Assembly (NCBI GenBank): GCA_015178975.1 | Contig: WHVD01000128.1 | Location: 124,001-188,000 of the forward strand | DNA: 64,000 nucleotides | Direction: 5' to 3' | From: Hysterangium stoloniferum | Lineage: Eukaryota; Basidiomycota; Agaricomycetes; Hysterangiales; Hysterangiaceae | Shown: positions 1-64,000 of the stretch, one piece after another | Position numbering within the stretch: position 1 is the first letter of the stretch | How the letters are laid out: the number at the start of each line of letters is the position of its first letter | The notes under the pieces: model-generated | Databases searched by the model: none | What the model saw: only the letters and a program-made list of their open reading frames with translations | Told to the model about the DNA's origin: nothing | Translations under genes and position numbers: made by a program

Positions 1-728
1 ATTAAATTTTAAATTTCATTATGGTTTTCCCCTTGACAAAACTTTAAGAAAACTTTGTCTTCTCACAAGATTTTTTCAGACAGGAAATCACAGTTTTCAC
101 TCAATTCCCTGAGGGGCAAAATTGAGTAGAAATATGTAGTTTTTAATTAATTTCTCTAGGCACATTATTACAGTTTTCATAGGATTATGTTGGGTGGAAA
201 AACCCTAACAAAATACAGGGTTTTTTAAGAGTTTTCTCATTCATAAAATCCATAAAAAATAGGCTATTTCTAACAATGTTTCCTTACAATTTCCTGATGC
301 AGATTTTTAGGATTTTCAGATACAATTTTTGGCCTCAGAAAAACCTGCTAATACCCACAATTTTCAAACAGTTTTTGTGTTCAAAAAATGCTTAGAAAAT
401 TTGGCCAAATAGCAAGATTTTCTGAAGGTTTTCCAACTCCAAAAATCTTAGGGTGCCTCCAGTGTTTACTACACAGTGCTTCACAGACTGGCCACAAGGG
501 ACATAAGATAACTGCAGGTTACAGACTTCCCTAAGTTGGATGACCCTGATGACCCCCTCCACACACTGCTGTGGTGCATCCCTGTTGGTGAACTGCAAAT
601 CTTTTTCAAGGAGATGAACTTTAAGAAATGAATTTTATTTGTACTTTATTTGTACTAAATATGACTAAAACCATAGGTTTTATATCATACAAAAGCAAAT
701 TAAAGACATGTTTGGTTTAGTTTGTCAG
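1..728. other. AT-rich intergenic, no gene seen
   Basis: No convincing coding region on either strand. The sequence is AT-rich and in-frame ORFs are short and without recognisable motifs. A short stretch near 570-640 weakly resembles sequence near 22,385-22,420, suggesting shared repeat ancestry. Confidence 0.5.
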
Positions 729-730
729 TA

Positions 731-954
731 CAGTGACTCTAAAAACCCTTTCCATACTAACCCCAAATGCAGTGTGTGAAGTGCACCACCGTACAGCATG
801 GGAATTCCGCTTAGCTTTGGTGGAGTCATACATAGTACATACCCTTGGCTACAGGATTGCTCCCTGGGTCATGTAATTTGGGCCACAGGTTGTAGAGATA
901 TGATCAATTTAAAACAGCAATACCATGGAAAGGGTTTTTTCACTTTTGAACTGA
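731..954. repeat. Left terminal inverted repeat of Tc1 element 1
   Basis: 224 bp, inverted match to 2092-2315. Starts CAGTGACTCTAAAAACCC immediately after a TA. The two arms differ by scattered substitutions only, so the element has diverged modestly since insertion. Confidence 0.92.
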
Positions 955-973
955 AAAGGGTATTTGCATATTA

Positions 974-1986
974 TCAGTACTTGGTATAACCACCTTTTGC
1001 TTTAAGCACTTCCTGAACCCTTCTAGGCATGCTTTCAATCAATTTCTGACACTCCTCAACTGGTATTCTATCCCACTCCACTTGAACCCTTTCCCACAAT
1101 TCATAGATTCCATTGGGGGAACTTTCATGCTCTGCAAGCCTTCTCTTTAGACAACCCCAGAGATGTTCAATAGGATTCAGGTCTGGAGACTGTGCAGGCC
1201 AAACCATAGTCCTGAATTCTTGCTCCTCTAGCCAGTTCTTGACCAGCCTGTATGCTTAGGGTTATCCTGCTGAAAGATGATGTCAGGAGGATTGAGACCA
1301 TAATACTCCAGGGTTTGCTGGAGCTCATCCTTCAAATTTTGAAGATAGAGGTCCCCATCCATCCTACCATCAATCTTGCTAGCAAAGCCAACTCCCTCCC
1401 AAGTCATACAGCCCCACATCATGAGAGAACCTCCTCCAAACTTCAGAGTTCTCTCTACCAGCCTATCATTAAAGCCTTCACCTGCCCTTTTCCATGCCCA
1501 TTTACATCCATCTGACCCTAGGTGATTGATTTTGGTTTCATCAGACCATATGACCTTCTTCCAGTCCTCCATAGTCCAATCCTTGTGAGCCTAGGCAAAG
1601 TCCAAGTGAGCTTTGCATTGCCTGGCAGAAAGAAGGGGGCATTTTGACTTGACCACAGCCTTGATACCAACTTTCTTCAAGTGGAGGCAGACTGTATTGG
1701 CAGAGAGGGGCTGGTTGATAATGTTGGTGAGGGCTTTGGTCACTTGGACAGCATTTTCAGCTTTGCTAGAGGTGATGAGATGATGAACATGTCAGATATT
1801 GGTAGGGGAAAGCTTTGAGGGATGACCCCCAACAGCTTTGGGAAGGAGAGAATGTTGTTTGGAGTGAAGTTTGGATATGGCAGATGGGCTAACACCAGTT
1901 CTCTTGGCAATGGCTTCACCAGAGTGGCCAGAATCAAGCAAGGAAAGGATGGTGTTTTGTTGAATAAGAGAGAGGGATCTGACCAT
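974..1986 (-). pseudogene. Tc1-type DD34E transposase, frameshifted
   Basis: The reading frame runs from 1986 to a stop at 974 in at least three pieces. The first (1986-1792) carries an N-terminal helix-turn-helix with AKRTGVSPSAISKL. The middle (1572-1228) carries the first catalytic Asp in VIWSDETKIN, the GGGSLMMWGC stretch and the second Asp in IIFQQDNPKHT. The last (1207-974) carries [16 protein letters not shown] with the catalytic Glu, then the common C-terminal end KAKGGYTKY. Relative to the sister copy at 7911-8706 (QQDNDPKHT) an Asp codon is missing next to the second catalytic Asp, and the frame is lost just after it. The pieces between 1572 and 1792 are also out of frame. No active protein can come from this copy. 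Confidence 0.9.
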
Positions 1987-2091
1987 GATGGTGGTTAGGA
2001 ATCAAGAAGTATGGGAACTTTTTTAAACTCATATTTGTTTGTGCCAACAAATAATGGCCATTATTCTATGATTTGACTGAGATCCTAGTCA

Positions 2092-2315
2092 TCAGTTCAA
2101 AAGTGAAAAAACCCTTTCCATAGTATTGCTGTTTTAAATTGATCATATCTCTACACCCTGTGGCCCAAATCACGTGACCCAGGGAGCAATCTTGTAGCCA
2201 AGGGTATGTACTATGTATGACTCCACCAAAGCTAAGTAGAATTCCCATGCTGTAAGGCAGTGTACTTCACACACCACATTTGGGATTAGTATGGAAAGGG
2301 TTTTTGGAGTCACTG
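2092..2315. repeat. Right terminal inverted repeat of Tc1 element 1
   Basis: 224 bp, ends GGAGTCACTG before a TA. The same arm in the same orientation recurs at about 5128-5357 in a truncated copy. Confidence 0.92.
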
Positions 2316-2317
2316 TA

Positions 2318-3319
2318 AATATCACATCTGGTTTCAATTGTGAGTATGTAATTTTGGTGTCATAGAATTACCACACTGACCATCTGACTTCTGGAATTAT
2401 ACACTTCTCCAGCTCACCCATTATTAAAAATAGTATGAGTTGACTTATTGTAATACACAATTTACAAGTGGGTAATAGACTTGTAATAATAGTACTTGTT
2501 TGTCAATCAATGTGTCAGTTAGTGAATCTGTAAGGTATCCGGCTATTTACTCTCTCAAATAATTAACAAGCGTTGACACGGCAAGGGATTCAAGAAATAA
2601 ACAAATAAAGGTCCAGTAATTTAAATACTGATAGATTAATTAGCTGCGCTATTAAGCTTAAACAACTAAAGTCAATATTTGTTTGGTCTCTTGACAAATT
2701 CAGATGAACTTGTAGTGACGTGCTCTACGAAAGTTAAGTTCTCTTTGAGAATAAAGGTTCGGGAGCTGAATGTATGCGCAATAAGTTGGCGGAAACTTGT
2801 CGTAAGCCTTCGCTTTCTTGTAGCCTTTTAGTTTACTATTTATAAAGATTTAACAAGCTGTTAAATAATTTATAAATAGAGAGATTGTCCGAGAGTCGAA
2901 TATCCAAGCGTTTGTTTAAAGATCGATTAACTGTGCTGTTAAAATGGGCTCTTGAATAACCTAAACGGGCAGGGATTTCAGTAATGAGAATTTAGATTTA
3001 CTTAAGTGATTAGTAAGCCTAAAGGTTTTCCGGGAAGCTGAGGGAACTTAGATGAATTAGCTAAGTTCAAGAGTTGCTGAGAAAGAGTTCAAAATGCTGC
3101 AAGTGTAGGTGCTTGCAGTTAGTAAATCAGACTAAGGCTATTTTTGTCCTTAGGATGATTAGATAAGCTTATGAGCTGGTGCTGTTGATAGTAGTAAAGT
3201 AGTTGTTATTTATTCAGTGATTTAGGCCTCCTTTTATACATGTAGAGATTTTTTCTTAATAATAGCTAAATAACTAATTAGGAAATTATTGGAAGCTTCT
3301 AAAAGTTTCTATAATTCCG
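2318..3319. other. AT-rich intergenic, no gene seen
   Basis: About 1 kb between the first Tc1 element and the GC-rich island. No open frame with recognisable protein was found. It may be old retrotransposon sequence, but nothing in it proves this. Confidence 0.4.
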
Positions 3320-3640
3320 CTATGATGTCATAGCTATCACCCGACTCGAAGATCCGAACCGAAGATCCGAACCGGTCGAGTCAGAGAATAAACCCGAGAT
3401 GGCCGAGGGTGGAAGCAAAATAAGCCGTGGCGCCGAAACGGAAATAAACGCGGCCGGGCGGCTGCGAAAACTACTCGCGATGATTTGTAAACACGTCGTG
3501 ACGTCGTCGTCACGTGATGTCACGTGATCGCGCGATAATAATGCGCATATATGTACTAATATAATATAATAAAAACCCGGTCTCTCGAAATCAGATAACC
3601 CGGCTTTATTATACTTATATTTCGACCGCTCTAGGCTTCG
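3320..3640. other. GC-rich island with CACGTGA motifs in AT-rich surroundings
   Basis: The composition switches sharply to GC-rich, with many CG dinucleotides, between about 3340 and 3540, then back to AT. It contains two CACGTGA sites (about 3511-3530), overlapping palindromes around GATCGCGCGAT, a downstream AT run with AATATAATAAAA, and a TGATGTCA-type motif near both 3323 and 3650. This could be a promoter-bearing solo LTR remnant. No protein is encoded that I recognise. Confidence 0.35.
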
Positions 3641-4261
3641 ATTACATAATATGATGTCATTCGAAGCTTTGAGTATTCGAAGTTAAAAGGAAAATAGCCT
3701 AATTCTTGAATTAATAAATAAAATAAAATAGAATAAAATAAATTGAAATAAATTCTGGAAAATTAAGGGAAAATTCGTGAATATATACTAGATACATCAC
3801 AGAATCACCTTCTGACATGATAGGTAGGATGCTAGTTTAGGTGTACACAGGTTCTGGCATGCATTAAACTCAGAAAACATGGTCCACAATTAGCATCCTC
3901 CTATGAAAAAGTGAAGAAATGGGTGAACTGCCCCTAGGAAAAGGGTGGTTTCATCACCAATTCCAACAGCCATATGTGGAGGTTTCAAGGGGAAGAATGT
4001 GTCCAGCATAGTCATTTCTCTGCCCCAGCTGGGGTTCAGCTGGACATCCTCATCTTCATTGTAGATTCCACCACCTTTGCAATTGCTTATCTAACCTGAG
4101 CTAACATACCTTTTTCACTACTCTTATGCATAAGACCAAAATAGTTCTCAAGATACCCTACTGTCCACTATGTTTCAAATAAAATAGGATATGTTTGTCC
4201 ATTTGTATTCACCAATTGAGACTTCCTATTGTCACCCTTACTTGTCTTTTTGATGTTGATG

Positions 4262-4485
4262 AAAAATGCTATTAAGCCTTGACTGCCAGCAAGGCCTGCC
4301 TTGTCGATCCCCTTACAACTAACACAACACAGAGAGACTCTCCACTAGCACCACTCCCTTCTGACATCAATACTACTGGTACTGACTCTTCATTACTGTC
4401 TCCAACTCCACAGGTGCCACCCCAATTGGAATAGCCAACATATCATGTGGAGGAGATTGTAGTGATGTCAGAACCCAATAGAAAC
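4262..4485 (+). pseudogene. Possible Gypsy integrase C-terminus / chromodomain remnant
   Basis: One frame reads a Pro/Thr/Ser-rich linker followed by QVPPQLE, a stop codon, then PTYHVEEIV. In Gypsy elements with a chromodomain the integrase C-terminus has a Pro-rich linker and then a Val-Glu-Glu-Ile motif, which this resembles. The frame is interrupted and short, so it is at best a fossil. The rest of 3,660-4,960 shows no other gene. Confidence 0.3.
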
Positions 4486-4961
4486 TCTCAATATTAGTCC
4501 TGACTCAGATCTTAACTCACACCCCTCACATAACTTTGTTACCTTTCATCATATCAGCAAGTCAAGTCCAGCTCCAATCCAGAACCTGATTGAGATTTGA
4601 ACCATTGTTTGGCTTCATGATGAAATCTCAGATACACCTTCAAAACCCATGATCTGCATTCCTAATCCATCTTATTGTTCTTGTTGTTCATTTACTTCAG
4701 ACATGTCCCTCATTGTATTTCTTTCCTATCTTGTTGTATGTGTGGATTGGTAATACAATAACTCCTATACATATATAACTTAGTTCTGTATTTATAAATT
4801 ATTCTAAATATCAACTCAAAATACCATCTGGCCCACAAGACCCTAGGACAGTTTGGCATTGATACAAGCTATGAAGTACAATGTGATTCTGACTAGTGGC
4901 CCCACATACACTGTGATCTCAAAAATACCTACATCCCATCCTTTACAGAGTGCCACAACAA

Positions 4962-5357
4962 GTTTTGTTGAGTAAGAGAGAGGGATCTGACCATGATGGT
5001 GGTTAGGAATCAAGAAGTGTGGAAGTGTGGGAACTATTTTAAACTCAGACATACTATTTACATGACATGTATATATTTGTTGTACTAACAAATAATGGCC
5101 ATTATTCTATGATTTGACTGAGATCCTAGTCATCAGTTCAAAAGTGAAAAAAACCCTTCCCATGGTATTGCTGTTTTAAATTGATCATATCCCTACACCC
5201 TGTGGCCCAAATCACGTGACCCAGGGAGCAATCCTGTAGCCAAGGGTATGTACTATGTATGACTCCACCAAAGCTAAGCAGAATTCCCACACTGTAAGGT
5301 GGTGCACTTCACACACTACATTTGGGGTTAGCATGGAAAGGGTTTTTGGAGTCACTG
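4962..5357 (-). mobile_element. Truncated Tc1 element (5' part of transposase plus one TIR)
   Basis: This stretch matches 1953-2315 of the first element: the start of the transposase (GTTTTGTTGA then GAGAGGGATCTGACCATGAT), the leader and the whole terminal repeat ending GGAGTCACTG before TA (5358-5359). The other two thirds of the element are absent. A small insertion near 5030-5080 distinguishes it from the complete copy. Confidence 0.9.
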
Positions 5358-5810
5358 TATGTTAAGTTCTGGATCTCTGGGCAGAATTTCCAGTGGATAT
5401 TCTAGACACTTCCTGGAACATGTCCATGGAGTTCTGGAGAATTAGTCTGAGAGTTTCTGGGGATTAGTCTGGGGAGTATCAGAATATTACCAGAGTATGG
5501 GATGGACTTGGCTTCAGCTTATGTGCTGCGCCCTTGTGCACTCACTTTGGTGTCCATATTTCAGAGAACAGATACAGTGACTTACAAAATGTATCCAATG
5601 TGTTGCAGTTTCAGCTTGTACATATGTATAGCTTATACCCCAGTAGATAAAACCATACAAATCACCAAAATATTTGCCAACATGCTCTATCATGCATAGT
5701 CCAAGGCACCATAATGTCATTATGTAATATCCATATATGATAACAATATAAATATTGTAATAGAGAGGGGTCATTGGATACCTTTTGTCACTGACAGGCT
5801 TTTGCATGAA

Positions 5811-7907
5811 AATCATATGACAATGTTGTTGTTTGCACTTGCTTATATTGTTCAACATATCATGTGATCATGCTGTACTAAAGTATAAGTAGAAGGGCTC
5901 TCACAGCTAAGATTCTTTCTGTGAGATGAAATACTAGATACGAGAATATGAACTCAGTATTTGCACGCAGTATGCCAAATAGCTAATTGATTACCTAGAT
6001 ACGAGAATATGAACTAGGTAATGAAAGTAAGTAACAGACTAGATAAAGGTAATGATAACTATCTCACCTCAGTATTTGCACGCAGTATGCCAAATCTCTA
6101 TAATTCTAAAATTACAGAAATTATGAAATCATTTGCCAAAAAAGTTTATCTTTGTATAATAAATATTCGAAAATCACCTGACATAAGTAAAAGAAAAGCT
6201 AAAGGTAAAAAAAGAAATAATTTTAAATAATTTTCAAAGACTTAAGTTGATAATATAAGGAGAATGTGGCATACATTTTATATTTTGTTCCAAATATGTT
6301 TAAAAATTAATGTAGGAGGATGGTCACACTTTATTGAATATACAAAATTTTACTGAATAATCCTCATATTTTCCAAGTGAGACTATTCCTTCTGGCCATG
6401 ACAACTTATTCTATGAGTTTATATTTAATTACCTGAAATTTCATCTTTAAAATATCCATGCCCTTTTAAAATATGCACAAATGACATAGTTACACAAAAT
6501 TATTTGGGTTAACCTAGATTATTTGGGTAAACAAGATTATTTGGGTTAAACAAGATTATTTGGGTTATGATCTAATCTTTGGGTTATGATTTAATCTTTG
6601 GGTTATGATGTATTCTCTTGTATACAAGCAAACTTTCAAATATATTTCATATAATTTAAATTTAGTTGGTTTAGAGAGTTAACCAGAACTATCTGGGGTA
6701 CCAATCCCCATTGTGCAATTTATTCCAAAAGAATAATCTACAGATGATTGTTTGACTAAATTTTGTCAGATATAGGATAAATATTAATATTTTTGCATTC
6801 TTCAGAGTGATACCTAATCAACTGAATTTGATTAAATATTAATTTTACAACAAACAATATAAATATATATACTTTAGTGGATAAATAATTTTTAAAGTTT
6901 TGGGTTATCCTCCAATAGACAATAGAGGATAATCTGGGGGACACTAATCTGGGGAATATAAAGTGTGAATGACTTGTCCCCTTACAGTTCCCACCTTTCT
7001 AAGTCTTCTGGTGGTCATCCTTCCAAACTCTCTACAGCTGTTAAGTTGCGTATGGAGCTTATCAGAGGGTTTCTGGAGAAACCCGTGGGAAAGCTGGTAG
7101 GACTTGGCTTCAGCTTATAGGCTGCACCCTCATGAGATCGTGTCATCCAATTTCAGATGGGCGGATGGGAATCCCAGGGAGTCTGGGAGTAGTTGATGGG
7201 TTGAGAGGTCAGAGGGTCAACTGTGGGAATTCCGCAGAGGTTGAAAGGTCAGATGGTGATGAATCAGAGGTCAAGTGATAAATGGGTTGGAGCCCATGGG
7301 CTCCGATGAGGTAAATAGCAGTGTGTTTCAAAGAGGAGATTAAAGTGGAAAATATACTGAGATTACTGGGGAGAATCTAAGCTGATTTTCTGACTGGATT
7401 GTATGTACAACATCTGCCAGACTATATACATAGACTGTGGAATGTTTAACATACCAAATCCAGTAATAATGAAATCTGAACTAGTAAACATGAAATGGGA
7501 TAAATAAACACCAAGTTTGGTGTTAGGAATGGAATGGAGTGGAGCAGACTCCAAATTGTAACAGGTTGTTAGACCATAACGGGAATGGGCCAGAAATGGA
7601 GTCTGAATCGTGACAGGTCATTTGACCATAACAGGAACAGGGCTCAGTTAGAGAGCTGTCAGGTATTCTGAGAGGAGTCTGGTGACTGGTACATGGGACA
7701 GGTCAGAGATAGACAGGTGCAGGTTCCAGTGGGCAGTGACTGATACATGAAGTGACGAAGGTCGAGCATGGACAGGTCTGATGACTGGAGTCTGGCAAGT
7801 ATTCTGGTAACTGATAACTGGTGTGTGCAGGGTGCAGGTGCATATAAGTTAGTACCCAGAGTCCGGCGGGTTTTCTGGTCATAACAACAGCCAATATTCA
7901 TTTTGCA
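5811..7907. other. Foreign insert inside Tc1 element 2
   Basis: No coding region is recognised. It contains a duplicated 26-bp phrase (CAGTATTTGCACGCAGTATG at about 5957 and 6070), a run of short repeats at 6,500-6,610 built on TTTGGGTTA, and a stretch at 7,090-7,170 (GGACTTGGCTTCAGCTTAT) that also occurs at 5,508-5,540, just outside the element. The shared phrase suggests LTR-type debris from one family inserted both beside and within the Tc1 copy. Confidence 0.5.
6500..6612. repeat. Short tandem repeat built on TTTGGGTTA
   Basis: Roughly six imperfect units of about 20 bp, with a shift from GATTATTTGGGTTAAACAA to ATCTAATCTTTGGGTTATG part-way. It is not the TTAGGG telomere repeat, despite the shared GGGTTA. 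Confidence 0.7.
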
Positions 7908-7910
7908 CAA

Positions 7911-8706
7911 CATCTTATCAGCTCTAGGAAGGCTGATACAGCTGTAGATGCAACAAAGGCACTTTGCACTATCACCAACCAGTCACTCAATCCTCAAACA
8001 GTATGTTGTGGACTCAAGGCAGCTGGGATGAAGCCTGTGGTAAAGAAGAAAAGGCTTCTTCTTTCTAAGAAGCATAGGAAGGAGAGGATGGACTTTGCTT
8101 TGGCACATCAGGATTGGACTGTAGAGGACTGGAAGAAGGTGGTGTGGTCTGATGAGACAAAAATCAATAGGCTGGGGTCAGATGGTAGGAAGTGGGTGTG
8201 GAAAAGGCAGGGGAGGACTTGAGTGACAGGCTGGTTGAGGGAACCCTGAAGTTTGGTGGTGGATCTTTGATGATATGGGGGTGCATGCTGTGGGGAGGGG
8301 TTGGTTATATATGCAAGATTGATGGAAGGATGGATGGGGATCTCTACATACAGATTCTGGAGGATGACCTGCAAGCCAGCCTCAGGGATTATGGTAAATC
8401 TGCAGATGATGTCATCTTCCAGCAGGATAATGACCCCAAGCATACCTGCAAGAAGGCCCAGAATTGGTTCCAAGAAAATGGTTTCAAGGTTCTCTCATGG
8501 CCAGCACAGTCTCCTGACCTGAATCCCATTGAACACTTATGGAATCACCTGAAGAGGAAGTTGGCAGGGTATGAGAATGCACCCCAGGGATGGAAGAGCT
8601 TTGGGAGAGGGTGGTGGAGGAATGGTACAAGATTGATGCAAAGGTGTGCCAGGATTTGATTCAAAGTAATGTATTAAAGGCAAAGGGTGGCTATACCAAG
8701 TACTAA
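7911..8706 (+). pseudogene. Tc1-type DD34E transposase, N-terminus lost and frameshifted
   Basis: Homology to the transposase of element 1 begins abruptly at about 7908, without the N-terminal helix-turn-helix. The first frame carries VVWSDETKIN. The frame shifts near 8205 into [22 protein letters not shown] (second catalytic Asp) and [12 protein letters not shown] (catalytic Glu). It shifts again near 8590, and the true C-terminus, ending KAKGGYTKY with a stop at 8704-8706, lies in the third frame. All three catalytic residues are still spelled out, so the lesions are fairly recent, but no functional protein is possible. Confidence 0.9.
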
Positions 8707-8947
8707 ATATAAGTAATTTCCTGCCAAAAGCCTGTCAGTGACAAAAGGTATCCAATGACCCCTCTCTATTAAAATATTGATATTGTTACTATATATGGAT
8801 ATTACATAATGACATTATGGTGTTCTGGGCTATACATGATAGAGCATTTTGGAAAATATTTTGGTGATTTTTATGATTTTATATACTGGGGTATAAGCTA
8901 TACAAGTTGAAACTGCAAAACATTGGATATGTTTGTAAGCCACTGTA

Positions 8948-9735
8948 TATGCTGGAGTGTTTATGGATACTCGGAGTTCCAGAGAGTTCCAGATATCAAG
9001 TGTACAGAAAGACAGGAGGGATAAGAAACTAAGTTGAGATTAAAACTAAGGAGTAAGTACATGACTATGGAAAACTATATAGATGTTACAATAATTGTAC
9101 TACAAGTCTGGGAGTATAATAAGACCAATTTGGAACTGTTTCAAAACTAAGCATATAATAATGAGTCAGATAAATGAGGAAACAAGGATGGGCACTGATC
9201 AGGGAATAAGGGCAAGAACAATAAACAAACAAATGAACATCTGTCAACCAGTCAGTTACTACATGTGGAACAAAGGATAGGAGTCAGAGTATCCACAGAT
9301 ATCTGATACTACCCAGAAATGGATCCTAACACTATAATAATTAGGTGAGCATATTTTTGGAGAAAGCAATGGCTTCTGGGTAAGTCAGAAGATTGGCATA
9401 GAGAAGGTTAAAAAGGATGATCTGGTGAAGGTTGGGCCATAGACTAAAGTATCTAGAACAAACACTGGGATTCTGATTGGAAGCCGGGGCTGGGAAATGG
9501 ATAGGGACATGTGGAGAGACATCAACTGTCAAAGGGCAGAGTTTGATGGGTTCCAGGTCATAACAGAAGGTGTCTAGTCAAGGACAGAATACCAGAATGG
9601 GATTTGAGTTGAAGGGTACTTGAGGGATGAGGGTCAGGTTCCAGTGGATTCTGGATCTTGATATTAGTCCAGAAGATGGTTTGGAACCTGATACGATTCC
9701 AGGAAATACTCCATGGAGTTTCCAGGAATGGATCT
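8948..9735. other. Transposon debris, no gene seen
   Basis: No long frame. The end of the stretch (9,640-9,735) loosely resembles 5,366-5,470 (ATCTC/ATCTTG, CCAGTGGAT, CCATGGAGTT), pointing to a shared LTR-like family. Confidence 0.4.
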
Positions 9736-9835
9736 TCACAGATTACTAAGCTACTGTACAAAACTACATAGCCTAGCACAAAATATATTGGTGACCCACA
9801 ACATCATGGTGAGATTATTATTGAACAACCAAAAT
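9736..9835. repeat. Direct repeat copy 1, LTR-end-like with TTGGTGACCC
   Basis: About 100 bp that recurs at 10,716-10,822 in the same orientation: GATTACTAAGCTACTGTACA through TATATTGGTGACCCACAA to AAAATTTCAA. A TTGGTGACCC-type sequence directly after an LTR is typical of primer-binding regions, so these may be two LTR 3' ends plus leader sequence. No gag or pol frame follows either copy. Confidence 0.6.
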
Positions 9836-10424
9836 TTCAATACACTCCTTTAATCGAAACATTGATGACACTCCTTGAAATTTAGCAACTCCCAATCTGA
9901 ACCAATAGCAAGCCTCCCAGGCCAAGCTCCCTCACTGCAACTCCTGTTCCCAATCAATCCCAAGATCCTTTATGAGGAGTGTGATGACAGATTGTGATAT
10001 CTAAACAGCAATCTGGACAAAAATGACCTGGCTCAGTATTCTGCACAGTCCTTTATGCCAACAGTGAAAGTTGATTATTTATGAGTGGTGGTATGTGAAA
10101 AATGAAATCTGTACAACAAGCAATGGCATGCAAAATGTCAATTTTGCAACTCAGGAATGATAAAAGCGGCTTCAAACTGAGTGATGCCTTACAGGCATGA
10201 GGACTTACATGAACCACCTTCAAGGTCCAGAACCCAAGTCCTCAATTCAGTTAGATAAGCAAGGTGATGTTGATGTGGAATTATGAATAATGAAAATGGA
10301 AAATGTGGCTAAAGAAAGCCTAGTGCCAAACAACAAGTCAGTGTACTCTCAGTGTTCAAAATACACCAAACAGATATGTACTGTGGAGCCCTTCCCACAA
10401 GAATCAATGAACTGCAGAGTTGGA

Positions 10425-10575
10425 TGTACCATCCCAGAGCCCTTCCTGTGCAAGTACTGCAGCTTCTGAGCCCTTTAATATGGCCACCTACTCCTGCAAG
10501 TTCACTGTATCACCCTGGAGCCCTTCCTGTGCAAATACTGCAGCTTATATGCCCTTCTATATGGCTTCCTAAAAA
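10425..10575. repeat. Tandem duplication of about 80 bp
   Basis: Two adjacent copies sharing GAGCCCTTCCTGTGCAA, then a TACTGCAGCTT segment, then CCCTT with TATGGC. It is non-coding as far as can be seen. Confidence 0.65.
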
Positions 10576-10715
10576 GATACAACAAGTAAATACTTGAAGG
10601 AACAAGAATGCATGGTGATGAATCTGATTGATAAGTCTGTGGGGCCCATAACCTTCGATGCAAAGGGGGGGTATACTGTACATTGGTACACTGTGAACAT
10701 GAGCAAAAAGCATAG

Positions 10716-10822
10716 GGATTACTAAGCTACTGTACAAAACTACATAGCCTAGCACAAAATATATTGGTGACCCACAAGTGTCATCATGGTGAGATTATTA
10801 CTGAATGGTCAAAATTTCAACA
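10716..10822. repeat. Direct repeat copy 2, LTR-end-like with TTGGTGACCC
   Basis: Matches 9,736-9,835 apart from a small insertion after GACCCACAA and scattered changes. The roughly 880 bp between the copies (9,836-10,715) has no recognisable protein. Confidence 0.6.
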
Positions 10823-10892
10823 TCAGTATCATGTATGTGAAGCAGAACTGCAATTGTACTCACAAGGTTCTGTTAAAAGTGTAGGGGATGAA

Positions 10893-10964
10893 TGGCCAGA
10901 CTGGGAATTGAACCCAGGGCTTCTGCATGTGTAGCAGGGGTGTTAACCATTACACCACCTGACC
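10893..10964 (-). tRNA. tRNA-Val(CAC)-like sequence, probably degenerate
   Basis: The minus strand folds as a 72-nt cloverleaf: acceptor GGTCAGG pairs with TCTGGCC plus discriminator A, the D stem is GTGT/ACAC, and the T arm TGGGTTCAATTCCCA is perfect. The anticodon stem CCTGC/GCAGA has one mismatch. The loop TACACAT would place CAC (valine) as anticodon, but position 33 is A rather than the nearly universal U. With the mismatch and its location in transposon debris, this looks like a decayed tRNA or a tRNA-derived SINE head rather than a working gene. Confidence 0.55.
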
Positions 10965-11267
10965 CTGGGAAACACTGCTAGCATTACTCAATCTAACAAG
11001 GTCTTGCTGAGCATCGTTTCATACAACATCAGAGTCCAGCAATATCCATATCTCAAATTGTGGGACATGAGGATAAGGCAGCAATGGCAATATACATCCA
11101 GCATCATCACTAACAATGATAATTACCAAACCTTTTGCATCTAGGACAATGGTTCATTGCCCAGTTTCTCTGGAGGAGTCACATGACTCAGCAGGGTGGA
11201 ACAACCTTTTGTCCTTTGCTTTGCCCAGTATTAATAGCTATATTAGAGTAGTATATGTATATTCACT

Positions 11268-11715
11268 GGGAAAAGCCTTAGTACCAAATTTTTTAAGATC
11301 CTCAGTAGAGGCTTATTTTATATCAAATCCACCAATCACTCATCAGATCCTTAACCAAGTAAAAGAAGTCAGATGTGATTGGCAGGTTTAGAATCCAATG
11401 CACTTTTGGATCCTTAAACCAAGTTAAAATCGGTTAAGGATCTAACATGTGATTGCAGGGTTTAAAATTCAGGAAACTTTTGGATCCTCACACCGGGAAA
11501 AGCCTTAGCTCTAAAGATTTTTAGGATCCTCAGTAGAGGCTTATTTTATATAAACTCCGTCAATCACTCATCGGATCCTTAACCGAGTTAAAGTCGATTA
11601 AGGATCCAACATATGGTTGGCGGCTTTAGAATCCAACGAACTTTTGGATCCTTAAATATCCATAACCGAGTTAAAATCGGTTAAGGATCTAACAATGTGA
11701 TTGCAGGTATTTTTT
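11268..11715. repeat. Two tandem 227-bp repeats containing palindromes
   Basis: Copy 1 starts at 11,268 and copy 2 at 11,495, each beginning GGGAAAAGCCTTAG and including TCAGTAGAGGCTTATTTTAT and an AATCACTCATC segment. Each unit contains inverted GGATCCTTAACC / GGTTAAGGATC pairs able to form hairpins. Copy 2 carries an extra hairpin block around 11,660-11,700. No protein is encoded. It may be a MITE-like satellite. Confidence 0.75.
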
Positions 11716-12152
11716 CAATGGATGGTTGGAGTTTATTTAAAATAAGGTTCTACTAAGGATCCTAAATTTTTTTGGAGAGGGGGATTAGGTGTATGATTGG
11801 TGATCTCCTTCGCTTACGTTCTCTGAGATCTTCCGAACTCTGCCGATCACAGCATTCGGAGTTATATTTTTAGCATCAGATAATGCCAAACCTACGCAGG
11901 AAAAATTTTGTTGTCATGGAATTTCCTCGGGTTTTTTTGGGGTTTTTCTTTAAATTCTTCTCTGGTCACGTTCGAAATTTCGATGACCGTTGCCATTGCA
12001 CAGCGTATTGTGTTTTCGGTATTGTTCTGCCGCAAGTAGAATGGTTTCATTCGCCCTTGATGAACCATCGCATTATAATTAGTCGTTGCGCAATTCTAGA
12101 TAAAAGACTGGGGTTCGACAATACTCGGGGGTCATTTCGATTCAACTTCACA

Positions 12153-13318
12153 ATGCGAGTCATTATTGCGGTTCTTTGTCTCTGTACCGCCTCTGCTACC
12201 GCTGGCACGGTCCTCTGGGACGGTTTCTTCAATGCATCAAGCAAAATATCAGATTTCGATGCCTGTGAGTATATCTCAAGGTGCTCCAACACTGGTGGTT
12301 AATTTTTCGAGCAGGGTCATTCAGCAATAAAACCGGAAAATGGCAATGGTACATCCATGGATCCGAGCCAACAGCCACTTACCTCAACCTTTCGTTCTGT
12401 TACAAGAACCCCGCTGACACCACCTCCGCACAAGGAATTAGGACTACCATCGTAATTATTATGTTATGGTAATTCTAAGACAGCTTCTTCGACTTCTTGT
12501 ATAGGATGGCACCTCATTCTGGCACAACCAAACCATGCAACGAACAGAGATTATACCTCAAACCAGTGTCAACCTCGGCACCGGCCATTTGTACTACCAC
12601 TTTTCCCTCATGACCAGCACAATAAATGCGCCAGACCCAGGATTCGAGCATCAGATCGCTTTGTGAGTCTTCACCGTTCATTTGAAGTCAATTTCACTGT
12701 CTCAAAGCACATGATAGCTTTGAAAACCATTTTACTGAGCTTAAGTTTGGTCTTGTCTCTGGCGATGCGGACCCACTCTTGCGCTGGGACGTAAGCGGTG
12801 TCAGTCAATGGAGCACTACATTGAAAGCGAGTAACTGGTACAACTTGTAAGTCCCAAATACCCCTGCTAACAATTTGACCATATATATACACCCGACAGC
12901 GCGTACGATATCGACTTTAGCACCGGGACAGTCGGCTTGTGGTCCTCCAACGGCTCAGAGCCTCTCACTCAAATAGTCACACCAATGTCTGCCACCACAT
13001 TCACTGATTCTGCTGACTGGTACGTAACCCAACACATTCTTTTTTTTCTTCGTGTCCCGTCATCAGTCGTGCTATACCTTTGGTAATTAGGGTAACTGAC
13101 GCTCCCCTCTCCACAGGCACATCGGTGTCCTCCGTTTGCCAAAGGACGGCACCATCCCTGCCACTCCTGAAGATTGGTACTGGTCAGGCATCTACGTTGA
13201 ACAAGCACCGATCACCACCTCTATCGCAGGCCCCAGCTCCGATGTTACAAGGTATGGTAGTAAAAGAAGGAGGTCTATCCGCAGTGCCAGACCGGATGTT
13301 GGAGGGTACAGTGGGTAA
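12153..13318 (+). CDS. Secreted GH131 beta-glucanase, six exons
   Basis: Spliced exons 12153-12264, 12315-12451, 12505-12662, 12718-12846, 12900-13019 and 13117-13318 give 285 aa, with GT-AG introns of 50-97 nt in consistent phase. Residues 1-18 are a signal peptide (MRVIIAVLCLCTASATAG), followed by TVLWDGFFN, the hallmark start of the GH131 domain. Family blocks follow: YIHG, YKNPADT, MQRTEIIP (Glu98), YYHFSLM, HQIAFFENHF (Glu138), LLRWDVSG, NWYNFAYDIDF and YWSGIYVEQ. The two glutamates match the proposed catalytic pair of characterised GH131 enzymes, which cleave beta-1,3/1,6- and beta-1,4-glucans outside the cell. There is no CBM1. The last 25 or so residues after SSDVT are basic and unlike the family, so the 3' end is the least certain part; another splice there is possible. 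The 3' half is duplicated in inverted orientation near 58.3-58.8 kb as a pseudogene. Confidence 0.88.
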
Positions 13319-13809
13319 GGATGGAGGTAGCTGATTTGCTGTTGCTTTGGAAGGTGTAATGCCGATTTGTGGTATTCACGCTTGTTTGAGTAAAGCAATT
13401 GTTTCACTAGCTAGCTATATACATAGTCTTTTTTCTTGTCATCTGTTCCACTATCAAGTATATGTTTCACTTGGGTTCCGTCCTTTATATGCAAGCTTTT
13501 TTCAGAGCGTGTTTCGTGTCTCATAGTTCCTGTGGGGGGGCTATAATGATCGGATGGATACCAACTAGCTTTGCATGATAAAGAAGTGGTGCTATGAAAT
13601 CAAGACAGTACTGATATTAGTGGCTTTCATGAAGTCTAGCATTGAGACGTGACTTTGTAAACTCTTCTCGGAGTTGTCCATCACCAGCCCAAATTGAGAA
13701 ACAGGTTCAGAGCCAAACTCGGTATAAGTATTGTCTAATAGCGGCTGTTGTGGACGCTTTAAAAATAGGAGGATAGATATAAAGATGGATAATGCAAAGT
13801 AGATTTTAA
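13319..13809. other. GH131 3' flank and intergenic, duplicated
   Basis: No gene. The segment is repeated, inverted and degraded, at 57,861-58,290. It contains the region in which GH131 transcripts should end. Confidence 0.5.
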
Positions 13810-13890
13810 GGTTCGGTAGTTCAGTTGGTGGAACGTCTGCTTAACATTTCGGTGCGCAGAAGGTCGTCGGTTCAAGTCCGGCCCGGATCA
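13810..13890 (+). tRNA. tRNA-Val(AAC) with a short intron
   Basis: 81 nt. Acceptor GGTTCGG pairs with CCGGATC (two G-U pairs) plus discriminator A. The D stem is GTTC/GAAC, the anticodon stem TCTGC/GCAGA, and the T arm GTCGTCGGTTCAAGTCCGGC is conserved. The loop reads TTAACA followed by about 8 extra nt before C, so anticodon AAC with an intron after position 37, the standard place for nuclear tRNA introns. A TTTTT terminator follows at about 13,893. A second copy is at 57,780-57,860 and a decayed third at 51,554-51,634. Confidence 0.88.
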
Positions 13891-14120
13891 AGTTTTTGCG
13901 ACATTTTCTATTACAATTGCTCACTGTTAGAATCATGTATTTGTACCAAAACGGAAAAATGCCGTGTCAAATATTGAATGAACTAGTCAAAATCAATATG
14001 AGGAGACGTTCCCACATGATTTACAGGATATTCATCCGTATCTAGTCCTAAAACTTTGCGGGTAGGTGGCTTTCATCAGCTTTATTCCAGAATCATGTTT
14101 GATAAGATAGCCTCCTAACT

Positions 14121-14312
14121 TTAAGAGCGGTCCCGTGTTTTTATGCCAGCCGTGTGTGCTTCGTTGGCCAGAGAGCAGGCTATCAGAAATTGGAACAGAG
14201 TCGCTGAAAATATAACCCTAACAGACAGACAAGGCAGACACTCACGTGCTGTAGCCACCCCCTTACAACAAGCTTTCAAAGCCCCCAGGTTGCTAAACCC
14301 AGTGAGTGACAT
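14121..14312 (-). CDS. Unidentified small ORF, preserved in the other arm
   Basis: 63 aa beginning MSLTGFSNLGALKAC and containing FSATLFQF and CSLANEAHTAG. The corresponding place in the right arm (57,385-57,537) reads MSLTGFSSLKAC, FSATMFQF and CSLANEAHTTG in frame, with an in-frame length change. Such a frame could survive by chance over this short length, so the gene is tentative. No family recognised. Confidence 0.3.
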   Translation of the reverse strand: MSLTGFSNLGALKACCKGVATARECLPCLSVRVIFSATLFQFLIACSLANEAHTAGIKTRDRS

Positions 14313-15530
14313 TCTGTGAATTACACGGCAACGATCTCAAGGGAAATTCGAGGGAAAACACAGCCAAAAGTAGATGTTGAACGGGATTGTATCGGCGTGG
14401 AGAGCTATTAAAACTCATGAGATATAAGACGTGCTTATTTGGGAAGCAGTCGTTGAGTGTATCCTTCCCGTTCCACTGTCCTTATGACTGCTGATCCTCC
14501 CTGATTTCATAGTAACTCTTACTATATTCATCAACGCCTGCCATAGGAGAAAAGGTTCAATTGGACAGGTAGCGCTCTTTAATAATCCGCGAGTGTGATG
14601 CTAACTGAAGGATGATTTCGCACTGTAGATCAGTGCATAATGCGCTTGAAGTGAACTTCAGTGGATTTTTTACTGCCATCAGCTTAACTATTGCGCTGTT
14701 CTCAGTACATTCGTGGCATGACCGAGGAAGGGTGACTTGGATAAATATCATTTGGAATTCTATTCTAAACATCCCCCAAAAACTATTCATAATCATTTCC
14801 GAGTAGGGACAAATATATATCTATTCTCTTCTAAAGTTTTACAATCAGCCAAGTATCTTCAGCTAATGGTATCCGCATGGCGCACTTTGTGGAAAGACTG
14901 CTGTCTAATTCAGCTTTACATTGGCATCAATGCAGACGTTGATAGGACCAAGCTGTATTCCTCGAGAACATATATGAAAGTTTTACAATGGGTTCATGTA
15001 ATCGGTATGTCGGGGCAAGTGGTCCAAATTTCATCCGAATGACAATTTTAACGCCAGTTACTTCCTAAGTTCCCTAGGAACATATTTCAAGCCATTTGGC
15101 TTAATACCTTTACTATTTTTTCAGATTTTTGTTTATCGTCAACCACTACCTTGTTATAATACCACTTCTGAGGACGAAGATTATAAATCTTTAAGTATCC
15201 GATTCAACATTTGTACAAATTTTTAGCTACTGTATTTTTATTGACTTTTTTGTGTACATGTATATAATTCTGGCAGAGTTTGCAGTCCAGATTCTTGATC
15301 ACTTCCTATCATGTCGATGCTAACCGCCTTGTAGGAGCATTTCATTCCTTTTTCAATAAAATGTCTAGAATATCTTGGAACGCTTGGGCATAGATTTGCA
15401 ATAACCGCATAAAAAGAGAAACGGGCCGTGCGACGGTGTTATGGGAAAGGTCTGTTTTTAAGCACATGTCAAAGTGTTGATGGCTGGCGTAGTGAAGCAG
15501 CCTGTACCGCTGATTACGCCCCCCGTATGG
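14313..15530. other. Duplicated intergenic block, function unknown
   Basis: Present in three places: here, at 56,200-57,384 (inverted) and partly at 50,695-51,550. The best-preserved piece (about 14,920-15,040) could encode GMSGQVVQ on the plus strand and is readable in all three copies, but the flanks are not conserved as one frame. I cannot call a gene. Confidence 0.4.
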
Positions 15531-16906
15531 CTACAGGAGAGAAAACTCAACGTCGCCACGAGTCTGGGAGAGAGATGCTAACTCCAATGCAACTTCTACG
15601 TTCCTTATTCTCATCCTGGGACGCCTGATGCAAACGCAGGTCAATAGGCCATCGCCATCTTTCGCAATGGGATTAACTGGAAGCATGCGTTTGAAAAGAA
15701 GTTGAACTAAGAGAATGGCGCCATGAGTGTGTAAAAAGGGGTCGATCCAACCCTGATAATCCTCAGTAGCACTTGGCGCAAATTTCAAGTCTTTTAATGC
15801 GGGTGCTTGAATGGATTCCAGGAAGCATTCTGGGTCGTCAGGGTTTACCGAAGCATAGCAGAAGAATGAGATCTAGTAAAGCGGGATAACACATAAGAAC
15901 CGGCAAAATGTCTGTAATGTTTCCAGGCCGACTCCATCCCGAATATTGAGTGAGGTTAAGGCTGTGTGCCTCCCAAGTGCCAAAGGCAATACATGGGGAA
16001 TAAAGCAATACAGACCACTGATACCAATGGAGGACAAACACGGTGAATTAATTTGACCCGTTCGTATCTGATAGTCCTGTGCAACCTCTATAAAAACAGA
16101 CCGCAACCAGCATGATTCAAGCATCGGAGCATGTATGGGGGTGGCAAAGGGGAAAAGGATGTCAAACTCTTCATTGTCAGATCATGTACAATCAGATGGC
16201 AAACATGGAAAAATGACAATGAATTGCTCCCAGAAGAATGTTGATGAGGTCGTTAGGCCACCTGTGGGTTGCTTTTACAAAGATGGTAACAGGGCATGCA
16301 CCAGACCATGATAGCCAGTCTTTCACGTTCCTAGCATTAAGAAGGAGGGTGCGATTGAATACCATGGTTGTCCAAACCCACGGTGTATTTTGCCCAACAG
16401 CTCACCAATGCTTGCAGACCAAAAGCAGCCCATCTCACGAACCATGTTTGTTTGTCGCTGGTTAAGAGATGACTCATCTAAGCCCAGGATGCATTTTGCC
16501 AGAATGTTCCCTAGAAGCTCGTTTGGTAGGCTTTCTATCATCTTCTGTCATGTCGAGACAACAAAGAGTGAGCTTGCATGAGCAGTAATGCGCCCCTGTG
16601 ACTCCTCAAGACCTATAGGAAATCAAGGTATGTGAGCGAAACAGTGAAGCCCATGTCACGAGAAGTACCTGATTCGCCGTGATATTGGGCTTTCGACCTC
16701 GGGTCATCCGATTCTTTTTCTGTTCCGCCAATCCTCATAGTCTGCCTGAAATCTAAAAGTAACAATTTCTCTTATCATGAAGGCAAACCACAATGTAGAT
16801 CACAGATCTCACCTTGCACAGTGTGGTCGGTCAACCGATCATCGCTCTGATCGATGACTTAAGGATCCCCCTGGGAGATGTTATCGACATTATGAGGTGA
16901 AGACAT
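15531..16906 (-). pseudogene. F-box protein pseudogene
   Basis: This is the inverted counterpart of the intact F-box gene at 54,503-56,190. The start region (16,906 downward) and the F-box LPNELLGNILAKCI remain. About 2 extra bases after the MVR codons (near 16,450) shift the frame into GCFWSAS. Further on, only fragments such as the piece at 15,788-15,531 (ATEDYQGWIDPF, then VQLLFKRMLPVN) are readable, and roughly 70 codons between those two blocks are deleted. The intact copy shows what was lost. Confidence 0.9.
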
Positions 16907-17289
16907 CAATGATAGGTGCAACAACCAGGATGGAAGGAAGGAAAGTGCGGAGATAGTCTGACTTGTGGTTATTCTTACGTAAAAGGTTCAGACTGGGCCA
17001 CCTTCGTTTGCTCACTCGGAAATTTTAGCACAGCGCTCGCCATCCCTCGATGTCGTCCTATCCTCTTAGCAATATTGATTGTTGGCCGGTTTTATATCTC
17101 GAGTTCAGTGTATGAATGAAAAGGGAGTCAGGTCAAATTCTGTTGTCCTGATTTTATGGAGCTGTTTGTTCATAAGGTTTGAAACAAAGCACATCCTCGA
17201 ATCGCACACTTACCTATTCAGGGTTATTATAATACTCGTGTTTCATTTTCACTCAAAGGGTCGGTTGCGGGAGGGCATTCGAGTCAATT

Positions 17290-17640
17290 CAATTGAGGAT
17301 TAGAAGAGACAAGAGTGTCTCACTCAACAAAACCACAGGAGTGACGCTCCTGCAACCAGTTATAGCTCTTAAGGGATGCATCAAAAAAGACCAAAATACT
17401 GTTATTATCAGCAATGCCAACAGGAAGTAACAAGAACAAAAGCGCACCAGATGGAGTGCCGAGTAGAATCCTTCTCAAAGTTGACGAACACCTCAGGTTC
17501 TTAAATCTCAGGGACACACCTGCACAAGGTAAGTCTCAATCTGTTTGTACGATTGGCATCAACACCATCCTGACTGCCTTCTTTGAAGGGATCATAGCAT
17601 CAATGTCGCACCAGTGCAATATACCAGGATGATATCCCTA
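17290..17640 (+). CDS. Unidentified basic ORF copy, divergent from the F-box sequence
   Basis: Two overlapping frames: one reads SVSLNKTTGVTLLQPVIALK then CIKKDQNTVIIS, the other NKNKSAPDGVPSRILLKV then FLNLRDTPAQG. The same pieces recur at 48,448-48,789, 49,930-50,300 and 53,880-54,232, always on the opposite strand to an adjacent F-box 5' end. Protein-level similarity across four copies suggests a former gene, but no copy has a clean single frame. No family recognised; probably a pseudogene here. Confidence 0.3.
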
Positions 17641-17649
17641 TCTGGAATC

Positions 17650-19214
17650 AGGGACATCCCGGAAACAATTGAAAAGCCCTGCCTAAAGTAGAGGCATTCT
17701 GGCGAGCATAAGAAGCGAATCGAGGTAAGTCCAAGTAAATAACATTCAGAATAGCACTTGAACTGTGTTTCTTATTTCTAGCGAATGATTTTCAATGGTG
17801 ACGCCCGATAATTCTGGCACTGGTAGAGAGCCTTCCTTGTTATGATACTATGACCCATCGAAGTAGGAATGAAGATAGACAGTCTACCACAACGACACTT
17901 AGCGAAGGGTTACATCCAGAGAAATGCGACATAGCTCACTCGTGTAAGTAGATAGATAGACAATTGAACTCCAGACATAGTGAGTTGGTCAAGGACTATT
18001 GGTGTATGTGAAGATTCTTTGCCATATACCTTGTCTGCTGTCAAGTATGCCTATTCCATCCAAGAGGGACAAGTTACCTCCAAATCTGCAGAAAAAAAAA
18101 AGAAATCCGTGGACACAATACTGTCTTTCGGCCTGCGTTCTGCTGTATACGGCCATTGTCGGTTCATGAAGGCATACGACATCCGCGTTGGCTGTGAAGA
18201 ACAGGAAATATTTAGAGATCCCTTGCTTTTGGAGGCGGGCTAACACAGCACACGATACATTCTTCCAGGACCTTCAAAGACATCACCAGATTGAGTATTC
18301 AATTTAAAAAGCCAAATGAAGAGGTCACGAATTTTAAATATTCTGGTCCTGTAGGTATGGCAGTCGTGCTCAGCTGTCGACATCTCTCACATGGAAAAAT
18401 GACAGAATTCTCCATGTTGGATGACCACGGTTGACAATTAAGTTCAATGCCATGTGGTGTCGCTTGATTGAGCCTACCTAACTCTTTTCAAGATCAAACA
18501 TGATATAAGAATCTGCATGAATACGCGATGAATGCCACTGAGGCAGAGTACTTACCTTCTCAGACACGATGTGTTCTACCCGCCGACAGAATACTCTCAC
18601 TTCCTAGGAAGAGGTCCACAAATATCCCATGCCCATCTTCGCATTATCAACATTCCTCCAATGCAGAATTTGGGGTTATCAAGATATCATGCCAGAAAAC
18701 ATGGAACCAATATCGTGAAAATTTGAGCTGGGTGACATATCGGAGTTCGAATCAACTACGCTTCCTATGTGAGTTCTAGTGGCATTTTAGGCTCATGTCC
18801 ATTTCCGTGTCTCTCAGAACAACAAAGATATTTTCTAATAGGCTTTAACCAGTGTGAAGATATTTCTGGAAACCGTCCAGTCAGGGCACCCGCGCTTTCA
18901 TGCCTCGGAACTTTATATCCTCGTGTAATGTATAATTACTTCATCTTTGTCGACTGTAATTCAATCCAATAATTCACTAGGTTTTTGTTTTTGTTTTAAA
19001 TCTCCGTCCTCATTTTTAGATCTCCAAGAGAGGGCAAGAGCATGTGGCTTGAGTGGAGGAATTAGAGACTTACGACAACGTAGTGCCAGTTAGTGCTGAT
19101 ATACATTTATCAAAGCTAAAAGGAAATATCATGGTAGGTTCGTCACTATGGCTTATGCATGGCCGATAATAATAGTTTATAGTTTCAAACTAATTATTTA
19201 TAAAGATATTGTCC
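17650..19214. other. Duplicated flank plus intergenic, no gene recognised
   Basis: Up to 18,967 this matches 52,459-53,750 in inverse order. A minus-strand frame near 18,050-18,010 (ILDSRQGIWQRI) corresponds to ENGVIETRQVVWQRI at 53,350-53,400 in the right arm, so a short coding segment may once have existed. From 18,968 to 19,214 nothing is recognised. Confidence 0.4.
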
Positions 19215-20146
19215 CTATACTGTTTTCTCTAGGACTCCTGCAATCCATATAGTAAGATCCTTTAATATGCGATCGTCGACCTGATGCCCTAATCCTGGGT
19301 AAACATTCCAGTGGGTTTTATGAGCGGAGGTGCTATTTGTTCCCGACGAAGGCGTCTCTCGTGCACCATCTTCATATGCATAACCCCTCCCCTGCAACCA
19401 CTTCACAACACCTACCGCATGATTAAGTGGAATAATCTTATCTGAATCACCGTGTCCCCAGAAAAGGGGAGGCGGAGGTAAGGCATGAGTTATCTCCCGT
19501 CGCTGATCAGACAAAAGTTCTGCCAGCATCCAACCCCCAATCACGCCAACGCCGCCGATTGTGCTTCCGATATTCGAACTTAAGAGCCCTGTCAATATAG
19601 CCATGGATCCTCCTTGACTGAATCCGACGAGTAATATCTTGGAAGCGGGGATGCCGGTGCTAATTTCGGATTGAATGATGGAGGAGAGGGACCCTATGGA
19701 GGCACCTACAAGCCCATCGTTGATGAATGTTGAATTGAAATTTTGGGAGAGTCGGAGAAAATCTATTTCTGAGGGCGATTGGGTAGGCAGAGAATGAACA
19801 TCAAACCACCGTGGGTTGGAGATATTTTGTTCGCATGTTATCGGACCTATTTCGCTGGAGGGTAATATTGATACGTCATTTACCAGCTAATCATAGAAGA
19901 CAGGAGTACTTACGCTTGAGGAAGTATCCATTTGACTTGAATGGTTTTGGAGGTGGTTTCCTTTAGTGCGAGTGCTACACTGTGTACCCAAGGGAGCCAT
20001 GATTCAGCGGATTGACCTAGACCCTGTTATTTAGTGGTATGATAATATATATTTTTATAGTTAATTCATGCAAAGTGATATGTTCTTAATATACTCGCAT
20101 GTAAAAAAATGATAGTTGCTGTTGGTACCGTGCCAGCAGGTGGCAT
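19215..20146 (-). CDS. Acyl-protein thioesterase / phospholipase-carboxylesterase-like hydrolase
   Basis: Exons 20146-20099, 20023-19914 and 19854-19215 give 265 aa. The alpha/beta-hydrolase landmarks are in order: IIFLHGLGQS (oxyanion region, residues 12-21), VKWILPQA, NPRWFD, nucleophile GFSQGG (Ser132), acid GHGDSD (about 189-191) and base GLGHQVDD (His243). These match the APT1/LYPLA family, which removes palmitate from proteins or hydrolyses lysophospholipids in the cytosol. The protein is slightly longer than the usual 220-235 aa because of a Ser/Thr-rich insert near 213-232. There is no signal peptide. The first intron has GC-AG ends (GCGAGT donor at 20098) and splits the HG motif; the second is a 59-nt GT-AG intron. 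Two in-frame splices that restore family motifs make the model strong. Confidence 0.87.
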
Positions 20147-20577
20147 TATCTCAAATGTGCGGGACAATGACATAAATGTGATAATGGAGCAATTGATACT
20201 CGAAATACGCAGGCAGCCTCCTCCATCTTTTATATTGATATATAGCACAATACAGTATGAGTCATGCCATATTTGAAATTCCTCCGCAGTTCGCTGACGG
20301 GATCCCTATAATAAATCAGATATGACCTACTAAGAATTACCGGCGCATGCGGCCTCTGGACAACCAGGTACAAAAAGACAAGAAACAATAATAAAACTTT
20401 GAACAAATGATATACGGAGCATTAGGCACTACCTGCCAAACCAAATTTAGCTTCAAATGATGACATTACTTAACAATCACGTGGACAACTTTTTCTTGTA
20501 CCTTCACTCACCTCCCACCCCCCCAAGCTGGGAATGAATGACAAGTCCTAAATTGCAGAATTGTATCTAGTAATAAT

Positions 20578-20670
20578 TTAGTCACGGTGGGTAGTGAACT
20601 TGTTATTCGGGGATCTAACTCGGGCGACGGACGTAGAGGGGGCTTTGCGTTTTGGCTGAGTGGATGCCAT
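20578..20670 (-). CDS. Possible 30-aa small ORF or first exon
   Basis: Reads MASTQPKRKAPSTSVARV then PNNKFTTHRD. It is basic, with a TATTTAAATTTAATC stretch about 35-50 bp upstream that could be a TATA region. It may be a stand-alone peptide, the first exon of an unrecognised gene or chance. The rest of 20,250-21,150 has no gene; it includes homopolymer runs near 20,750 and 21,045. Confidence 0.25.
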   Translation of the reverse strand: MASTQPKRKAPSTSVARVRSPNNKFTTHRD

Positions 20671-21159
20671 TGTGTAATGTACTTGGACCTGCGGACTCCG
20701 TATTTAAATTTAATCTAGGCACTGTAGGGAAATGTCAGTAAATCTTCCCTCTTTTTTTTTGGAAAACAATTGATTCGAACGGTAACGTGCAGTACAACTT
20801 AATGGCAGCCAGCTACAAGTGCCCTTAGAGATTAAAAATCACTTCGATGGTAAGATTCTACGCGACACCTGCCGTTTTACCTAAGTCCATCTAACTGCAA
20901 GAAGAGCCTATTCCGATCACTTTGGAACCGACGACCAAACACCTCTTCCCTAGACTCGTGACGCTTTCAACGAAATAAACACGCCGCATGGTGTTAACCG
21001 AATCCTAGATAAGTAATCTATCTCATTTTTTGCACACGGGGGAAGGGGGGGGGGCCTAAACAAGCAAACATACTTATTGATGTCTCCTATCGTAGCGCCG
21101 TTTCAATCACCTCCTCTCCCAAGATTGTCGAGTTAACGTCACGCATGGCAGCCTTAGGA

Positions 21160-21420
21160 TTAGTGCGTGCGATTTGACCCTGGGTCGTGAAATGAGGACG
21201 AAGTTCCATTCAGGGACTCAATGTCGTCTTTGGAGAGTGCGTGGTATTCTCCAAGGAGGTACTCTTTGGTCTCTTTAATTATTGTTGAGTTTTTGACGGC
21301 TCCCTGTTGGAACATTTTGGTTAGTGTTGGTTTCCTGTTGAGGTCGCACGCCGTTTTACTGTGGACCTCACGGTAAGTGTGATATTGGAATATTGCGGTT
21401 ACTCCATTTGTCCCGGACAC
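21160..21420 (-). CDS. Unidentified ORF, 86 aa
   Basis: One open frame beginning MSGTNGVTAIFQYHTYREV and including KETKEYLLGEYHALSKDD. It is hydrophilic and natural-looking, without signal peptide or membrane segment. No family recognised. It may be a fragment of a larger gene; no splice partner was found with confidence. Confidence 0.3.
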   Translation of the reverse strand: MSGTNGVTAIFQYHTYREVHSKTACDLNRKPTLTKMFQQGAVKNSTIIKETKEYLLGEYHALSKDDIESLNGTSSSFHDPGSNRTH

Positions 21421-21665
21421 CGATAATTTTTTTCGGTATTTCCCTATTCATCGTGCATCAATTTATGTATTAGGGTAGTAATGACTAGTTGTAACCCGTG
21501 AGAGAATCCGCATACTTTCAACCCTCCCGACAATCCAACTGTATTGTAGCTGTGTAATCATAATTATAATTGTTCACATGTCCTCATAATTTGATTCCAT
21601 TGCTTCGCGAGTAAATGTGTTCCAGGCCGAAGCATCACGCTTGTTTCTTGCTGTTCTCCTTCCCA

Positions 21666-21900
21666 TCAATGGGCGCTGGCTAATCTAGTCAAACGATCTA
21701 AAGGTGTTAGTAAATCACAAAGTTGCGCCCCCCTATGAGCAAAAAAACTTACTTTCCGTGCCAATTCTTTTCCAGATTCCGAGTACATTGATAGTTTTTC
21801 ACTACCGGGGTGAATTGCTTTTTGTCCACCGTGTACTGGCGGAGCTGCCCCAATGGATGACACGTCTATATCTCTGAGACGGTTGTTTTGAAATGCATGG
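21666..21900 (-). CDS. Possible exon pair of an unidentified small protein
   Basis: The frame reads AFQNNRLRDIDVSSIGAAPP then GGQKAIHPGSEKLSMYSESG and KELARK, followed by a plausible intron (GTAAGT at about 21,756 to TTTAG at about 21,701) after which IV and a stop would follow. Upstream the frame ends at the edge of an inverted repeat starting at 21,888, which may have cut the gene. No family recognised. Confidence 0.3.
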
Positions 21901-22996
21901 GTCTAGGGTTGATATCTAATGTTCAAAGTTGGTTTCTATCATCAGATTAAGCTAACACTGTTCTCACGTCTCGTTGAATCTACTACGTAAATCTGGCCAT
22001 GTGTATGAGGTCAGGAGAAATAGCTCATTGTCTACACTCGCTTTGCAAAATGACCCTGATAGATGTTAGTATATACCTTTCAAACTCATAGAGTAGTCGC
22101 GTTAGCTCTCCCTGAACCTTTGTCACAGTAATTAGACATGTTCAAAGTGGCACCTGCCATTCGCAAGGAGATATCAAATTGTCTGGTCCAAGCGTTGGCT
22201 CTGGTTGGGGCAAAGAGGATTTTGGAGAAATTTCAGTGAATGTAGCCCAGAGCACCACAAGGAATTTACTGATAGTTTATAAGGGGGGTTTATGAATGTG
22301 TTCTTGCAGTAAGAACTACACCTTAGTTCCATGACTATAATATATACTTCTATGCAGAGAAATAAATTCAAAAGTAAGTGACAGTCCTTCTCATGGAGAT
22401 GAGCTTTGAGAAATGAACTTGAAGTTGTCCTAACACAATGCTTAGCAATCACGGAATATCCTCTAAAATTCATGGAAGTTATAAAGTTTCTCTGAGAATG
22501 TTGAGATTTTTGAAATACATTGGAAATTATATATATTTTAAAGGATTGTCCGGGCACTTTCCAAATTGAACTATATAATTTTTTGGGGGAATTCTTAATG
22601 CCGAGGAAGCGTGGACCACTGAAGGACCACTCTTTGTCCTTTGTCAGCCGTGGACTAAAAATATTATATGTTTGATACATATTCCGGCTTTGAGAATGCT
22701 TTCAAAACTTCACATAACTTAATTTCGAAAGTGTCCTGAGAACTATTTAGAATATATAAGATTTGGCATGCATGCTCAAAAAATCGAATGTCAGACCAAA
22801 TCAATGTAAACTTTATGTTGTCCGCAAATTTTAGAGGATACTCGAGATCAAGAATCTGAGCCCGTGGCATTGTGTAAATCTTACTTAGTTAGAAATAGAA
22901 ATTTTTATGTCATACAGAAGTATTGAAGGTTATGTAATCTGATGATAGAGACCAACTTTGAGCATTAGAGATCAACCCTAGACCCATGTATTTCAA
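21888..22996. mobile_element. Candidate 1.1-kb element with 62-bp terminal inverted repeats
   Basis: 21,888-21,949 is a near-perfect inverted match of 22,935-22,996; the outer end reads TTGAAATGCATGGGTCTAGG. The interior is AT-rich and its longest frame (minus strand, 22,680-22,174, 168 aa) resembles no known transposase. I see no clear target-site duplication, so this could also be an inverted duplication rather than a MITE-type transposon. Confidence 0.45.
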
Positions 22997-23065
22997 GTAA
23001 TCTTGTGAGAGATCAACCCTAGACCCATATCTTTCACACAATCCTGTGTTAGAGATCAACCCTGG
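22957..23065. repeat. Three tandem copies of a 42-48-bp unit
   Basis: Units share AGAGATCAACCCTAGACCCA, followed by variable spacers ending in AATC(T/C)TGTG. The first unit is part of the inverted repeat described for 21,888-22,996. Confidence 0.75.
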
Positions 23066-23296
23066 ACCCACGTCTTATCATTCAAACACCATATTGGGCA
23101 TAGCAATCGTCTCGGATGTAGCCACGTCATACATTGCGGCAGCTAGGTGGACAAATACTAATTGAAACTTGAACTTTCAGCCTGTGCCGGTCGCATTCGT
23201 AGCAGGCCTTCCAACTCCGCGACAAGATGCTGCTAAGGCACTTCGGCAAGACCCGTTACGCGAAAGTATCCATCTGTTCCTGCCCCCCAAAGCGGG

Positions 23297-23304
23297 TATA
23301 TAAA
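23297..23304 (+). promoter_or_regulatory. TATA box of the aldo-keto reductase gene
   Basis: TATATAAA lies 99 bp upstream of the ATG at 23,403, in a GC-richer context than its surroundings, with CT-rich sequence between it and the start codon. Position and sequence fit a fungal core promoter. Confidence 0.6.
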
Positions 23305-23402
23305 GAATGGGGGATCAACTAAGACCTCTCATATCCCAAAGCCGTTTCATCTCACATTAACAGTATATCGTAAATTGTTTCATCACTCCCAATTGGCGCA
23401 AC

Positions 23403-24795
23403 ATGGTCAAAACAACATCTCTAGGTGGTACAGCATCTGGCATACAAGTAGCAGTAATCGGACATGGTTTAATGATGATGACGTCAGTGTATATTTCCCC
23501 ATCGTATAACTGTGCCTAAATTCTACTAGATGGACTCCTAATCCGATATCTGACGAGCAGGCCTTTGAGTCTATTATAAAGGGAGTAGAAGCAGCGGGAG
23601 GAGCAAAGGTACTCCTTAACAGTGGTCAGTGTTATATTAACAGACTTACTATCTAATATGTCCTGAACTACACTTCCAAGCCGAGTTCTACGGACATAAC
23701 TTTGGACCAGCCAACCTCGAGCTTCTCGCCCGCTTTTACAAGAAACACCCGGAATATGTCGACAAAACCGTTCTATGTGTCAAGGTTGGTCTCCTTGAAA
23801 TATATTATATATTGGTACACCATTCATGATTGTCTAGGGTGCAGTAACTTCAGAAGGGTGTCGCTCGTCGTAAGCATCCAACTATTGTCATAATGATGCC
23901 TCTACATCTGCGTAAATTAGTTTGGAGGTACTTCGAGCTTCTATCGACAACATTAACGCCAAGCTTGAAGGCACGAAGCGTGTTGACATTTTCGAGAGCG
24001 CAAGGGTTGACCCGACCCGACCTATTGAAGAGGCGATCAAGAATATGAAAATCCTCATCGATGAGGGGAAATTCGGTCATATTGGCCTGAGTGAATGTTC
24101 CGCCGAGACCCTTCGGAGGGCTAATGCCGTTCACCCCATTGCTTCCGTCGAGATCGAGGTTTCTCCGTGGTCGTACGAGGACGAGACGAGGAAGGGTGTG
24201 TCTTATTACCTTGCCTTAATTCATCAGGTTTCTATCAGGTTTACTGATAATGTCTCGTAGTAATTGCAACATCAACTGAACTGAAGGTCGCCGTTTTGGC
24301 ATACAGTCCTTTAGGTAAAGGATTCCTGACGGGTCAGATCAATAAACCAGAGGATATCTCCCCAGGCGACATGCGGCTTCACTTTGATAGATTTAAACCC
24401 GAGGTACGCTGGATATTTCTTTCCATTCTCTTTCCAGCTTGGCACTAATATCCAAATAGAACTTTGAACACAACCTCAAACTAGTCGTTGCTCTCAAGTC
24501 CATTGCAGAAAAACGTGGCGTAACGCCCGCTCAACTATGCCTTGCATGGGTTCGCTCTCTCAGTCCCCAGATCATACCGATCCCTGGATCTTCGTGCGTC
24601 AAATTTCCCTTTCCTTCCTATCCCATCGAGTGATTCTTTTCGTCTTACAGTAAAGCCACACGTACGCTGGAAAACATGGCAGCCTGCGATCTATCCCTCA
24701 CGAAGCAGGAGTTGGCAGAGATAGATGAGATACTAAGCAAGGTTGCCGTCCAGGGGGCCAGATATACTGCGGATACTGAGAATCTTTGGGGTTAA
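23403..24795 (+). CDS. Aldo-keto reductase, pyridoxal reductase (Plr1/AKR8)-like
   Basis: Exons 23403-23482, 23530-23624, 23681-23784, 23838-23869, 23921-24195, 24261-24403, 24460-24593 and 24651-24795 give 335 aa with all phases consistent. Blocks: GHGLMMMTWTPNP (N-terminal strand), EFYG (Tyr62), KTVLCVKG (Lys93), RVDPTRPIE, HIGLSECSAE, VLAYSPLGKGFLTG, and C-terminal IIPIPGSS with the NADPH-binding loop. As in fission yeast Plr1, the Asp and His of the usual Asp-Tyr-Lys-His tetrad are replaced (Asn57; no His in ESARVD), while Tyr and Lys remain. The likely role is NADPH-dependent reduction of pyridoxal to pyridoxine or a similar aldehyde in the cytosol. A TATATAAA sits 99 bp upstream. Substrate is inferred from family resemblance. 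Confidence 0.88.
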
Positions 24796-26924
24796 CTTGT
24801 CCATAGCATAACTGCATTTAGATCAAGTAGTGAGGTATTAATCAGAGAGCAAGATATCCATGTCAGGACAGATTCCATGCTACCAGTTTGGCCTGAGACA
24901 AGAGTGCGAAACACCTTCAAGACGAGGATAATGAGAGTTATATTGACATCATCAGACGATCAGGCGTATGATCGCTAACGTCACATGTCCTATCGCTTGA
25001 TCTCCTTAATATTTCTACGATCTTTCATTTTCGCGATCTCGGGCAAATGCCAAAAGGATTAGTGGCACTTCAGCTGGATTGTACCCGAATATTACTTTTT
25101 TCGGTGACAGCCTCTTCCGCCTTGTTATGATCTGCAAGCCTGGGGGATCACAGTGCGATGACTCTCGGCACTTGGAGCGAATGCCACTAAGGACTGAGCG
25201 GGTAGAAGTAAACCGGTGATATAGCTAGGTTTCCAGATGAGGTCCTACTCTCATCTGGATGTAACTATATACTAAGCTACATGGTCTGTGCACTTGGTTT
25301 GGAACTAAGGGAACACTAAACTAAATATAGCTAATCACATGTGAACCAGACCGGAAAAATACATTCACAATACGAGGTATGATTTAATACTAATCGTAAT
25401 CATCATACTCTAACACGCCTATCTTTTTTGCGGCTTCTAAGCTTGAGTGAATTCCATGGGGTTTTGATATCTGGCTTCCTTACTGAATTATATTCAGCTG
25501 TTTGCCGTGAACATTGTTATCCATCGTCCGGGCATTTGATGATCTGTGTTCCCGGTCATTTGCCTAAATCATCATTTTCAAGGAAATCCAAACACAGTGT
25601 GTCTTCGGCAAATTGGATATTGTGAAGTTATACAGATAAAAAATAAATGCTGCTTGTAATATTAACTAAGCTCGGATGTATCTTCAAGTCAGTGAAATGG
25701 TGATCAATTCCATGAATCTGAGACCATCCATATAAAATCTGGTCAATTATCAATTAACTCCAGTAAATTCCATCAAATACAGGAAATCCAATCAAATTCG
25801 AAAAAATTCTAATTAAATTCCAGTAAATTCAGTTAAACAACATTGTTAGACTGTTCTATGACCATTGACCATGCGCTGCTCAACAAACAACAGGTATGAA
25901 GTCACTGTTGCACCGGAATATCAATTAAGTCTATTTCAGGTGTATAATGCCTCACAAAAATATTCATTACTCCACAGTCGGTTCCCGTTAAAGTCGTCGA
26001 GAATAGGTTAAGTTGGAAGGTAGCGAAACCGTGGCTGGTGTGAAACTACAGTACCTCTTAGGGTGTTCAAGTCTCGATAGGATGACCTCACGAAACCTAG
26101 TTTGACGATTTTGTAGACATCTTGAGGTAAGAAATCAGCTTTCCAAGATATGCGCTGCAGATGGGAGACGGGGCCGAGGGGAAGGTTTGTACACACATGT
26201 GGCGTTGGTGCACGTCTCTGTCGTGAGAAGGGCTAGGGGCTGTCGACCGAGTGATAGGGGGCCTATCCAGACAATGAGGTCAGTAAAATTTCCTAGTGTT
26301 GTTCCATATGTTTTAAATATGCATAGTCTTACCCCCGTTTAGAACAACCACATGCTAGTATGCATATGGTAAGAAGTTACCACTGGAAGCCCTTTAACAC
26401 GTTAATTGATTCGCCCATTGTATATAGCGTGGATATCTCGATTTTACATACAGTGGGAAGACGGCTTTACTAGCCCTCGTTGAAATGAAACGGACTCAGG
26501 TCCGGAGTAGTTCTGAATAACCGCCGCCCCAGACCAATATATCATAATTACAGAGTACGTACACAAACTCTCTGAATAGTTCCTTTGGGAAGCTCAGGAA
26601 ATGTCCATTGATTGAAGGCCAAATTCCTTATTTATATTTCAATTAAGAATGAATACATGATTTAAACCACACTCTGAAAATGGATGTGCGCCAACGCATA
26701 ACATTCATCTGTGGTATCGATGGAAGTTGAACAATGAAAAAAGGTGCATGTAACTATCATACTCAATGTTTTCTCCACTTTCAGGCAGATATTAAGTTAA
26801 TCAAAGTTCAAGAAAGTACAGGAAAAGTCTAATATTATGTCGTGTGAAATCATCGTATGGTCGTTTCATTAAATTCCCATGGTTGTAGTTGGAAGGCTTA
26901 GTCGTGATAGATTAGCTCTAGTTG
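24796..26924. other. Intergenic, no gene supported
   Basis: About 2.1 kb without a recognisable protein. It includes a run of related phrases at 25,740-25,840 (AATTCCAGTAAATTC and variants). A minus-strand frame at 26,196-26,008 (62 aa) contains FLPQDVYKIVKL, faintly reminiscent of an F-box helix, but nothing supports it further. Confidence 0.45.
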
Positions 26925-27281
26925 TGTAAGCCTGGCCACCTTACCACATATGCCACCACTCCCTTTGTTCGACTACTCAAGCATTCCTTGTGCCACCACT
27001 CAATTAACCTTGACCATTGTTCTCCCATTGACCATTGTTCTCCTTTTCCTGCCACATCTTCCTTGTCTTCAGACACCTTTTGTTACCACAATCTTATTGT
27101 TCCAAGCAGATATATAAGTATACATTCCACAGTGATAAGAAGGAATCTTTTCGACCATACAATCCTTTCCCACCCTTCCCTAGGGAGCCTCACATTCATC
27201 TTGTATCATACTGCTACTAAAATAAAGAAAACTTAGTCCTGTCCGTGTTGACCGAGTGAGGCTGATAACGACAGCCTTTCA
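26925..27281 (+). repeat. 5' LTR, 357 bp, two minisatellite units
   Basis: Contains TATATAAGTATA (about 27,110) as a promoter candidate and AATAAAG (about 27,220) as a polyadenylation-type signal. The minisatellite segment carries two GACCATTGTT units, against nine in the 3' LTR. Confidence 0.93.
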
Positions 27282-27289
27282 CTTTTTTT

Positions 27290-27814
27290 TTGACATCGAC
27301 TGAGAAATATCTTCCCGCCGTGTCTCAGTTACCGTCCACAACTACACCATTACATACTCCCTCAGAGACGAGAAGGAGACACCAACTTGGACTACCTCCT
27401 ATCCTCGTTGACCCCCTCACGAACACCAGTCTTACTATACAGTCCACCACACCAACCGAATCGGATTTCAAAGAAACCAACACAGATACAGATACCGAAC
27501 ACCTAACGGCATATTTATACCCCACAACCTACAACAGACAGTCAAAACCCCAACCAAACAAACGCAGAGTGCCACCATGTTCCTCCTTCAAACAGCCTGC
27601 TGAACACACCATTTCTAAGTCTTCAGCTATAATGGCAGAAATAGACGACATTGCATACTCAATATGGTTGGAACTCCCTCGTCCAGATGGCCCAAGCTCG
27701 TTTGGACGAGGTCTCATTCCATTTACGGAGGTTCAGGTTACGTTGGCAAGACAGTTGTTAAGCACGTCCCTCCACACGCAACATACCACTCAGCACTTCG
27801 AGTTACCTCAATAG
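27290..27814 (+). CDS. Unidentified 174-aa frame just inside the 5' LTR
   Basis: An open frame rich in Thr, Pro and Ser, with ETRRRHQLGLPPILVDPLTN near residue 27 and a more structured stretch (DDIAYSIWLELPRPDG) near residue 118. The position fits a gag-like leader frame, but no capsid or zinc-knuckle motif is seen. The ETRRR block recurs at 29,390-29,470 (SETRRRPQLELPPLLVNPFT), so the interior contains an old internal duplication. The codon at 27,290 is not clearly an ATG start. Confidence 0.3.
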   Translation: MTSTEKYLPAVSQLPSTTTPLHTPSETRRRHQLGLPPILVDPLTNTSLTIQSTTPTESDFKETNTDTDTEHLTAYLYPTTYNRQSKPQPNKRRVPPCSSFKQPAEHTISKSSAIMAEIDDIAYSIWLELPRPDGPSSFGRGLIPFTEVQVTLARQLLSTSLHTQHTTQHFELPQ

Positions 27815-28994
27815 CATCGCTCTTCAGAGCAGCAATTATAATCCCTTTCAACATTTGCCTCTCCACTTCAGCGCGTAATCGCACCGTCGCATCTGTCCCA
27901 TTCCACTTCGGCGCATCGTCGCGTCGGCCCACTTCGGCGTGTCACCGCGTTTGTCCTCTTTGCCCGATCGCCGCGACTGTCTATACCTCGTTACATCTCT
28001 TCACTGCACCGTGTCTGTCCACTTTTCGGCATACTAGTCATGTATGCCATCACATCTGCCATCCTATGTCAATGTTTCGGCGGGTCCGCAATACTGCGAC
28101 ACACCTGTCTGTCAACACCTTGACACTCCAACCGTGACAATCCCAATTGTCTGTGCTCAACTCTGAGATGTGTCTGTCCACACTTCGTCACACACATTGA
28201 GTCTGCCGCCACATGCGCAACCCCTTCACTGTCGCTTGCCCTAGCTCTCCACCGCAAAGTGCTGTACCCAGCGTGAGATCAGATTCCTGGCAACATCTTA
28301 CTCTCGACTTCAGTGTGGAATTGCGTCCGTTTCATTGCCTCAACACAGCCCATTGCTGCACATCCTCAGCACTTCACCACACTCATCACGTCTGTCCACC
28401 CTCAGTGCACTTGCGCGTCTGACATCACATCCGCCACCCTTCGGCATATCTTCCAACATCCACCATACAATCTACATGCGCCGCAGGTTTCCCAGGCTAC
28501 TTCCATTTTAGGCATACTATCATACATTCAATGATGTCATCGTGCTACCGTCGCCGTTATGCGTCCACTCGACGCGCTCACTGGCATAAATACGGAGGTA
28601 GTGCTTGTTGGGAAACACATATTATAGAAATGTGCTCATGTTCTGCGATCAACCCTAACCCATCTTGAACAACGTGGCCTGGACACTTGCGCTATTATGG
28701 GTCGCGAAAAGGTCCAACGTGATGTACCGGTATATTAAGTTCAGATGTCAAAGCAACACCTTTGCACCACCCTGCATTTTATTGGTCGGCAGCACCACTG
28801 CCACAGCCAAATAGTGCAGCATTACAGCATTTATCAGCGACATACCCAGCATCTCAACAAGGACGGTTTCCCTCTAGACCATGGACCACGTATCCTCACA
28901 GTCTTCAGCCACCTTGTCAGCATCTCCAAACTACTGCCTCATATTTTCAAGGCATGGTACACCATCCGAGACAGTATTACCATTTTCGCGACCA
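27815..28994. other. Element interior with degenerate CACTTCGGC-type repeats
   Basis: No recognisable protein. 27,860-28,130 shows recurring phrases (CACTTCGGCGCATCGTCGCG, CACTTCGGCGTGTCACCGCG, TTCGGCATA) at irregular spacing, a decayed tandem array. Confidence 0.4.
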
Positions 28995-29330
28995 CTACCA
29001 CCACCGTTACCGCTACCACCACCGTTACTGCTACCACCACCGTTACTGCTACCACCACCGTTACTGCTACCACCACCGTTACTGCTACCACCACTGTTAC
29101 CGCTACCACCACCGTTACCGCTACCGCTACCGTTACCGCTACCACCACCGTTACCGCACCACTGCATCCGTAAGTGCCAACAGCGACCACAACTACCGTT
29201 ACCGTTACCGCACCACTACATCCGTAAGTGCCAACAGCGACCACAATAACCACTACCACTGCCAACAGCGACCACAATAACCACTACCACTGCCAACAGC
29301 GACCACAATAACCACTACCACTGCCGCTCA
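28995..29330. repeat. Two adjacent minisatellites inside the LTR element
   Basis: 28,995-29,160 is an array of about nine 18-bp units of the type ACCACCACCGTTACTGCT. 29,170-29,330 has about three 33-bp units starting GTGCCAACAGCGACCACAAT. Long open frames across them on both strands are by-products of the repeat period being a multiple of three. Confidence 0.8.
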
Positions 29331-30964
29331 CTACCGCACCACTACACCACTATGCCTCGGTCACCATCTACACCGACGCCACTGCTCACTCGATCGGAAA
29401 CAAGAAGGAGACCTCAGCTTGAACTACCTCCTCTCCTTGTCAATCCCTTCACGGACGCCACAACCACATTGGCCAACCCGACTGCATCGAAGCCCTCAGA
29501 ACCTGAAACTGAAGCTGACACTGAATACACAACCTTTTAAATGTACACTACACCCTTCAAGGCCTCACCGACAAAACAAGCCAAGAACAAAACCGAACCA
29601 AGCCAACCTATAGCTGAGGTCAAGGTCGGCAAACTGAAAGGGTGTCCAATGCTTACCACTGGACGATACACACCAGTAGTCCATCAAGTTGGTCTATAGC
29701 CTGTCGTCGATATATGAATTTCGGTGAAAAGAAACCCGACGAAATCGACCAACCATCCCATCCGAGTCGAACACGCTCCATTGCCAACCAGGCGGTCCAG
29801 AAGCATCAACACTCCCAACGTCAAATAGGAGACCATTTATATCGACCTCATGAATAATGATATTCCCCCTGCTCTGGATTATGCTTTTGCCATACTGGAC
29901 GCCGAAAGAGGCTCATTGTCCCTCATCCCGTCAGACGGTTCCTACAGCGTCTTGTCTGATCAAACCTCTAACTCCTCCACATCAACGCCACACATGCCTT
30001 CTTCGCCCACCGGCTCAAGCGTGTCTGTTGGACATCAATACTCCTGCGCGTTTTACCCAAGAACGTGTGAAGACACTTAATAGCTGCCGCCAAGTTACCC
30101 TTGATCCAAACGAACTTTCCCGCACCCTCACACACGCTAAATTCAACGGTAACCCCGAAACTGCCCTTGCCATTGTTAGGCCACCGCTGCGATTATTTCG
30201 TTTCCCATATCTGTCCCAGTACAACAAGTGTCAACACTCTTGATTCGGGTTTAGCTGCTCTTCTTGCATGCCACCCATCGCCCATCAGGACACTCTGTCC
30301 GTTGAAACAATTCCGCCCAATGCCGGCCCGCAGGGCATCGAAACCGCCTTCTCAGATGCATTCACGCTTCGGTATTTGATCTGTTCGACTTCCAGTGCCA
30401 GCGTTACCGGATGTATTCCTCTGTCCTTCAGCAGCCAGGAAGGCCTGCATTAATCCTGTATCTCTTCCCACTTGACATGCCTTCCGGCCCGTGGCGAGCC
30501 CACATCCGAACTGGTCTTGTAATACGATATTACGCCTGGATACTCGTGACCATTTCTGGCCTCTTACAAACCCACCAATCTGAACCAATTAGTGGACTCG
30601 CGTAAAAGTAGGTATATATCACACAACTGGCTTACAACACCCCCCCGCTCCCCTGATATCCGCTCAAGACTACCCACATCCTTCTCACTATTCTACACTG
30701 CGAACCCGCAAGTTCAACGATGCACACTATATATCCCATCCTCCACGGCCTTCGTGTTCGTTCCTCTATACAACATACATATAACGACATCATGTCCACT
30801 TCTGTTCTGATCCCACCACCGACTTCCAGCACGGGAGCATCCTCAGCCCTTCTCTCTATTAAGGACCGTAGAAATGATTACCCCGCAGGGTACTTGACGA
30901 CACCGATGCCCTGAATGTCTGGTGAAATGAAAATGGCATTGACCTTGGCCCTTACAAATTTTTC
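29331..30964. other. 3' half of the LTR element interior
   Basis: Only short frames (60-130 aa) in all directions, none with retroelement motifs. Possibly captured or decayed host sequence. Confidence 0.4.
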
Positions 30965-30978
30965 AGAGGGGGGAGGGG
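30965..30978 (+). promoter_or_regulatory. Polypurine tract of the LTR element
   Basis: AGAGGGGGGAGGGG, 14 purines ending immediately before the 3' LTR, where plus-strand DNA synthesis is primed in LTR retrotransposons. Confidence 0.85.
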
Positions 30979-31461
30979 TGTAAGCCTGGCCACCTTACCA
31001 CATATGCCACCACTCCCTTTGTTCGACTACTCAAGCATTCCTTGTGCCACCACTCAATTAACCTTGACCATTGTTCTCCCATTGACCATTGTTCTCCCAT
31101 TGACCATTGTTCTCCCATTGACCATTGTTCTCCCATTGACCATTGTTCTCCCATTGACCATTGTTCTCCCATTGACCATTGTTCTCCCATTGACCATTGT
31201 TCTCCCATTGACCATTGTTCTCCTTTTCCTGCCACATCTTCCTTGTCTTCAGACACCTTTTGTTACCACAATCTTATTGTTCCAAGCAGATATATAAGTA
31301 TACATTCCACAGTGATAAGAAGGAATCTTTTCGACCATACAATCCTTTCCCACCCTTCCCTAGGGAGCCTCACATTCATCTTGTATCATACTGCTACTAA
31401 AATAAAGAAAACTTAGTCCTGTCCGTGTTGACCGAGTGAGGCTGATAACGACAGCCTTTCA
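30979..31461 (+). repeat. 3' LTR, 483 bp, nine minisatellite units
   Basis: Same ends and flanks as the 5' LTR. The 126-bp excess is exactly seven more 18-bp units (CTCCCATTGACCATTGTT), at about 31,065-31,225. Confidence 0.93.
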
Positions 31462-31466
31462 AGTTG

Positions 31467-31515
31467 TGGCCGAATCGCTTGCACATAAGTTAGACCCGGG
31501 TTCGAATTATAGTAG
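31467..31515 (+). promoter_or_regulatory. Pol III-type A and B boxes of a tRNA-like remnant
   Basis: TGGCCGAATCG (31467-31477) fits the A-box consensus TRGYNNANNNG at all positions. GGTTCGAATTA (31499-31509) fits the B box at 9 of 11. The spacing is short for a tRNA, and no anticodon arm can be folded, so this is a tRNA or SINE fragment. It begins directly at the retrotransposon's target duplication. Confidence 0.5.
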
Positions 31516-31519
31516 GAGT

Positions 31520-32340
31520 ATTCTTTTGTCAACCTACAACTTGATTAGGTTAGCACCAACATTTAAAGCTTGCGCAAGACTCACATACCCAAAGCTTCAT
31601 CATGATTACACCTAACCAAGCAAGCTCCTTGGTGATCCATCGATGATTTGGGAATGCCCATACCCTTTATGTGGACTGCCTAAACTACCTAGATCTGTGG
31701 TAAGCTTTTATATTGGCTAGTAATAGGGATCTCAAAAAAGTAGTGTGTCTAGCCAAGTCTACATAGTTGAGCTAGTGAGCTCTTGTAGAAGGCTCAAGAC
31801 AATATATATATGGCATACTTACTGATCTTCCCATTTTCCTGATGCTCCATCTTTAGATGTTACAATGAGATCAAATACATTTTGCACATTTTGAATTTCA
31901 TGATTGTATTATTGTTGGAGTATGATATTACAGCTTTATGATATAATATAATGTTCCCTGAAGTTTCTCGATATTTTTAGTATTTTTCCCAACACTGCAG
32001 GTGCAGTAGTTAGTATCTAGTTAGGCAAATATGCAATGTCCCAGGAGTCTGGGTCCATAATGTCACAAAGCTACTTTGGAGCTTGCTTCTATCTCATTCC
32101 TCAGTGTTCTGGGTAATCTTCAGCTTCATATTCACCTGCTTTAAGAATTATCTCACATAGAGCCCTACTCTAATGGATAAAATGGAATTAACAAGAACAA
32201 CAAGAAAACCTCTGCCAACAGTGTCATTACATGCAGCCCATCTCAAAAATATACAATATTTCAGGGTCTGGCAGCTAATGAACCAGTAGCCATCTTTATA
32301 ATTGGTTTTAACAATGCATGTCTATGGATGAAAATGCCTG
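31520..32340. other. Downstream flank of carboxypeptidase 1, tandem-duplicated
   Basis: No gene. 31,690-31,960 is repeated at 35,580-35,790 (AGCTTTTATATTGGC, TTTTCCTGATGCTCCATC), marking the start of a tandem duplication unit. Confidence 0.6.
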
Positions 32341-34450
32341 TCAAAATTGTTTACCGAGCAGCCACCTGTCAAGAAGCTCTAGGGCTTCCACAGGCTTATC
32401 ATACGGCACCATATGCCCCGCACCCTCAATAGTGACAAATGACAGACCTCCGTACGACCGTGTCTTACCGACACGTTTTCCATCGATCTTCCAGTCACGA
32501 AGTTCCTGCTCGGCAAATTTCTCTTGCCCGGACCATTTCATTGCAAGGCTGAAACGTTCATTTCCAACCTATCACAGCCACCGATGCTTCAGCAATCTCA
32601 CGGCAATGGTATGGTTAGTGTACATACCCAGTTACAGATCATATCATACGTCCCGATGTAAAGTAGAACCTTCACTTTACGCTCCAATAATTCAGCGACA
32701 TAATATTGAGTCAACTCGCTGAATTCATCTAAATGGCTTGAAAACGCAGTGCCAACCGGATTGGAACAACTGGAAAAGTTTGCCGCAGAATTGTGTACAC
32801 CAAGCATTTCTCTCGTTTCAAGGCGATTGAGGAATTTTGCGATGGTACTGTGGATGCGAAGAATCGTTAGCGTTGAAATGATACGGATGTCAAGTAGACC
32901 ACGGACAGCGTGATGGGATAGCAAAGTGTCTCCGAAATATCTCCCTCACATTGCTTGGAGACGTCATAGACATTTTTCCCTTTAGAAACATCAGACAGTT
33001 TATTATATAAGATCAAGGGTGAACTCACCAGTTGCATAAAACGGTTGGTGCAGCTCTGTCTCACAGAAAGTGGAAGCGGCTTCACATCCCATTTGGTCGA
33101 AAATGTCTACACATGATTGTTTTAGGAAACGTTCACATCGGGGGATCTTTTTATATGTGAGAACTACTTTGGAAAAAAATGGAAAAAAAAAGTAGGTCAT
33201 CTTCTTACCGCTTTTTTCATCCGAACACAGGTAGCAATATCCTGAAACGGTTCAACGCTCGCGTTCGTGCATTGAATGTCGTAGTATGAAGTTGGCATTC
33301 TTGAAGTTTGGTAAGGTGTTGAAATCTGACGTCCTAGCTACAGGCCTTACCTTGCAGCATCTGTCACTCCATTTCCTATAATTTACTTTAAAACGGAATC
33401 ATCCGGTACCAAACACCTGAAGACTTGCCAATCATGATGGAGACCAAATTGACAGGCGCAAGGCCTGCCGCGACCGCCTTTTTGTTATCGTCTACGATGG
33501 CTGCTCCAAATGTTGGGATATAGCGGCCCTGATATACGAAGTCTCGGTATAAATGCCACAGCACTCATGTATAAATTTACTAACACCATAGGATTCCCCG
33601 GCTAAATGGAATGGGCGTCCTTGAAATTCTGTAAATTGGTCAAAGAAAAGCCTCATGAACGCAGCAATATCTTGAGCGGCATCTTCAGTGGTTTCCTACA
33701 TGGGTGCTCCATGTATTACTACAATAGAAAATTTTAAAGTCAACGCATACGTACGATGGTCTCTCCATAGTCGGCATAGCTGAAGCCAACGCCTACAGGC
33801 TGGTCGATGAATATAATATTTGCCTTAGAATTCCATGCATAAGGGTTGTAGACGGTAGAATTTTCAGATTTGATGCGACAGGGACCTGGTATTAACAGAA
33901 AAGAGGGGCAATGAATACATATTTGTTGATTATTTCGATGATCAGAAGTTTCCACCTAATTCCATAAGGAGGCCAAGAGAAGATGAACATCCAGGACCGC
34001 CGTTAGTCCACAGAATCACATCGTCCTTCTTCGGATCATTCCTACTTTCGAAGAAGTAGAAAAACTAGGCAAATATTTCCCGTGTCAAATGGTTCTTCCA
34101 GGGAGACATCCACCTTACCAAATGCCTCGCTTGCACATCTAAATACCCTGTATAAGACCTAATATGATCAGATTAAGAGTCTTTAGCACACATTCATATG
34201 AACCGGGATCTGTTCACCTAACAGTCTCGTCACAAAACGTCCCACCGTTCTGCTTAATACGGACACTATAGGCTGGGTACGAGGGATGCACCAGCGTCGT
34301 AAACTCCGAAGCAGAGAGCGAGGCGATATCCTCAATGGGACCCGTCAACCCTGAGCCTGCCGTTCCACCGGATCCAAATGTGCTTTGTAACGGCACTTGG
34401 GCACCAACTTGAGTGGCAAGCAGTACCAAACTCAGAGTTATGAGTAACAT
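32341..34450 (-). CDS. Secreted serine carboxypeptidase (S10), copy 1
   Basis: Twelve exons, from 34450 downward: 34450-34218, 34158-34119, 34064-33956, 33885-33755, 33695-33585, 33528-33429, 33375-33351, 33299-33209, 33146-33029, 32979-32907, 32847-32628 and 32568-32341. They give 492 aa with every phase consistent. The signal peptide ([18 protein letters not shown]) is followed by S10 blocks [31 protein letters not shown], nucleophile GESYGGRY (Ser206), IGNGVTDA, the Cys-rich insert, [10 protein letters not shown] (Asp412) and [12 protein letters not shown] (His469). All of the carboxypeptidase Y triad is present. The role is removal of C-terminal residues from peptides, in the vacuole or secreted; the signal peptide does not decide which. 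The intron after IMIG uses a GC donor (GCAAGT at 33428). It is the downstream partner in a tandem pair with 35,934-38,039. Confidence 0.93.
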
Positions 34451-35579
34451 GAGTTATCGGATAGTGCTCAAATGTCTTTCTTATCAAGCCAAAGTACCAC
34501 GGTCATTTAAAAACAGACTGCCTTCGGCTTCTCGGCCCTCATTACTCAAAAAGTCAACTTTATAACTCAGTTCTGGCGGAGTTTAAACTGACCACCAACT
34601 GATCTCAGAAATGTATCACGCGTCACGCACCCCAAACGGTAATTTGGTACATTCTGGGCGTTTCCTAATATTGCCCTTCATTTTAGGACTGCCAAAAAAG
34701 CTTGATTGTGTAAAAGAACTCTTTTTTTGACCATTACAACATTCCAGTGGAAATTCCTCCACTCCGATACTGGATTTAACGAGAATTTACGCAGTGAATA
34801 TAAGTGTAAACTGGTATTTATTTGTAAAAACTCTCACACTCAAGTCCATATAATGACTATCAAATTAGCAATAAATTGTGATATGAATTTTAACTAATAT
34901 CGTGAATATTTCTGAGTAGGATGAATCATCATTACATTACTGTCATTTCTTATATTTTTACTGCCCAAATTCCCAAACATCACTCGAGCTATTTACATTA
35001 CCTGCTATGTTGTCCCTGCGGAGTAAATTATTATTATAGCTGACTGACGACATATTCGGAGTATTGACATCTGTTACTTGTGTGTGGTTTGGACCCATAT
35101 GTACCTACACGTCCTTACTTAAGCGTTATCTGTGTTGGCAATCTACCACCGCCGGTCATTTGAGTTTGAGTTTGAGTCTGAGTTTGGTCACTCCTGGTGA
35201 CTTCTGTGTCTCTATTATCTATTCTAACATTCACAAGTAACCATTTTTATTTGTCCTGAGATGATTTCTGTTGGCAGACTTTCTTCTCAGGTGAAGGGGC
35301 GGTAAATTCTCTCACAGATTACAACTAATCATTGATCCCCTAATACATAAAATGATAATATAAATCCCAGAAGTATATCGTACGGTGCAGAGACTTGTTT
35401 AAAACGATTCGTGGTCATTGCGCATTGTAAAAGTGTTTCAGCGCACATGGCGTAGTCGTGAAGAGTCCATACATAATGAATCAAAGAAGGTTAATATACG
35501 GGAAATGTCGATGTTCTCGAGATTGGGGGCGGTGATCTGACAGAGGGACGAGTGGTCATAGTGGAAGTGTCGTCTAAAT
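34451..35579. other. Intergenic with a dispersed repeat
   Basis: No gene. 34,735-35,065 matches 44,555-44,870 in the same orientation (GAATTTACG/GAATTCACG, TAACTAATATCGTG, CATTACCTGCTAT, GTTGTCCCTGCGGAGTAAAT). 35,160-35,190 has a short GAGTTTGAGTTT repeat. Confidence 0.6.
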
Positions 35580-35933
35580 CCATAGAAAGCTTTTATCTCG
35601 GCCAGTAATAGGGATCTCGAAGAAGTAGTAGGTCTAGCCGAATCCAGTCGAGCTAGCGAGCTCTCCTAGATGACTCTGGACAATGTGTACGGCATACTTT
35701 GACCTTCCCATTTTCCTGATACTCCATCTTTACATATTACAATAATATCAAATATATTTTGCACAAGTTAATTTCACCACTGTATTATTTCACATTGCGC
35801 CGCGCCTTGCTCTAAATAGATAGAATGTAATTAAAAAGAACCAGAAGAAAACCTGTGTCGAGGTGTCATTACATTCAGTTCATCACCTTTATAATTGGTT
35901 TGAACAATGCATGTGTATGGATTAAACTGCCTG

Positions 35934-38039
35934 TCAAAATTGTTTACCGTGCAGCCACCTGTCAAGAAGCTCTAGGGCTTCCACAGGCTTATCATACGGC
36001 ACCATATGCCCTGCACCTTCAATAGTAACAAATGACAAACCCCCGTACGACCGTGTCTTCCCGACACGTTTTCCATCTATCTTCCAGTCACGAAGTTCCT
36101 GTTCGACAAATTGCTCCTGCCCCGACCATTTCATTGCAAGGCTGAAACGTTCATTCCCAACCTATCACAGCTTCAGCAATCTCACGGCAATGGTATGGTT
36201 AGTGTACATACCCAGTTACAGATCATATCATACGTCCCGATGTAAAGTAGAACCTTCACTTTACGCTCCAATAATTCAGCGACATAATATTGAGTCAACT
36301 CGCTGAATTTATCCAGATGATTTGAAAACGCAGTACCGACTGCATTGGAACAGCTAGAAAAATTTGCCGCAGAATTGTGAACGCCGAGCATTTTTCTCGT
36401 TTCGAGGCGATTGAGGAATTTTGCGACGGTACTACGAGTGCGCAAAATCGTTAGCATTCAAACGAAACAGATTGCAAATAGACGACGGACAGCGTGATGG
36501 GATAGCAAAGTGTCTCCGAAATATCCCCCTCACATTCCTTAGAGACGTCATAGATATTTCTCCCTATAGGAACATCAGACAGGTAACAGCATTATACAGG
36601 ATCAAGAGAGGAACTAACCAGTTGCAAAAAACGGTTCTTGCAACTCTGTCTGACAGAAACTCGAAGCGGCTTCACATCCCATCTGGTCGAAAATGTCGAC
36701 GCATGATTGTTTTATGAAACGTTCACATCGGGGGATCTTTTTATATTGTGAGGACTACTTTGACAAAATAAAATAAAATAAAAAAGTAGGTCAACTTACC
36801 GCTTTTTTCATCCGAACACAGGTAGCAATATCTTGAAACGGCTCCACGCTCGCATTCGTGCATTGAATGTCGTAGTATGAAGTTGGCATTCTTGAAGTTT
36901 AGTAAGGTGTTGAAATCTGACGTCCTAGCTACAGGCCTTACCTTGCAGCATCTGTCACTCCATTTCCTATAATTTACTTTAAAACGGAATCATCCGGTAC
37001 CAAACACCTGAAGACTTGCCAATCATGATAGATACCAAATTGACAGGCACAAGGCCTGCCGCGACCGCTTTTTTGTTGTCGTCGACGATAGCTGCTCCAA
37101 ATAAAGGGATATAGCGGCCCTGATATACGAAGTCCCGGTATAAATGCCACAGCACTCATGTATAAATGTTTACTAACACCATAGGATTCTCCGGCCAAAT
37201 GGAATGGGCGTCCTTGAAACTCTGTAAATTGATCAAAGAAAAGCCTCATGAACGCGGCAACATCTTGAGCGGCATCTTCAGTGGTTTCCTAGTCGCACAT
37301 GGATCACGAATTACTTCAATAGACAATCTAAATTCAACGCAAACGTACGATGGTCTCTCCATAGTCGGCATAGCTGAAGCCAACGCCTACAGGCTGGTCG
37401 ATGAATATAATATTTGCCTTAGAATTCCATGCATAAGGGTTGTAGACCGTAGAATTTTCGGATTCGATGCGACAGGGACCTGGTATTAACAGGAAAGAGA
37501 GGGATTGAATATGTGATTATTTCGATGATCAGAAGTTTCCACACCTAATTCCATAAGGAGGCCGAGAGAAGATGAACATCCAGGACCGCCGTTAGTCCAC
37601 AAAATCACATCGTCCTTCTTCGGATCATTCCTACTTTCGAAGAAGTAGAAAAACTAGGCAAATATTTCCCGTGTCAAATGATTCCTCTAGGAAGACATCC
37701 ACCTTACCAAATGCCTCGCTTGCACATCTAAATACCCTGTATAAGACCTAATATGATCAGATTAAGAGTCTTTAGCACACATTCATATGAACCGGGATCT
37801 GTTCACCTAACAGTCTCGTCACAAAACGTCCCACTGTTCTGCTTAATACGAACACTATAGGCTGGGTACAAGGGATGCACCAAAGTCGTAAACTCGGAAG
37901 AAGATAGCGAGGCGATATTCTCAATGGGACCCGTCAAGCCTGAGCCTGCCGTTCCACCGGTTCCGAATGTGCTTTGCAACTGGATTTGGGCACCAACTTG
38001 AGAGGCCAGCAGGACCCAACTCAGACTTATGAGCAGCAT
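35934..38039 (-). CDS. Secreted serine carboxypeptidase (S10), copy 2
   Basis: Twelve exons, from 38039 downward: 38039-37807, 37747-37708, 37653-37545, 37479-37349, 37288-37178, 37119-37020, 36966-36942, 36890-36800, 36736-36619, 36563-36491, 36431-36212 and 36161-35934. They give 492 aa. Each exon has exactly the same length as in copy 1, and all splice sites, including the GC donor of intron 6 (GCAAGT at 37019), are kept. Signal peptide [18 protein letters not shown]; the [18 protein letters not shown] and [12 protein letters not shown] motifs are intact. The ATG at 38,039 is chosen because it aligns with copy 1; an upstream TTG extends the frame but is not a normal start. Differences are mostly substitutions, including in the Cys-rich insert, so specificity may have diverged. 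Confidence 0.93.
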
Positions 38040-38284
38040 AGTTAGAGAGCTTAATGTCAAGCCAAAGTACCACGTTCATTTAAAATCAGACCGCTCTCGG
38101 CTTCTTGGCCGCCAGAGCTACCCGTTATTCAAAAGTAATCTTTGTCTCTGTTCATTTTTGGATGAGCGGATCCTCAGTGGAAGCGAATCCGGGGCCCGCA
38201 GGCTCATCACATCATTTCATCCAAATTACCAAAACCATAACAGACAAAAATCACCAGCAACCTCCTCTCTTTTATCAAAATCCT

Positions 38285-39140
38285 ATATGGCTCCTCATGT
38301 GTTGCATCCACCAATATGCTTGGTTTTGAGATATTGCCAGAGCTGTATTAAGGGTTGTATTGGACGACATAAACATGCACATAGCGTCATTAACATTTCA
38401 TCTTGATTTGAGGACATCAGGTTTACTACGTGGGAGTATTTACTCCTTGGAAAACTTCTTCAATGACAGCATGCTTCTCACCAATCGCATCAACAGCTGA
38501 ATGTGATTTCTTCGCTCATTGTGCCCATCGTAAGGTACATTCACACTATTTTACCTTATAGCACATTCTTACATCCGCCCATGAAATTGTCCTACCAGTC
38601 TGATTCTGATGGAAGTGAGTCCAACTTACCTGCTCTTGGATTCTGCCAAGGTACTCATAGTGGTTACTCAGAAGCTAATAGCTGTATCTTCCAAGCCTGA
38701 ATCTGTGTGTACCACAGTATGCAGCCTCGATACTATCTCCATTATTGTTTCTCTCCTTCTACATTGTGACATAATGTGTGGGTCGACCAATTACCAATCC
38801 ATCAGTTGCTGGCTTGAGTCTTTAGATTTCACTGCGTATTGCTTCCTTTGTGTGATCACCACTCCTTCCACTCGTGTGTCGGTATATAATTAGAACTCCA
38901 TAACAGTTTTGGAAAACATGGTTGCCCTGACAAAGGTCTTCCACTGTCAATTGGACACACCTCCTATTCGTTTCTTTTGGATAATCCGGACACATTCTCA
39001 ACCAAACCAGGAGTAGCACAAAACCGTCGCCCTTTATTTAACTCACTTTGCAACCAGGGTTGTAGATGTTATGAAGCTATATGATTGAGCCGATGTAAGA
39101 ACACATATAGTCACTATGTATTATAGCCGCGAGCTCAGCA
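38285..39140 (+). pseudogene. Decayed paralogue of the orphan gene at 41,983
   Basis: 38,300-38,400 matches the end of exon 3 (GAGCTGTATTAA, then GACGACATAAACATGCACAT). 38,600-38,885 matches exon 4 at protein level (KLIAVSSKPESVCTT against KLIAGSSEPESACTT; FLCVITTPSTRV against FLCVVATPSTRV). 39,010-39,140 matches exon 5. Frames are broken between blocks and exons 1-2 are missing. Confidence 0.8.
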
Positions 39141-39439
39141 GTTGTACCCTTTTATGTGTTGAATACATTTGGGGGCACTAGCCTTGGGTAGACTCACATC
39201 CGAATCATGAATGATACCTGTTTAAAATAAGATATCACTGAACGTCTGAAAAAGGCCTCCCCCATCACTATTTCGATGCATGCTTCGTTCAGGCTCATCA
39301 TACCTTCTGTCCAGTGTTCAATCGACAAAGATCCATGATCTTAAAATTGAGTGCCTTCACACCACATGAGGCAATTTGTTAGGCGAATTCCTTAAAGTAA
39401 TTCTCTTCCATTGAGACCTTGACAGCAAAGCTGCCATAG

Positions 39440-39560
39440 GTCCAGGAAATATAAGAGCGCATATAGTCACTTTTCACCATTGCTGTGAGTTCTGCATGTT
39501 GCATGTGTTCATGCCATACATGAGTTGAATACAGGTGTGGGCACCACCTGTGGCTAGACT
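39440..39560 (+). pseudogene. Exon-5-like fragment of the orphan gene family
   Basis: AAGAGCGCATATAGTCACTT then a GCTGTGAGTTCTGCA segment parallels exon 5 of 41,983-43,958 and its copy near 39,105-39,150. It is non-coding now. Confidence 0.5.
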
Positions 39561-40129
39561 GACATCCTATTCCTAAATGACAATCATTTCAAACAGAATG
39601 CAAACTTGAGGAATCTACATAATTTGACACAATTGAAAAGCAAAGATAGTCAGCGATAACAATTTCCTTGGTTCCCATGTCACTTACCAAGAATCACATG
39701 AAGGGAGCCATTGGAGAATAACAAGGAACAGTGAAATAATCACTGATCTATGAGAACATTTGTCTCATTCACACTAACCTTATCTCCAAAACCCATCTTC
39801 AATATGCAGGATCAGATCTTATAGCCCAAAACCTTGGAATAAACAAGGGCCCCATTGAAGATTGTGGTAAATTGAATAAATATAAAGATGCCATCCTTGG
39901 GGGGTTCATATTCATTTTTTGACATGGTACTGACTGTATTGGAAATTTTTCACCTTGCAAACCTTCTTCAATGATAACATGGTGCTGCTCTCCACTCATA
40001 AACTAGGGTGGTTTCTTCACTGATGGAGTCCTTGATACACTATGGTCACTATCCTTTCTCTTCCAGTATTATCTTTCATTTGTTCATGAAATTATCTCAC
40101 CAGTCCATTTCTGACACAAATGACTGGCA

Positions 40130-40530
40130 GCTCATATTGACAGAGGATGTTGGCTATCAAAGAAATAATTGCAACTAATAGCTGGATCATCTGACACAGA
40201 ATCTGCATGTACCACAGTTCTCAAACTCAATCCCCTCACCATTCTCATTTCTCTCCTGACACATTGTGGAAAAATGCACACCTCATCAATGAACTTCTTC
40301 AGCCTTGAGTGTCTTGGAATTGTAGCTTCCACCCCTTGTCCCTTCCTTTGCATGGTGACCACACCTTTCACTGGAATATTGAAAGGAAACCAGGAAGAGG
40401 ACAATCCCTTTTCCCTTTTCCTTTTTCCTCACCTCTCTTTGAAGGCATTAATAGTTGCATAAATGCATGTCATGTGAGTCGGGTTGAGAGTCCATACAGT
40501 CACTTCTTATGCCCACTGCAACTCTGGAAT
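40130..40530 (+). pseudogene. Second decayed copy of exon 4 of the orphan gene
   Basis: The frame from 40,169 reads LIAGSSDTESACTTVLKLN, ILISLLTHCGKM and FLCMVTTPFTG, clearly related to exon 4 of the intact gene. A remnant of exon 5 (GTCCATACAGTCACTTCTTA) follows at about 40,488. Surrounding exons are absent. Confidence 0.75.
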
Positions 40531-40589
40531 GCATTCCTGACAAGAATTGGGTCAATGATACCTTTGGCTTTGTAGGACTTTGTGTGTTG

Positions 40590-41982
40590 TGACTAATAAT
40601 TAAATATATTGTAGGAATATATCTATACCTCCCACAGGCAGTAAATAGTCCTGGACTGTTTTTGAACCAGTCTGAGACTGGTTTCGACAATTTCCTGTCG
40701 CTGAAAGGAATTGCTGTCATTTTCTGTCCGATACCAGCACACCGAAGTATAACTGTCTTCAAGAGTGATCCTAATGGTAGTCCAAAGAAACATCTTTGTC
40801 CGGTAGTCATTTCAAAGAGCTTTTGATGAATAATTCTGTTGTTCGCCTGCTGCACTTGAGGTTATCTCTGAGAGCCATGACATTGCGATGCATTTCCTTC
40901 GCAAGCGTCCTATATTCTGCCCATTTCTTGATGACAATAGCCCATTATCAGCTTAGAAGTTTGGGAAGGCTCAGAGTACCTGGTAAATTCCTTGACTGAC
41001 GGATCAGCAAAGGTGAGAAAGTGAAGGATGGATTGGGGTGACAAATGCAGAGCTGCAATGAATGATCATCGTGTTGGACCTAAGGGACTGTTACAGCGAC
41101 CGGCGTGCGTCTCAAAGGGCAAAGTGGATTGGGCAGCAACGAAGAGGACATAAATATGGCAGAAAAGTGGAATGTATGAGCATAGCCCAGCATGGTGAAT
41201 TTTTCCATACCGGAAGAACTCCGCCTGCAATAGGTCAAGCTACGGGTGTGTCACAATGTTTGTTGAACCTTGTCATCATCGCTTTGAAGAGCAATGTCCA
41301 CGTATGAATCGTGTGAGTCTGGGGCGAAACATTCCACTCAGACAGAGAGATAATAATCAGACTAGCTGTAAGTGGGTATTACCGGTCATGGGTTTTAGAA
41401 TTTCTAAATACACACCCGGATGGAGTCATCACAATCAAGGCTTTGGCGAGGCCGAATGGATAATCACGTTGCTTACCATTAACGCGACTAAGCCATCATT
41501 TGCCCCGGGTTTCTCCTTGGTGAAAGTTTGTAAAATTAAACGTGAAGTGTGCAATTTCTCTACACAAAGTCTGAGCCTGACATCGCCACCTCAAAGGCAG
41601 CAACTAGTGGGTATCGCTCTGGACTGCATTTATATTATACATGGCAATGTCACTTCTGGATATCAGAAAAGGCATTTTGTTTTCAACTCTGACGCTCAAG
41701 AATGCTAGGCATACTATACTATGCGGTGACAATCGACTAAACTATTGTTAGATGCTATGTGAGCCTTCAGTGGAAGGCGGAAGAAAGTAGCAAGGTAACC
41801 TCGTTACACTGGAGCCTATAAGGTTCATCGGTGGTGAGGGAACCTTGTGTACGAAGGCAGGAATGAAATGCTGTGCATCCAGTGTAGGCACAGCCATCAG
41901 GCTGTACGAAGTAACTCTCCGAGTGATGGCGACATAAAAACGAGGCACCCCCGTGTAGTGTAAGTAAGACTGCTACCCCCCA
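40590..41982. other. Intergenic and upstream region of the orphan gene
   Basis: No supported gene. Two longer frames exist: minus 40,855-40,448 (135 aa) and plus 41,256-41,708 (150 aa, MFVEPCHHRFEEQCPRMNRV and on). Neither has motifs or family resemblance, and both lie in low-coding sequence. Confidence 0.45.
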
Positions 41983-43958
41983 ATGTCTACTTCAAACGAG
42001 ACGACACTGAGGAATCATGATTTGGCAACGGCTGAGTCGTACCTTGAAGGCGTTGAGGAACTACCCTTAGTTTCCCCACGCGCATTGAGCTCAACGCAAC
42101 AGGACCAGATGCTTGAGATGTGGATGAGGAAAAGATTCCGGTTGAAGCTCAAAGAAAGATGGAGCTGTAACGAACCCGGACATCATTTATGTTATCTGTC
42201 GCCGGATGAAGAGCAGCACATACAACTGTCTGCAAATCATATAGAGGTTTGGGTTGAGGAGTTGGTGAGTAAAGTATGATGCTATTTCCATGTGATTTGT
42301 GTCACGTCCTGCACATTTCAGTGGCAAGGAGAAACGACCTACCATGACCCACCGACTGTTGTTAAGAAATCCGCCAACACGACACCCAACCTCAGTCCAT
42401 ATCGCAGTCATGCCAAGGACTGGGGAATGGACTCACGGAGTTTTGGGACATTGTCGAGTATTAAAATTAGCCCTGGGTATTACTGCGGAGTCGGTTTGGA
42501 AAGAGTTGGTATGAAAGTCCTGCACAGTGCTAAGACAGCTTTGCTGATGGTAAAGCTGACAATATACGGGGAAATCGTGAATCGATTGGATCAAGACGAC
42601 GGGGCATTCAGCAAGTTTCTGCACAAGCGATCCACACTGCCAAGACTTGGGAGACTAGTTCAAGAGAGTGTTGATTTAATGAGGTAAAGATAACTCAGCG
42701 TCAATGTTGAATACACTCGAAATCAACGTCTTTGTAGACCCACATATCCACTTCAAATTCGGAGACGAGCGGCGATGCTTTTAGAGGAGTTCCCGCTGCC
42801 TCCAGTTCATACGCAGCGGAGTAGCAAAGGTCACACTACGCAGCTTATGCTATCTTTGGCTTCGGCCTTCACGTGGTGTCCCGGCGCTCATCCGTCCGAT
42901 AGAGACGCCTCAACTAGGATTACGTCATCACTTTACAACGTTTTAGTCAAGTCACCGCTGCACACCAACTTGGATGAGGTTGCATCAACATTTATCATAC
43001 AAATCGCGGGTTATCATGATCCCTCCCTCCACCAAGATGCATGGTTTCGAGATTTTGCTGGAGCTGTATTAAAGGTTATAGTGGACGACATAAACATGCA
43101 CATAGCGTCATTGACAGATCATATTGATTTCGTCACATTGGACTTACTGTATTGGAGTATTCGGTCCTTGCGACCCTTCTTCGACGACAGCACGCTTCTC
43201 ACCGACCACATCAATGAGCTGAATGTCGTTTATTCGCTCATTGGGTCCATCGTCCGGTAGGTTCACAATATTTTACCTATAGCACCGTCTTACATCCCAG
43301 TCTGATTATGACGCACCCGACTTCAGATTGGGATCTCCTGTGGTCTGGCAAAATAACAATCGAGTTGACTATGAAGCTGATAGCTGGATCTTCCGAGCCC
43401 GAATCCGCATGCACCACAGTACGCAGCCTCGACACCATCTCCATTCTCGTTTCTCTCCTTTCACATTGTGACGTAATGGGGGGTTCGATCAACCGGCAAT
43501 ACATCAGTTCCTCGCTTGAGCGTTTAGAGTCGACTGCACGTTCTTTCCTTTGCGTGGTCGCCACTCCTTCCACTCGTGTGTTGGTAGGGCTTAATTAGAA
43601 CTCCATATCAGTATTGTATAATATGGTTGCCCTCAAAGGCTTTGCATCATCAAATGGACACGATTGCTAACCATTTCTCTTCCACAACGCCGACACATCT
43701 CCATCAAACCAGGTGGAGCCGAATAGCTTCGCCCTTTATTCAAGTCACTTTGCATTCGGGGTCGCAGATCTTATAAAGCTATATGATTTGGGCCTATGCA
43801 AGAACGCATATAACCACTTTGTATTATCGCCGCGAGCTCTGCAGTTGTACCCACACTGTAGCAAGAGAAGGGACTTCACATGCGGATGGGGACATGATGA
43901 GCGGACCCCAACAGTAACAGCAAATACAGGGAAAATGAATCTAAACTACGAGTTTTAG
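41983..43958 (+). CDS. Orphan 563-aa protein, five exons
   Basis: Exons 41983-42264, 42322-42683, 42738-43256, 43301-43583 and 43713-43958 join in frame through GT-AG introns of 44-129 nt. The frame stays open over 1,692 coding bases. The protein looks soluble and mostly helical, with no signal peptide and no catalytic motif I recognise. The N-terminus is acidic (ATAESYLEGVEELPLV). The middle has a long hydrophobic-helical stretch (FAGAVLKVIVDDINMHIASL) and a Ser/Cys-rich exon 4 (GSSEPESACTTVRSLDT). I do not recognise the family. Three decayed relatives of exons 3-5 lie just upstream (38.3-40.5 kb), so it belongs to a locally expanding, decaying family. Confidence 0.72.
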
Positions 43959-46900
43959 GGCAATAAAGAAGCAGGAAAGGGTGGGATGGCGGGAGGAAGA
44001 AAATTACTCAAGGGAAGGGACAAAGGCCGCGGGAGCTGACTCCATGATGGCGGAGCTTAAAAGGGAAAACATTCACTACAAAGAACACGGACTAATGAAA
44101 TTAGTCCATTCCAGTTGCAAAAATCGTAGTATCAGTGTGGCATGCATAATATAACACCATATAGATCATATGTCCTATTATTATTGTCGTAGTAAGGGCT
44201 ATCGCATGCTCACGAGTACAGGGCCCCGATCACAAGGTCTACTCAGCCCAAGGATAATTTTCGTTTGATCATGTCTTACAACTATTCTATGTTTCACTGA
44301 CTGTAATCTTTCTTGGACTCACCGTCTCCTGCCCGTTCTTACTTGTGACATTTTTTTCATATAAGTCCAAAGCCCTACACCTCAGTCGATTCTCACTGGG
44401 GGTATGTACGTTACTCTGTTTTTATCCGTTACTATTCCAGCAGTGTTAATCTTTACTTTTTCGGTAGATATATTTCTTGTTATAGGTATCAATATCAGTC
44501 AATTCTCACTACGTGTCGACTGAGATATATTTCTTGTTATAATTATAACATTACTGGAAATATCTCCCTCTGATGCTAGATTTAATGAGAATTCACGTAC
44601 TGGCAACAAATGCCTACTGGTACTTAGTTAACTTATTGCGTAGATTCACGCACTCAAGTCCATTTTAAATTGGATGAAAATTGAGTCATAAATTGTAACT
44701 AATATCGTGCATATTCCTGCGCAGGATGAGTAGACATTAAAATGCTGTCAGTTCATATATTTTTATCTGCCAAATTCCCACCATACATTACCTGCTATAT
44801 TGTCCATGCAGAATAAATTATCATTCTAACTCACCGACATCATATTCGGAGTAATATCTCCTCCACCGGAGCACTCATCACAAGTGGCTGTTTTTATTTG
44901 CTCGAGTGGGCAAACGATAAAAAGGATGAAGAATGACTTCCCAATAGAACAGGAACTCATTCAACTCAATCCTTTCACCCTTAAGGATGTATACTTATTT
45001 ATCATGATCATTATTCCATGTATATCTTATTAGAGCGAACCAGAAGCGAAACAATACATTTGTAAATTATCAAGTGTGCTCGCTCGATCTTACTAAGCTT
45101 TTGCATCCACCATCCTAATATCAGGTACTCGGGCATCCCTTTGGAGCGGTTGGAGTCATTGATGAAACATATTAACTGTTTTGGTACTTCCCTAGCATCT
45201 GATAGAAGTTTTGAGACAGAAAATAGAGATGTGGGCGAGTCAACCCACTAGTTTTCTCTGAGCACAGCATGTTTCGGCATGATACGACGCACATGAAACG
45301 GCCACTCTAACCCAAAAGCCGGCCGGAGAGGGATAGTAGGGACCCTTCCTCCTAATGCGGCGGATGCACCCATGGAAGGGGGCATGGCCAGTCCTAAGTT
45401 GCACTAGTGGGATCTGTATTGTTTGTTGGCCAACTTCCTGACGGGGCGATGGAACGGAGGACCAAGGAGGACCAAGCATAGAACGCGTACAGTGGGATCG
45501 TCTACCAACACACTTCCTCCTCGCATAAACAGCCCTCTCCAGAGAAACTCTCGTTTTGTGTCCTAATAAGGTACATGCCTCTTGACCCAATCTTCGTCAA
45601 ATGTTGTCTAAGTCAGATGCCAGGCACAAGGTTCAAGGACATGTTCACATATGGCTTCCTCGTAGGGTGGGGCGCGAAGAAGCAGGTGGGGGCCGATCAT
45701 GTAGGACACCAAGTTATGTTAGGCGGCGCCGAACAGCTGGCGGTAGATTCGATACCGTGGAAGTCGAACGGTGCGAAGGAAAGCCAGCGGCAATAAGTGC
45801 TACACTCATAAGTGTCATGGGTCGAAAACAAGGCGTGTCATTGGACATCAACTTATAATGGTCGCATTAGGAGCGAGTACTCATAGCGTTGCATAAGACC
45901 ACGTAATGGCGACAACCACTCTTGAAGCGGTGAGAAATACGTGAACACACCAGAGTGAGAATGTAGTTGATCCTCACGTGGGTGTTCAGCAGTTCAGCAA
46001 GAGACTTTATGCCTAAAGCATCCAAGCGCGCATGTCGAACCTCGTTACTGTGAATGATCTCTGGATGCTGAAATGAGTGGCAGGAATGGCACCAGGGAAT
46101 GGAATGGCCTGTGTCTTCGTTGGTGAGGCCGTGTGTACCGCCAAAGCAACCGATGTGATGGTTGGCGAGTATAATGGCCAGTCGCATCTACGATCCAATA
46201 GGAACCGCGTCATGGCGACAAAGTCTGTACATTAACGATGCATGCCCACAGGCCATCAGTCTCATCATTGTGATAAATGTTGTCGAGGGTGGATATCAGA
46301 AAGAACTTCCAGACTTGCAAGAGCAGGTCACCACAAGACTGACACAAAGGGGTAGCTGTCCGTTAGACAAACTAACGCGACTAGCTTCAATATCCGCTGT
46401 AAAAATATGCCTAAAACCGCCAGTAAGAGGGCCGGATGTGAATGGAAAAGGGTGAAAGGTGACGAACAAGTGAAGACGCGTTCCAACCGCCTGGGTAATC
46501 ACGCGCAGATCGTGAATTTTACCCAGCTGACCTCATCCCTGACGCGCGAAATCGCTTCAACGTGGCCTAGTGGATCCTGTTATGGTCAATAACTTGGTCA
46601 ACACAGACGGTGAGGACATCCGATCTCTATACGAATGTGGAGTTGGCCAATAACTTGGGCGCGATGGAAAGACGTTTGGCTGGCTGAGAGCCCTGTAACA
46701 GGGTGTGATGCTCACATTAGCCAAGAGCTCGAGGTGATCAAGGGAGGCTACTGACTTCAACACGGTCACCCACTCTAACATGTACCGGCCTCAAAGCCCA
46801 TCTCATTACACCTGATTCAGTTACATGCAGGGACCATTGCTAGCAAATAACGCTCCTGGGGATGCGGATAGGTAGGCGAAGTTTTTGGTCTTCACATTAA

Positions 46901-48239
46901 ATTGGCATGTGTTCTTCCTTAAAGTAGGTCAAGGAAAGAAAGACAATAATCACAGCAGAAGCTTGCTTCCGTCAGACGGTTACGTGTCGTGGGAATCCTA
47001 TTTTCAAAGTTCATACAGTCATTGACTTTGTAAATTTGAAGGTACATAGACCTGTGAAAGAGATCCACATTCAGACAGTATCCTTGCAACTACACAGAAA
47101 ATATGGTGAACTAGCTTATTACCTGTAGTGTGGCTCCATACTAATTGTGTGTGTTTATTTACTAATACTCCAGTTATGATCAACTTTGAGGCAAAATTTC
47201 CAGTAACACTAGCCACAACATGTCTGCTTACCTGCTTGAAGTTTATGAACTAGTATTAGTACTATTGGTTTCTATGTATCATCTGCGTCTTCTACGAATC
47301 AACAGCTGACTATTAAAACTTGTTAACCAAGCAGGTATTCTCTGTTGATAGCTACGCGTACTACCCCACGCGCCTATGCTAGCAAGGCTTTTAGTTAGAA
47401 TTATCATCTGTTACGGAGATACAACTGAAAGCAGTAATGTACCACTCGGCCAGGTTATACCGAGGCTGAAAGGACTACCGCTACCACTAGAAAAGAAACT
47501 TGGCTGCAAACCAACCTTGTCGTGAGTAATCTTTACATTCTGTTTATGCATTCAAGGTAATTCTGACTGATGGAGGGATGTATTATTCGAGAAGGAAGTC
47601 GCTAGGAGGGCCCTCAGGCGCCGTCAGATGGGCTACTGCACCCTGCGAGCTTTTAACCCGTCACGCATCGCACTGGAACGAAATAGGTCCGTGTAGACCT
47701 CATTCATATTGAAATTGCTTTCGTATTAGTATATTCTTGTAGCCGTCGTACCCTTGCATCTGACGTTTCGTCTAGTCCCTTGATCAAACCTGTTTTGCGC
47801 CAGGTTGGGATACTCTCCTCACATGTTCAGGATTACGGGGATTTCAATCCGCTCTTACGTTCATATTTGAAGCTCTCTGGGGAGTATTTCGACATCATAT
47901 CAGTCTGTCGAATACTCTACCTCACGAACAATTATCACAGTCAGCCTCGCCAGCTTGGACCCAATTCACTGGATCTCTTACAACTTTGTCTGGTTTTCAT
48001 TAAATTCTATTTCACGTTTGGGTTTCGTCCTTCCATCCATTTGTCCTGGTTAATTTTTCCATCATTTAACCGCAGTTCCAATTTCCACGATCATCCGGCT
48101 GTCCGTCCTAGCGACATGTCGGAAATCTTTCATGGAGGGGCTACTGAAAGCCGTTGTCAACTGGGCTCACAGGCGGGTCACACAAGCATTAGGAAACGAG
48201 TTTTTAAGAACTTAGCGCGCGAACAAATATGAGACAATG
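43959..48239. other. 4.3 kb without a supported gene
   Basis: 44,555-44,870 is a copy of 34,735-35,065. Several frames of 100-150 aa exist (minus 45,590-45,240; plus 46,162-46,455; plus 47,780-48,232), but none has recognisable motifs, introns or a matching copy elsewhere in the window. 45,240-46,790 is somewhat richer in GC than its surroundings and could hold an unrecognised or decayed gene. Confidence 0.4.
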
Positions 48240-48447
48240 GCCTCGAAATGACACAATATGTTTTATTTCAATTTAAATCTTTTTCTAAATGTACTACTAA
48301 TGCCAGAATTATCAGGCGTCACCATTGGAAATCATTCACTAGAAATAGGCCAAAGAGTTCAAGTGCTATTCTGAATGTTATTTACTTAGATTTACCTCGA
48401 TGCGTTTCTTATGCTCGCCAGGGTGCCCCTCATTCGAGATAGTAGTA

Positions 48448-48789
48448 TCATCCTGGTGTATTGAACAGGTGTGACATTGATATTATGATCCCCTCAAAGA
48501 AGGCAGTCAGAGTCAGGATGGTGTTGATGCCAATCGTACAAACAGAATGAGACTTGTGCAGGTGTGTCCCTGAGATGTAAGAACCTGAGGTATTCGTCAA
48601 CTTGAGAAGGATTCTACTCAGTACTCCATCTGGTGTGCTTTTTGTCCTTGTTGCCCCCCCGTTGGAATTGCTGATAATAACAGTTTTTTGATCTTTTTTG
48701 ATGCATCCCTTAAGAGCTATAACGGGTTGCATGAACGTCACTCCTGCGGTTTTGTTGAGTGACACACGCTTGTCTCTTCTAATCCTCAA
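48448..48789 (-). CDS. Unidentified basic ORF, longest surviving copy (113 aa)
   Basis: Open from MRIRRDKRVSLNKTAGVTFM through KKDQKTVIIS and SRILLKLTNTSG to NTPG. Homologous blocks in the other three copies (17.3, 50.0 and 53.9 kb) are split between frames, so this copy is either the best preserved or joined by chance indels. It lies divergent from an F-box 5' end. No family recognised. Confidence 0.3.
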   Translation of the reverse strand: MRIRRDKRVSLNKTAGVTFMQPVIALKGCIKKDQKTVIISNSNGGATRTKSTPDGVLSRILLKLTNTSGSYISGTHLHKSHSVCTIGINTILTLTAFFEGIIISMSHLFNTPG

Positions 48790-49163
48790 TCAAATTGGTT
48801 CGAATCCCCTCCCGCAACCGACCCTTTGAGTAAAAATGAAACACGAGTATTATAATAACCCTGAATAGGTAAGTGCCAGTCAAGGATGTGCTTTGTTTCA
48901 AACCTTACGAACAAACAGCTCGGTAAAATCAGGATGACAGAATTTGACCTGACTCCCTTTCATTCATACACTGAACTCCAGATATAAAACGGCCAACAAT
49001 CAATATTGCTAAGAGGATAGGACGACATTGAGGGATTGCGAGCGCTGTGCTGAAATTTCCGAGTGAGCAAACGAAGGTGGCCCAGTCTGAACCTTTTACG
49101 TAAGAACCGCCACAGGTCAGACTATCTCCGCGCTTTCCTTCCTGGTTGTTGCACCTATCATTG

Positions 49164-49222
49164 ATGTCTTCACCTCATAATGTCGATAACATCTCCCAGC
49201 GGGATTCTCAAGTTGTCGATCA
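49164..49222 (+). pseudogene. F-box gene exon 1 fragment
   Basis: Matches 54,503-54,560 (MSSPHNV, NISQ, DSQV), then breaks off at the palindrome centre, where the inverted arm begins. Confidence 0.8.
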
Positions 49223-49564
49223 TCGCATGAGCGGTAATGCACCCCTTTGACTTCTCAAGACCTATAAAAAATCACAGTATGTCAGCGAAACAGTGAAGCC
49301 CATATCACGAGAAGTACCTGATTCACCGCGATATTGCGCGTTCGACCTCGGGTCATCCGATTCTTCTTCTGCTCTGCCAATCCTCATAGTCGGCCTGAAA
49401 TCTAAAAAGTAACAATTTCTCTTAGCATGAAGGCAAACCACAATGTAGATCACAGATCTCACTTTGCACAGCGTGGTCGGTCGGTCAACCAATCATCATC
49501 AATCTGATCAATAACTTGAGAATCCCGCTGGGAGATGTTATCGACACTTTTGAGGTGAAGACAT
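49223..49564 (-). pseudogene. F-box gene 5' fragment, inverted arm
   Basis: Carries the start of exon 3 (49,223-49,260), exon 2 (FRPTMRIGRAEEESDDPRS) and exon 1, which contains an early stop (CGA TAA) just after the start. No F-box domain is present. Confidence 0.82.
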
Positions 49565-51553
49565 TGATAATAGGTGCGACAACTAGGGTGGAAGGAAGGA
49601 AAGCGCAGAGATAGTCTGACCTGTGGCAGTTCTTATGTACTGGGCCACCTTCGTTTGCTCACTCGGAAATTTCAGCACAGCGCTCGCAATTCCTCAATGT
49701 CGTCCTATCCTCTTAGCAATATCGACTGTTGGCCGGTTTTATATCTGGAGTTCAGTGTATGAATGAAAAGGGAGTCAGGTCAAATTCTGTTGTCCTGATC
49801 TTACCGAGCTGTTTGTTCATAGGTTTGAAACAAAGCACATTCTCAAATGGCACACTTACCTATTCAGGGTTATTATAATACTCGTGTTTCATTTTCACTC
49901 AAAGGGTCGGTTGCAGGAGGGCATTCGAGCCAATTTGATTGAGGATTAGAAGAGACAAGCGTGTCTCACTCAACAAAACCACAGGAGTGATGCTCCTGCA
50001 ACCCGTTATAGCTCTTAAGGGATGCATCAAAAAAGACCAAAATACTGTTATTATCAGCAATTCCAACGGGGAGTAATAAGAACAAAAAGCGCACCAGATT
50101 GAGTGCGGAGTAGAATCCTTCTCAAAGTTGACGAACACCTCAGGTTCTTAAATCTCAGGGACACATCTGCACGAGATAAGTCTCGATCTGTTCGTACGAT
50201 TAGCATCAATGTCGCACCAGTGGAATATACCAGGATGATATCCCTATCTGGAAAGAGGGACACCCAAGAAACAATTGAAAAGCCCTGCCTAGAGTAGGGG
50301 CATCCTGGCGAGCATAAGAAGCGCATCGAGGTAAATCCAAGTAAATAACATTCAGAATAGCACTCAAACTGTTTGTCTTATTTCTAGCGAATGATTTTCA
50401 ATGGTGACGCCCGATAATTCTGGCACTAGTAGAGACCCCTCCTTGTTACGATATTATGACCTATCGAAAGTTGGAATAAAGATAGACGATCTAACACGAC
50501 AACACTTAGCGAATGGTTACATCTAGCAAAATGCGACTCAGCTCGCTCGTGTAAGTGGATAGACAATTGAGCTCCAGACATGGCGAGTTGGTGTTAAGGA
50601 CTATCCGCGTATGTGCAGATTCTTTGCCACAACTTGCCTGCTCTTAATTACGCCATTTTCCCCTAATATTCCATCCAAGTGGAAACAAAAAAATTGCGTT
50701 GGAGTTAGCATCTCTCCCTCAGACTCGTGGCGACAGTGATTTTTTCTCCTGTAGCCATACGGGGAGGTAATCAGCGGTACAAACCGCTTCACTACACCAG
50801 CCATCACCACTTTGACACGTCCTTAAAACCAGAACCTTTCCCATAATACCATAGCATAGCCCGTTTCTCTTTTTATGCGGTTATTGCAAATCTATGCCCA
50901 ATCGCTCCAAGACTAGACATTTTATTGACGAAGGAATGAAATGCTTGTTGAAATACGCGTATCTCTATCACGTACTCGGGTAGCAGAGGACCTTCGCATT
51001 CGTGCAGGGAGCTATATTCGCATGTAGCTACGTATATAAACCCTAAGAACAATAGAATGCTATATGGGGAAGACAATGGTAATGTGAAAAAAGGGGGAAT
51101 CATGGAACAATAGGGGAAGAGAACAAAGGAACATGAGCTTGGATGATACTCGAAATCCAACAATGCTCCTACCAGAAGGTTAGCATGGACATGATAGTAA
51201 GTGATCAAGAATCCGGACCGCAAGCTCTGCCAGAATTATATACATGTACACAAAAAAATCAATGAAAATACAGTAGCTAAGAATTGGTACAAATGTTGAA
51301 TCGGATACTTAAAGATTTATTATCTTTATCCTCAGAAAGTGGTATTATAACAAGGTGTTGGTTAACGACATGAAAAATCCCCAAAAATAGTGAACGCATT
51401 AAACCAAATGGTTTGAAATATGTTCCTAGGGAGCTTGGGGAGTAAATGGTGTTAAAATTGTCATTCAGATGAGATTTGAACCACTTGCCCCGACATACCG
51501 ATGACATGAACCCATTGTAAAATAAAGTAATAACAAAAAATGTCACAAAAGGT

Positions 51554-51634
51554 TGATCTGGGCCGAACTTGAATTGACGACCTCCTGCGGACAGAAATGT
51601 TAAGCAGACGTTCCACCAACTGAACTACCGCGAT
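51554..51634 (-). pseudogene. Decayed tRNA-Val(AAC)
   Basis: The anticodon arm, intron position and D arm are as in the two good copies. The acceptor 5' strand (ATCGCGG) no longer pairs with the 3' strand (CCAGATC), except for the two innermost pairs, and the T arm is altered (GTCAATTCAAGTTCG). Confidence 0.8.
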
Positions 51635-51740
51635 TAGCAGAAATTCAAGAATAATTGTATCGAGCGCAGTAGAGACTTCAAACGTTTGGTTTTCTGACAA
51701 ATGAGGAGGGTCAGGCACTCGAAGGCAGTCCGATCAGTGC

Positions 51741-52091
51741 ATGACTGACCATGCGAAGCAATTGTGGAACTCGCTGCGTGCGGAGAATGAAGACCCAGAA
51801 CGTTGGGGGAGTCGGAATGCGTTTGCGAGTGAATACTTCAGCAACAATATGTGCACTCTCGTCGTTGCACCAGGTAATCGATACATCGCATATGGTCAGA
51901 TATTTTTCTTCATCTTTCATCTCAATCTCGCCTCACTCACTAAACACCATTTTTGTCTAATAGATTTATTCGCAAATTTGTTTATTTCTCCATGGTACAC
52001 TGTTTTCATGATCTATGGACTTTTAAATATTGATACAAGCTATGGGGAACCTGAGCGGAATAGGACTTCTGAGCAAAATAAAATAACTTAG
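51741..52091 (+). CDS. Possible exon of an unidentified protein
   Basis: The frame reads MTDHAKQLWNSLRAENEDPE then NAFASEYFSNNMCTLVVAPG, and then a GTAATC that may be a splice donor. Beyond that the frame becomes hydrophobic and AT-rich, like intron sequence. It lies outside the duplicated unit. The remaining 52,092-52,458 shows nothing recognisable. Confidence 0.25.
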   Translation: MTDHAKQLWNSLRAENEDPERWGSRNAFASEYFSNNMCTLVVAPGNRYIAYGQIFFFIFHLNLASLTKHHFCLIDLFANLFISPWYTVFMIYGLLNIDTSYGEPERNRTSEQNKIT

Positions 52092-53299
52092 CCTCCTGGA
52101 TGAAAATAGGGCAGAGCAGGAAATGGCGGGTATGCGGAGCTCAGATGGACACAGTAGGATGCAGAATATACCAGGAAAAAATATATACTATAGCGGAAAT
52201 AATGATTAAATGACAATTTAAAACATCTACAGCATGCAACAGACCCACCTCAGACCACACCTGCTGGAGCCAGAAGCGCTCGGCATTTTGATTGATTTTG
52301 AATACAGAACGTGTCGGCAGAGACCAGCGGGTCTTCTGGAGAGCGGCCAAAATCTGGGAATATCTGGAGACAATCCGCTCTTCAGCTCTCAGCAGATTCC
52401 TACAGATAATCCCAGATTGTTCCCGAGCAGGTTTTCACGGGGACGTTCACCCTTGTTAGATTGAATTACCGTCGTCAAAGATGAAGTAATTATACGTTAC
52501 ACGAGGATATAAAGTTCCGAAGCATGAAAGCGCGGGTGCCCTGACTGGACGGTTGCCAGAAACATCTTTACACTGGTTAAAACCTACTGAAAATCACCTT
52601 TCATGTTGTTCTGAGAGACATGGAAATGACTATGAACCCAAAATGCCATTAGAACTCGCATTGGAAGCATAGCTGATTCGAACTCCGATATGTCTCACCA
52701 ACTCGAAGTGGCATTGGTACCATGTTCTGGCTTGCTATCTTGATAGCCCCAAATTCTGCATTGGACGAATGTTGATAGCACGGAGATGGCTATAGGATAT
52801 TTGTGGAACTCTTCCTAGGAATTGAGAGCGTTCTGTGGGTGGTGGGGGGAGAACACATCGTATCTGAGGAGGTAAGTACCTCAGTGACATTCATCGCGTA
52901 TTCATGTAGATTCTCACATCACGTTTGATCTTGAAAAGAGTGAAGTAGGCTCAATCAAGCGACAGCACATGGCATTGAACTTAATTCTCAACCTTGGTCA
53001 TCATGGAGAATTCTGTCAATTTTCCATGTAAGAGATTGTCTGACAACTGAGAACGACTGCCATACCTGCTTGACCAGAATATCCAAAAGTCGTGACCTCT
53101 TCATTTGCCTCTTTTCAATTTAATGCTCGATCTAGTGATGTCTTCGAAGGTCCTAGAAGAATGTATCGTGTGCCATGTTAGCCCGCCTCCAGAAGCAAGA
53201 GATCTCTAACCATTCCCTGTTCTTCACAGCCAACGTGCGTATACCATCATGAACCAACAATAACCATATACAGCAGAACGCGGGTCGATAGACAGTATT

Positions 53300-53638
53300 G
53301 TGTCCACGGATTTTCTTTTGCAGATTTATTCCCTCTTGGATGGAATATTAGAGGAGAACGGCGTAATTGAGACTAGGCAAGTCGTATGGCAAAGAATCTG
53401 CAAATACGCGGATAGCCCTGAACGCCAACTCGCCATGTCTGGAGCTCAATTGTCTATCCACTTACACGAGCGAGGTGAGTCGCATTTTGCTGGATGTAAC
53501 CCTTCGCTAAGTGTTGTTGTGTTAGATCGTCTATCTTCATTCCTACTTTCGATGGATCATAGTGTCATAACAAGGAAGAATCTCTATCAGTACCAGTACC
53601 AGAATTATCGGGCGTCACCATTGAAAATCATTTGCTAG
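53300..53638 (+). CDS. Unidentified ORF in the duplicated flank
   Basis: A CAG at about 53,323 could be a splice acceptor before a frame reading SLLDGILEENGVIETRQVVW and SPERQLAMSGAQLSIHLHER, with a GTGAGT donor at about 53,475. Partial counterparts exist near 18,010 and 50,560. No family recognised; the frame beyond the donor is probably intron. Confidence 0.3.
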   Translation: MSTDFLLQIYSLLDGILEENGVIETRQVVWQRICKYADSPERQLAMSGAQLSIHLHERGESHFAGCNPSLSVVVLDRLSSFLLSMDHSVITRKNLYQYQYQNYRASPLKIIC

Positions 53639-53879
53639 AAATAAGAAACACAGTTGGAGTTCTATTCTGAATGTTGTTTACTTGGACTTACCGCGATGCG
53701 CTTCTCATACTCGCCAGGACGCCTCTGCTTTGGGCAAGCTTTTTAACTGTTTCCGGGATGTCCCTCATTCCAGATAGGGATATCATCCTGGGATATTGAA
53801 CTGGTGCAACATTGATGTTATGATCCTCTCAAAGAAGGTAGTCAGAATGGTGTTGATGCCAATCTTAAAAACAGATCAA

Positions 53880-54232
53880 GACTTACCTTGTGCAGGTGTG
53901 TCCCTGAGATTTAAGAACCTGAAATATTTGTCAACTTGAGGAGGATTCTACTCGGTACTCCATCTGGTGCGCTTTTTGTCCTTGTTGCCCCCGTTGGAAT
54001 TGCTGACAATAACAGTATTTTGATCTTTTTTGATGCATCTCTTAAGAGCTATAACGGGTTGCATGAACGTCATTCCTGCGGTTTTGTTGAGTGACACACG
54101 CTTGTCTCTTCTAATCCTCAATCGAATTGGCTTGAATGCCCTCCCGCAACCACCCTTTGAGTGAAAATGAAACACCAGTATTATAATAACCCTGAATAGG
54201 TAAGTGTCAGTTGAGGATGTGCTTTGTTTCAA
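53880..54232 (-). CDS. Unidentified basic ORF, divergent neighbour of the intact F-box gene
   Basis: Reads MKQSTSSTDTYLFRVIIILV then VSLNKTAGMTFMQPVIALK, ending after NKDKKRTRW. It is shorter than the copy at 48,448. About 270 bp separate it from the F-box ATG, suggesting a shared promoter region if it is a gene at all. Confidence 0.25.
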
Positions 54233-54502
54233 ATCTTACGAACAAACAGCTCGGTAAAATCAGGACGACAGAATTTGACCTGACTCCCTTTTCATTCATA
54301 CACTGAACTCCAGATATAAAACCGGCCAACAATCGATATTGCTAAGAGGATAGGATGACATTGAGGGATTGCGAGCGCTGTGCTGAAATTTCCGAGTGAG
54401 CAAATGAAGGTGGCCCAGTCTGAACCTTTTACGTAAGAACAACCACAAGTCAGATTATCCGCGCTTTCCTTCCTTCCTTCCTGGTTGTTGCACCTATCAT
54501 TG

Positions 54503-56190
54503 ATGTCTTCACCTCATAATGTCAATAACATCTCCCAGCCGGATTCTCAAGTTATCGATCAGATCGATGATGATCGGTTGACCGACCACGTTGTGCAAGG
54601 TGAGATCTATGATCTACATTGTGGTTTGCCTTCACGCTAAGAGAAATTGTTACTTTTAGATTTCAGGCCGACTATGAGGATCGGCATAACAGAAGAAGAA
54701 TCGGACGACCCGAGGTCGAAAGCGCAATATCACGGCGAATCAGGTACTTCTCGTGATATGGACTTCACTGTTTCGCTTACATACCGTGATTTCCTATAGG
54801 TCTTGAGGAGTCAAAGGGACGCATTGTCGCTCATACAAGCCGTTCACTTTTTGCTGTCTCGACACGACAGAAGACGGTTGAATGCCTACCCAATGAGCTT
54901 CTAGGGAATATTCTGGCAAGATGCATCCCAAGCTTAGATGAGTTATCTCTTGACCAGAGAAAAACAAACATGGTTCGTGATGGGCTGCTTTTGGTCTGCA
55001 AGCGTTGGCGAGCTGTGGGGCAAAATACACCGCGGGTTTGGACAACCATGGTATTCAATCGTACCCTTCTTCACGATGCTAGGAACGTGAAAGACTGGCT
55101 ATCATGGTCTGGTGCATGCCCTGTTACCATCTTTGTAAAAGCAACCCACAGGCGGCCCAATGACCTCATCAATGTTCTTCTGGGAGAAATTCATCGTCAT
55201 TTTTCCCATGTTCGCCATCTAATTGTACATGATCTGAACAATGAAGAGTATGACATCCTTTTCCCCTTCGCCACCCCCACGCATGCTCCGATGCTTGAAT
55301 CATGCTGGTTGCGATCTGTTTTTATAGAGGTTGCACAGGACTATCAGATACGAATGGGTCAAATTAATTCACCGTGTTTGTCCTCCATTGGTATCAGCGG
55401 TCCGTATTGCTTTATTCCCCGTGTATTGCCTTTGGCACCTGGGAGGCACACAGCCTTAACTTCGCTCAACATTCGGGGATGGAATCGGCCTGGAAACATT
55501 ACAGACATTTTGCCGGTTCTTAGGTGTTGTCCCGCTTTACTAGATCTCAGTATAATAGCTGGCATTGAAGTTACGCCGTTCACTCCTAGACACATAATGC
55601 CTGTGGAGCTTCCCGCTTTATGTGTCTTTTCCTTCTGCTATGTTTCGCTAAACCCAGACGACCCAGAATGCTTCCTGGAATCCATTCAAGCACCCGCATT
55701 AAAAGACCTAAGATTTGCGCTAAGTGCCACTGAGGATTATGAGGGTTGGATCGACCCTTTTTACACACTCATGGCGCCATTCTCTGCATCATTGTCTAAA
55801 GTTACCTTTACAGGAGATATGGATGAAGATGAAATTATGGACATTCTTCGGGATTTGTACAGGATCAATGAACTTACCCTAGTTGGTCTCAAGTGTGCCG
55901 ATGCAATCTATGAAGGCCTCTGCCCTCCTCCTGACACTGAGACAATTCATTGGCTCTGCCCCCATTTACGGACGCTGACTATAATTGAGGTTGGGATAAA
56001 AGCCGACTGGATAGTTCAACTTCTTTTCAAACGCATGCTTCCAGTCAATTCCATTGCGAGAGATGGCGATGGCCTATTGACCCGCGTTTGCATCAAACGT
56101 CCCAGGATAGAAGCAAGCAACGCAGAAGTTGCATTGGAGTTGGCATCTCTCTCCCAGACTCATGGCGACGTTGAGTTTTCTCTCCCGTAG
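54503..56190 (+). CDS. F-box protein, intact, three exons
   Basis: Exons 54503-54599, 54660-54743 and 54800-56190 give 523 aa; introns of 60 and 56 nt have GT-AG ends and consistent phase. The F-box lies at about residues 86-140 (VECLPNELLGNILARC, then LLLVCKRWRAVGQNTPRVW). The remainder has irregular leucine-rich stretches (TALTSLNIRG, PALKDLRFAL, HLRTLTIIEVG) of the kind seen in the large F-box families of mushroom fungi. F-box proteins link targets to the Skp1-Cul1 ubiquitin ligase; the target here is unknown. The start at 54,503 is preferred over the internal Met118 because all upstream codons join in frame and the F-box precedes Met118. The left-arm copy and the 49-kb fragment are dead. 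Confidence 0.9.
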
Positions 56191-57384
56191 CCATACGGGG
56201 AGCGTAATCAGCGGTACAGGCCGCTTCACTACGCCCGCCATCAACACTTTGACATGTGCTCAAAAACAGACCTTTCCCATAATACCGTCGCGCAGCCCGT
56301 TTCTTTTTTTACGCGGTTATTGGAAATCTATGCCCAAGCGTTCCAAGGCATTCTAGGCGTTTTATTGACGAAGGAATGAAATGCTCCTACCAGACGGTTA
56401 GCATTGACACGATAGGAAGCGATCAAGAATCCGGACCGCAAACTCTGCCAGAATTATATACATGTACACAAAATGTCAATGAAAATACAGTAGCTAATAA
56501 TTTGTACAAATGTTGAATCGGATACTTATAGATTTATTATATTTATCCTCAGAAAGTGATATTATAACTGGTTGACGATAAAAGAAATTTCAAAAAATTG
56601 TACAGGCATTAAACGAAATGGCTTGAAATATGTTCCTAGGGACCTTGGGGAGTAAATGGTGTTAAAATTGTCATTCGGATGAGATTGAACCACTTGCCCC
56701 GACATACCGATTACATGAACCCACTGTAAAAATTTCATATATGGTCTCGAGGAATACAGCTTGGTCCTATCGACGTCTGGATCGATGGCAATGTAAAGCT
56801 GCATTGGACAGCAGCCCCCCCACAAGGCGTGCCACGGGAACGCCAGCGGCCGATCGCAAAACTTTAAAAGAGAATAGATGCTGATATATATTCATCCCTA
56901 CTCGGAAATGATTATGAATTGTTTTTTGGGTGATGTTTAAACAAAATTCCAAATGATATTTATTCAAGTCACCCCTCCCCCGCCACGCCACGAGTGTACT
57001 GAGCACAGTGCAATAGTTGTCCAAATCTAAGCTGATAGCAGTTCAGTTCAAGCGCATTATGAACTGGTATACAATGCGAAATCTTCCTTCAGTCAGCATC
57101 ACACTCATGCATTATTGAAAAACGCTGCCTGTCCAATTGAATCTATTCTCGGGGTTGGTGAATGTGGTAAGAGCTACTATGAAATCATGGAGAGTCAGCA
57201 GTCATAAGGACAGTGGAGAGGAAAGGATACACACTCCACGACTGCTTCCCACATAAACCCGCCTTACATCTCATTATTTTAAGCAGCTCTCCACTGCAAT
57301 TCAATCCCGTTCAACATCTACCTTTGGCACCGCTTGTGTTTTCCCTAGAATTTCCCCTGAGATGGTTGCCGTGTATTTTACAGA
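56191..57384. other. Duplicated intergenic block
   Basis: The counterpart of 14,313-15,530 (inverted) and in part of 50,695-51,550. A minus-strand frame near 56,780-56,690 (DPDVDRTKLYSSRPYMK then GMSGQVVQ) parallels the left arm. No gene can be called. Confidence 0.4.
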
Positions 57385-57537
57385 ATGTCACTCACTGGTT
57401 TTAGCAGCCTCAAAGCTTGTTCTAAGGCTGCTAGGGTTATATTTTCAGCGACCATGTTCCAATTTGTGACAGACTGCTCTCTGGCCAACGAAGCGCACAC
57501 GACTGGCACAAAAAGAGGAGACCGCTCTTCAACTTAA
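57385..57537 (+). CDS. Unidentified 50-aa ORF, preserved in both arms
   Basis: MSLTGFSSLKACSKAARVIF then FSATMFQFVTDCSLANEAHT. The left-arm partner at 14,312-14,121 is 63 aa, with the same start and C-terminal half. No family recognised. Confidence 0.3.
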   Translation: MSLTGFSSLKACSKAARVIFSATMFQFVTDCSLANEAHTTGTKRGDRSST

Positions 57538-57779
57538 GAGGCTATCTTAATCAAGTACGACTCTCGAACAAAGCCGATCCAATCCAGAGCTTCCTATCCG
57601 CAAAGCTTCAGCAATAGACACGGATGCACTATTGGTTCGTGCTAGATTGGTAGTGACCCTCCTGGTGCTGTCATGCTTTTTGTATAAGTGCGTATTATTC
57701 CGGTCAGATATTTTTAACGCGATTGCGCGAATATACTTTAGAGTAATAAAAGTAATAAACAAAAAATGTCGGAAAAATT

Positions 57780-57860
57780 TGATCCGAGCCGGACTTGAAC
57801 CGACGACCTTCTGCGCACTGAAATGTTAAGCAGACGTTCCACCAACTGAACTATCGAACC
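57780..57860 (-). tRNA. tRNA-Val(AAC) with a short intron, second copy
   Basis: As the copy at 13,810-13,890, except that acceptor pair 7 is A-T here and G-C there, a compensatory change that keeps the stem. The anticodon loop TTAACA with about 8 intron bases is shared. A TTTTT terminator follows on the minus strand at about 57,773-57,777. Confidence 0.86.
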
Positions 57861-58299
57861 TTATAAGTAGCGGGCATAATCTATCTTTATATACCTTCTC
57901 TTATTTTTAAGGCGTTCCCTAAAACCAACAACCAGACTATACAACTATATCGTTTCGCTCTGAACCAACTCCGAGAAGAGTTTACAAGGTCATTTTTCAA
58001 TGATAGACTTGATGAAAGCACCTAATATCAGCACTGCTTGATATCATAGCACCCTTTCTTTATCAGGCAAAGCGAGTTTGTATCCATCCGACCATTCCTC
58101 TCCCACGGGAACTATGAGACAGAAACACGCTCTTAAAAACGCCTCCATATAAAGGACGGGACCAAGTGAAACATATACCTGATAGTGGAACAGAGGAGAA
58201 GGAAAAAAAAGACTATGTATATATAGCTAGCTAGTGAAACAATTGCTCTACTCAAACAAGCGTGAATACCACAAATCAGCATTACACCTCCAAAGCAAC

Positions 58300-58818
58300 A
58301 GTAGATAAGCTACCTCCATCCTTTACCACCATACCCTGCAACATCCGGCCTGGCACTGCGGATAGACCTCCTTCACCATACCTTGTAACATCGGAGCTGG
58401 GGCCGGCGATAGAGATGATGATCGGCGCTTGTTCAACGTAGATTCCAGACCAGTGCCAACTGTCAGGAGTGGCAGAGATAATGCCGTCTTTTGACAGACG
58501 GACCCCGGTGCTCTGGATAACCAGGCAGCGATCAAGGCATTGAACAACAGCAAGACACAACCCAGCCAATGCCTTCTAGATAAGATCATTAGGACAATCA
58601 GGCTACTCCGAAATCATTGGCGACAAATGCGCATCCACCTCGAATGGGTACCAAGACACGAAGGCATCGAAGGTTAATGAGTCTGTGGATCGCCTAGCTA
58701 CTTACAACTTGTGCTAGTTGCCCGCCTTCAACCCAGTGATTTAATTGACAAATACCGCCAATGTCCCAGCGGAAGAGTGGGTCCGCGTCGCCCACTTCAT
58801 CAGAGACAAGACTTTGGT
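58300..58818 (-). pseudogene. GH131 pseudogene (exon 4 and exon 6 remnants)
   Basis: On the minus strand, 58,818-58,740 reads GDADPLFRWDIGG (exon 4) and 58,500-58,310 reads RLSKDG, WHWSGIYVEQAPI and SIAGPSSDVTRYG (exon 6). Exon 5 is replaced by a retrotransposon fragment on the opposite strand, and exons 1-3 are absent because the duplication begins in exon 4. Not functional. Confidence 0.9.
58513..58712 (+). pseudogene. Retrotransposon RNase H fragment
   Basis: The plus strand reads DNQAAIKALNNSKTQ, then RLLRNHWRQMRIHLEWVPRH, then GIEG; a frameshift at about 58,675 separates this from ESVDRLAT. DNQAAI (second catalytic Asp) and WVPxHxGIEGNE-VDxLA are hallmarks of the RNase H domain of non-LTR retrotransposons. 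Only the C-terminal part of the domain is present. Confidence 0.8.
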
Positions 58819-58866
58819 GTGCACCAGCCGAAAGACCCTCGCTTACATAATCTGCCTCCTCCCCAG

Positions 58867-61800
58867 ATGTCGTCGCCGACTTTAGAAGGGAGCTTACACT
58901 CCGAGATACATTCACCTTCACGAGCCAATGCAGAAGCCTTATTGGAGTCTCTGAAGCTTTCTGGGTTGCCTAGTACAGAGGAAATACATCGAGAGATAGA
59001 GGAGACTATACTGCTTCCTAAACAGCGTCTTCCTGCGCATTGGCTGCCTACGTACCAAATGTATGTTTTTTTTGAGTGTTTTCTCAAGTTGTATTAAGCA
59101 TAATAAATGATAAATTATGTAGTCATTGGGAGAATGAACTTTCAATCCCTTCACTGTTGCCTCACGCACCAGCACCAGCTCCTACAAGAGTAGAGTTTGT
59201 ACGCACAGGTCTCGATGGTCGTGTGACAGGGTATGCCGAGGTATTTATCAAGACTTAAAATTACACAATGTACTCTGAGTCCTCATATTCGCCTCAGGTC
59301 CGCGCTCCTAAGCCTTCCACGGGCCTCACATCGACGTCTCTTGACCGATTACCAACCTCTACACGTGCTTTTGTGCGTGGAAAATCTGGAAACTCGCCCT
59401 TTCTCCCGGGAGGACTAGATGAAGTAGTAAAGGTAGTCGGAACAGGCAAAGGCATCGATGAGAACCAGAAATTACTTAGAGTGGCACCCGGCCTGTCGCG
59501 CGGACTGAGGATGCCAGGAGAGGCTAATATTGATGATGAGGATGCGCCTCAGTATGGAGGCGATGCGGCCGGATATCTAAATCCACAATTAACGGACGGA
59601 GGTGTACGTAATTTCATGCCGATTTTCCAATGTGGTCTATATTTCTTTACAGAATATTTACGGAAATGCCATCGCTGGGCCTTCACAACCCGAATCACTC
59701 GAATTCAGTGGAGACGGCGATATAGACGATCTTCTTCCTTCAACTGTAGGCTTTTGAATTCTCACAACGCACAGCCCGGTTTACACTCCTTTAGAGAACC
59801 TACTTCAACCCGCTTACGTCTGGAATCGTTCGGCCTAAGCAACAACTCCATTTGCAAAAACGTGATTGGGCCCATGTTGTGGATATAACTAAACCTAATC
59901 CCGAGTATGAGCTTCTACGGGAAAGTGGCGGGTTAGCTAAAGAGGTGATGATAGTTTAAATCGCGAGGTCTATATGCATGAATATTAACATAAATGTCCC
60001 ATAGTATCCATTCAATCTCGACCCATTCCAGAAGGCCGCCGTCACACACCTTGAAAAAGGTGAATCCGTTTTTGTAGCAGCTCACACGTCAGCTGGTAAA
60101 ACAGTGGTTGCGGAGTATGCGATTGCCCTTGCAGGAAGGCATGTTACCAGGTAAATTGTTCGCGTCTCCACGTCCATTTCTTTCCGTCATGTAAATTTCA
60201 GAACGATATACACCTCCCCTATAAAAGCGCTCTCAAATCAAAAGTTTCGAGACTTCAAAACGACGTTCGGTGCAGCTAACGTTGGCATTTTGACCGGAGA
60301 TGTTCAAGTCAGTGCAGAAACGATGCTGATTTGACACTTTTTTTTGATATTCTGCAGATAAATCCAGATGCGCCATGCCTAATCATGACAACGGAGATTC
60401 TACGAAGTATGCTGTATAAGGGTGCGGATCTTATAAGAGATGTCGAGTGGGTGGTATTCGATGAAGTGCACTACGTCAGCGATGCGGAGGTGAACAACTC
60501 TCACGTTTATAACTTTATCTTGGAGCATCCCCTCCTGACGTCCTACATTCAGCGTGGTGTGGTTTGGGAGGAAGTGATCATCATGCTTCCAGAACACGTC
60601 AACATCATTTTGTTATCTGCAACGATTCCGAACACGAAGGAATTCGCCGATTGGGTCGGGTAAGGAATCGTCTCTGCTGCCTCATCGTATGCCCACACCC
60701 TGCCTTCCTAGCCGTACGAAGAGAAAGGACATATACGTCATATCAACACCCAAACGACCCGTACCCCTCGAACACTACCTCTACGCAGGACGAGACACAT
60801 TCAAAATTGTGGATGCCAAAGGCGAATTCCTTGGCCAAGGGTGCGCATTCAGGCACTCTTCCCTGCCATGGACGGTACTGACGGCTACTGGCGAACATTG
60901 TGCAGGTACAAGGACGCGGGTGAGGCACTTCGTCGGAAGCAAGACAAAGAGCGTGAGGCAGCCGGTCTCGCACCCGTAGTCCGCCTCGGGGCACGAGGCG
61001 GTGCAAACCAGCGCGGCGGTGCACAGCGCGGCGCAAACGCGCAGCGAGGCGGACGCGGGACTCCCGCCCGCAGCGCACCGTTCCCTCCGAGAGGCGGTGG
61101 TGGCGGTGGCGGTGGCGGTCGAACGACGCACCACCAGCTGGACAAGAGTTTGTTCGTGCATCTGTTGGGACATTTGAAGAAGAAGGAGCTGCTTCCGACT
61201 GTGGTGTTTACGTTTTCGAAGAAAAGGTGCGAGGAACAGGCAAGTACGCTTACGAACGCGGATTTGTGTACGAGCGTGGAGAAGAGCGAGGTGCATGTTG
61301 CGTTGGAGAGGGCCTTGTCGCGGTTGTCGGGTGAGTTGGTGCTTTGGCGAGATGCAAATTGTTGGTTGAAATGTTTCTTTTTCGTAGCGGCGGATCGTAA
61401 GTTGCCACAGATAGGGAGAATGCGCGAGTTATTATCGCGAGGGATTGGGGTGCACCATGGGGGGCTTTTACCTATAGTCAAAGAGGTAATGCCTGATTTA
61501 ATCTCCTTTCCTGAGTCTGTCGCTTAGTACCCGGTTAGGTAGTCGAACTCCTCTTTGCTAGAGGGCTTGTCAAAATTCTATTCGCTACAGAAACCTTTGC
61601 CATGGTATTTAGGTTTTCAAATTCAAGCTTAAACCCTGCTCATCGTTCCTTTTTTAGGGCGTCAATATGCCTGCTCGATGTGTTGTATTCTCAGGCATAC
61701 GAAAACACGACGGAAGATCCTTCCGTGAGATTCTTCCTGGTGAATACACACAGATGTCAGGCCGTGCAGGACGACGTGGGCTCGATGCGACAGGTGTGGT

Positions 61801-63816
61801 AATTATCATCGTTGGTGATGAGCTTCCGGATGTACGTTGCCACTGCCGCATTATCCTCACGTCTCACAACTCAAGTATGGATGTCGCTAGACCCCAACGC
61901 TGCATAAAATGATGCTTGGCACGCCCTCACGACTGCAATCGCAGTTCCGCTTGACGTACAACATGATACTGAATCTTTTAAGGGTCGAGGCGTTGAAGGT
62001 TGAAGATATGATAAAAAGGAGCTTCTCGGAAAATGCCGCTCAGAAGCTTCTTCCAGACCAACAGAAGAAGGTCGTCGAGAATGAAAAATTACTCGGAACC
62101 TTGGCAAAGCTGTCGTGTGATATCTGCCAACCAAGCATTCAGCATTTCTATGATACGTCTGACACTGTTATTGCGCTCAATCAAAATATCCTTGAGCTTG
62201 CGTCAAGTCACCAGCAAGGGTTGAAGTCTTTGGCATCTGGCCGTGTGCTCATTTTGAAAGACGGGGTAAGTTCTTTTTCAAACGATCTTTGTTTGTCAAT
62301 CGAATATGTCGTTTATACCGTTCCATCGCGCCCAGCACTTCCCTTCCAACGCCGCGGTTTTTTTGAAGACTGGTCCACGTCAGGTCTCAGGTTCCGGCAT
62401 GGATCAAGTGCGATTGCATTTCGTCCTGGCGTTAGTTTCCCCCGAGACAAAGTCAAGGTCACAAGGTGGGTTAATACCCTGTCGTAGTCTTTTCCCGCTC
62501 ACATTTCGTGGCGTTTAGACGTAGATGTTCAAGTTATTCCGCCACGCTGGCCACCAACACCCGAGTCGTTGTTAGTCGATGAGGGAGTATACGATCTAGT
62601 CGCAGTACCGCTTTCGAGTATCGCGCTGATTACGAACCGTACCATCAAAGTATGAACCGAACATCTGTGCCCTTTCGGCTGACAACGTTCCCTCTCTTTA
62701 TTCAGGTCGATCCCAATGCTATCGTAGAGCAACATAAAATTGCTCCCATGCGGGAAGCCATTTCTCAGTTAAACGGCTTAGTGCATGAATGGGTACATGA
62801 GGGCCACATAGCCGAAGCTGATTGGGGTCGAATGCGTCAGCTCGAGTTTCAGGAGGCGTTGCGAAGGCGTGATGCCCTCGTTCAGAAATTACCCAACAGT
62901 CCGTGTTTGCAATGCCCAGACTTTGAATCACATGTAGCCATTTTTCTGTCTCCTTAATCCGTGCTATTACTCACACTGTGCTTTGCGTTTAGTATCATAT
63001 CCTTCATGGCGAGAAAGTCCTTCGAGCTAATATTGCGACGTTGAAGCTTGCGTTGTCGGACCAGAACCTCGAATTGCTGCCAGATTACGAACAGCGCGTT
63101 GACGTTCTCAAAGACCTCAAATTTATCGACGAAAATTCCACCGTCCTTCTCAAAGGCCGGGTGGCTTGCGAAGTAAGTCGCATTCTCCCGTCGTTTATCT
63201 ACTTTAACCCTACCCCGCTTCCTTAGATTAACTCGGCACATGAACTAGTCTTGACGGAATTGATCCTTGAGAACACATTGGCGGGTTACGAGCCGGAGGA
63301 AGTTGTGGCACTCATCTCTTGCTTCGTTTTCCAGGAGAAGACAGATGTAGAACCTGTCATTCCTCCCAAGCTGGAGGCGGGCCGTGATGCTATCCTTGCG
63401 ATAGTAGATAGAGTAGATGCTGTTCAGCTACAGCATAGTGTTGGGGAGGATCTTAGCGCAAGGGTGAAATTTGGCTTGGTGGAAGTGGTATATGAGTGGG
63501 CTAAGGGCATGGTAAGTTTTGGTGCTAGTAGTCGGATACTCACTCATCGGACGTCCATTTTCCAGCCGTTCGAACAAATAACGACCCTCACAGATGTCGC
63601 AGAGGGGACAATAGTACGTGTGATTACGCGGCTGGATGAGACATGTCGCGAGATCCGGGATGCTGCACGTGTAATCGGAGATGCAGAACTTTTTAAGAAG
63701 ATGGAAGAAGCGCAGATTAAGATCAAACGGGATAGTGAGTGGCTTGCTGCGTTTCTTAACTTCACGAAATTGAGTATTATTCCGCAGTTGTATTCGCTGC
63801 TAGCTTATATTTCTAA
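58867..63816 (+). CDS. SKI2: SKI2 RNA helicase of the Ski complex, 22 exons
   Basis: Exons: 58867-59060, 59123-59240, 59298-59603, 59653-59745, 59840-59944, 60005-60150, 60202-60307, 60358-60489, 60553-60659, 60712-60840, 60906-61330, 61388-61485, 61539-61604, 61658-61831, 61891-62265, 62336-62465, 62519-62649, 62706-62933, 62993-63172, 63227-63511, 63566-63734 and 63788-63816. They give 1,241 aa, close to yeast Ski2. Motifs: Walker [10 protein letters not shown] (about 297-305), DEVH box (391-394), LSAT (421-424), [10 protein letters not shown] (707-716). Ski2-specific blocks follow: an RGG-rich loop in the insertion (about 510-555), [31 protein letters not shown] and C-terminal [13 protein letters not shown]. 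The protein unwinds mRNA for 3'-5' decay by the cytoplasmic exosome. Exon 4-5 splicing is unusual: direct read-through of 59746-59839 meets a TGA and a frameshift, so it must be spliced out or the gene is damaged. Confidence 0.9.
59746..59839 (+). other. SKI2 intron 4, apparently former coding sequence
   Basis: Begins GTAGGC and ends CCTAAG, with a CTTAC branch candidate about 25 nt before the end. Read through in the exon 4 frame it gives VGF, a TGA, then [20 protein letters not shown] and VWNRS, then a frame break at TAAGCA. The 94-nt length (31 codons plus one base) restores the frame. Confidence 0.55.
60490..60552 (+). other. SKI2 intron 8, in-frame and stop-free
   Basis: 63 nt (GTGAAC to TTCAG), inserted just after VHYVSDAE and before RGVVWEEV. 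The family has no insertion here, so it is an intron, but retention would add 21 residues without a stop. Confidence 0.7.
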
Positions 63817-64000
63817 TATTTTATTAGCTGTACAGTTGCAGAAATATTGTACGTTGCAATAAATGCGATTTACTAAAGTATATTTTCTAGGCATTGGGGC
63901 ACTCGGAATTCACCTACAAGTCTAGCGCTCGTACATATCACGCATGAACGACCAGGCGCCTCGATTCATGGTGTAGGCAAGCCAAACCAATTTGAATCTA
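63817..64000. other. SKI2 3' flank, no gene seen
   Basis: Short AT-rich downstream sequence with no further open frame; probably the SKI2 3' untranslated region and intergenic DNA. Confidence 0.5.

Follow-up and report, generated by a model that had tools for sequence, protein, structure and literature searches.

A probable inverted segmental duplication with reciprocal gene loss in Hysterangium stoloniferum

Duplication followed by reciprocal gene loss is known from yeasts after whole-genome duplication, where complementary loss leaves one copy per gene in different places. Mesosynteny is the pattern in which gene order and orientation are shuffled while gene content is kept on one chromosome. 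On a smaller scale, a report on the Drosophila mojavensis inversions 2h and 2q describes inverted duplications of once single-copy DNA at both breakpoints, with partial loss of one duplicate by deletion and dating by divergence (PMC3355041).

Here I describe a locus of the fungus H. stoloniferum in which two arms, A (left) and B (right), lie on opposite strands about 33 kb apart. The whole stretch of DNA analysed, 64 kb in length (positions 124001-188000 of contig C33), is called the window. As in D. mojavensis (PMC3355041), inverted copies of single-copy DNA, several kb long, flank an interval, and genes in them are partly lost; unlike there, a third, palindromic copy is present here. Unlike the yeast case, the locus is a local inverted block, for which I infer the direction of loss. 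It shares with fungal mesosynteny the changed order and orientation of genes whose content stays on the same chromosome, but mesosynteny has been reported as a genome-wide pattern of filamentous ascomycetes (PMC3219968), and only one locus is concerned here. This type of duplication is already known, and the locus is a further case. No publication about the locus itself was found, judging by titles and the openings of abstracts.

Two antiparallel arms

When the window was compared with itself by blastn, arms A and B were found to be antiparallel, with the order along the diagonal unbroken (Table 1). The 6-kb inverted pair with reversed landmark order, as claimed in a preliminary description of this DNA, was borne out. 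In a global alignment, the core (13131-18972 in A) is 87.8% identical over 5,662 aligned sites. Indels are many, no identical run is longer than 77 bp, and just two are above 50 bp. The centre of the arms (15131-17560) is 92.0% identical versus 86.5% for the flanks (13131-13676, 14033-15130, and 17561-18972), a split that was picked after the data had been seen and that omits 13677-14032 from the flanks. The differences show no CpG- or RIP-like bias; transitions are distributed over contexts in raw counts, un-normalised for base content.

Table 1. Features of the locus and blastn segments shared by arms A and B (window coordinates)
Feature	Position	Strand	Basis or remark
Ski2-type remnant, antisense, mirror position outside arm A	10823..11144	-	10999-11144 firm; 10823-10856 marginal
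Solo tRNA-bearing LTR-like repeat inserted in Ski2-type remnant	10870..10998		Flank comparison and genome matches
GH131 gene, intact, 6 exons	12153..13318	+	Gene model and Pfam
Arm A	12752..18972	+	Edges by visible DNA identity; antiparallel blastn diagonal to arm B
Arm A tRNA, probably Val(AAC), 8-nt intron	13810..13890	+	53.6 bits; Val by comparison with B copy
Degenerate dispersed repeat, arm A	14892..14969	+	Mate in arm B at 56737-56814
F-box pseudogene, arm A	15593..16634	-	Genome matches and alignment to arm B gene
C1, F-box upstream block	48294..49235	-	B orientation
C2, F-box upstream block	49225..50689	+	A orientation; palindromic with C1
Remainder of copy C (3′ region of the F-box gene, spacer, degenerate tRNA)	50691..51630	-	B orientation
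Two dispersed repeats filling the gap from copy C to the inner edge of B	51630..52450		Genome matches
Arm B	52453..58818	-	Antiparallel blastn diagonal to arm A and genome matches
F-box gene, arm B	54674..56190	+	Exons 54674-54743 and 54800-56190; 486 aa, open
tRNA-Val(AAC) with 8-nt intron, arm B	57780..57860	-	53.5 bits; both bases of one stem pair changed
GH131 remnants, arm B (part of exon 6 and part of exon 4; start approximate)	58316..58792	-	blastn alignment
Foreign piece interrupting GH131 remnant	58518..58698	+	One other genomic copy, contig C57, 73%
Ski2-type helicase gene next to arm B (extent approximate)	59076..63862	+	Pfam matches
A/B segment	15867-18972/55549-52453		88%
A/B segment	15710-15886/55785-55611		90%
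A/B segment	14287-15709/57410-56012		85%
A/B segment	14033-14224/57626-57428		81%
A/B segment	13754-13907/57915-57763		87%
A/B segment	13131-13676/58502-57966		87%
A/B segment	12761-12852/58792-58700		77%

The homology is long, collinear, and not of transposon type, and it takes in neighbouring genes and not a single mobile unit: GH131, tRNA, and F-box sequences are found in both arms, and a remnant of a Ski2-type gene lies outside A. The outer arm edges are decayed. The edges given in the preliminary description hold by visible DNA identity, although homology continues to 10999-11144 on the left and 61927-61781 on the right.

The organism's own assembly (111 Mb) was searched with the arms. 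In these searches 40 of 126 and 40 of 222 candidates were scored, and the long matches among them were all on contig C33; the other matches were 5′ pieces of the F-box gene on contig C519, tRNA matches on contig C135, and short dispersed repeats. The inner flank of arm A is single copy. In a near-mode search of a phage collection, arm A had no match. That a gene-capturing mobile element brought the arms here is highly improbable: dispersed repeats do occur within the arms and next to them, and adjoin the inner edge of B, but the long matches among the scored candidates do not leave C33 except for the C519 pieces, and the flank of A just mentioned has no second copy. An assembly or haplotype artefact might be suspected in a draft of 554 contigs, but this explanation is hardly credible with 12% divergence, different broken genes in each arm, a third, partial copy of the block, and inner flanks without homology past the arm edge.

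As for the interval, the APT gene placed there earlier was found again as an Abhydrolase_2 match in Pfam (19215-19883). It was the only match among 26 of the 39 frames of at least 100 aa starting between 19215 and 51277, each searched singly. For 24 of these 26 frames, 100-188 aa long, Pfam gave no family at E up to 0.01. No match pointed to the AKR and carboxypeptidase genes of the preliminary description, which may still be present, since the genes here have many short exons.

Genes kept and lost in each arm

The GH131 gene of arm A encodes 285 aa and has five GT-AG introns of 50-97 nt. Its protein scores 210 bits against GH131_N, covering nearly the whole profile, and it is the sole GH131_N match found in the genome by an exon-by-exon search (all four candidates scored). 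A search of solved structures with the last exon returned two entries, a beta-glucanase and a putative uncharacterized protein. In arm B, the stretch resembling exon 6 is an open frame (58282-58572) without a Pfam match, while the exon 4 fragment is about 78% identical to A. Exons 1-3 were not found beside arm B when the outer flanks were compared at high sensitivity. The foreign piece interrupting the remnant has no Pfam match; presumably it resembles the RNase H part of a retroelement.

The tRNA was preserved differently. The A and B copies are identical at 78 of 81 positions, and the neighbouring segments are 84-89% identical. Of the three differences, one lies in the intron and two are compensatory changes in one stem pair (G-C in A, A-T in B). 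Thus, the tRNA genes of both arms look selected and conserved, a point that the preliminary description does not make. With introns allowed, ARAGORN read the arm B copy as Val(AAC) and its counterpart in arm A as Thr(AGT); the three related C135 copies were read as Val once and as Met(CAT) twice, so that Val(AAC) was called for two of the five copies. The isotype is probably Val-AAC, to judge from the loop common to the copies. A tRNA-Val had been listed for both arms; a tRNA is indeed present in both, but Val is only probable.

The F-box gene shows the opposite pattern to GH131. The arm B protein matches F-box-like at 21.6 bits, below the Pfam cut-off of 24.3, and found no solved structure at E up to 1; 20 of its 30 genome matches lie outside C33 and C519. 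In the arm A copy, the reading frame is broken by seven indels, among them deletions of 80 and 226 bp. With equal rates and seven independent events assumed, the chance that all seven fall on A and none on B is 0.5^7 = 0.008. The lack of a stop in B is uninformative, having a chance of 0.26. Differences between the two copies are spread evenly over codon positions (24/29/31, about 360 sites each), and the changes on the B branch, as far as C519 polarises them, number 6/4/6. Thus, codon positions give no sign of constraint on the protein sequence encoded by the open B copy. The complementary decay proposed earlier nevertheless agrees with the data, since GH131 is intact only in A and the F-box gene is open only in B.

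A Ski2-type helicase gene lies beside arm B. Its Pfam matches are Ski2_N (57.8 bits), DEAD (38.7), MTR4-like stalk (42.0), and DSHCT (149.9); MTR4 beta-barrel scores 25.0 bits, under its cut-off, and two frames have no match, among them the one containing the stretch that recurs outside arm A. In the comparison of the outer flanks, 10999-11144 aligned with 61927-61781 at 99.6 bits, versus 33.7 for the best of 20 shuffles; by the same standard, the piece at 10823-10856 (34.6 bits) is marginal. A whole-genome DNA search with 801 bp of the gene (61500-62300) found two places, the gene itself and the antisense remnant. Since the remnant lies at the mirror position, the duplicated block probably extended into the Ski2-type gene. 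The remnant is 76% identical to the gene. As this value and that of GH131 exon 4 are lower than the 88% of the core, the outermost pieces could come from an older, separate event, or the core could have been homogenised later.

A third copy and possible exchange among copies

A third partial copy, C, which was absent from the preliminary description, lies between the arms near B (48294-51630). It is scrambled and partly palindromic, and the F-box coding region is mostly gone from it. Its tRNA part is degenerate (70 of 77 positions identical) and received no ARAGORN call. A second F-box locus was found on C519, where an inverted pair of 1.5 kb, 99.7% identical, has the 5′ part of an F-box gene in each arm; adjoining it is another inverted pair, 92.6% identical, without the F-box part. 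Together, copy C and the C519 pairs indicate that inverted duplication is recurrent around the F-box family. A degenerate dispersed repeat occupies the same site in A and B, which suggests that it predates the duplication.

These copies bear on whether the arms arose in one past inversion with staggered breaks, by which the DNA between the nicks would have been duplicated in inverted form at both ends and the interval inverted once. The anatomy is that of D. mojavensis 2h and 2q (PMC3355041), and the Ski2 domains continuing out of arm B make B the likely original site. But such an inversion alone leaves the palindromic copy C and the F-box inverted pair of C519 unexplained. Repeated local inverted duplication is thus suggested over staggered breaks, which I consider rather unlikely.

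It was also assessed whether the copies exchanged sequence. In a 1,021-column alignment, the four copies gave the tree (A,C2)|(B,C1) with a bootstrap of 97. Among the 865 columns with all four bases, 26 sites divide two to two, split 15/7/4. The 15 sites cluster in the middle of the alignment (P=0.004 by a maximum-segment permutation test designed after the site order had been seen). Plain runs tests were weak, with P=0.059 and 0.042 for the four-copy alignment, and were not significant for the three-copy alignments with C1 and C2 (P=0.058 and 0.23). The less diverged arm centre and the mosaic of four-copy sites make past gene conversion among the copies a plausible reason for the lower divergence of the F-box centre.

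The preliminary description had gone further, holding that the arms can recombine and flip the 33-kb interval, so that its orientation may vary between strains. The inverted geometry and the signs of past exchange would fit this, but in the one assembly examined the arms are far from near-identical, with the divergence, frequent indels, and short perfect runs given above. In yeast, as a review states, mismatches suppress recombination and 3% divergence drops single-strand annealing below half, though mismatches had little effect in tail-free assays (PMC8072546). The claim of flipping is thus left unsupported, and recurrent flipping is very unlikely; a past flip of the interval is possible, given the signs of gene conversion.

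Copying, loss, and gene order

The pair is best explained as an old local inverted segmental duplication followed by reciprocal gene loss, to which I give a probability of roughly 0.7. Each copy has a different open gene with a remnant of its mate: GH131 is open in A, the F-box gene is open in B, and the Ski2 domains lie by B with their remnant by A. In the order of events that I infer, a block of Ski2-type helicase, GH131, tRNA, and F-box genes would have been duplicated onto the opposite strand at a distance of about 33 kb, and additional partial copies, themselves rearranged (C1/C2 and the remainder of C), would have arisen beside arm B. The redundant genes would then have decayed reciprocally, A keeping GH131, B keeping the Ski2-type and F-box genes, and both keeping the tRNA. 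Past gene conversion among the copies is the probable reason why the F-box centre diverged less. As a guess, the mechanism of duplication was template switching during repair. Neighbouring genes would now be differently placed and oriented, though no survivor need have moved.

With its decay half complete, the locus may illustrate that copying and loss can alter the order and orientation of genes, with no DNA moved. Synteny comparisons would score such changes as inversions. It also calls for caution, for an apparent inverted repeat pair is not necessarily a switch. More tentatively, and with the odds against it, local inverted duplication with random reciprocal loss might continually give rise to small inversions and transpositions of gene order in this fungal lineage; the present locus would then be caught half way, its Ski2-type gene and the only GH131 gene found being separated on opposite strands and its centre homogenised by gene conversion.

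Repeats within and beside the window

As listed in the table, the window holds a tandem direct duplication and another direct repeat. The divergence between the tandem copies, at 31.7-38.1 kb, is close to that between the inverted arms A and B, and the segments upstream of the respective copies also match contig C519 near one of its F-box copies. The other direct repeat surrounds an 18-bp tandem array whose length differs between the copies. Each inverted arm carries a degenerate copy of a dispersed repeat, which forms direct pairs spaced 1.4-1.6 kb elsewhere in the genome (L020, L021, L022).

Repeated features and their coordinates
Feature	Location	Coordinates	Size or identity
Tandem direct duplication	window	32291-34537 / 35884-38110	90%
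Upstream segments	window	31681-31844; 35582-35720	
Direct repeat	window	26924-27281 / 30978-31461	100% across 272 bp and 120 bp
Dispersed repeat	window	14892-14969; 56737-56814	degenerate copies of a ~185-bp repeat
tRNA-bearing repeat	window	10870-10998	~129 bp
Tandem-like, highly repetitive DNA	L016, immediately left of window	6505-8660	
Inverted pair	L018 (C519)	4711-6232 / 7877-9398	1.5 kb; 99.7%

A repeat carrying a tRNA gene

The tRNA-bearing repeat is also present in three other stretches of the genome (L030, L031, L032), and at least 60 further matches, some partial, were found genome-wide. Direct pairs spaced ~283-285 bp are frequent. The repeat ends in TG...CA, and 5-bp duplications, read by eye, flank the copies in L030 and L031. 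ARAGORN called tRNA-Ile(UAU) five times across the three stretches. The window holds a solo copy, with its tRNA assigned to Val(CAC). The repeat resembles Helenus, described as miniature LTR elements bearing a tRNA (PMC10886601).

An inverted pair on C519

The arms of the C519 pair are separated by 1.6 kb, and both contain an F-box 5′ part. The preliminary description proposed that the interval between arms A and B of the window can flip; as a candidate flipping segment, the C519 pair is far better than the window pair.
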